34,178 nt of DNA from Rikenellaceae bacterium. GTDB lineage: Bacteria > Bacteroidota > Bacteroidia > Bacteroidales > Rikenellaceae. The stretch covers positions 1 through 34,178 of the forward strand of contig JAUMXM010000021.1 in assembly GCA_030529085.1 (NCBI GenBank), in the 5' to 3' direction. Positions 1 through 34,178 of the stretch are shown piece by piece (the stretch's first letter is position 1; each line of letters starts with the position of its first letter). The notes beneath the pieces were generated by a model, which was not told where the DNA came from, made no database searches, and saw only the letters and a list, made by a program, of their open reading frames with translations. Made by a program: the position numbers and the translations under genes.

Positions 1-22
1 TAGGATTTCTTACTTCTTCGGA

Positions 23-54
23 CAAAGGTACTTAAAAAAGAGGAAAGAGACAAC
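23..54 (-). promoter_or_regulatory. Putative promoter for a leftward gene beyond the window edge
   Basis: On the minus strand TACCTTTG (bases 30 to 23) matches the Bacteroidota -7 box TAnnTTTG. A GTTG (bases 54 to 51) lies 20 bases upstream where the -33 TTTG is expected. Transcription would start near base 16 and run off the left edge, so a minus-strand gene probably begins outside the window. Confidence 0.45.
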
Positions 55-90
55 TAAAGGTTTCTAAAGGCGACTAAAGAGTTCTAAAGA
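52..90. repeat. Two-copy 20-bp imperfect direct repeat
   Basis: ACTAAAG recurs at 53 and 73, and TTCTAAAG at about 62 and 82, giving two units of period 20. It lies just upstream of the leftward promoter at 23-54. No function is evident. Confidence 0.5.
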
Positions 91-152
91 AAACTTTAGC
101 AACCCTAAATCTCCCTGAATCCCTTATAGCGACTTATTCCCCGCTCTCCACA

Positions 153-310
153 AGAGCAGGGAACAGCGTAGATTCCTCCGCTACGCGTTCGGAATGACAG
201 TCATACGTCATAGCGAGGAGCGAAGCGACGTGGCTATCTCGCCTAGAAGAACGACGGTTGTGGTGCCTGTTCAGATTGCCACGCGCCCCGATGGGTCGCT
301 CGCAATGACG
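153..310 (+). repeat. REP-like palindrome cluster A, three alternating units
   Basis: Three related units of 32-38 bases lie at 168-199, 206-240 and 273-310. Each runs between a GTCAT..CGAG-type end and an ATCT-type end, and their orientations alternate. The whole 158-base block is nearly 90% identical by eye to the reverse complement of 28500-28658. Alternating short palindromes of this kind resemble the REP/BIME elements of other bacteria, which are mobilised by RAYT transposases. No RAYT gene is in the window. Confidence 0.7.
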
Positions 311-333
311 GAGAGAAGAAGCGGGCCCGAAAC

Positions 334-378
334 GTTAAGCTCTTTAAGATCGTTAAAATCTTTAAGGTCTTTATTCTC
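334..378. repeat. 9-bp tandem repeat, five units
   Basis: Five consecutive 9-mers of the form kTTAAnnTC start at 334, 343, 352, 361 and 370; the last unit is degenerate. The array lies between REP cluster A and the branched palindrome at 399-525. Any apparent reading frame here is just the repeat translated. Confidence 0.7.
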
Positions 379-398
379 TTTCCCCCAACCCATCCCCC

Positions 399-525
399 GT
401 TTTTTGATTTTAGGCGAGAAGATTCCGCGCTTCGTGAAGTAAGCCCCGGATGGGTAGTACTTGACGTACGGCCCATTCGGGGCTTGCAAGGGAAGTGCGG
501 AAGGTTCCGCATAAAATCAAAAAAC
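399..525. repeat. Branched palindromic element at the 3' end of the large operon
   Basis: A perfect 14-bp outer inverted repeat (399-412 with 512-525, GTTTTTTGATTTTA) encloses several hairpins. The central stem at 441-485 pairs AAGCCCCGGATGGG with CCCATTCGGGGCTT (one G-T) and adds an inner GTAC/GTAC. A small hairpin at 496-511 pairs TGCGGAA with TTCCGCA. A weaker one near 417-434 pairs GAAG with CTTC. The outer repeat touches the stop codon of the CE2-like gene, so the structure would form at the very 3' end of the operon transcript. It could protect or end the mRNA, or be a small mobile palindrome; there is no U-tract. Confidence 0.65.
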
Positions 526-1589
526 TACCAACAGGTGAGTGTAGTCAAGGCTTCGATAACAACGGCTGCCATTTTCTCTTGCCCATAACGGTTGGGATGC
601 TCGGAGGCACCCAAATCGGTAGTGCGGTTATAGACACCCCACGAGATGTCGGCCATGGCGGTGTAGGGAATCTCCTTGACCATCTCCGAAACACAAGCTA
701 CGGCTGCGGGCGAATGGACCACGCACAAGACGGGAAGTTGGTCGTTGCCCCACGACTCACGCAGGGTCGAGATGAGTTTTTTGTAGCCGGCCACAAAGGC
801 CTCGGGTGCAGGGTGCGGCGAGGTGCTGAAGTCGTTGGTGCTCAACGTAATCACGATGGCATCGGGGCGGTAAGAGCTCGACTGAAAATCCCAAGCCGAG
901 CCGACCTCTTCGTCGTAGAGGCGCAGGGCACGGCCGCTCATCGTGGTCTCGAATGCGGACAACGACAGCGAGTCGCCATAGTTGCGCACAAGGCCTCGGC
1001 CCGAGTGCGAAACAAGGTTGTAGTCGGCATCGAAATGGGCAGCGGTCACGGCAGCGTAGCTGTAGCAGCAGTTCTCGGTCTCGGGCAGGAAGGGCTCGCT
1101 ACCCGACTTACTCTCGGTGCCGTAGCCGCAGGTGAGCGAGTCGCCATAGTACTCGATGTGCAACGGACGCTTCAGGTGGTCGGTCGCAAGGAAGCGGCCA
1201 TCGGTCGTGAGGCTGTGGAGCGTCACACGGCCCTGCTCGGCCTCGGTGGCCTTCTGGATACGGATGTGGTGTTCGCCCTCGGCCTCGGGGTTATTGAAGA
1301 GCACGACGGTCGTACGATCGCCCTCCGAGATGAATTTCTCCTGCGGCACACCGTCAAGGATAAGGTTGAAGTAGTTGCGCTTCGTATCGCTCAGCTCGAT
1401 GGCTAGGTAGCTGCCTTTGAAGCGGATGTCGATATAGACACCGCTCCAATCAAACGAGATGGCACCGTCAGAAAGTTGCTCGACACGGCCCACCACACGA
1501 ATCGGGGCCTCGGCGGCCCTCTTCGTTCCACTGCCGCCACATCCACACAGGGTGGCCAGGGTTGCACACATCATCAAAAATCGTCTCAT
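525..1589 (-). CDS. CE2-like SGNH/GDSL esterase lipoprotein
   Basis: Predicted secreted carbohydrate esterase of 354 residues. The N-terminus is a lipoprotein-type signal with cysteines at 15 and 17 (LCGCGGSG). Residues about 30-135 look like the beta-sandwich domain that precedes the catalytic domain in carbohydrate esterase family 2. The SGNH domain begins with YYGDSLTCGYG, giving nucleophile Ser151. STNDF carries the oxyanion Asn, and SEHPN near the C-terminus carries the catalytic His. CE2 enzymes remove O-acetyl groups from sugars. This is the last gene of the operon; its start codon overlaps the stop of the FAD oxidoreductase gene (TAATG), implying translational coupling. The exact acyl group and sugar cannot be read from sequence. 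Confidence 0.85.
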   Translation of the reverse strand: MRRFLMMCATLATLCGCGGSGTKRAAEAPIRVVGRVEQLSDGAISFDWSGVYIDIRFKGSYLAIELSDTKRNYFNLILDGVPQEKFISEGDRTTVVLFNNPEAEGEHHIRIQKATEAEQGRVTLHSLTTDGRFLATDHLKRPLHIEYYGDSLTCGYGTESKSGSEPFLPETENCCYSYAAVTAAHFDADYNLVSHSGRGLVRNYGDSLSLSAFETTMSGRALRLYDEEVGSAWDFQSSSYRPDAIVITLSTNDFSTSPHPAPEAFVAGYKKLISTLRESWGNDQLPVLCVVHSPAAVACVSEMVKEIPYTAMADISWGVYNRTTDLGASEHPNRYGQEKMAAVVIEALTTLTCW

Positions 1590-3409
1590 TATTGAAAATC
1601 TCCGTTAATGGTTACCTCCCGCTCGAAGGGGCGCAAGAGGGCATCGATCACCACGGCGCACTCCTCACGGGTCAGCGGGCGGTTGGCGTTGTAGTCGGGC
1701 AACCCCCACGCATTCCAAATAGCATCGTTAATCTCGCCAAACCACCCCTCCAAATCGGCAAGGGTCACCATTCGCTCCTCGCTTCGAAGCGTAAAGCGGT
1801 CGCCGTCGAAGCGATGCAGACCCGCCGAGAGTTCGGCCACCGAAATGGGCTCATCCTTGCGCAGCCAGGTCTGGTTCTCCCAGCCGACCGTCATCCCGAC
1901 GCACTCCATCACACCCGTCACGGCGACCCGTTGCAGGGCGGCAAAGTGGCTGTCCGTAGCGGGCAAATCGAGCAACGGCAAGAGGTAGCCACCGCCACGC
2001 AACACCTCACGCTGCACCTCACGCACCGAGACCTCGCGCGGCTCAATGCCCTCACGCACAGCCAGGGCGGCAATGATGCCGGCGGCCTCGCCAATCTGCA
2101 TCACAACGGGTTGCAGGCGGGTCGAGCCATTGACAATGTTGCTCACCGAGATCGACTTCTCGGCCACGATCAGTCCATCGACCCCCTCGGGCAGGAGCGT
2201 GCCCATCGGCAGGCCGTACGAGGGCACCGAGTGGAAATAGAGATTGGGCAGTGCCTCCCAACCCGTGTAGCGGGTGTGGTGCTGATCGACCGGGTAGTCG
2301 CCCACACCAATGGCGGTGCGGTAGAGCGTGTAGTCGTAGGGCGAGGTGATGTGTTGTAACTTAAAGCGCACCAAGCCGTGCGTACGGCGCGACTCGCGGT
2401 GGTAGGGAATAATCGGCATCAGATCCTCGGTCGGGAACTCGTCATCGGCCAGGTAGAGGGTATTCAGCCCCAGCTGGTGCTGAATGAAGTAGAGGAAGTT
2501 AAGGGTGTGGGCCTTGGCTTTGGCCACCGCCTCCCGGCGCTCCTCGGGCGTCATCTCGACCATATTGACATAGTAGTCGTTGCCCTCGATGGGCCAATTG
2601 ATCATATATTTGCCCCCCGGCAGACGGCCATAGGTGAGCATCATCTGCTGCGACCAGAGGCGGTTGGCCTCCTTGGGGGTGTGGCAGATGGCATTGTCGC
2701 AAGCGCAGGCGAAGAGGGTCGAATCGTAGTCGGCAGGGCGAGGGATGGTCATATCTCGGCCGTAATCCTTCAGTATCATCACCATCGTCAGGTCCTGAAT
2801 GATGCCGTTGGCCTCCTCGGGGGCGATATCCTCACCCGTCACCGCACGGCTCTCCATACCCAAATCGTAGCCTACCCCCTGTGCGGCCGCCACATCGCCC
2901 AGCTCCGTAGCATCGATAACCACACGGGCCACAACTCGCTGCTTGCCCTTCGGGCCTCGGAGGGTGATGTTCCACACCCCGTCGATGCGCTCGATGGACT
3001 CCACACGACTCTCGAAAGCCACACTGAGTTGCTCCTCGGCCGAGGCCATCGCGGCAAAAATCTCGGCACCGACGTGCGGCTCGAACAGCAGGTTGCTCAC
3101 CCACCCCGTCTTGAGCGCCTCCGCACCGCCATAGCGTGCCTCCAGCGAGTCTCGCAACTCGCCCCACATACCGCCACGAAGTCGGTAGTTGCCATCCGTG
3201 GCACTCACACCGGCCGAGGTGAGCATACCGCCCAACCAGGGACCCTCTTCAATGACAAGGGTGTGGACACCCAGACGGGCCGCACGAATGGCTGCCGTAG
3301 TACCGCTGACACCACCGCCAACAACTACAACATCGTAGGATTGGGGGCTACACGCACCCAACAAGGCCGCAGCAACCACTGCCACGACATAGCAAAGAGT
3401 TCGTTTCAT
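1589..3409 (-). CDS. FAD-dependent oxidoreductase lipoprotein (FAD_oxidored type)
   Basis: 606 residues. A lipoprotein signal (lipobox LLGAC, Cys20) is followed at once by a Rossmann FAD-binding motif, VVVVGGGVSGTTAA (GGGVSG at 31-36), and by GGMLTSAGVSATDG, typical of the PF12831 FAD_oxidored family. A later RLQPVVMQIGEAAGIIAALA segment fits the closing part of the FAD domain. Family members flavinylate non-covalently and oxidise or reduce small molecules; many PUL-encoded members have no known substrate. Lipid anchoring puts it outside the cytoplasm, so it may act on the glycan or a released sugar. The start follows the phosphoesterase stop by 11 bases, and the gene overlaps the CE2-like gene by one base. 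The substrate is unknown. Confidence 0.8.
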   Translation of the reverse strand: MKRTLCYVVAVVAAALLGACSPQSYDVVVVGGGVSGTTAAIRAARLGVHTLVIEEGPWLGGMLTSAGVSATDGNYRLRGGMWGELRDSLEARYGGAEALKTGWVSNLLFEPHVGAEIFAAMASAEEQLSVAFESRVESIERIDGVWNITLRGPKGKQRVVARVVIDATELGDVAAAQGVGYDLGMESRAVTGEDIAPEEANGIIQDLTMVMILKDYGRDMTIPRPADYDSTLFACACDNAICHTPKEANRLWSQQMMLTYGRLPGGKYMINWPIEGNDYYVNMVEMTPEERREAVAKAKAHTLNFLYFIQHQLGLNTLYLADDEFPTEDLMPIIPYHRESRRTHGLVRFKLQHITSPYDYTLYRTAIGVGDYPVDQHHTRYTGWEALPNLYFHSVPSYGLPMGTLLPEGVDGLIVAEKSISVSNIVNGSTRLQPVVMQIGEAAGIIAALAVREGIEPREVSVREVQREVLRGGGYLLPLLDLPATDSHFAALQRVAVTGVMECVGMTVGWENQTWLRKDEPISVAELSAGLHRFDGDRFTLRSEERMVTLADLEGWFGEINDAIWNAWGLPDYNANRPLTREECAVVIDALLRPFEREVTINGDFQ

Positions 3410-3420
3410 CGAAAATGAAA

Positions 3421-4848
3421 TTAGTCAAGGTTAATGGTTTGAGTGTAGGTGCGGCCAAAGGGGTCGGTCGCCTTCACCGTCACCTGCTTTACGTCAGTCG
3501 GCACGGCCACCTTGAAGAAGTGGTCCGAAACCGAAGGATAGACATAGGGGTGGTCCAACTTCTCCCGATCGGCATACATCTGCTGGGCCGCCGGGTCGTA
3601 GGCCGAGAAGCGCTCCATCGGCTGCCACTTGCCGCCATCGAGCTGCGCTTCGACACGCCAATGCTCATCTACGGCCCAGATGTTGGCCACCACCGTGCCT
3701 TGGAATTGGTCGTAGTCGGCACCCGAATAGAGACTCATCTGGTGGTCGGGGAAGCAAGCGGTCGATTTGTAGTACCACGACACCTCGTCGCCCTTCACCT
3801 CAAAGACCCCGTAGCCACGAGGCGTACCGTCGGTGCAGAGCGTACCCTGCCACCAAGCACCACTCAGGGCGGGGATGACGTGCTCGTAGAGGTTGTCGTT
3901 GATGATTTGGTTGTAGGTCGTGTGGGTGTGACCCGAGAGGATGTGGCCCTTGTAGGGGGCAAGCATCCGATGCAGTTGCAGGGCGTTGGTCATCACATTG
4001 GCAATGTTGCCATACTTGAACTGCTTGCGGTCGTCGGGTTCGCAGGTGGTCGGAATGTGGAGGATGACAAAGACCGTCGAGCCGGGCTCCACGTAGCTCA
4101 AATCCTTTTCGAGCCAGGCAAACTGACGCTCGTCGAGGTAACCGATGTAGAAGTAGTCACGGCCGATATAGAAGTTGTCGTTCAAGACCACATAGTGGGC
4201 CTTACCTACGTTGAACGAGTAGTAGGTGGGGCCGAAGGTTGCCTCCCAGAGGCGGGTCGAGGTCTCGTGCGAACGGCTGTAAAGGGTCATATCGTGGTTG
4301 CCCGGGGTGGAGAAGAAATCGAGCTCCGAGGTGGCCGCCACCTCGTTGTAGGTAGGATAGAAGGTGTGGTCGTACGAAATCACATCACCACAGCAGATGC
4401 CGTGGAAGGGGATGTCGTACTGCTCGACCGTTTGACGAATGTCGGCCATCCCCTCACGCAAGGCGGGGAACTCCTTTTTGTGCCAAATCTGGGGGTCGGC
4501 AATCACCACAAAGCCGTGGTGGGTATCATCTTGCGATTTGCGCTTAAGGGTGAAGTCGTAGCGGCTCACATCGGGAGTCACGGGGTGCCAAAATTGGGGC
4601 ACACTCTCACGGCTCTCCACCTCGTAACCCGAAGGTATGGTGATATAGACCAAGCCGTTGTCCGAAGCCGAGGGCAGGGTGTAACGCCCCTTTGCGTCAG
4701 TCTGCGTGAAATGTTCGCCATCGGTAACAATCACCTCCGCAACACCCACGCCGTCGCATACCACACGCCCCTTCAGGGTGCGCTTCTCGGCCGACATCGC
4801 CATCGTGGCCATCAGCAGGGCCACCACCGCCAAAACAATCCGCTTCAT
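3421..4848 (-). CDS. Secreted calcineurin-like metallophosphoesterase, three-domain
   Basis: 475 residues from the ATG at 4848, chosen because it begins a clean signal peptide (MKRIVLAVVALLMATMAMSA). A longer frame to 5088 would run back through the upstream epimerase gene. Residues about 22-100 form a carboxypeptidase-regulatory-like beta domain (MetallophosN type). The catalytic core carries IADPQ (Asp118), CCGD (about 152-155), PGNHD (about 182-186), ILHIP and SGHTHT, the five metal-binding blocks of calcineurin-like phosphoesterases. The last 130 or so residues match the MetallophosC type of C-terminal beta domain. It probably removes phosphate or cleaves a phosphodiester in the periplasm. 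Together with the NAGPA-type enzyme at the operon start it argues for a phosphorylated glycan. Confidence 0.85.
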   Translation of the reverse strand: MKRIVLAVVALLMATMAMSAEKRTLKGRVVCDGVGVAEVIVTDGEHFTQTDAKGRYTLPSASDNGLVYITIPSGYEVESRESVPQFWHPVTPDVSRYDFTLKRKSQDDTHHGFVVIADPQIWHKKEFPALREGMADIRQTVEQYDIPFHGICCGDVISYDHTFYPTYNEVAATSELDFFSTPGNHDMTLYSRSHETSTRLWEATFGPTYYSFNVGKAHYVVLNDNFYIGRDYFYIGYLDERQFAWLEKDLSYVEPGSTVFVILHIPTTCEPDDRKQFKYGNIANVMTNALQLHRMLAPYKGHILSGHTHTTYNQIINDNLYEHVIPALSGAWWQGTLCTDGTPRGYGVFEVKGDEVSWYYKSTACFPDHQMSLYSGADYDQFQGTVVANIWAVDEHWRVEAQLDGGKWQPMERFSAYDPAAQQMYADREKLDHPYVYPSVSDHFFKVAVPTDVKQVTVKATDPFGRTYTQTINLD

Positions 4849-4869
4849 CGCTCCTCCGTTTTCGTTATT

Positions 4870-4935
4870 CCTTCTCCTCGTTGTCCTTTGTCCTCGTTGC
4901 TCTTTACTCCCTATTATCCTTTGCCCCCGTTGTTC
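4870..4935. repeat. Three imperfect repeats in the epimerase/phosphoesterase spacer
   Basis: In the 98-base spacer, the longest within the operon, a motif close to CCTTTGTCCTCGTTGCTC occurs three times with drift (about 4870-4885, 4885-4902 and 4918-4935). On the mRNA strand this is purine-rich. It may be slipped-strand expansion or a leader for the downstream gene; no hairpin or promoter was found. Confidence 0.4.
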
Positions 4936-4946
4936 GCCGGCCGCCG

Positions 4947-6128
4947 TTATTTCTCCAACTTGGCCTTCAGCTCCTTCAGCAGCCCCTCGCATTTGTAGAG
5001 GCCGCGAGGCACGTGGAAGCAACCCTTCCACTTGCCGCCCTTGAGGGTCAGAAGCACCTCGCCACGGCGATTCAAGTAGCCGTACCACTCGGGGTGCTCG
5101 GCATCACGGAAGTGCGACCAGGTGTAGTCGTGCAGCTTCTCGAACCACGCCTTGCAACGCTCGTCGCCCGTCAGCAGGTAGCCCTCCAACATCGCGATGG
5201 TCGATTCGATGTGGACCCACCAGAGCTTCTGGTCCCACTCCAACTGCTGGGGAGGACACCCCTTGCGATCCATAAAGTAGAAGATGCCGCCAAACTCCTT
5301 GTCCCAACCGAACTCCAACGTATTCAGGCCAATCTCCACGGCTTTGCGGGCCAGCTCCTCGTCACCACGACGGCGAGCCAAATCCATCACAAACCACATC
5401 GTCTCCAACGTATGACCCGGATTTACCAGGCGGCCATCGAACGTATCGCTCAGCGTACCATCGGCATTCAGGTGCTCGACCACCAGCCCCAACTCGGGAC
5501 GGTAGAAGGTATCCATCACGTCCGACAGCACGATGTTGATCGACTCCTCGACACGCTCCGGCTCGATGAGGTGCTCAATCTCCAAAAGCAGGTTGCACAG
5601 AATCATCGAGGGGGCCAGGGCACGCATATCGCGCGACCCGGGGTGGGCCTTGCTCCAACGACCCTTGGGATTCTCCCAACGCTCCATAATGTGGTCGAAG
5701 GTGCGGCGGGTCACCTCGGCATAACGCTCCTCGCCCGTCGCCTTGTGCAGCTGGGCAAAGGCCATCGCCGCAAAGGTATAGGAGAAGATGTTGTAAGGCT
5801 CAACCAGCGGCTTGCCGTCACGGGTCAGGGCAAAGTACCAATTGTAGTCGCCGTCGTGGCCGTAGCGAAGCATAAACTCGGCACCTTGACGGGCACACTC
5901 CAACCACTCGAGGCGCACCCCTTCGCGGTTGCACAGCATCGAGAAGAGCCACACCTGGCGGCCCTGCAACCACATAAACTTATCGGTATCGAATACCGAG
6001 CCGTCACGATCAAGGCAGGTGAAGAATCCACCATACTCGCTATCCTGCGAATGGTTCAACCAGAAGGGAAGCACACGCTCGAATAGCTCGTCGTGGTATT
6101 GTTTAATCAAGGCATCTATCTGCATCAT
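4947..6128 (-). CDS. N-acylglucosamine 2-epimerase (AGE/RenBP family)
   Basis: 393 residues, full length for the family, with no signal peptide, so cytoplasmic. The (alpha/alpha)6-barrel signatures are present: FMWLQGRQVWLFSML, EPYNIFSYTFAAMAF, NPGHTLETMWF, WWVHIESTIAMLEGYL, and near the C-terminus PEWYGYLNRRGEVLL and KGCFHVPRGLY. The histidines in GHTLE and FHVPR correspond to conserved active-site histidines. The usual reaction interconverts ManNAc and GlcNAc; AGE-type enzymes serve as NanE in Bacteroides sialic-acid operons. Two adjacent ATGs (6128, 6125) are equally good starts. It is the clearest cytoplasmic catabolic enzyme of the operon and would feed GlcNAc-type sugar towards NagB. 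Related cellobiose or mannose 2-epimerases cannot be fully excluded. Confidence 0.82.
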   Translation of the reverse strand: MMQIDALIKQYHDELFERVLPFWLNHSQDSEYGGFFTCLDRDGSVFDTDKFMWLQGRQVWLFSMLCNREGVRLEWLECARQGAEFMLRYGHDGDYNWYFALTRDGKPLVEPYNIFSYTFAAMAFAQLHKATGEERYAEVTRRTFDHIMERWENPKGRWSKAHPGSRDMRALAPSMILCNLLLEIEHLIEPERVEESINIVLSDVMDTFYRPELGLVVEHLNADGTLSDTFDGRLVNPGHTLETMWFVMDLARRRGDEELARKAVEIGLNTLEFGWDKEFGGIFYFMDRKGCPPQQLEWDQKLWWVHIESTIAMLEGYLLTGDERCKAWFEKLHDYTWSHFRDAEHPEWYGYLNRRGEVLLTLKGGKWKGCFHVPRGLYKCEGLLKELKAKLEK

Positions 6129-6209
6129 AAGGCTTCTATATTATCGTTTTAAGGTGTTTTCGTGAAAGGGCTGTCGGCGACGTTTTAGACAACCGAACTG
6201 TACTCGGGG

Positions 6210-7148
6210 TTACAACTTCTCGCCCAGAAAATACTCCCGATAGCGGTCGAACAGATGGTGGGCCGAGTGGTACACCGACTGGGGCGAAAGGAAGTGCGAG
6301 AACTCGAAGGTGATGGCCTTGTCGTAGCCGGCACGGGCTGCCGCCTCCAACTTCAGGCGCAACTTCTCGAACTTGATGGACAGGAACTTGATGGGCATAT
6401 CTCGATCGAAGGTCTCGGCATTGGTCCAGCACTCCAACCCATACTTGTCGGCCAGGCGCTTATTGACCTCAAAGAAGGCATCCAACTCGTCGTAGTCGAT
6501 GTGGCCGTCCTGGAAGGCGACGGCATCGACCGCACCGTGAATACCGGCAAAGATCTCGTCCCACTCCCGCTCGTGGTCGGCCACCGAAACGGCATCCTCC
6601 TTCGAGAGGGTCGAAGAGGCCGCCAAGACCGCCTTCTTTCCATCGATCCAGGGCGAAATCAGGGTCGGCAGACCGTCCGAGACGGCCTTGCAATGTTCGC
6701 CCTGCTCACGGAAGGCCTCGATGACCCCCTTCGTGCGGCGCGAGATCTCGCCACTGAGGTACCAACCCCCAAACGAGGGGTGGTGCTGACCGTAGTTCTC
6801 CCACACCTCGTCGATGACGTAGCGGTTGTATTCGGTCTCCTTCGACATATCGCCCGTGTCCCAATAGTGGCCCGAGTCGTAGAGGCCGAAATAGAATTTC
6901 AAACCGTGTTTATCAGCCAGGCGCAGGAACATATCCAGCAGGTCGGTCGAGGGGGCATAGCACCCCTTGCCGATGAGGTATTTCGAGGGGTAGGTAATAA
7001 ACTTACGATAGCCCGAGCGAATCATAATCACCGTGTCGATGCCAATCGAACGCATATTTGCAAAGTCGGCATCCCACTCCTTCTCGCCCCAATTCTGATG
7101 GGGAATGTCGTGGCTGATTTCGTCGATAAAGGTTCCGGTAATCTTCAT
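6210..7148 (-). CDS. DUF4434 TIM-barrel protein, putative glycosidase
   Basis: 312 residues from the ATG at 7148 (MKITGTFIDEISHDIPHQNW). An upstream in-frame start at 7166 would overlap the DUF5009 stop, so the shorter form is preferred, leaving a 5-base gap. The sequence matches the DUF4434 family by its opening segment, the GIDTVIMIRSGY strand, LKFYFGLYDSG, and GWYLSGEISR, whose glutamate sits where a TIM-barrel glycosidase would place a catalytic acid. No signal peptide is visible, so it is either cytoplasmic or exported another way. DUF4434 genes are frequent in Bacteroidota glycan loci, but I know of no confirmed activity. An 81-base gap separates it from the epimerase gene. Confidence 0.75.
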   Translation of the reverse strand: MKITGTFIDEISHDIPHQNWGEKEWDADFANMRSIGIDTVIMIRSGYRKFITYPSKYLIGKGCYAPSTDLLDMFLRLADKHGLKFYFGLYDSGHYWDTGDMSKETEYNRYVIDEVWENYGQHHPSFGGWYLSGEISRRTKGVIEAFREQGEHCKAVSDGLPTLISPWIDGKKAVLAASSTLSKEDAVSVADHEREWDEIFAGIHGAVDAVAFQDGHIDYDELDAFFEVNKRLADKYGLECWTNAETFDRDMPIKFLSIKFEKLRLKLEAAARAGYDKAITFEFSHFLSPQSVYHSAHHLFDRYREYFLGEKL

Positions 7149-7153
7149 AACTC

Positions 7154-8563
7154 TTACGATTTCCAAAAGTAATTTTTACGGGTGAAGGGGTAAGTAATCG
7201 CCATCACCAGCAGGGCAAACAACACGCCCCGCACAAATCCGCACCAAGGGGTCAGGGCGGCCATCCGTTCGATATAGACCGAAAGGCCCGTCAGCACGGC
7301 CAACGGCTGAATCAGGTAGCCCGAGGCCGTATAGGCGAACATCGGATTGGCACCCGAAGCCTCCAAGAAGCGGAAACGAATGCCGAAGCGCAACTCCAAC
7401 ACCAGGGCGGCAATCAAGACAAACGTGGCCATGGCACCCGTCACAAAGAAGTAGCCAATCGTGGCGGGATCCTTCTTGATGCCCCCCTCCAACGGCTCGG
7501 CCAAAAGACCGAGGAAGAGCATCACCACCGCAAGCGACAGCAACGACTTCACAAGGGGCTTTTCGGGACTTGTCATCGAGCGCACCGACCAGGCGGCCGC
7601 ACCGCACAACAAGGCCGACGCAACAACCGTCCACCCCACTTCACGCACAAACAGTCCCCACAACTGCACCCCGATAAGGGCCGCCATCAAGACCACCACT
7701 ACGATATTCCACGCAGGGGTGGCAGTGGGTTTCGACTCGGTAGTCGCCTCGCTCGTTTGGCGGAAGCGGTAGATTAGATCGCCTGCCAACGTACCCGAGA
7801 GGACCATGCAGAGGTATTTCACGAACTCGAAGCGGAACAACCACACGGCCGGCGTCTGTTGCCACAGCCATTGGCACCACGACCCCTCGACCGAGGAGGC
7901 CATCTTCAGCAGTGCCACGCCCGCAATCACCGCCACACGCAACAACCAATTGCCCCGAGTCAGCCAATAGAGCACGGTGCCGAAGAGGGCCATCGAGGCC
8001 AAAATCAGGATGATGATGTCGCTGTGGTGGAGCGAGGTGTTGACCCCGAACAGGGGTTTATAGCAGAGCGTCACGCCAACCAAGGCGGCCAGACCACCCC
8101 AGTTGAGCCAACTGTTGCGGCGACGCTCCATTTGAGGCAGACGCACAAACATCACAAAGAACAAGGCCCACACCCCCAGCGTCGCCAACGCTGCACCCCA
8201 ACGGGGCAGTTCGGAGAGCAACCCCATGCGGGTGTTACCCAAAATGATGGCAAAGGCGGCCAACCAGACAAAGCGGTGTAGCGCACCCAGGGTCACCTGC
8301 CACCCTGTGGCTCCCTGCTCCTCACGGCGACGCAACGCCAACGGCATAGCCGCACCCATCGAGAAGAGGAAGAAGGGGAAGACCAGATCGACCCACGTCA
8401 GACCGGGCACTTCGGGGTTGAAGACAAAGGTCGGAGGCGGCAATTGGGCGTGGAACATCCAGGCCGGCAGTTGGGCATTCCAGAGCATCTGCCCCGAAAC
8501 AACCATACCGATGATGGCCAATGCCCGCAATAGATCAATCGCTGCTACTCGCTTCATCTTCAT
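7154..8563 (-). CDS. DUF5009 / HGSNAT-like membrane acyltransferase
   Basis: 469 residues with about a dozen hydrophobic helices. It begins KRVAAIDLLRALAIIGMVVSGQM and continues with GLTWVDLVFPFFLFSMGAAMPLALRRR, the hallmarks of the DUF5009 / heparan-alpha-glucosaminide N-acetyltransferase-like group. Lysosomal HGSNAT moves an acetyl group from cytosolic acetyl-CoA across the membrane to a terminal glucosamine. A bacterial equivalent could acetylate an amino sugar in the periplasm. The start is one of two ATGs (8563 or 8557); an upstream in-frame TTG is less likely. It lies between a secreted SGNH esterase and the DUF4434 gene. Substrate and direction of acetyl transfer are inference. Confidence 0.75.
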   Translation of the reverse strand: MKMKRVAAIDLLRALAIIGMVVSGQMLWNAQLPAWMFHAQLPPPTFVFNPEVPGLTWVDLVFPFFLFSMGAAMPLALRRREEQGATGWQVTLGALHRFVWLAAFAIILGNTRMGLLSELPRWGAALATLGVWALFFVMFVRLPQMERRRNSWLNWGGLAALVGVTLCYKPLFGVNTSLHHSDIIILILASMALFGTVLYWLTRGNWLLRVAVIAGVALLKMASSVEGSWCQWLWQQTPAVWLFRFEFVKYLCMVLSGTLAGDLIYRFRQTSEATTESKPTATPAWNIVVVVLMAALIGVQLWGLFVREVGWTVVASALLCGAAAWSVRSMTSPEKPLVKSLLSLAVVMLFLGLLAEPLEGGIKKDPATIGYFFVTGAMATFVLIAALVLELRFGIRFRFLEASGANPMFAYTASGYLIQPLAVLTGLSVYIERMAALTPWCGFVRGVLFALLVMAITYPFTRKNYFWKS

Positions 8564-8570
8564 CAAAAAT

Positions 8571-9233
8571 TTACTTACGCAGATACTTCATTTTTTTGAG
8601 GTGGTTCACCCACACCACATAGGCCTCGGGGTGGAGGTGAATACCATCCTTGGTGTACTCCTCACGCAGTTCGTCCTGCTCGTTGTGCAGCAGCTCGGTT
8701 AAATCGACCCACGTCGCCAGCCCCTCGTCGCACATCGCCTTCAGGCGGGCATTCAGCTCACGGGTCTGGGGCTGCTTGTTCTTGATGTAGGGGTAGGCCA
8801 ACACCTCGTTGTTGGGGGTCACCACACTCTGCACATAGACCTTGCACGAGGGGACCTTTTGACGAATCATCTCCAACATTTTGCGGATGTTCGAGGCGAT
8901 CTCCTCGACGGGGCGGTTACCCGAAATGTCGTTCACACCACCCATAAAGAAGATCTTGCGGGGCGAAGACTCCAAAATCTCGGGCAGGCGGGCCAACATA
9001 CCACGGGTATTGTCGCCACCAATGCCGCGATTGACCAGCGGGCGCTCCTTGGTCAAAAAGCCCCACCAAGCCTGCTCGGTGATGCTGTCACCAATCCACA
9101 CCACGGCACCCGTCGGCATCCCCGCCTTCCGGTGGGCAGCCAAACGGCAATCGTAGTAGGCACCGAACTCGGACTGGGCCGAGGCCGACACCATCGCCAC
9201 CAAAGCGGCACACAAGAGCAACAGTCGTTTCAT
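8571..9233 (-). CDS. Secreted SGNH/GDSL hydrolase
   Basis: 220 residues with a signal peptide (MKRLLLLCAALVAMVSASAQ) but no lipobox, so probably periplasmic. All SGNH blocks are visible: WIGDSIT (nucleophile Ser50), NRGIGGDNT (Gly block), GGVNDI (Asn block) and DGIHLHPEAY (Asp and His). Relatives act as acetylhydrolases, carbohydrate deacylases or lysophospholipases. In this operon a sugar O-deacetylase is the most natural role, parallel to the CE2-like esterase at the operon end. It starts 9 bases after the stop of the second GHL10-like gene. Confidence 0.85.
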   Translation of the reverse strand: MKRLLLLCAALVAMVSASAQSEFGAYYDCRLAAHRKAGMPTGAVVWIGDSITEQAWWGFLTKERPLVNRGIGGDNTRGMLARLPEILESSPRKIFFMGGVNDISGNRPVEEIASNIRKMLEMIRQKVPSCKVYVQSVVTPNNEVLAYPYIKNKQPQTRELNARLKAMCDEGLATWVDLTELLHNEQDELREEYTKDGIHLHPEAYVVWVNHLKKMKYLRK

Positions 9234-9242
9234 AGCGAAGGA

Positions 9243-10910
9243 TTACATAGCCGCCTTCACCTGGTCGATACCGGCCTTGGCATACGACCACGTGTTGGCC
9301 TTCTTGAGGTGAATCATATCGAAGAGGAAGTAACCGTTGCAGGCGTCGTAGCAAGCCTTCACCGAGTTGGTAATAGCCTCGTACTCCTGCTCGTCGGTGT
9401 ACTTATCCGAGCTGTCCCAGTTGCCCACATCCGGGCCACCGCATACGAGCGGGCACGAGCCTGCCGTATATTTCATTGCCAGCGAGCAGAAGCCCTGCAT
9501 CGTCCACTCCGACGAGCCATAGACACTGCCCGGCGAGGCGTAAGCACCAATCAACATATGGTCCATCACGTCGGCATAACCGAAGTTCTTGTACTCGGGC
9601 GTAGCCCACGTAAACGAAGCCGAGGTGTTGAAGTTGGGGCTTGCCCAGTTTACACCCACATCGTAGTAGGTGCTGTACCAACCACCTACATAGACACCGA
9701 ACTTGACGGTCGAATTGACGGCACGCACCGCCTCCTTGGCCTTGGTCATAAAGTCGTGGATAGTCTTGGCACGGAACTCCAACCACTTCTTCAGGTGCTT
9801 GTGCTCGTAGGGCATATCGGTCGTAATGGTGCCCGTGTGGCCTGCCGGCATCACATCGTCGGGCAACGTAACCGTCTCACCCACATACTCCTCAAAGGCC
9901 TTCTTGGTGATGTCCGAGAAGTCGCTCATCATCGAGTCGTAACGACCACGGTCGAGAATGATACCGTCCAGATCCTTGTAGGCAGCCAGGTCCTTCAACA
10001 GGTCGAGGAGGTAGTTCTGCACATCGGGGTGGAGGGGGTTGAAGAAGAAGGTCGTCTCGTCGGTATCGAGCGTGTTCTTCAGACCCGACTTCGTATTGAG
10101 GGTCGTAGCCCACTCCTTCTTCGAGGAGTCACGCACCAGCACACCCTGCGAGCCGAGGTTCGACTTGTTACCGCCGACCATCGTGTTGAAACCTGCGTGG
10201 ATGCGCAGACCCAACTCGTGACCAATCTCGATGAAGGCACCCAGGTAGTCGAAGTCGGCCGTACGCTCAATCTTCTTGTAGCCCTGGTTGGTCACCCAGG
10301 CACCCAGCCAAGCCACCTGCTGGCAGTGGTCGCTCTTGAAAAGCACGTCGCCATTCGTGGGACGTACATCCACCACCACATCCGTGAAGCCGGTCTCCTT
10401 GGCCAGCGTCAGGTCGCGACGAATGTTGTCCTTGCTGTTGGCAAAGTCGGGGAAGTTGGCAGCGGCATCGACCCAGATATACATCGGGTTGGTAGCCGGA
10501 GCGGGAGGTGCGGGGGCCTCGATGGTGGACATCTTGATGGCCGAAATGGCCACCTTGTCACCACGGCGTACCGCCGCATAGATATTGTGCTCGGTCTGGG
10601 GGAAGAGCCCCTCGGCACGGTAGCTCTTGGCCTCAACAGCATCGGCTGCCACACCCTGGGCAATCACCTCCGAAGCCGAAAGTTGCACATCGTCATCAAC
10701 CGTCTCGAGTATCAGGTAGGCGCACTCGTCGGCATTCTGCGGAGCAATGGTAAACTCCAGCGCAGCCGACTCCGAAGCACCGGGCGTGATGGTCACAGCG
10801 GGCATCGGCTCCACATCGGGACGAGCCGGGAAGTCGTAAATCGGATTGCTCTCATCCGTACAGGCAACCAAAGCGGCAGCCAGACCAATAGTGAAGAGAA
10901 TTTTTTTCAT
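9243..10910 (-). CDS. GHL10-like glycosidase lipoprotein with N-terminal Fn3-like module
   Basis: 555 residues. The lipobox (LVAC, then TDESNP) predicts a surface lipoprotein. Residues about 35-135 form an Fn3-like beta module (VTITPG ... YRAEGLFPQTEHNIYAAV) that closely resembles the N-terminus of the NAGPA-type protein of the same operon. An alanine/proline linker leads to a TIM-barrel domain starting PMYIWVDAAANF. It contains FTDVVVDVRPTNGDVLF, LGLRIHAGFN and DGIILDRGRYDSMMSDFS. The last block, with its D-R-RYD acids, is shared with the paralogue at 17615-18964 and resembles family-10-like (GHL10/YngK) glycosidases. Substrate is unknown. A conserved hairpin precedes the gene. Confidence 0.65.
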   Translation of the reverse strand: MKKILFTIGLAAALVACTDESNPIYDFPARPDVEPMPAVTITPGASESAALEFTIAPQNADECAYLILETVDDDVQLSASEVIAQGVAADAVEAKSYRAEGLFPQTEHNIYAAVRRGDKVAISAIKMSTIEAPAPPAPATNPMYIWVDAAANFPDFANSKDNIRRDLTLAKETGFTDVVVDVRPTNGDVLFKSDHCQQVAWLGAWVTNQGYKKIERTADFDYLGAFIEIGHELGLRIHAGFNTMVGGNKSNLGSQGVLVRDSSKKEWATTLNTKSGLKNTLDTDETTFFFNPLHPDVQNYLLDLLKDLAAYKDLDGIILDRGRYDSMMSDFSDITKKAFEEYVGETVTLPDDVMPAGHTGTITTDMPYEHKHLKKWLEFRAKTIHDFMTKAKEAVRAVNSTVKFGVYVGGWYSTYYDVGVNWASPNFNTSASFTWATPEYKNFGYADVMDHMLIGAYASPGSVYGSSEWTMQGFCSLAMKYTAGSCPLVCGGPDVGNWDSSDKYTDEQEYEAITNSVKACYDACNGYFLFDMIHLKKANTWSYAKAGIDQVKAAM

Positions 10911-10941
10911 TGTAGTTTGGTTTTTTATCGTGTTTTTGCAC

Positions 10942-10967
10942 CCATAGCCCCACCCAAGGGGCTATGG
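10942..10967 (-). promoter_or_regulatory. Intra-operon hairpin shared with the second DUF5018-like gene
   Basis: CCATAGCCCC and GGGGCTATGG form a perfect 10-bp stem with a 6-base loop. It begins 12 bases after the stop of the upstream DUF5018-like gene and lies 31 bases before the GHL10-like start. The same stem, with one loop base changed and the same orientation, follows the other DUF5018-like gene (25625-25650). No U-tract follows, so mRNA processing, stabilisation or partial attenuation is more likely than full termination. Confidence 0.75.
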
Positions 10968-10979
10968 ATAAAGTCGCTG

Positions 10980-12728
10980 TTACTGGGCGATGCAGTCAAA
11001 CTGCACACAACCCACATAACCGTTGCAGAACATAAAGTAGCCATACATAAAGTAGCCGTCCTTCGAGACGTGCAACTTCACATCCTGGATGGCGTTGCTG
11101 TTCACACCGTCGTTGGCACGACCGCCATAGAAGCCGTAGCAATTACTATTGTCGTTACCGTCGTCGTTATTGAGGTTGAAGATGGTGCAGTCGGGATAAG
11201 CCATCAGACCCGTTGCGGTATCCTGCTCCAACGAGCCGGAGAAGGTCTGCGGATACTTCGCCTCGAAGACCCACATATCACCCGCAACACCCCACGTGAA
11301 GAAGCTCTCCATCGTGGCAGCCACGTAGTTCACACCGTTGAACGGAATGGCATCAACAGCCTTCATACCCTCGTTGCCCGACAGCACACCATCGATGAAG
11401 GTCTGGGCCGTGTTGTTCGTACCATCGACCCACGTCAGTTTGTTCATCGAGTAACCGCAGGCCAGGAAGTCCGACGTCAGCTCCGTACCCAGACGGATGG
11501 CATCGCCGTTGGTCCAACCGCCAACACCCGAAATCTGGCACCAATAGGGGTTGTTATCCACCGTCTGACCACCCTTCACCTGCCAGGTGATGGTCGAGGT
11601 CGTACCCGTCGAGGTCCAACCGCAGTAGGCCGCCTGAACCGTTGCATCGCCATAGACATCACCCCATACCGAGATGTGGTCGCCATAGACATCCGTCGTC
11701 GGGAACTCGATGAAGAGCTCGGGCGTCGAGTTGATGTCACGCATACGCCATACACGGAATACGCCGCCATCGTCGGGCACACGGTTGTTGATCAGCAGGT
11801 GACCCTTGTGGTCCGAGGTCATATAGTAGCTCGACGTGGCACCCTTGATCGAACCGAGGTTGATGGTACCCACCACAGCACCCGTCTTGGCATCGAGTAC
11901 GATGGGATCCTCACCCTTGGTGTTGATGATAAGGTGGTCGTCGGTCGTGGCGATACCGGTCGTAGCGTTGAGCGTCGAGACACCCACCTGCGACAACTTG
12001 GCCGTCCACAGCATCTTGGCACTACCCGAACGCACACCACCCTCAACGCGGGCAGGCTCGGTTTGCTGCAGTACCCAATCACGCTTCGTGACACCATCCT
12101 GGGCAATCACCGTAAACTTCTTGGGCTCGGAGGGCGAGCACCAGAAGGCGGTCTTCGAGGGGTCGGGAACGATGGTGGCGTGGGGCGAAATGACCGCCTC
12201 ACCAAAGACATTCTGCAGCTCCTCGAAGTAGATGAGCGACGCCGTACCACCCGCCTTGTCAATCACAGCCGACAGACCCAGCGAGGGAATCGAGAAGCTC
12301 TCGATGTCGCAAGCCGAACTCTTGGCCAGCGTGGCCTTGATGGTCCATACGCTCTTCTCCTTCTTCTGGTCGGTGAGCGTCACGGTATAGGTCTGGCTCA
12401 AATCGATGGTCGTCAGCATCGGCTCCAACGTAGCGTTGTCGTCGAGGTTGAACAGCGCCCACACCTTCGGGTAGTCCTCCAGACGCTGTACGTTGTCCGA
12501 CTCGACGGGCAGCGTATAGGGCACCTGGATGGTGATAAGGTGTTTGTCGTAATCAATTTTACTCGCAAAGCCCGAGGCATCGGCCGTGTGATAGCCCTCC
12601 CAGGTGGGATAGACCGTCAGGTTGTTGATGCCTTTGTTGGCGATCGCCGGAATAAACTCCTCCGGCTTCTGGCACGCCGTGAAGGGAAGCACGACGGCCA
12701 ATAACATCCAAAATATACTCTTTTTCAT
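10980..12728 (-). CDS. DUF5018-like surface glycan-binding lipoprotein
   Basis: 582 residues from the ATG at 12728, which begins a lipoprotein signal (VVLPFTAC, then QKPEEF). A longer frame to 12797 would overlap SusD. Residues about 25-200 contain repeated beta-sandwich segments with YTVTLTDQKKEKSVWTIKA, as in DUF5018 proteins. The C-terminal 350 or so residues form a probable beta-propeller-like domain with WGDVYGDATVQAAY and a closing HVSKDGYFMYGYFMFCNGYVGCVQFDC. That domain is clearly homologous to the C-terminus of the lipoprotein at 23446-25593. Directly after SusD, this is the expected position for a surface glycan-binding protein. It starts 13 bases after the SusD stop. Confidence 0.7.
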   Translation of the reverse strand: MKKSIFWMLLAVVLPFTACQKPEEFIPAIANKGINNLTVYPTWEGYHTADASGFASKIDYDKHLITIQVPYTLPVESDNVQRLEDYPKVWALFNLDDNATLEPMLTTIDLSQTYTVTLTDQKKEKSVWTIKATLAKSSACDIESFSIPSLGLSAVIDKAGGTASLIYFEELQNVFGEAVISPHATIVPDPSKTAFWCSPSEPKKFTVIAQDGVTKRDWVLQQTEPARVEGGVRSGSAKMLWTAKLSQVGVSTLNATTGIATTDDHLIINTKGEDPIVLDAKTGAVVGTINLGSIKGATSSYYMTSDHKGHLLINNRVPDDGGVFRVWRMRDINSTPELFIEFPTTDVYGDHISVWGDVYGDATVQAAYCGWTSTGTTSTITWQVKGGQTVDNNPYWCQISGVGGWTNGDAIRLGTELTSDFLACGYSMNKLTWVDGTNNTAQTFIDGVLSGNEGMKAVDAIPFNGVNYVAATMESFFTWGVAGDMWVFEAKYPQTFSGSLEQDTATGLMAYPDCTIFNLNNDDGNDNSNCYGFYGGRANDGVNSNAIQDVKLHVSKDGYFMYGYFMFCNGYVGCVQFDCIAQ

Positions 12729-12741
12729 CGTCGTAGCTCTT

Positions 12742-14385
12742 TTAGAAATTCCACTCGGGGAACTGTTCAATCGCGTTGTTGTTCTGCAACTCGGCATCGG
12801 GAATCGGCAGGCGATACATACGATTCAGGAACTTGCGGTCCTGACCATCGACATCGACATACTGATAGCGGTAGCCCGAGCCCTCCTTCGTGATCTTCAG
12901 ACCGTGGGTGCGGTAGCCCGTATAGGCCTCCTCCGAAAGACGCCAACGGCGCATATCCCACCACAGGTGACCCTCGTAGGCCAGCTCGATCTTGCGCTCG
13001 TGGATAAGTGCCTCGAAGGCCTCGTCGCCCGTCAGGGTGGTGTCGGTCGGCAGACCTACACGGCTACGAATCTTGGCAATGTGGCCCATCGCTACATCGT
13101 AGTGACCCAGACGCATCTCGGCCTCGGCCAGGTTGAGCAGCACCTCAGCCAGACGAAGCTCTACCCACGTCGAGGTCGAAGCCACGTTCGTCAGGTCGAG
13201 GTTCGACTCCTGGCGGAACTTACGCATATAGTAACCCGTCACGGTCTTGCCGTAGGGATAAGGCTCTACGCCGTAATCGACGTAAGTACCATACTTACCA
13301 TCGACGCAGCACTCCAGCTCCACGCCCTTCCACACGGCACCGTTGTAGAGCACCGTAGCAGCAAAGCGAGGCTCCAACTTCTCGTAGGGAGGATACTCGG
13401 TCGTACCCTCGGCCGAATGCCACTTCGACCAATCGACCTTCGAGCCATCCTTTGCCTCGTAGCTCTCGACCATCTCCTGCGTAGGAGCGGCACCACCGGC
13501 CGTGGTGTACTCGTGGTACATACACATATAGCGGTCCCAATAGTGGTTGGGGCCCGTTACCTGGTAGTTGAACTCCAGAATCGACTCCGTGTTGCCACCC
13601 TTCGTAGCAGCCTCGTACGAGGGAGCCAACGCATAGCCCAACTTGAGGACCTCTTCGGCAGCAGTCTTGGCATCGCCCCAACGCTCGGCATAGAGCATGG
13701 CACGCGACAACAGGGCATAAGCAGCACCCTTCGTTACACGACCCGAGTTCTGGGCGTTCCACTCCTGGGGCAGATTCTGGGCGGCAAACATCAGCTCGTC
13801 GTAGATATACTGCCAGGTCTCGCTAACCGACGTAAGAGGGGTATTCTTCACCGTCTCGGCCAGGCTCTTGAAGATGATCACCTGACCACCGTGACGCTTC
13901 GCCAGTTGGAAGTAGAGGAAGGCACGGAAGAAACGGGCCTGAGCCTCGTAGAGGGTGTTCACCTCGGCCGTGTAGGTCGAGTAGTTCTCCATGGCGGCCA
14001 AGAACTCGTTGATGCGGCGAATGCGGGTGTAGGTATCGGTCCAGCAATCGAGCATCGAACCCGCACTCGACATCGTCTCGGGGGTGAATACATAGTAGTT
14101 CGAGTCACCGGCACGGTTACCCAGAATGGGCGAGCCATACTTGAACGTATCGGTCAGACCCTCGGTAAGGTTACCTTGGAACTGCTGATCGCCAAACTGG
14201 CCATAGATGGAGATGTACTCGTAGAAATTGTTGATATACAAATCGGTTGCCTCCTGCGACTCCCACGCCGACTTGTCCGACACACGGTCGGTGGGCGTGA
14301 GCTCCAACCAGTCGTTACAACTCGTCAATCCGAGCGCCGTGAACGACAAGAGCAGGGTTAAAATTCTCGTTTTCATAGTTTTCAT
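12742..14385 (-). CDS. SusD/RagB family outer-membrane lipoprotein
   Basis: 547 residues. The lipobox GLTSC is followed by NDWLELTPTDRVSDKSAWES, the standard SusD opening. The tetratricopeptide-rich middle includes LYEAQARFFRAFLYFQLAKRHGG, AAYALLSRAMLYAERW and WVELRLAEVLLNLAEAEMRLG. The C-terminal RagB-type segment is GHLWWDMRRWR, ending in LPIPDAELQNNNAIEQFPEW. SusD caps the SusC channel and binds the glycan outside the cell. Starts at 14385 and 14376 (MKTMKTR) are equivalent; the downstream one leaves a 19-base gap to SusC. The glycan bound cannot be deduced from sequence. Confidence 0.97.
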   Translation of the reverse strand: MKTMKTRILTLLLSFTALGLTSCNDWLELTPTDRVSDKSAWESQEATDLYINNFYEYISIYGQFGDQQFQGNLTEGLTDTFKYGSPILGNRAGDSNYYVFTPETMSSAGSMLDCWTDTYTRIRRINEFLAAMENYSTYTAEVNTLYEAQARFFRAFLYFQLAKRHGGQVIIFKSLAETVKNTPLTSVSETWQYIYDELMFAAQNLPQEWNAQNSGRVTKGAAYALLSRAMLYAERWGDAKTAAEEVLKLGYALAPSYEAATKGGNTESILEFNYQVTGPNHYWDRYMCMYHEYTTAGGAAPTQEMVESYEAKDGSKVDWSKWHSAEGTTEYPPYEKLEPRFAATVLYNGAVWKGVELECCVDGKYGTYVDYGVEPYPYGKTVTGYYMRKFRQESNLDLTNVASTSTWVELRLAEVLLNLAEAEMRLGHYDVAMGHIAKIRSRVGLPTDTTLTGDEAFEALIHERKIELAYEGHLWWDMRRWRLSEEAYTGYRTHGLKITKEGSGYRYQYVDVDGQDRKFLNRMYRLPIPDAELQNNNAIEQFPEWNF

Positions 14386-14395
14386 AGTTTTCGGA

Positions 14396-17300
14396 TTAGA
14401 GCGTAATGTTCAAACCTACCGACATCACACGCTGCTGCGGGTAGTAACCGTTGTTCACACTCGGCAGCTCGGGGTCGATGTTATACTTGCCCACGTGGCT
14501 GAATGTCAAGAGGTTCGAGCCCTCGACATAGATGCGCAGCTTGCGGATACCGGCCTTGCGCGTCAGCTTCTCGGGCAGCGTGTAACCAATCTGGGCCGTC
14601 TTCAGACGCAGGTAGTCACCCGGACGATACCAGCGGGTCGAAGAGTAGGCGTTGTTCGACGACGAAGCCAACGACAGACGGGGGAAGTAGGCACCCGTAT
14701 TCTCGGGTGTCCACGAGTTCTCAACCAGATAGAGCGGCGAGTTACCGTCGTGGTAGAAGGGCTTGGTCATCGAGGTGTTGTCCATAATACCGCCATCATA
14801 AACACCCGTCAGTGCGATGGTCGAGCCAACAGCACCCTGCAACAGGAAGTTCAGGTCGATGCCCTTCCACTCGGCGTTGAAGGCCAAACCGGCCGTGAAC
14901 TTGGGATAGATACTCGTACCTACATAACCACGGTCCTGCTCGTACGAAATTTTGCCGTCACCGTTGCGGTCGATGTACTTAATATCACCCACACGAACAT
15001 CCTTACCAATCATCGTGGGCGAGTTCTCAACCTCTTCCCAGCTCTGGAACAGACCATCGTCGATGAAACCAATCACCGAGCCAACCTCCTTGCCCGTCAG
15101 CTTCTGATAGTCGGGGGCATTGGCGGCATCGCCCGAGTAGAGCAGCCAACGACGCTTGGCATACGAACCCATAAACTTGATGCCGTACGAGAAGTCACGA
15201 CCCACACGGTTGTTGTGCGAAAGGGTCAAATCGAAACCGCGCACATCCTGCTTGTTCTTGTTCTCCCAAGCGGGGAAGTAACCACCCACCGAGGGAGGAT
15301 AGGCACCCGATGCGCTGGCCAGCATATCATATTTATAGGTATAGAAGACGTCGGCCTCAACACCCAGCTTGCCACCCCAGAAGGTTGCATCGACACCGAT
15401 GTTGTAGTTCAGGTTCTTCTCCCACGAGATATTGGGGTTGGACACCGACGTGGTGTAGATGCTCTGCTGACCGGCACCACCGATGATGATGGCGTTACCG
15501 TCCGAAATCGACATCGAGTTCAGGTACTGGTAGGCGCTCACGGCCGACGTACCCGTCAGACCGATACCACCACGCAGCTTGAGGTTATCGACCCACTCGG
15601 CACCAAACCACTTCTCCTCCGAGATACGCCAACCGGCCGAAGCGGCGGGGAAGAAGCCCCAACGCGAGCCGTTCATACCCGAGAAGAGGTAGGTACCGTC
15701 GTAGCGACCCGACAGCTCGATGTAGATGCGGTTGTCGAAGTCGTAGTTCAGACGAGCCACGAAGCCCACCTGACGCGAGCGGTTCGACGTACCGCCAATG
15801 GCACGCTTGTCGCTCGAAGCATCACCGAAGTTGAGCTCGGGCAGATTCTCGAACAACAGATCGTACATACGACCATAGTGGTTGTTCGACTTGTAGTCGC
15901 GCGTCTCCATCAGGGCCAAGGCAGCCACGCGGTGCTTACCGAACGTGTTGTCGTACGAAAGCGAGGTCTGCGTGATACCGTAGTAGGTGTAGTACGAAGC
16001 CTCCTGCAACGAGGTCTCCGAGCCCAGGCCCGAATAGGTGCTGCCCACCGTGTAGTTCATCTTGCTGATGTAGCCGTTCTCGTCGTACGAGAAGTTGGCC
16101 AATGCCAAATCGTAGGGGGTCGAGAAGGCCTTGGTGTGCTGGAAGGTCATATCGTACGAAGCGAAGAACTTGGCCGACAGACCCTTCACCCACGGCAGAT
16201 CCCAACGCAACGAGATGTTGGGCTGAATGTAGGTGGCACGGCTCTTATACGAACCCGACTCCTCATAGGCAGCCACGGGGTTTACCGTAGCCGAGGCAGT
16301 CGGCGTGGCGGTGTGGTACTCCACGCCGTCGATGGTTACCTTCTCGGGAACGTAGGGGTGTACACGCATTGCCTGCTGTGCCACGTTGTTCCAAGCCGAA
16401 GGATCGGCCGAGTAGGTCGGCTGGTCGTGGTCCTGAATACGGCCTGCCACACCCACCTCCAGGGTAAGGTTCTTGGCAATCTTGGTCGAGAGGTTGGCAC
16501 GAGCCGTATAGCGACGAAAGTTGAAGTTATCGACGTTACCCTTCTGGTCGAACATACCCACCGAAGCAAAGTAGTTCATCTGGTCGTTACCGCCGTTGGC
16601 CGAGAGGGTGTGCGACATCGTCGTACCCACGCCAAAGACCTTGTCGTACCAATCGGTGTTACCCCAACCATTGCGCTCGTTGAGCATATCCTGCACGATG
16701 TCGGCCGTGAAGATGGGCTGCTTGCCATCCAACTCAAGGGCCTTGTTGTACCAATAGGCATAACCCGGACCATCCAACAGATCCATCGGGTTGGCATTCG
16801 AGCTGACACCAAACGTACCCTTGTACGAAATGGTCGATTCGCCCTTCTGGCCACGCTTCGTGGTCACGATGATAACCGTGTTACCATCCAGACCATAGAC
16901 GGCAGCAGCCGAGGCATCCTTCAGAATCGAGATCGACTCGATATCCTCGGGGTTGATCTGGTTGATGTCACGAGGCACACCATCGACGATGTAGAGCACC
17001 GACTGACCGCGCACCATGATCGACGAACCATCGGCACCGGGCTGACCCGAGGTCTGCACAGCCGTCACACCGGCCACACGACCTGCCAACATATTCGTTA
17101 CGTCGCCCACGGGAGCCTTCTCAAGCTCCTCGCCCGAGATCTGCGAAATGGCAGCCGTTACCGAGGCCTTCTTCTGCACACCGTAACCTACAACCACCAC
17201 ATCTTCGATGATCTCGGCGTCGCTCTTAAGCACCACCTCCAGATTCGTGACACCATTGACAGGCACGGTCACGGTCTGATAGCCGATGAACGAGATCTGC

Positions 17301-17551
17301 AGAACACTCTCCTTCTTGATGTTTTGCAGCGCAAACTGACCGTTGATGTCGGTTGTGGTACCCGTTTGGGTGCCTACCACAATGACCGTGGCGCCGATGA
17401 CCGGTTCTCCCGCTTCATCGAAAACCGTTCCCTTGACACTGTTTTGTGCCCAAGCCGAACCCGGGCTCAAAACCACGAAGAGTGCACAAAGAGTGGCCAC
17501 CATACGGCTCCACAACTTTGCGGCTCCCCCTGTTTGGGATAAATGTTTCAT
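14396..17551 (-). CDS. SusC/RagA family TonB-linked outer-membrane transporter
   Basis: 1051 residues. After a long signal (to about residue 36, ending GSAWAQ) comes a carboxypeptidase-regulatory domain (about 38-120) with GTVFDEAGEPVIGATVIVVGTQTG. A TonB-box-like DVVVVGYG follows. The plug domain has the SusC signature GRVAGVTAVQTSGQPGADGS, YIVDGVPRD and ISILKDASAAAVYG. The rest is beta barrel, closing with QQRVMSVGLNITL; it ends in Leu where Phe is more usual. No STN domain is present, so control by an anti-sigma/ECF pair is not expected. It imports oligosaccharides with energy from TonB-ExbBD. Unusually it is the third gene of its operon, preceded by two enzyme genes. Confidence 0.98.
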   Translation of the reverse strand: MKHLSQTGGAAKLWSRMVATLCALFVVLSPGSAWAQNSVKGTVFDEAGEPVIGATVIVVGTQTGTTTDINGQFALQNIKKESVLQISFIGYQTVTVPVNGVTNLEVVLKSDAEIIEDVVVVGYGVQKKASVTAAISQISGEELEKAPVGDVTNMLAGRVAGVTAVQTSGQPGADGSSIMVRGQSVLYIVDGVPRDINQINPEDIESISILKDASAAAVYGLDGNTVIIVTTKRGQKGESTISYKGTFGVSSNANPMDLLDGPGYAYWYNKALELDGKQPIFTADIVQDMLNERNGWGNTDWYDKVFGVGTTMSHTLSANGGNDQMNYFASVGMFDQKGNVDNFNFRRYTARANLSTKIAKNLTLEVGVAGRIQDHDQPTYSADPSAWNNVAQQAMRVHPYVPEKVTIDGVEYHTATPTASATVNPVAAYEESGSYKSRATYIQPNISLRWDLPWVKGLSAKFFASYDMTFQHTKAFSTPYDLALANFSYDENGYISKMNYTVGSTYSGLGSETSLQEASYYTYYGITQTSLSYDNTFGKHRVAALALMETRDYKSNNHYGRMYDLLFENLPELNFGDASSDKRAIGGTSNRSRQVGFVARLNYDFDNRIYIELSGRYDGTYLFSGMNGSRWGFFPAASAGWRISEEKWFGAEWVDNLKLRGGIGLTGTSAVSAYQYLNSMSISDGNAIIIGGAGQQSIYTTSVSNPNISWEKNLNYNIGVDATFWGGKLGVEADVFYTYKYDMLASASGAYPPSVGGYFPAWENKNKQDVRGFDLTLSHNNRVGRDFSYGIKFMGSYAKRRWLLYSGDAANAPDYQKLTGKEVGSVIGFIDDGLFQSWEEVENSPTMIGKDVRVGDIKYIDRNGDGKISYEQDRGYVGTSIYPKFTAGLAFNAEWKGIDLNFLLQGAVGSTIALTGVYDGGIMDNTSMTKPFYHDGNSPLYLVENSWTPENTGAYFPRLSLASSSNNAYSSTRWYRPGDYLRLKTAQIGYTLPEKLTRKAGIRKLRIYVEGSNLLTFSHVGKYNIDPELPSVNNGYYPQQRVMSVGLNITL

Positions 17552-17614
17552 AGTTATTGAGTTTTAAGTTTGTGAATTTTTCGCCTATTTTCGAGTTCCG
17601 ATGTGGGAAACAAC

Positions 17615-18964
17615 CTACTTTTCGGCCTTGATATTCTGCTCCAGAATCTCCCACCAGTCGTGGTTGATGATGTGCACCAGGTCGAAGATCATCAGACCAC
17701 CCTCGCAGCTCTTCATCACCTGCGCCACAGCCTTGCCAAACTGCTCGGGATCATCCACCTGCTTGCCATCCTCGCCCTGCTTCTTGTACTGCTCGACATA
17801 GAGCGAGCCGACCACCGGCACCACACCGCAGGTGATACCCTGAGCCAATTCGGCACCGCCCTCGACCGAGTAGCAGTAGGTCAGATCGTTGGGATCCATA
17901 CCCGACTCGGTACGCTGACCCACGATGGGGCGACCCTGAGCGGCATCCACCTCGTCCTTCGTAACGAGCGTGTAGTAAAGACCCGTCATATAGATGTCCA
18001 ACAGCTCGGCGTAACCCGTCTTGTGGTAGCTCTCCGACGCCCAATCGGGATAACGCTCCGAGGGGTCGTACTGCGTGCTGGCCCAATTCACGCCCAGCTG
18101 ATAGTAGGTCGGATACCAAGCTCCCGTATAGTCACCGATGAGGATGTCGGGATTGGCGGCGTGGATGGCCTCGTGAGCCTCCTCGACAAACGACTTGATG
18201 ATCGTGGCACGCCACTCGACCCACTCCTTGAAGTACTTACCGGGCTTCCAGGTCTTCTCGTCGGCCCACGTCAATACATCCTCGGGGTAGTTCTCGAGCT
18301 TGATGCCGCTCCAAGCCTCAAACTGCTCGCGCGAGAGGGGCGAAAAGTCCGACGTGATGTTGTCGTAGCGCAGACGGTCGAAGATGATACCGTCGGCATC
18401 CTTATAACGCTCGGCAAACTCCACCAGAATGTTCTTCTGATACTCGCGCACCTCGGGGTTCGAGGGGTTGAGCATACCGTTGTAGTTGGTCTTGATCTGG
18501 CTGATGGGGACCAACTCGCCATTCGACTTATAGACAATCGACTGCCACTCGGGGTGGTCGTTGTAGATGATGCCGCGGTTGAAGAAGTTGTGACCGCCGG
18601 CAAAGATGTTCAGCGAGCCGTGTACACGCATTCCTGCGGCGTGGCCCAGGTCGATGAAGTGGCGCATCATATCGTAGCTGCGCTCACGCACCGTACCCTC
18701 GAACTCGCCCATATAGGGGGCATACTTGCTGTCGTAGAGGGTCTCGCCCATAATCGACTTGACATCGACCACGATGTCCGTAACGCCAATCTCCTTCATC
18801 TTATCGACATAGAAGGCAATCGAGTCGGGATAGCTCATACGCTCGAAGTTGGCCTCACAATCAACCCACATATAGACGGGTTTCGTCGGCTGCGTTTCCG
18901 CACAGCCGACAAACAACACCAAGGCCGCCAGGGCCACCGTGAAAAATGCAAAATATCGTTTCAT
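17615..18964 (-). CDS. GHL10-like glycosidase lipoprotein (short paralogue)
   Basis: 449 residues. The lipobox (LFVGC, Cys21) is followed almost at once by the catalytic domain, without the Fn3-like module of the paralogue at 9243-10910. Shared landmarks are PVYMWVDCEANF, TDIVVDVKSIMGETLY, AGMRVHGSLNIFAGG, DGIIFDRLRYDNITSDFS, PTYYQLGVNWAS and a closing GGLMIFDLVHIINHDWWE. The acids in the D-R-RYD block are the likeliest catalytic residues, by analogy with family-10-like glycosidases. It lies between the NAGPA-type gene and SusC, with gaps of 57 and 63 bases that contain no -7 box. The two paralogues may cleave different linkages or act at different stages. Confidence 0.65.
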   Translation of the reverse strand: MKRYFAFFTVALAALVLFVGCAETQPTKPVYMWVDCEANFERMSYPDSIAFYVDKMKEIGVTDIVVDVKSIMGETLYDSKYAPYMGEFEGTVRERSYDMMRHFIDLGHAAGMRVHGSLNIFAGGHNFFNRGIIYNDHPEWQSIVYKSNGELVPISQIKTNYNGMLNPSNPEVREYQKNILVEFAERYKDADGIIFDRLRYDNITSDFSPLSREQFEAWSGIKLENYPEDVLTWADEKTWKPGKYFKEWVEWRATIIKSFVEEAHEAIHAANPDILIGDYTGAWYPTYYQLGVNWASTQYDPSERYPDWASESYHKTGYAELLDIYMTGLYYTLVTKDEVDAAQGRPIVGQRTESGMDPNDLTYCYSVEGGAELAQGITCGVVPVVGSLYVEQYKKQGEDGKQVDDPEQFGKAVAQVMKSCEGGLMIFDLVHIINHDWWEILEQNIKAEK

Positions 18965-19021
18965 ATCTTTTTCTGGAAAATTTTGCTGGAGTGTTTACCT
19001 ATATTATATAATAATTGTTCG

Positions 19022-20299
19022 TTACTCGACAGCCGAGATGACTACCGCCGTCGGCACGGCACGCTGACTGCCATCGCTCGGCGTGTTGCAGAGCTGACCG
19101 TCGTAGCCCACGATGGCCGACGAACCACCGCCGTCGAGGTTGATGGCGTAGTCCATACCCATCTCCACAAAGATGTCGGCCATCTCCTCGAGGGTCAGAC
19201 CATTCGAGCCGTTGTTGCCACGACCGTCGCACACCAGCACCATCACCTTGCCATCCTTCGTACCGCCCACGGCCGTACGGGGCTGACGCGACTTGCCTGC
19301 CGTGCCACCCGTGTGCATAATCTCACGGTAGTAGTAGTCCATAGCGACATTCTTGCCCTTATAGACCAACATCGGGCCGCCACCGATGGCCTGCTGCGGC
19401 TCCCAAAGGGTGGCACCGGCCGTCGTGGTGGTCGGGGCCGACTTCATATAGGTCTCGGTCAGCTCGTCGTTATCGAGCGGCGAGGGGAACGAGTAGGGTT
19501 TGTTGTTGATGCAATAGACCCACGTAGCCTCGAACGAGCCGTCGGCCATTTGACCCAGCGCAGCACGTACGGGGTAAGCGATAATCTGCTCGCCATTGAC
19601 GGTCGGGTAGGCCAACTCGGTGGCAATCGACTTCACCTCGCCATCCGTGATGCAGAGGCTCAACGAAGCGCCATCCCAGAAGAAACCGCCATTCGAAACC
19701 ACATAGGGGGTACCCTTACCCAGCGACGAGAACGACCCAAAGATCGAGGTCGGGGTCTCGGCAGGCTTGAGGTGGGTGGGGGCAAAACGCAGCTTGGGGT
19801 TGGCCTTCAGGTCGGCGATGGCGATGTAGCCCTTCGCTACGCCACCATCCGAGTAGGTGCGCTCGAACTTCTCAAACGACATACGCTTCGGATAGTTCGA
19901 CTCGGGGGCGTCGCTGGCCGTGATAACCGTCACGGGCACACACACCGAACCGTGCAGCTCATCCTTGGCGGCGGCAATGAAGGTGTAGGCCGTAGCGGGG
20001 GTCAGCCCCTCGACCTTGACCTCCGAAACCTCCTCCACATGGGGCGTACCCTCGGCGAAGATCTGATCGAGCGTCTTGCTCAACGACTCACCCTCGGCAT
20101 AGAGGTAGGCGCAGTCGGTTGCGTAGTAGGACTTGATGCGTACGGTGATATAGTCCGTACCCTTCTCGACAGGGGTAATGGTGACGGTCGGCGTCGTCTC
20201 GGGCGTCGGGAAGACATACTCGGGATTCACCTCCTCCTCACAGCTGAAACAGAGGCCGATGCAGGCCACAAAAAGCGTCAAAAGGTAAAACTTCTTCAT
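19022..20299 (-). CDS. Phosphodiester glycosidase (NAGPA family) lipoprotein
   Basis: 425 residues, first gene of the operon. The lipobox LCFSC is followed by EEEVNPEYVFP, and then an Fn3-like module (about 35-130) very like that of the GHL10-like protein at 9243-10910. The rest is a NAGPA/DUF2233 domain: YVVSNGGFFWDG, QAIGGGPMLVYKGK, QPRTAVGG, VLVCDGRG and the diagnostic NLDGGGSS (387-394). The mammalian uncovering enzyme of this family removes GlcNAc from GlcNAc-1-phospho-6-mannose, a sugar-1-phosphodiester. The bacterial enzyme therefore probably cleaves a GlcNAc-type phosphodiester. A promoter-like sequence lies upstream (20332-20362). Confidence 0.88.
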   Translation of the reverse strand: MKKFYLLTLFVACIGLCFSCEEEVNPEYVFPTPETTPTVTITPVEKGTDYITVRIKSYYATDCAYLYAEGESLSKTLDQIFAEGTPHVEEVSEVKVEGLTPATAYTFIAAAKDELHGSVCVPVTVITASDAPESNYPKRMSFEKFERTYSDGGVAKGYIAIADLKANPKLRFAPTHLKPAETPTSIFGSFSSLGKGTPYVVSNGGFFWDGASLSLCITDGEVKSIATELAYPTVNGEQIIAYPVRAALGQMADGSFEATWVYCINNKPYSFPSPLDNDELTETYMKSAPTTTTAGATLWEPQQAIGGGPMLVYKGKNVAMDYYYREIMHTGGTAGKSRQPRTAVGGTKDGKVMVLVCDGRGNNGSNGLTLEEMADIFVEMGMDYAINLDGGGSSAIVGYDGQLCNTPSDGSQRAVPTAVVISAVE

Positions 20300-20331
20300 T
20301 GCAAAAATAGGGTTATAGTTCTAATTGTGCG

Positions 20332-20362
20332 TAAAATTAAATAAAATTATCCATATAACAAA
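20332..20362 (-). promoter_or_regulatory. Putative promoter of the 13-gene operon
   Basis: On the minus strand TAATTTTA (20339 to 20332) matches the -7 box TAnnTTTG at all but its last base. TTTG (20362 to 20359) stands 19 bases upstream. The start would be near 20325, about 25 bases before the NAGPA-type ATG. A second match, TATTTTTG at 20309-20302, is only 2 bases from the ATG and has no -33 partner. No comparable box was found in the spacers inside the operon. Confidence 0.4.
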
Positions 20363-20501
20363 TCTTTTTAAATAAATTTTAATATGGATTTTCGGCGCAA
20401 TTTTTCGTTTATTTATTGATTTACAACTATTTAACCGCTTTTTGCCAAGATTTTTGCAAAATAAATTTTTTTCTAAAAGTTTTCACCCTCCGCCCTGCAA
20501 C

Positions 20502-20542
20502 AAAAAAAGTGGCCGCCCAACACTATGTATTGCGACAGCCAC
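20502..20542 (-). terminator. Rho-independent terminator of the ROK-MFS unit
   Basis: On the minus strand a long stem pairs GTGGCTGTC with GGCGGCCAC (two G-T pairs). After a one-base bulge it continues CAATAC with GTGTTG around an ATA loop, then runs into seven T residues. It starts 23 bases after the MFS stop codon and separates this unit from the large operon. Confidence 0.88.
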
Positions 20543-20564
20543 CGTAAGCTTTTCCGAGCTCCGA

Positions 20565-21839
20565 CTACTTCTCCTGCGGATCGGGATAGGTGAAGGGGAG
20601 GAACCAGGTAAGAATCAACGCCGGCACGGCACTCAGCAGCGACCAGATGAAGAACTGCTCGTAGCCGATGGCATCGCTGATCACACCCGAAATCATACCC
20701 GGCAACATCACGCCCAGATTGGCCAGGGCCGAGCCGAATGCGTAGTGGGCCATCTGGTGTTTTCCGGGGGCAACCTGCTGCATAATAAAGAGCGTAAGAC
20801 CCACGAAACCAAAGCCATAGCTAAAATACTCGAAGACAATCGCACCGCACACCAACCACATATTATCGGGCTGATAAACGGCCAGCAGGGCGTAAATCAC
20901 AAACGGCACATTGAAGATGCAGCAGAGCGGGAAAATCGCCTTTTTAAGCCCTCGCCACGAGATAAAATAACCACCCAAAATCGAGCCGAGAATAAAGGCC
21001 ACCACGCCAAACGTTCCGTAGTAAAGGCCGATCTGATCCTTCGTAAGACCCAGGCCCTGCACGGCCGTGTCGGCCTTCAGGAAGAGGGGCACGATTTTGA
21101 TTACGAGTCCCTCCGTAAAGCGGTAGCAGACGATCCAGGCGATATAGAGCCAGATGTATTTCTTCCGGAAAAATTGGGCAATCACACCCCACGTTTCACG
21201 CATCGTTTCGCCAAACGTAGCGTGCGTTTTGGCCGCCTCGCCACCCGCCGGAAGCACCCGCCAATGGTACAGGCCGAGCACCGCTAACAGAATGCCACAC
21301 AGCAACATAATGATGACCCAGGCGTAGAGGACACCCATCTGCGCCTCCAACTTTCCGGCCAGCCAAACCAGACCGCCCATCGCCGTCACCTTGGCCAGGT
21401 TGTAGAAGGCACCCTGCCATCCCACAAACTGCGCCTGCTGGGTCTTATCCAGCTCGGTGATATAGACTCCGTCGAGGGCAATATCGTGCGTAGCACCGCT
21501 GAAAGCCAACACCGCCATAATGGCCACCACGTAGGGGAAGAAGTTGGGCAGCGGCAGAGCCATTGCAATGAGAGCCAGCGAGATACCCGACACCAACTGC
21601 GTCGTGACGACGAAGAATTTTTTGGTGCGATACATCTCCATCAGCGGGCTCCAGAAGGGCTTGAGCGACCACGGAAGAATCAAGAGCGAGGTCCAGAAGG
21701 CCACCTGGGCATCCGAGATGCCGAAATCGTTAAACATCAAAGGGGCCACCAGGTTGATGAGAATCAACGGCAGACCCATCGCAAAATAGGCGGTGGGAAC
21801 CCACCACAGGGGCGATTTTTTGAGTTGCGCCTGTTCCAT
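20565..21839 (-). CDS. MFS transporter, AmpG/SLC45-like
   Basis: 424 residues from the ATG at 21839 (MEQAQLKKSPLWWVP); the longer frame to 21908 runs into the ROK gene. About twelve hydrophobic helices are visible. Between helices 2 and 3 the loop SLKPFWSPLMEMYRTKKFFVV and the segment SGATHDIALDGVYITEL resemble the AmpG/PAT-type permeases that import muropeptides or other amino-sugar compounds. It sits 34 bases downstream of the ROK gene and shares its transcript, so it is probably repressed by it. Likely role: inner-membrane import of the sugar released by the neighbouring operon. The substrate is inferred only from context. Confidence 0.8.
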   Translation of the reverse strand: MEQAQLKKSPLWWVPTAYFAMGLPLILINLVAPLMFNDFGISDAQVAFWTSLLILPWSLKPFWSPLMEMYRTKKFFVVTTQLVSGISLALIAMALPLPNFFPYVVAIMAVLAFSGATHDIALDGVYITELDKTQQAQFVGWQGAFYNLAKVTAMGGLVWLAGKLEAQMGVLYAWVIIMLLCGILLAVLGLYHWRVLPAGGEAAKTHATFGETMRETWGVIAQFFRKKYIWLYIAWIVCYRFTEGLVIKIVPLFLKADTAVQGLGLTKDQIGLYYGTFGVVAFILGSILGGYFISWRGLKKAIFPLCCIFNVPFVIYALLAVYQPDNMWLVCGAIVFEYFSYGFGFVGLTLFIMQQVAPGKHQMAHYAFGSALANLGVMLPGMISGVISDAIGYEQFFIWSLLSAVPALILTWFLPFTYPDPQEK

Positions 21840-21873
21840 TGTTTTATCTGTTTTAGTAGTTAATTTCAACGCT

Positions 21874-23079
21874 TTACAGACCGAGCATCTTATTGCGCAC
21901 GATGGCACAGATACCCACCAGACCGGCCGATTCGCCCAACTTCGAGACCTTGATCGACGTATCCTTCGAAACGAAGTTCAGAGCAAATTTATTGATGGCG
22001 CTCTTGATGGGCAGCAGCAGGTAATCCTTCGCCTCGTAGAGGGTTCCACCCAGCACCACCACCTCAGGGTTGAACATATTGATCAAGCCCGCAATGGCTC
22101 GCCCGAGCGAGGCGCCAATCTGCTCCATCACCTCGATGGCCAGCATATCCTCTTTGCTCAGCGCATCCAAAATGTCACGCACCGTAATCTGCTGACCTGC
22201 TTCAAATTGCGACGAAAGCATCGAGATGTTGCCCTGCTTGAGTTTTTCAACAAATTGGCGGTGTGCGGCGCAGCCCGAGACCTCCGTTTCGAGGCAGCCG
22301 CGCTTGCCACACGAGCAGATAATTTCGTTATCGAAGAAGGGGAAGTGGCCATACTCGCCCGAGAAGCCCGATTTGCCATAATGCAACTCGCCCCCGAGGA
22401 TCATACCGATGCCGAAGCCCCAGCTTAAATTCAAAAAAATCATATTCTGCTCACCATTGCCGACGCCATAGACATACTCGCCGTAAGCCATTGCACGTGA
22501 GTCGTTTTCGATAAAGACACGACACCCCACACGCTCCTCCAGCACGTGGGTGAGCGGCTTCTCGTCGAAGAAGAAGTAGGAGTAGCTGTAACCCGTCTCG
22601 GGATTGACACGTCCCGAGAGGTTGATGCCGATGGCCAAAATCTTCTCTTTGCGAATGCGGGTCGAGGCAATGAAGGTGTTGATGTGGCCGCACAACTCGT
22701 CGAACGACTGGCGAGTGTTTTCGATGGTGAAATCGTACTGCCGCTGCACCACCATATCGCCTCGGAAGTTGATGATACCCAACACAATAACATCACGCAT
22801 AATATCCACGCCCATAAAGTAGCCGGCCGACGGATTCAGCCCGTAGATGCTCGGGCGACGACCACCCGTCGCCCCCTGTTTTCCCAGGTCGCAGACAAAG
22901 TTTTCGTCGATGAGTTCGCCCACGATTTTCGTCAGGGTCGGCACACTCAACCCGAGCTCTCGACTCAAATCGGCTATGCTCTCGCCGCCGTTCAACATAT
23001 ATCGGCGCAGGATCTCTCGTTTGAGCTGGGCCGACTTCTTGCCGCTGGTCAGGGCCTCAAGAAAGTTCGCTTTTACCAT
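21874..23079 (-). CDS. ROK family transcriptional repressor (NagC/Mlc-like)
   Basis: 401 residues, the usual length of ROK repressors rather than ROK kinases. The N-terminal winged helix-turn-helix spans about 15-65 (ESIADLSRELGLSVPTLTKIVGELIDENFV). The ROK domain follows with MGVDI (89-93), the phosphate-loop-like LSWGFGIGMILGG, SGEYGHFPF (His245) and the zinc site CSCGKRGCLE (Cys255, Cys257, Cys262). ENDSRAMAYGE keeps the sugar-binding Asn192-Asp193. NagC-type proteins sense GlcNAc-6-P or a related sugar, which fits a locus with NagB and an epimerase. It is divergent from the lipoprotein-nagB unit, so the shared intergenic region probably holds its operator. Confidence 0.92.
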   Translation of the reverse strand: MVKANFLEALTSGKKSAQLKREILRRYMLNGGESIADLSRELGLSVPTLTKIVGELIDENFVCDLGKQGATGGRRPSIYGLNPSAGYFMGVDIMRDVIVLGIINFRGDMVVQRQYDFTIENTRQSFDELCGHINTFIASTRIRKEKILAIGINLSGRVNPETGYSYSYFFFDEKPLTHVLEERVGCRVFIENDSRAMAYGEYVYGVGNGEQNMIFLNLSWGFGIGMILGGELHYGKSGFSGEYGHFPFFDNEIICSCGKRGCLETEVSGCAAHRQFVEKLKQGNISMLSSQFEAGQQITVRDILDALSKEDMLAIEVMEQIGASLGRAIAGLINMFNPEVVVLGGTLYEAKDYLLLPIKSAINKFALNFVSKDTSIKVSKLGESAGLVGICAIVRNKMLGL

Positions 23080-23144
23080 AGTAGTGACCGTTTTTAGGAC
23101 GAAAACACCTCGTTCCCGCCCCGTTTTTGATGGTTGGTTTGGGA

Positions 23145-23176
23145 CAAAGTTACAAAAACTTGCGAGAAATCACAAC
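23145..23176 (-). promoter_or_regulatory. Putative ROK-MFS promoter
   Basis: TAACTTTG (23152 to 23145, minus strand) is an exact -7 TAnnTTTG. GTTG (23176 to 23173) lies 20 bases upstream, one mismatch from the -33 TTTG. Transcription would begin near 23138, about 60 bases before the ROK ATG. It is back to back with the plus-strand promoter at 23276-23308. Confidence 0.55.
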
Positions 23177-23275
23177 TTTATCACCCAAAGAGTAAAATTT
23201 TAGGGTACATCTTCCAAAACTTTCTAAACTTTTTTAACAAGATTGCAATTTTTGTCAAAATATTTTTTTCATTTA

Positions 23276-23308
23276 TTTGGAATTCAGATATTATTTTTAT
23301 TATCTTTG
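23276..23308 (+). promoter_or_regulatory. Promoter of the surface lipoprotein-nagB unit
   Basis: TTTG (23276-23279), a 21-base spacer and TATCTTTG (23301-23308) match both boxes of the Bacteroidota consensus exactly. The start would be near 23315, leaving a leader of about 130 bases before the ATG at 23446. The leader contains two TGTACC words (23320 and 23336) that could be part of a regulatory site. Confidence 0.7.
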
Positions 23309-23445
23309 CCTTTGTAAAGTGTACCTATGCCCAAACTGTACCCATCGGGCGGGTCGAGGCAGCGGAACACCTTATATATTAAAGAGGTAAAGAAGCAACT
23401 GAAAAAGAAAAAGAGATTAACCTAAATTTATTAAACTTTCACACT

Positions 23446-25593
23446 ATGAAAAAATTATTCTATCTGGTGGCAGCTGTGGGTTTGCTGTTCGCTGCGTGTG
23501 ACGACTACGATGATACGGGCATCAACGACCGTATCGACGATCTGGAGGAGCGCGTGACGACCTTGGAGGAGACCATTGCCAGCCTCAATCAGGACATTGC
23601 CGGCGTACAGACGCTCGTGGATGCTATGCAGAACAATGTCTATGTATCGAAGATCGTGAAGGGTGAGACGGGCTACGAGGTCTATTTCACCAATGGCGAG
23701 AAGATTGAGATCGCCGACGGTAAGGCCGGTGAGGCCGGTAAGGATGGCGTTACGGTAACCGTAATGCTCGACGAGGAGGATGGTCAGTACTACTGGGCCG
23801 TTACGAAGGATGGCACGACCACCTTTATCGAGGTCGATGGCAAGCGTCTTCCCGTGAAGGGCGAGAAGGGTAACACCCCCAAGATGCGTGTTGTCATGGA
23901 GGGCGAGACCGGCTACTGGGAGGTAAGCTACGACAACGGCGAGACGTGGGAGCGTGTGCTGTTGGAGGATGGCACCCCCGTGACCACTTCGGGTGGTGCA
24001 GGTGGTCTGTTCAAGGATGCCTATATCGACACGGAGACCAACTCGGCTATCTTCGTATTCCTCAATGGTGAGCAGATCGTAATTCCGCTGGGTAGCGAGC
24101 TCTATATCAAGTTCGAGGGCGAGGCTGTTGAGAAGGCCGACTTCAAGTATGGCGAGACGCAGACCTTCCAGATGGAGGCCGCCGGCGTACTGAAGACCGT
24201 CGTAACGACCCCCGACGAGTGGAAGGCTTCGTATAACAAGGAGACGATGGTTTGGACGATTACCGCTCCTACGGCCGAGCACGCTGCTTGCGCCGATACG
24301 GAGGGTGAGGTTTCGATCATCTACTTCGGTGACGAGAACCAGAGCTCGGTTGTTTCGGTTGCCGTAGCAATTGGCGAGTATGTAACGGTTGCCGATGAGC
24401 ACCTTACGATCGAGGCTACGGCTGACGAGGCTACCTACGAGGTTCCCTACACGGCCGATGGCGAGGTAACGGTTGAGCAGGTTGATGCCTGGATCTCGGC
24501 TACGCTGGTTGACGGTGTTGCCCAGGTGAAGGTTGAGGCCAACTCGGGTGCTGCCCGCACGGGTACGATTAAGCTCGTAGCCAAGAGCAACGTGGTTGTG
24601 ATCACGGTAAATCAGCCCGACGGCGTGAAGTTGCTGCCCTATGGCTACCGTGCCGGTTCGGAGGAGGTTGTCTTCGCCAAGCCGCTGTCGGAGATTACCG
24701 GTCTTTCGGCTGCTGCTGCCGATCACATTGCCGTAACGAACGACTATGTAATCATCAGCTCATCGGGTGCTGTGCCCGTAGTACTGAGCGCTACGACGGG
24801 CGAGTATGTTGGTACGCTGAACGTGGGCGATTTGACGGTTGCTGCCGTTACGGCCGATGATGCAAACAACATCATCATCAGCACGTTCCAGGATGCTGTT
24901 GGCTTCCGTATTGCTCGTATGAAGTCGATTACCGACACGCCGGAGGTATTTATCGAGCGTGCTTCGACCGAGTATGGTAAGGATATTTCGGTTATCGGTG
25001 ATGTTTATGGCGATGCCCGCATTACGCTGATGTACTCGCCTTGGTCGTCGGGTACGACGGGTCACCTGCTCTATCAGGTAAGCGGTGGTGTAGCCGATGG
25101 TGGTAGCTGGTCGAATATTGCCGCAGGTTCGATTACGGATAAGATTGACAACAACAATGGTGATGTTATTTACCGTGATATGGCCGCCGGTGCGCCCTAC
25201 TTCATGACGGGTTATTCGAGCAACTGCTTCGTTTGGGCAGAGAGTGGTACGGCTCAGGCTATTCAGGTGACCACCAACAGCAACTGCGGTGCTGTCTGCA
25301 TCGATGTTGAGCAGTTCAACGGTGCTTACTACCTGATGACGGCTTGCGACACCTACTTCACCTGGGCGTTGTCTGATGCATCGATCTATATGGCCGATGT
25401 CACGACAATTGACAACTTCAAGGCCGGTGTGGTTCGCATCCCGACGGGTGACTACGGTTGGAATGCCGCTTCGATGGGTGGTAATACCGACTGCGCATTG
25501 AAGGTTTCGGCTGACGGTGTTTACATGTACATCTATGTACTGCACCCGAACGGCCACCTGGGTTGCATCCGCGTAGATTGCCTCGACAAATAG
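23446..25593 (+). CDS. Surface lipoprotein: DUF4988-like coiled coil, BACON, DUF5018-like C-terminus
   Basis: 715 residues. The lipobox (LFAAC, then DDYDD) has an acidic run typical of surface-exported Bacteroidota lipoproteins. Residues about 25-65 form a short coiled coil (INDRIDDLEERVTTLEETIASLNQ), followed by DUF4988-like repeats with a GKAGEAGKDG turn. A BACON domain lies near 310-400 (EYVTVADEHLTIEATADEATYEVPY ... GTIKLVAKSNVVVITVNQ). The C-terminal 310 residues are homologous to the SusD-linked lipoprotein at 10980-12728, including VIGDVYGDARITLMY and the closing GHLGCIRVDC. BACON domains bind glycans or mucin. Its codons favour GGT, GTT and GCT more than the neighbours, suggesting high expression. 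Confidence 0.72.
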   Translation: MKKLFYLVAAVGLLFAACDDYDDTGINDRIDDLEERVTTLEETIASLNQDIAGVQTLVDAMQNNVYVSKIVKGETGYEVYFTNGEKIEIADGKAGEAGKDGVTVTVMLDEEDGQYYWAVTKDGTTTFIEVDGKRLPVKGEKGNTPKMRVVMEGETGYWEVSYDNGETWERVLLEDGTPVTTSGGAGGLFKDAYIDTETNSAIFVFLNGEQIVIPLGSELYIKFEGEAVEKADFKYGETQTFQMEAAGVLKTVVTTPDEWKASYNKETMVWTITAPTAEHAACADTEGEVSIIYFGDENQSSVVSVAVAIGEYVTVADEHLTIEATADEATYEVPYTADGEVTVEQVDAWISATLVDGVAQVKVEANSGAARTGTIKLVAKSNVVVITVNQPDGVKLLPYGYRAGSEEVVFAKPLSEITGLSAAAADHIAVTNDYVIISSSGAVPVVLSATTGEYVGTLNVGDLTVAAVTADDANNIIISTFQDAVGFRIARMKSITDTPEVFIERASTEYGKDISVIGDVYGDARITLMYSPWSSGTTGHLLYQVSGGVADGGSWSNIAAGSITDKIDNNNGDVIYRDMAAGAPYFMTGYSSNCFVWAESGTAQAIQVTTNSNCGAVCIDVEQFNGAYYLMTACDTYFTWALSDASIYMADVTTIDNFKAGVVRIPTGDYGWNAASMGGNTDCALKVSADGVYMYIYVLHPNGHLGCIRVDCLDK

Positions 25594-25624
25594 GCACACT
25601 TTCTGCTGAGCAGATCCATTTAGT

Positions 25625-25650
25625 CCATAGCCCCTTGGTTGGGGCTATGG
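25625..25650 (+). promoter_or_regulatory. Hairpin shared with the DUF5018-like gene of the large operon
   Basis: CCATAGCCCC and GGGGCTATGG form a perfect 10-bp stem around TTGGTT. It begins 31 bases after the lipoprotein stop. Stem and orientation are identical to the hairpin at 10942-10967, with one loop base changed. No T-run follows directly. Confidence 0.75.
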
Positions 25651-25661
25651 GCACCAACAAC

Positions 25662-25705
25662 GGGCTGTGAGGCCTCCTCACGGAGTTGCACTTGCAGCCC
25701 TTTTT
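25662..25705 (+). terminator. Terminator or attenuator before nagB
   Basis: GGGCTG (from 25662) pairs with CAGCCC (ending 25700), followed by TTTTT. Inside, GTGAGG and CCTCAC form a second stem around CCT. No TAnnTTTG box was found between here and the nagB ATG, so nagB may depend on read-through past this structure. Confidence 0.6.
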
Positions 25706-25731
25706 AGGGCCGTTTGCGGCCGCTCGGCCCT
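25706..25731 (+). promoter_or_regulatory. Third hairpin in the nagB leader
   Basis: AGGGCCG (25706-25712) and CGGCCCT (25725-25731) pair perfectly, with a GCGGCCGC palindrome in the loop. It follows the T-run of the preceding terminator-like structure and ends 18 bases before the nagB ATG, so it could mask or expose the translation start. Confidence 0.5.
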
Positions 25732-25749
25732 CGAATGGGGGCAACGTTA

Positions 25750-27705
25750 ATGAGTGAACAAAAAATGGGAGGGAAGTACACATTACCCAAAGATGGCGGT
25801 TTGGTGGAGCAAAATGTTCCGCACGACCTGCTGCACCGCTACGAAAAAACGCCTACGCAGGTCTTCCAGACCGAGACGCAGGGTGTAAACTATGTGGCCG
25901 ATATGATTGTGCAGATGCTGCACGAGCATAACGAGATGCACGGCCACGACGACTTCTACGAAGATTTCAACCCCTTCGTATTGGGTCTGACGACGGGTCG
26001 TACGCCCGTGGGTCTCTACCGCGAGCTGGTGAAGCGCTATGAGCAGGGTGAGGTGTCGTTCCGCAACGTGGTGGTCTATAGCCTCGACGAGTTCTACCCC
26101 ATCGATCCGCAAAACCCCCAAAGTCGCAACTACCGCATCCACAACGAGTTTCTGAACCACATCGACATTCGTCCCGAGAATATCCACATCATCGACGGTC
26201 GAGTGGCGCAGGACGATATTGCCCACTACTCGGAGGTCTATGACAAGATGGGCCGCATCAACCTGATGATCATCGGCGTGGGCGAACAGGGCCAGATCGG
26301 CTTCAACGAGCCGGGATCGTACGAGAAGTCCCGCACCCGCCTGGTGCAGCTCTCGCACCACTCGCGCAAGGTGCAGTCGAGCTTCTTTGCCACCATCGGC
26401 GAGACCCCCAAGATGGCCATCACAATGGGTATCGACACGGTGATGCGTGCCGACAAAATTGTGCTGATGGCCTGGGGCGAGGATAAGGCCCGTGTGGTAC
26501 ACGACATTGTCGAGGGCGAGGTGACGAGCCAGGTGCCCGCCTCGTTCCTGCAGGAGCACGACGACATCGAGGTGGTGGTGGACGAGAATGCCGCCAGCCT
26601 TTTGACCCGTGAGGTGGCCCCCTGGCTGGTAGGCCCCTGCAACTGGACCAAGAAGTTTATGCGTAAGGCGGTGGTATGGCTCTGCGGCAAGGTGCAGAAG
26701 CCCATCCTGAAGCTGACGCACACCGACTATATCGAGAACTCGCTCGGTGAGCTGCTGGAGCTCAAGTCGTACGACAAAATCAACATCGAGGTCTTCAACG
26801 ATCTGCAACACACCATCACCGGCTGGCCGGGCGGCAAACCCAACGCCGACGACTCGACCCGTCCCGTTGCATCGACCCCCTTCCCAAAGCGGGTGCTCAT
26901 CTTCTCGCCCCACCCCGACGACGATGTCATCTCGATGGGCGGAACCTTCATCCGTCTGGTGGAGCACGGACACGACGTACACGTCGCCTACGAGACGTCG
27001 GGCAACGTGGCCGTACACGACGATGTGGTGTTGCAGCACATCGACACGGCCAAGGAGCTGGGCTTTGGCGACCGCTACGCCGAGGTGGAGGGAATCATCC
27101 GCTCGAAGCGCGACACGGAACCCGAGCCGCGTGCCCTGCTCGATTTGAAGGGGGCCATTCGCCGTGCCGAGGCCAAGGCGGCAGTCCGCTCGTTTGGTCT
27201 TCCGGCCGACCACGCCCACTTCCTCAACCTGCCGTTCTACGAGACGGGCGGCATCAAAAAGGGCCAACTCTCGGAGAAGGACATCAACATCATTGTCAAG
27301 CTGTTGCGAGAGATTCAGCCCGACCAGATTTATGCCGCCGGCGACCTGGCCGACCCGCACGGCACGCACCGTGTCTGCATCGAGGCTGTGCTGGGTGCAC
27401 TGGAGGTTGTCAAGGAGGATGAGTGGATGCAGAACTGCCATATGTGGCTCTACCGAGGTGCCTGGATGGAGTGGGATCTGGGAATGGTCGATATGGCCGT
27501 ACCCCTCTCGCCCGACGAATTGGTCAAGAAACGCCACGCCATCTACCGCCACGTCTCGCAGAAGGACATCGTTCCCTTCCCGGGCAGCGATACCCGTGAG
27601 TTCTGGCAGCGTGCCGAGGAGCGTACCCAAAATACGGCAGCCCTCTACGACAAGCTCGGTATGGCCGAATATCAGGCCATCGAGGTCTTCGTCAAGATGT
27701 TCTAA
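25750..27705 (+). CDS. nagB: Glucosamine-6-phosphate deaminase-like protein fused to LmbE/PIG-L domain
   Basis: 651 residues from the ATG at 25750. Residues about 35-300 are a NagB-type domain: LGLTTGRTPVGLY (phosphate loop), YSLDEFYPI (Asp113, matching catalytic Asp72 of E. coli NagB) and FNEPGS (Glu187, matching Glu148). The block that in E. coli carries Asp141 and His143 reads GVGEQGQIGF here, with Gln180 and Gln182. Residues about 380-645 are an LmbE/PIG-L domain with zinc site SPHPDDD (His388, Asp391) and PHGTH (His537 or His540). NagB converts GlcN-6-P to Fru-6-P and ammonia; LmbE-type enzymes remove N-acetyl from GlcNAc groups. The fusion is known in Bacteroidota. Deaminase activity here is uncertain because of the two glutamines. 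Confidence 0.85.
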   Translation: MSEQKMGGKYTLPKDGGLVEQNVPHDLLHRYEKTPTQVFQTETQGVNYVADMIVQMLHEHNEMHGHDDFYEDFNPFVLGLTTGRTPVGLYRELVKRYEQGEVSFRNVVVYSLDEFYPIDPQNPQSRNYRIHNEFLNHIDIRPENIHIIDGRVAQDDIAHYSEVYDKMGRINLMIIGVGEQGQIGFNEPGSYEKSRTRLVQLSHHSRKVQSSFFATIGETPKMAITMGIDTVMRADKIVLMAWGEDKARVVHDIVEGEVTSQVPASFLQEHDDIEVVVDENAASLLTREVAPWLVGPCNWTKKFMRKAVVWLCGKVQKPILKLTHTDYIENSLGELLELKSYDKINIEVFNDLQHTITGWPGGKPNADDSTRPVASTPFPKRVLIFSPHPDDDVISMGGTFIRLVEHGHDVHVAYETSGNVAVHDDVVLQHIDTAKELGFGDRYAEVEGIIRSKRDTEPEPRALLDLKGAIRRAEAKAAVRSFGLPADHAHFLNLPFYETGGIKKGQLSEKDINIIVKLLREIQPDQIYAAGDLADPHGTHRVCIEAVLGALEVVKEDEWMQNCHMWLYRGAWMEWDLGMVDMAVPLSPDELVKKRHAIYRHVSQKDIVPFPGSDTREFWQRAEERTQNTAALYDKLGMAEYQAIEVFVKMF

Positions 27706-27747
27706 CGACCCATCAAAGACAATTAGGTTAATAATTTTAAGGTGAAG

Positions 27748-27788
27748 CAACGAGGCGTTCCGCGAGGGACACCTCGTTGTGGATTTTT
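27748..27788 (+). terminator. Probable terminator after nagB
   Basis: CAACGAGG (27748-27755) pairs with CCTCGTTG (27772-27779). The bases between them extend the symmetry into a near-complete palindrome with G-T pairs, and a run of five T follows at 27784-27788. It lies about 40 bases after the nagB stop. The palindrome could also be a dispersed repeat. Confidence 0.5.
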
Positions 27789-27810
27789 ATGCGTGCGGGG
27801 GACGATCCAT

Positions 27811-28005
27811 ATGTATGTGCATCGCATCGAGGGCCATCGATACGATGGCATCTTTGGACACGGCCGCCGCTTTCGCAGAGAAGCCCGCCGCATCCGTAAG
27901 GAGTATGGCATCGAGACGCTGAAAACTCCCGAAGTGGAATACCTCAACCAACACCATCGCCCCCAATGGTGGGAGAAGGCACTGTCGTGGCTTATTGACC
28001 GATAA
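27811..28005 (+). CDS. Small basic hypothetical protein
   Basis: 64 residues from the ATG at 27811 (MYVHRIEGHRYDGIFGHGRR). A longer frame from a GTG at 27742 would be translated through the nagB terminator hairpin and is not favoured. The product is rich in Arg, His and Trp, with a basic central helix (GRRFRREARRIRKEYGIE) and a C-terminal QWWEKALSWLIDR. No signal peptide, membrane segment or known domain is recognised. No promoter box was found upstream. It may be genuine or an accidental ORF. Confidence 0.4.
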   Translation: MYVHRIEGHRYDGIFGHGRRFRREARRIRKEYGIETLKTPEVEYLNQHHRPQWWEKALSWLIDR

Positions 28006-28103
28006 ACCTCCCCCCCCCATAATCAACTACGTTGGCTCGAACGGCGGCAGCAGGCGAGCGCAGAGCAGGCACAGTGAGGCGGAGGCGAACAGCGAAGTTG
28101 CAG

Positions 28104-28159
28104 CCGGTTGGCCGATCGATAAAAGGAAATTTATTTGCTTTTGAGGGTCGGCCGTCCGG
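28104..28159. repeat. Long nested hairpin in intergenic DNA
   Basis: CCGG, then GGCCGATC, then AAAAG on the left pair with CTTTT, GGTCGGCC and CCGG on the right. Short internal bulges separate them, and an AAAT/ATTT closes the loop. It lies between the small ORF and tRNA-Leu, in a stretch (28010-28245) with no supported gene. The flanking sequence at 28045-28105 is GC-rich and repetitive in style (GAGCGCAGAGCAG). Confidence 0.5.
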
Positions 28160-28248
28160 GTGTGGTTGCGCAGCAATACGCCACCGCCACCCAAACGCAG
28201 GTAAGTCTGCCGAGGCGCCACAAACCGAGCGAATCCTTATATCCGTAC

Positions 28249-28276
28249 AAAAAAAGCGACTGCAAATGCAGTCGCT
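28249..28276 (-). terminator. Rho-independent terminator of tRNA-Leu
   Basis: On the minus strand AGCGACTGCA and TGCAGTCGCT form a perfect stem, followed by seven T. It begins 2 bases after the tRNA discriminator base, so the primary transcript is almost only the tRNA. Confidence 0.92.
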
Positions 28277-28278
28277 CG

Positions 28279-28360
28279 TGCGGATAAAAGGACTCGAACC
28301 TTCACGCCCTGGGGCAACAGATCCTAAGTCTGTCGTGGCTACCAATTACACCATATCCGC
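28279..28360 (-). tRNA. tRNA-Leu (anticodon UAG)
   Basis: The minus strand folds as a class II tRNA. The acceptor stem is GCGGATA/TATCCGC. The anticodon stem ACAGA/TCTGT encloses the loop CTTAGGA with anticodon TAG, which reads CUA/CUG leucine codons. A long variable arm (GCCCCAGGGC) follows, and then a T arm with TTCGAGT in the loop. The discriminator is A and CCA is not encoded. Length is about 82 bases. Confidence 0.95.
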
Positions 28361-28373
28361 AGGATTCGAAAGA

Positions 28374-28404
28374 CAAAGGTAGGCAAAAAAAACAAATTCA
28401 CAAT
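28374..28404 (-). promoter_or_regulatory. Putative tRNA-Leu promoter
   Basis: TACCTTTG (28381 to 28374, minus strand) is an exact -7 box, identical to the one at 30-23. ATTG (28404 to 28401) lies 19 bases upstream as a one-mismatch -33. The start would be near 28367, a few bases before the mature tRNA. Confidence 0.6.
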
Positions 28405-28499
28405 CATAAACGCAGAAAAAGGGGTTGCCCGATAGGTTAAAAGGTCCACAGACCAAATCCCACACGCTACAATTTTGAATTCAACCTCTCGCCTCCATT

Positions 28500-28717
28500 C
28501 GTCATTGCGAGCGGCCATTAGGGGCGCGTGGCAATCTGAACAAGCACCACGACCGTTGTGTTTCTCGGCGAGATAACCACGTCGCTTGCGCTCCTCGCTA
28601 TGACGTAGATTTGTCATTCCGAACGCGCAGCGGAGGAATCTACCCTATTCCCTGCTCTTTGCGGTAGGAGGGGAACAATGTAGATCCCTCGTCGCCTGCG
28701 GCTCACTCGGGATGACA
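28500..28717 (-). repeat. REP-like palindrome cluster B, four alternating units
   Basis: Related units at 28500-28537, 28570-28605, 28612-28643 and 28679-28717 alternate in orientation. Bases 28500-28658 are the inverted counterpart of cluster A (153-310). The fourth unit (GTAGATCCCTC ... GGGATGACA) has no match inside cluster A. A 7-bp CCTCTCT tandem of about three copies follows at 28721-28740, up to the stop of the transporter gene. The block fills most of the gap between the tRNA and the transporter. Confidence 0.72.
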
Positions 28718-28740
28718 TTTCCTCTCTCCTCTCTCCTCTC

Positions 28741-30087
28741 TTAAATAATTCCCAGGTTGTCGGCGAAGAGAATCACGATGATGATCGGGCAGATGTAGCG
28801 GATCAGCAGGCGCAGCACGGGATAGAGACGTCCAATCTTACCCTCGGGGTAGAGCTGACTCTCGAAGCGTTTGCGCTCGAAAAACCAACCCGTAAAGAGG
28901 CAGGTCAGAAGACCACCCAGGGGCAACATGATGTTAGCCGTGAGGTAGTCGAAGGCATCGAAGAGCGAGAGGCCGCACACCTTGAGCCACGACCAGGCAC
29001 CCAGCGAGAGGGAGCAGAAACAGCAGAGCAGCGAGACAAAGAGGGTCACGCACCAGGCCGCCTTGCGACGCGAAAGGCCATACTCCTCCTCCATATAGGC
29101 CGTGCCGGCCTCATGCATCGAGATGGTCGAGGTGAGCGCCGCCACTACCAGAAGCAGGAAGAAGAGCGACGACCAGAGGGCCGGCCAGGGCATCGTGGCG
29201 AAGATCGACGGGAGGGTGATGAAGACCAGCGAGGGGCCTGCGCCCGGCTCGATACCGGCACTGAAGACCGCCGGGAAGATCACCAAACCTGCCATGATAG
29301 CCACAAAGGTGTCGAGCAACGAGACTCGCACGGCCGTGCCCTGCACATGGGTTGTAGACTTGAAGTAGGAGCCGTAGGTGACCATCGTACCCAAGCCGAT
29401 CGAAAGCGAGAAGAAGGCCTGACCCAACGCTGCCAACACCGACGAGGTGGTCAGCTTCGAGAAATCGGGCGTAAGGAAGAACTGCAACCCCTCCAAGCCG
29501 CGCGGCATCATCATCGAGCGACATGCCAAGACAAAGAGGAAGACGAAGAGCATCGGCATGAGCAGCTTCGAGGCGCGCTCGATGCCCTTCTGCACACCCA
29601 GCACAATGATGATGTGGGTTGCCAACGAGAAGCCGACCGCATAGATAAGGGGCTTCCAGGGGTGAGTGATGAAGCTATTGAAGGCGGCTGTCTGCACCTC
29701 AACCGACGTGGAGCGCACCACATCATTCGCCAAGAAGGAGTGGAGCGTATATTCGGCCGTCCATCCCGCCACCACAAGGTAGAAACTCAAGATAAGCAGC
29801 GAGGCAAGCACACCGAGATAGCCGACCACCGTCCAGCGCTTATTCAACTCGCGGAAGGCTCCGACGGCATTCTTGTGGGTCGAGGCTCCGATCGAGAACT
29901 CCGAGATCATCAACGGCAGACCCAGCAGCATAATGCAGCAGAGGTAGACCAACAAAAAGGCACCACCTCCGTTTTCGCCTACGATGTAGGGAAAACGCCA
30001 GATGTTGCCCAAACCCACGGCGCTACCCGCAGCTACGAGTACTGCGCCGATTCTGCCACCAAAGGTGGCACGATTCTCCTGACTCAT
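28741..30087 (-). CDS. Sodium-dependent transporter, NSS/SNF family
   Basis: 448 residues with about 11-12 membrane helices. The N-terminal GRIGAVLVAAGSAVGLGNIW and RFPYIVGENGGGAFLLVY contain the unwound helix 1 that binds sodium and substrate in LeuT-type symporters. Further signatures are LPLMISEFSIG (helix 2) and ALGQAFFSLSIGLGTMVTYGSY (helix 6). Such proteins import amino acids or related amines with sodium. It lies 64 bases downstream of folB with a weak promoter-like site between, so it may be co-transcribed or separate. The substrate cannot be told. Confidence 0.93.
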   Translation of the reverse strand: MSQENRATFGGRIGAVLVAAGSAVGLGNIWRFPYIVGENGGGAFLLVYLCCIMLLGLPLMISEFSIGASTHKNAVGAFRELNKRWTVVGYLGVLASLLILSFYLVVAGWTAEYTLHSFLANDVVRSTSVEVQTAAFNSFITHPWKPLIYAVGFSLATHIIIVLGVQKGIERASKLLMPMLFVFLFVLACRSMMMPRGLEGLQFFLTPDFSKLTTSSVLAALGQAFFSLSIGLGTMVTYGSYFKSTTHVQGTAVRVSLLDTFVAIMAGLVIFPAVFSAGIEPGAGPSLVFITLPSIFATMPWPALWSSLFFLLLVVAALTSTISMHEAGTAYMEEEYGLSRRKAAWCVTLFVSLLCCFCSLSLGAWSWLKVCGLSLFDAFDYLTANIMLPLGGLLTCLFTGWFFERKRFESQLYPEGKIGRLYPVLRLLIRYICPIIIVILFADNLGII

Positions 30088-30146
30088 ATTTTTTGTAACC
30101 TAACTAACGTTCTGTTCTCCTGATATCCCCCCTCCGTTCGAAGCCG

Positions 30147-30176
30147 CAAAACTACGCCTCGAGCGTCACGCTCACA
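30147..30176 (-). promoter_or_regulatory. Weak candidate promoter for the transporter gene
   Basis: TAGTTTTG (30154 to 30147, minus strand) fits TAnnTTTG and overlaps the folB stop codon. The only -33-like word is TGTG (30176 to 30173) at 18 bases, which is short and degenerate. Read-through from folB is an equal alternative. Confidence 0.25.
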
Positions 30177-30505
30177 CTGCGGAGCTTGCCCCCCAGCGGC
30201 GGAGCGAGCTTGGCCACCGTGCAACGCACCGTGTCGATCGCCTCGAAGCGCGCCTTGAGGGCCTCGATGATGTTCAGTGCGACACGCTCGATCGTGCAGC
30301 AGGTGATCGCCATCACGCGGCGCACCTCCTCATAGACCTCGAGGTAGTTCACCGCCAGGCGCACATCATCCTTCGCAGCCACCTCACCCAGCTCGGTGAC
30401 AATCTCCAGATCGACCGTAAAGCGGTTGCCCACCTGCTGTTCGAGTTCGTAGCAGCCATGAAAGGCGCGGAACTCCATGCGCTCGAGGGTAATGCGGTAC
30501 TTCAT
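30152..30505 (-). CDS. folB: Dihydroneopterin aldolase
   Basis: 117 residues, standard length. The opening ITLERMEFRAFHGCYELEQQVGNRF has the FHGCYE block with the conserved catalytic-site Glu. NYLEVYEEVRRV supplies the conserved Tyr region, and VAKLAPPLGG supplies the active-site Lys. The CTIERVALNIIEAL segment stands where most homologues have a LIExLA block. FolB cleaves 7,8-dihydroneopterin to 6-hydroxymethyl-dihydropterin and glycolaldehyde in folate synthesis, in the cytoplasm, as an octamer. It follows tyrS by 20 bases on the same transcript. Confidence 0.93.
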   Translation of the reverse strand: MKYRITLERMEFRAFHGCYELEQQVGNRFTVDLEIVTELGEVAAKDDVRLAVNYLEVYEEVRRVMAITCCTIERVALNIIEALKARFEAIDTVRCTVAKLAPPLGGKLRSVSVTLEA

Positions 30506-30525
30506 TTACTTGGGTTGAAAGGGTT

Positions 30526-31827
30526 TTACTCGGCAATGACGAGGTAGTAGTTCTTCTTGCCGCGCTGCACCAAGAGGTACTTACCGGCGATGAGGTCCTC
30601 CTCGGTGATGGGGCGCTGCTGGTCGGCAACCTTCTCCTTGTTGAGCGAGACACCACCACCCTGCACCATCTTGCGGCACTCACCCTTCGAGGGGAAGATC
30701 TGCGTCAGACCGGCTGCCAGCTCGATGAAGGGCAACTCGCCCAGAGCCGAGCGATCGATGCGGAACTGAGGCACACCCTCGAAGACCTGCAGCAGGGTCT
30801 GCTCGTCGAGCCCCTTGAGGGCCTCCGACGTAGCACCGCCGAAGAGGATCTGCGAGGCGGCCAGCGCCTTCTCGTACTCCTCGCGCGAGTGGATCATCGT
30901 CGTGATCTCCTCGGCCAGGCGCTTCTGCAGGGCGCGCATGTGGGGAGCCTCCTCGTGCTCCTTGATGAGGTTGTCGATCGTCTCGCGGTCGAGCAGCGTG
31001 AAGATCTTGATGTAACGCTTGGCATCCTCGTCGCTCACGTTGAGCCAGAACTGGTAGAACTTGTAGGGCGAGGTGTAGCGGGGCGAGAGCCATACGTTGC
31101 CGCTCTCGGTCTTACCGAACTTCGTACCGTCGGCCTTCGTGATCAGGGGGCAGGTGATGGCAAAAGCCTCCGCCTCGGAGCCGAGCTTGCGACGAATCAG
31201 CTCCGTACCGGTCGTGATGTTACCCCACTGGTCGGCACCACCGAGCTGAATCTTGCAGTTCATCGTCTGGTAGAGGTGCAGGAAGTCGTAGCCCTGCAGC
31301 AGCTGGTAGGTAAACTCCGTGAAGGACATACCGTCACCCTCGCCGTTGAAGCGCTTCTTGACCGAATCCTTGGCCATCATATAGTTCACCGTGATGCACT
31401 TACCGATATCACGCGCAAAGTCGAGGAACGAGAACTCCTTCATCCAGTCGTAGTTGTTGACCAGACGGGCCGCATTCGGGGCATCCGAGTCGAAGTCGAG
31501 CAGCTTGGCCAGCTGTTCGCGGATCGCCTCCTGGTTGTGGCGCAGGGTCTTCTCGTCGAGCAGGTTGCGCTCCTGCGACTTACCCGAGGGGTCTCCAATC
31601 ATACCCGTAGCACCACCAATAAGGGCCAGGGGACGGTGACCGCACATCTGGAAGTGCTTCAAAATCATCACACCCACCAGGTGACCGATGTGGAGCGAGT
31701 CGGCCGTGGGGTCGATACCCAGGTAGGCCGTCGTCAGCTCCTTCTCAAGCTGTTCTTTGGCTCCCGGCATGATCGTGTGGATCATGCCACGCCATTCGAG
31801 TTCTTCGATAAAATTTTTCGTTGCCAT
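30526..31827 (-). CDS. tyrS: Tyrosyl-tRNA synthetase
   Basis: 433 residues, class I synthetase of the bacterial TyrRS type. [14 protein letters not shown] near residue 42 is the HIGH motif. The tyrosine pocket includes [24 protein letters not shown], and [11 protein letters not shown] is the KMSKS-equivalent loop. An S4-type RNA-binding domain closes the protein ([19 protein letters not shown]). It attaches tyrosine to tRNA-Tyr. The gene starts 12 bases after the dnaX stop and is probably part of a dnaX-tyrS-folB transcript. No T-box leader is present. Confidence 0.97.
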
Positions 31828-31839
31828 ATTGTTTTTTTG

Positions 31840-33681
31840 TTATTCAATCTCTAATTCAAGCACCTTGCGCAACTCGGGCAGCAAGGGGTTCTGGGCCACC
31901 AAGTGACTCAAGCGATCCTCGAGGCGGATCGGTTTCGTGGCACGAATCGCCTCGTTGACCGTCACGGCCAATTCGAGCGATCCCGCAACCTCGGCCACGC
32001 GGGCTACCTGCAGCAGCAGGGCCGTGCGGTTACGCATCATCTCGTCGTGCAATTCCTGCGAGGGTACGACAATCGCCAACGTGCTCCCCTGGATGGTCAT
32101 CTGCTCAAAGGCGGGATAGAAACGGGGACGCTCGCGCTGAATCAGTGCGAGAATCTGCTCGCGGTGTGCCGTGAGCTTCTCCTCGGCCATCGGATCGTAG
32201 GTCGGAGCGGTCACACCCTCCTCGGAGAGCTGCTGTTGGGGCTTATCGCCCGCCAAAAGTTCGGTCAGCGAGGTACCCAGCACCGAGCCTCGCGGTTTCG
32301 CGGGTGTTGCCATCGGCTGCTCGGCCACTTTGGGCGCCTCAACCGCCTTGGGTTGCTCCACCACTTTCGGCGTTTCAACCGCTTTGGGCTGTTCGGCCAC
32401 TTTGGGTTGCTCCACAACGGTCGGGGTCAGAGTCGCCACCGCCGCAGGGGCAGGGGTTGCCGCCGGAGTCGATGCAGGGGCCGCCACAGGCGCAGGCGCA
32501 GGCGTCGGGGCTACGCGCACCGGAGCCACGCGCTTCTCGAGGGCGGGAAGCTCAAAGAACTCCTCGTCAAAACCCTCCGCTACATTTTTTTTTTGGCCGA
32601 GTCGTGCGATTTTCATCAGACCCAGCTCTACCAACAAACGACCCGAAGAGGCTTGTCGTATCTTTCCGTCCAGCTCCGTGAGGATCGAGATCGCCCCGAA
32701 GAGGAACTGCGGATCGCACCCCGCAGCCTGCTTTTGGTAGCGCTCCATCAGCGAGCCGGTCATCTCAATGAGGCGCAGCGTGTCGGCCTGGCGCGACATC
32801 AGCAGGTCGCGCATGTGGCGATTCAGACCCGCCATAAAGGTCTGCCCCGAGAAGCCCTTCGAGAGCACCTCGTCGAAGGCGACCAGTGCCTCGGTATAGT
32901 TGCCTGCTAAGAGCAGGTCGGTCATACGGAAGTAGGTGTCGTAGTCCAGCACGTTGAGCGTCTGAGCCACGGCGCGGTATTCGAGCTTCTGACCGCCGAA
33001 CGAGACGGCCTTGTCGAACATCGAAAGGGCATCGCGCATACCGCCGTCGGCCTTCTGCGCAATGAGGTTGAGCGACTCCTCATCGACCTCGACACCCTCC
33101 TGCGAGGCGATATACTTCAGGTACTCGACAGCATCCTCGACGCGGATGCGGTTGAAGTCGTAGATCTGACAGCGCGAGAGAATCGTCGGGATGATCTTGT
33201 GTTTCTCGGTCGTGGCGAGGATGAAGATGGCGTGCTGGGGCGGCTCCTCGAGGGTCTTGAGGAAGGCGTTGAAGGCGGCAGCCGAGAGCATGTGGACCTC
33301 GTCGATGATGAATACCGAGTAGTGACCCACCTGCGGGATGATGCGCACCTGCTCGATCAGGGTGCGGATATCCTCGACCGAGTTGTTCGAGGCGGCATCC
33401 AGCTCGTGGATGTTGAGCGAGCGACCCTCGTTGAACGAGCGACACGATTCACAGCTGTTGCAGGCCTCGGATCCCGCAGGATTGAGGCAGTTGATCGCCT
33501 TGGCAAAGATGCGGGCACAGGTGGTCTTACCCACACCGCGCGGACCGCAGAAGAGGTAGGCATGCGCCAACTGACCACGCTCGATGGCATTTTTCAGCGT
33601 CGAGGTGATGTGCTTTTGTCCCACCACCGACTGAAAAGTCGCGGGACGATACTTTCTTGCACTGACAATAAAATCGCTCAT
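31840..33681 (-). CDS. dnaX: DNA polymerase III subunits gamma and tau
   Basis: 613 residues from the ATG at 33681 (MSDFIVSARKYRPATF). The longer frame to 33837 runs into a palindromic element and is rejected. Walker A is GPRGVGKTTCARIF, the zinc site includes CNSCESC, the DExx box is DEVHML, and AAA+ sensor blocks follow. Residues to about 362 make the clamp-loader ATPase (domains I-III). Gln363 starts a run of ten A in the mRNA that may give the short gamma form. The tau-specific part has a low-complexity Pro/Ala/Val/Glu linker and a C-terminal domain that should bind polymerase III and helicase. It is the first gene of the block, with its own promoter nearly on top of the ATG. Confidence 0.96.
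   Translation of the reverse strand: MSDFIVSARKYRPATFQSVVGQKHITSTLKNAIERGQLAHAYLFCGPRGVGKTTCARIFAKAINCLNPAGSEACNSCESCRSFNEGRSLNIHELDAASNNSVEDIRTLIEQVRIIPQVGHYSVFIIDEVHMLSAAAFNAFLKTLEEPPQHAIFILATTEKHKIIPTILSRCQIYDFNRIRVEDAVEYLKYIASQEGVEVDEESLNLIAQKADGGMRDALSMFDKAVSFGGQKLEYRAVAQTLNVLDYDTYFRMTDLLLAGNYTEALVAFDEVLSKGFSGQTFMAGLNRHMRDLLMSRQADTLRLIEMTGSLMERYQKQAAGCDPQFLFGAISILTELDGKIRQASSGRLLVELGLMKIARLGQKKNVAEGFDEEFFELPALEKRVAPVRVAPTPAPAPVAAPASTPAATPAPAAVATLTPTVVEQPKVAEQPKAVETPKVVEQPKAVEAPKVAEQPMATPAKPRGSVLGTSLTELLAGDKPQQQLSEEGVTAPTYDPMAEEKLTAHREQILALIQRERPRFYPAFEQMTIQGSTLAIVVPSQELHDEMMRNRTALLLQVARVAEVAGSLELAVTVNEAIRATKPIRLEDRLSHLVAQNPLLPELRKVLELEIE
32312..32419 (-). repeat. 18-bp tandem repeat in the tau linker
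   Basis: Six in-frame units of 18 bases encode the hexapeptide series VVEQPK, VAEQPK, AVETPK, VVEQPK, AVEAPK, VAEQPM. The array makes a flexible proline-rich linker between the ATPase and the tau-specific domain. Its copy number probably varies between strains. Confidence 0.8.
32585..32595 (-). other. A10 slippery run in dnaX (probable gamma-form site)
   Basis: The coding strand has C followed by ten A and then T, read CAA-AAA-AAA-AAT (Gln363-Lys-Lys-Asn). With one extra A, or a -1 shift, the frame reads Lys-Cys-Ser-Gly-Gly-Phe and then TGA. With one A fewer it meets TAG directly after ATG. Both alternatives end within about ten codons and leave a protein of about 366-372 residues, the size of gamma. 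Confidence 0.7.
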
Positions 33682-33687
33682 AATTGG

Positions 33688-33719
33688 CAAAGATAGTGAA
33701 AGCCGAGCGCACTGCCAAA
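33688..33719 (-). promoter_or_regulatory. dnaX promoter, nearly leaderless
   Basis: TTTG (33719 to 33716), a 20-base spacer and TATCTTTG (33695 to 33688) match both Bacteroidota boxes exactly. The start expected about 7 bases beyond the -7 box falls within a few bases of the ATG at 33681, so the mRNA would have almost no 5' leader. Confidence 0.7.
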
Positions 33720-33779
33720 AAAATCGGGCAAAAAGCGCACACGCGCGTACGAGAACAACCAAGAGGGCGGGGTTCGACA

Positions 33780-33904
33780 GTTTTAGCCTTTCGTAACCTC
33801 CGTAGGAGGCACAAGGGGATATGCAACCCGTGCACAAGCTAGCTTGATGCCACGAGGTTGCATATCCTCTTGTGTGTTGCCTGCGGCAACCGAAAGGCTA
33901 AAAC
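33780..33904. repeat. Branched palindromic element upstream of dnaX
   Basis: A perfect 14-bp outer inverted repeat (33780-33793 with 33891-33904, GTTTTAGCCTTTCG) encloses three hairpins. The left one is CCTCC/GGAGG (33797-33809). The central stem is 19 bp (33810-33828 with 33856-33874, one G-T pair), continued by CGTG/CACG and an AAGCTAGCTT palindrome in the loop. The right one is GTTGCC/GGCAAC (33876-33890). The layout is very like the element at 399-525, of nearly equal length, though the base sequence differs. It could be a small non-autonomous mobile element or a structured RNA. Confidence 0.75.
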
Positions 33905-33962
33905 GGCCAAAGGAAGAGCCTCCCAACTAAACTAAAAAAATGATATAGACAATCCCTCCAAA

Positions 33963-34057
33963 CCTCCCTTTGACCTTCGGTCTTCCTCCTTCGCGCCTCG
34001 GCATAGCTCGTGCAAGCACGGCTCTGCTCTCGGCTTGGCGTCGGTTGAGAAGGGAGG
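33963..34057. repeat. Third branched palindromic element
   Basis: The outer pair is CCTCCCTT (33963-33970) with AAGGGAGG (34050-34057). Inside is a small GACC/GGTC hairpin (33972-33982) and a long central arm closed by CGCC/GGCG (33994-33997 with 34037-34040). The arm top is GCA, AGC and CGTGC pairing with GCACG, GCT and TGC around AA (34001-34027). The outer stem is shorter than in the two elements above. From here to the right edge no gene or promoter is recognised. Confidence 0.55.
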
Positions 34058-34178
34058 CTTAGTCGCTACGCTCCTGGGTGGAGCTAACGAGCGTTGTGAT
34101 TTTTGCGATTTTTGGGTAGTGCTGAGGCGCATCCTATCTAAACCGAGCGGCGCGGGTCGGAAGACTCCGCGAAGCGAA

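Follow-up and report, generated by a model that had tools for sequence, protein, structure and literature searches.

A recurrent SusCD-type polysaccharide utilization locus of Bacteroidota with a predicted phosphodiester glycosidase and an amino-sugar 2-epimerase

The nan sialic-acid operons of Tannerella and Bacteroides carry nanL, nanE, nanT, nanH and nanU. In Bacteroides thetaiotaomicron, the stretch BT0438-BT0454 is annotated with SusC/SusD pairs, two family-10 glycosylhydrolases, a calcineurin C-terminal phosphoesterase, DUF5009, a sugar porter and an alpha-N-acetylglucosaminidase (as listed in PMC10434189), and the DUF5009 family, whose function is predicted, is described as intermixed with HGSNAT (PMC12423673). 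Here we analyse a locus of partly similar annotation from a ruminant gut bacterium of the Rikenellaceae, contained in a stretch of 34,178 nucleotides (hereafter, the window). A preliminary description of this DNA implied that its gene combination was rare; several of its families, however, are annotated at BT0438-BT0454, and matching loci in relatives and other Bacteroidales rule out that the combination is unique to the source genome.

Gene content and boundaries of the locus

The locus comprises 15 genes: an array of 13 on the minus strand (525-20299) and two further genes that extend the locus to 23079, one for an AmpG-like MFS transporter and one for a NagC-like ROK regulator. The array of thirteen genes in the preliminary description is thus real, but it had been extended to 525..23079, whereas it ends at 20299, where a 265-nt gap separates the NAGPA gene from the MFS gene. 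With corrected starts, neighbouring genes within it overlap by 1 nt at the closest and lie about 98 nt apart at the widest, so that the array is tightly packed, and not gapless as had been stated. The genes and domains named for it are all present on the minus strand with Pfam matches over their cut-offs, and the motifs that were checked are intact. The 15 genes are as follows.

525..1589, minus: CE2-type SGNH esterase, likely lipoprotein (CE2_N 79 bits, Lipase_GDSL_2; GDS, S-x-ND and HPN motifs; lipobox by pattern)
1589..3409, minus: FAD-dependent oxidoreductase, likely lipoprotein (FAD_oxidored, PF12831, 321 bits; lipobox by pattern)
about 3421..4848 (start corrected to an internal Met), minus: calcineurin-like metallophosphoesterase, secreted (MetallophosN/C; DPQ, GD..GNHD, ILHI and GHTH motifs)
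4947..6128, minus: N-acyl-D-glucosamine 2-epimerase (AGE), cytosolic (NCBIfam NF052547, 658.5 bits, cut-off 600)
6210..7148, minus: DUF4434 enzyme, no signal sequence seen (275.7 bits; 556 bits to PDB 4h41, a 'putative alpha-L-fucosidase' that is presumably BT_0435)
7154..8563, minus: predicted DUF5009 membrane acyltransferase, HGSNAT-like (202.6 bits)
8571..9233, minus: SGNH esterase, secreted (Lipase_GDSL_2 93 bits; related to the solved 6njc, 'Sialate O-acetylesterase | Lysophospholipase L1')
9243..10910, minus: GHL10 + DUF4985 putative glycosidase, likely lipoprotein (GHL10 64 bits, DUF4985 116 bits; DGIILDRGRYD)
10980..12728, minus: DUF5018 lipoprotein, likely surface glycan-binding (272.8 bits; lipobox by pattern)
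12742..14385, minus: SusD-like lipoprotein (SusD_RagB 181 bits)
14396..17551, minus: SusC-like TonB-dependent transporter (TIGR04056 891 bits, cut-off 368)
17615..18964, minus: GHL10 + DUF4985 putative glycosidase, likely lipoprotein (GHL10 69.8 bits, DUF4985 117.5 bits; DGIIFDRLRYD)
19022..20299, minus: predicted NAGPA-type phosphodiester glycosidase, likely lipoprotein (PF09992 108.7 bits, cut-off 25; RTA-G, NLDGGGS)
20565..21839, minus: MFS transporter, AmpG-like (MFS_1 82 bits; TIGR00901 145 bits, cut-off 350)
21874..23079, minus: ROK-family regulator with HTH, NagC-like (ROK 198 bits, HTH_24; best NCBIfam match NagC, below cut-off)

A SusCD-type polysaccharide utilization locus (PUL) is recognised from sequence by the single-strand arrangement, by lipoboxes detected by pattern and by the matches to TIGR04056 and SusD_RagB. 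The epimerase (4947..6128) aligns with the solved AGEs 2gz6 and 6f04 and retains RQVW, NPGH, EWDQKLWWVH and FHVPR, which we take to be active-site residues, while the NAGPA protein (19022-20299) has RTA-G and NLDGGGS in common with solved mammalian NAGPA. The transporter reaches 145 bits with TIGR00901 against the AmpG cut-off of 350 and is therefore called AmpG-like only. In line with the preliminary description, Pfam detected neither a hexosaminidase nor a sialidase domain among the 20 window proteins that were scanned.

The thirteenth gene of the array, previously unnamed, encodes the DUF5018 lipoprotein (10980-12728). NagB-LmbE (25714-27705) is encoded in the opposite direction, on the plus strand, a second gene of that strand lies in between, and it is not a member of the array; a 655-aa minus-strand ORF at 25783-27750, antisense to NagB-LmbE and matching no Pfam family, was rejected as a gene. 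Upstream of the NAGPA gene, an AT-rich block (20334..20382, minus) is strongly conserved in 10/10 aligned sequences (the window and nine relatives) and is a putative promoter/operator. No Rfam RNA was found in the array, a tRNA being the sole gathering-level match in the window, and scans of positions 1-20000 for sigma-70-like and terminator-like sites gave numbers no higher than in shuffled sequence.

Recurrence of the gene set

The conserved-synteny check that had been proposed, carried across other Bacteroidota genomes, found that the gene set recurs, Bacteroides included. Because ORF layouts of the GC-rich loci contain shadow ORFs, counts were made by tblastn, and they depend on the chosen query. 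Gene order is kept in 9/9 close relatives, as far as each stretch extends, and all nine carry the MFS, NAGPA, GHL10, SusC, SusD, DUF5018, SGNH, DUF5009, DUF4434, AGE, phosphoesterase and FAD genes; the CE2 gene lies beyond these stretches and is present in 10/10 near relatives (L032-L041, a set overlapping the nine). In none of the latter (0/10) does the DNA reach the NAGPA position, and the low frequency of NAGPA in DUF4434 loci generally (only 5/80) arises partly because the sequence stops short of that position.

More distant comparisons relied on 13 Bacteroidales regions picked by the GHL10-associated domain DUF4985, namely 12 from Bacteroides and G271; of 17 Bacteroides genomes with DUF4985, 12 were taken in (G400, G425, G441, G448 and G452 were left out), and G362 (L149, 6.4 kb, with DUF4434, an SSS transporter, FAD, GHL10 and ROK) was excluded as too short. 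These regions contain NAGPA (10/13, being missing from three), metallophosphoesterase (11/13), DUF5009 (11/13) and AGE (10/13), and the NAGPA and AGE counts are unchanged when window proteins alone serve as queries. Among regions centred on NAGPA itself (29 of the 33 places outside the source genome, leaving out G184, G117 and two in G092), 25/29 contain one or more further families of the PUL, or else a GH20/GH89 gene. That the L150 NAGPA protein is the solved 3ohg was considered and rejected, the match being only 52 bits. One protein (L143:12968-15643) combines GHL10 with the phosphoesterase as a fusion, a sugar porter replaces the AmpG-like MFS elsewhere (63/80 DUF4434 loci and 10/13 DUF4985 regions), and some relatives carry classical GH20 or GH89 enzymes.

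The source locus itself follows the Bacteroides GHL10-DUF4985 PUL pattern of SusC-SusD-DUF5018-GHL10 with phosphoesterase, DUF5009, DUF4434 and AGE, and its sequence places it in a recurrent PUL type that is uncharacterised as to substrate; the literature, as far as searched, reports no characterised substrate for such loci. Since NAGPA, the 2-epimerase, the phosphoesterase, acyl esterases and GHL10 recur jointly in Bacteroidales, they probably serve one substrate.

Candidate substrates

The best reading of that substrate from the genes is a phosphodiester amino-sugar glycan. More specifically, we tentatively suggest (probability about 0.43) that the PUL harvests an acylated, amino-sugar-rich glycan joined, at least in part, through sugar-1-phosphate phosphodiesters, on the basis of gene content, intact motifs in the checked proteins, lipoprotein or secretion signals, and the reappearance of the set in further genera. 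The preliminary description had arrived at a similar interpretation, which fares well in that its parts recur together and the epimerase is confirmed (658.5 bits against 600), but not in its implied rarity. Gram-positive cell-wall or capsular glycopolymers are plausible candidates and would be the most likely source of such a glycan. The ManNAc-GlcNAc-1-P linkage unit invoked earlier agrees with the published account, in which the linkage unit to murein is beta-ManNAc-1,4-alpha-GlcNAc-1-P (PMC7831098).

In the proposed pathway, the surface lipoprotein NAGPA would attack the polymer's GlcNAc- or ManNAc-1-phosphodiester bonds and the GHL10 lipoproteins, also at the surface, its glycosidic bonds, and the fragments would be bound and imported by DUF5018, SusD and SusC. 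Once these are in the periplasm, the two SGNH/CE2 esterases would strip acyl groups and the metallophosphoesterase could cleave phosphodiesters or take off phosphate, while DUF5009 may pass acetyl from cytosolic acetyl-CoA to the free amino sugar. The MFS transporter would bring in the resulting sugar, AGE would convert ManNAc to GlcNAc and so feed GlcNAc catabolism, and the ROK protein might sense an amino-sugar product and derepress the operon. Proteins with the NAGPA domain might, however, have different substrates. Some relatives also carry GDPD phosphodiesterase genes (7/80 DUF4434 loci, and beside NAGPA in L123 and L124); the 7/80 loci (1.31 Mb) compare with 124 matches in 120 Rikenellaceae genomes, estimated at about 0.5 per Mb, an enrichment near DUF4434 loci that is at most suggestive, in sets whose taxa differ and with three of the seven loci from related Alistipes. 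Against the phosphodiester reading, no GDPD match was found in the source genome (an 85%-complete assembly) or in the DUF4985 regions (0/13), and NAGPA itself is infrequent in DUF4434 loci (5/80) and missing from three of the 13 DUF4985 regions.

Alternatively, sialylated and O-acetylated host glycans of the mucin type could be the substrate of the PUL, with the epimerase acting as NanE after a sialic-acid lyase, the esterases as sialate O-acetylesterases, and the GH20/GH89 enzymes of relatives trimming GlcNAc. Within its PUL, G258 encodes a lyase whose best match is N-acetylneuraminate lyase, together with GH20, SASA esterases, a BNR sialidase and a NanM-like domain; in G437, GH20 genes and a match to sialidase lie next to the PUL, SASA esterases occur in 8/13 DUF4985 regions, and GH89 is present in G363 and G396. 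According to PMC10761964, the sialidase cluster described there has its closest homologue in B. thetaiotaomicron PUL9, which is involved in the use of sialylated mucin and HMO; BT_0439 has been implicated in host-glycan degradation (PMC5238430), and the B. thetaiotaomicron operons have been called induced in vivo (PMC6989115), which fits host glycans. Since two Bacteroides regions pair the PUL with a sialidase, one of them also with a NanA-like lyase, we retain this as a possible substrate, if a rather unlikely one. Against it, sialidase and lyase occur in only 2/13 and 1/13 comparison regions, where for each enzyme one of the matches is the query sequence, and in none of the 80 DUF4434 loci (one query each). 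The three DHDPS-family proteins of the source genome all match dapA best and fall below NanA cut-offs, and there is therefore no evident sialic-acid route for the epimerase here, although this is a weak test in a genome 85% complete and the lyase of G258, too, fails to reach the NanA cut-off (136.5 against 281) and scores no higher there than a protein of the source genome (139.8). Similarly weak, in the same assembly, is the absence of a neuraminidase N-terminal domain from all three proteins with BNR_2 repeats, two of which have strong repeats (242 and 277 bits), a point against the phosphodiester reading; outside the window, one GH20-associated domain scores over its cut-off and one below. 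Moreover, SusD reaches 41 bits against a NanU cut-off of 425, and a sialoglycan leaves NAGPA and the phosphoesterase unexplained.

It is improbable that the substrate is an alpha-linked GlcN/GlcNAc glycan (heparosan-like, gastric-type mucin or GPI-like), with DUF5009 re-acetylating glucosamine in the manner of HGSNAT and alpha-GlcNAc being removed by GH89 or NAGPA-type proteins. The intermixing of DUF5009 with HGSNAT (PMC12423673), GH89 beside NAGPA in L113, L119, L121 and L101, and the identity of BT0438 as a GH89 protein (PMC8225759) are consistent with it, but GH89, polysaccharide lyase and sulfatase are absent from the Pfam-scanned window proteins, it was Bt3590 of B. thetaiotaomicron for which high activity on heparosan was reported (PMC8225759), and the 2-epimerase would have no explanation.

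Peptidoglycan or muropeptides, with GHL10 acting like the lytic transglycosylase Cwp19 (PMC6016235), SGNH enzymes de-O-acetylating MurNAc and the MFS importing disaccharides, are improbable as well: the MFS is the sole TIGR00901 match in the source genome, where the sugar porter was not found (in a search without positive control), but it scores far under the AmpG cut-off (145 against 350 bits), other genomes have the porter instead (63/80 loci, 10/13 regions), amidase, MurNAc etherase and lysozyme domains are lacking among the Pfam-scanned window proteins, and peptidoglycan alone needs neither a 2-epimerase nor NAGPA.

If the target is instead a phosphodiester amino-sugar polymer, the locus would tie these bacteria to the degradation of envelopes from other bacteria, and DUF4434, DUF5009, DUF4985 and DUF5018 would gain a function. 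A broader proposal, that a PUL type across several Bacteroidota families is dedicated to bacterial phosphoglycopolymers, stripping wall-teichoic-acid linkage units or sugar-1-phosphate polymers by means of a surface phosphodiester glycosidase that opens them and a ManNAc-to-GlcNAc epimerase downstream, with the walls of Gram-positive neighbours as food, is unlikely. Several gut Bacteroidota, Bacteroides among them, share this gene set, for which the published papers, as far as searched, name no substrate, and since tractable Bacteroides species carry counterparts, the substrate question is directly testable.

Comparison with described systems

The nan operons resemble the locus in having a GlcNAc/ManNAc 2-epimerase and SGNH-type esterases, but the Pfam-scanned window proteins include no lyase or sialidase domain and the SusD protein falls far below the NanU cut-off. 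C. difficile Cwp19 shares the GHL10 domain with two window proteins, in which it is joined to DUF4985; the one of these that was searched (17615-18964) had no significant PDB sequence match. With mammalian NAGPA (the uncovering enzyme) and the DUF2233 structure 3ohg, the window protein shares the PF09992 domain and the RTA-G and NLDGGGS motifs, although only about 70-115 residues align and it has an N-terminal extension. B. thetaiotaomicron BT0438-BT0454 (operons BT0439-BT0443 and BT0453-BT0449) is alike, as judged from annotation, in SusCD, family-10 glycosylhydrolase, phosphoesterase and DUF5009 genes; the annotation list given in PMC10434189 is without NAGPA, epimerase, FAD and DUF4434, whereas the window differs in its single SusCD pair, its lack of GH89 and the AmpG-like MFS that stands in place of the sugar porter.

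Organization of the locus

In the polysaccharide utilization locus (PUL), thirteen minus-strand genes follow one another in the same orientation between 20299 and 525, and two more genes, for a transporter of the MFS family and a ROK regulator resembling NagC, extend this run to 23079. All the domains named in the preliminary description were borne out by Pfam and NCBIfam, which also placed a DUF5018 lipoprotein among the members of the array. The NagB-LmbE protein described as lying beside the array is indeed present, but on the opposite strand and beyond a DUF4988/DUF5018 gene.

Features in and around the PUL
12742-14385, minus strand: SusD
19022-20299, minus strand: NAGPA-type phosphodiester glycosidase
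20334-20382, minus strand: AT-rich block upstream of the NAGPA gene
23446-25593, plus strand: divergent DUF4988 + DUF5018 lipoprotein, N-terminus resembling the BT3328 family (142 bits against a cut-off of 1100)
25714-27705, plus strand: NagB-LmbE type protein (NF002557, 854 bits against a cut-off of 384)

By pattern matching, the signature motifs of the epimerase, the phosphoesterase, the two esterases, the two GHL10 proteins, NAGPA and ROK are intact, and a lipobox is present in CE2, the FAD protein, both GHL10 proteins, DUF5018, SusD and NAGPA. In NAGPA and SusD the lipobox cysteine is followed by acidic residues, which we take to resemble surface-export signals. The AT-rich block, of about 50 nt, is strongly conserved in 10 of 10 aligned sequences with variable flanks and holds two TTTATTTAA-like elements; it is likely to be a promoter or a ROK operator.

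Recurrence of the gene set

The locus is a genuine PUL, and the type to which it belongs is recurrent and uncharacterised. The gene combination had at first not been recognised as a characterised one; the set recurs in other Bacteroidota, including Bacteroides, which reduces the novelty of the locus. Among the best 80 of at least 588 DUF4434 loci (some are short, and the DNA of ten near relatives ends before NAGPA), the closest came from ruminant Alistipes and Rikenellaceae assemblies. By tblastn (E ≤ 1e-8), these 80 loci contained a sugar porter (63), epimerase (50), SusC (41), FAD protein (36), GHL10 (28), ROK (23), phosphoesterase (19), DUF5009 (14), GDPD (7) and NAGPA (5), and neither a sialidase nor a sialic-acid lyase in any of the 80. 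The consensus of 20 aligned DUF4434 copies opens with a Tat-like RRDFLK segment; the copy in the window has no twin-arginine-like N-terminus. In one locus, a fusion of a GDPD phosphodiesterase with an SGNH esterase (L050:3528-5507) has a GHL10 gene on either side.

NAGPA relatives occurred in 30 of the 200 genomes searched in the family, the organism's own counted, and the comparison centred on them covered 29 of the 33 places outside that genome. The array is conserved in nine close relatives over all the DNA compared, which takes in every gene but CE2. At least one further PUL family or GH20/GH89 gene was found in 25 of the 29 regions: GH89 adjoins NAGPA in L113, L119 and L121, GH20 lies near it in L114, L116, L120, L122, L128 and L129, and GDPD in L123 and L124. 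No further PUL family, GH20 or GH89 was found in the other four (L125, L126, L127 and L131), where NAGPA is of a second subtype (38-40% identity) standing without the tested PUL families.

DUF4985, joined to GHL10, was present in 5 of 198 genomes sampled across the order, the organism's own among them, and, within Bacteroides, in 17 of 70 genomes, so this type of PUL is recurrent, not ubiquitous. Thirteen regions were compared, from 12 of those 17 Bacteroides genomes and G271, GHL10 being present by selection. SusC and SusD were found in all 13, DUF5018 and DUF4434 in 12, phosphoesterase and DUF5009 in 11, and NAGPA, epimerase, sugar porter and an acyl esterase (any of four kinds) in 10 each; FAD followed with 8/13, GH20 with 4/13 and GH89 with 2/13, and GDPD was found in none of these DUF4985-selected regions. 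Sialidase (2/13) and lyase (1/13) were searched with queries from G258, so that for each of them one hit is the query itself. NAGPA and epimerase gave the same counts with the window proteins as only queries, and NAGPA was Pfam-confirmed in G258, G416 and G443. The G258 epimerase is of a different subtype, 37% identical to that of the window. Several of these families also appear in published annotation of the Bacteroides thetaiotaomicron BT0438-BT0454 region (PMC10434189), where the entries consulted include SusC/SusD pairs, two family-10 glycosylhydrolases, a phosphoesterase with a calcineurin C-terminal domain, DUF5009, a sugar porter and an alpha-N-acetylglucosaminidase, but neither NAGPA nor the epimerase.

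The sugar porter seems to have been replaced in this clade. None was found in the organism's own genome, in a search run without a positive control; the AmpG-like MFS of the PUL is the only TIGR00901 match there, and occurs in 9/9 close relatives versus 0/33 other regions compared.

Candidate substrates

The PUL may, though less likely, serve host sialylated, O-acetylated mucin-type glycans, a reading suggested by the G258 PUL, in which a sialidase occurs together with SASA esterases, GH20, a NanM-like domain and a DHDPS-family lyase whose best match, though under the cut-off, is N-acetylneuraminate lyase. A sialidase match adjoins the PUL in G437 as well, and the available parts of two papers connect sialylated mucin and milk oligosaccharides with Bacteroides thetaiotaomicron PUL9 (PMC10761964) and implicate BT_0439 in host-glycan degradation (PMC5238430). 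Against this, dapA is the best match of the organism's own three DHDPS-family proteins, yet one of them scores no lower for NanA than the G258 lyase (139.8 vs 136.5), which makes this a weak test. The organism's assembly is 1.90 Mb and 85% complete, which weakens all absences from it; within it, the N-terminal neuraminidase domain seen in the G258 sialidase is missing from all three BNR_2 proteins (a rhamnosidase-domain fusion, a BT_1020-like protein and a 393-aa protein), and the two of them compared with that sialidase are about 21% identical to it. The sialic-acid reading thus fits some relatives better than this organism.

The joint recurrence of phosphodiester glycosidase, phosphoesterase, acyl esterases, HGSNAT-like acyltransferase and ManNAc/GlcNAc epimerase makes an acylated amino-sugar glycan that contains sugar-phosphate bonds, at the level of sequence, the leading candidate target. 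One 891-aa protein (L143:12968-15643, from G258) joins GHL10-DUF4985 to a calcineurin-like phosphoesterase, which hints at a substrate common to the two. Some versions of the PUL are without NAGPA, and GDPD was not found in the organism's own 85%-complete assembly. The question of what this PUL degrades is testable. The available parts of the respective papers offer the GHL10 domain of Cwp19 as a lytic transglycosylase precedent (PMC6016235), with PgaB as its nearest fold (PMC5765458), and give the wall-teichoic-acid linkage unit as beta-ManNAc-(1,4)-alpha-GlcNAc-1-P (PMC7831098). This unit holds both the sugars and the bond that the epimerase and NAGPA would handle.
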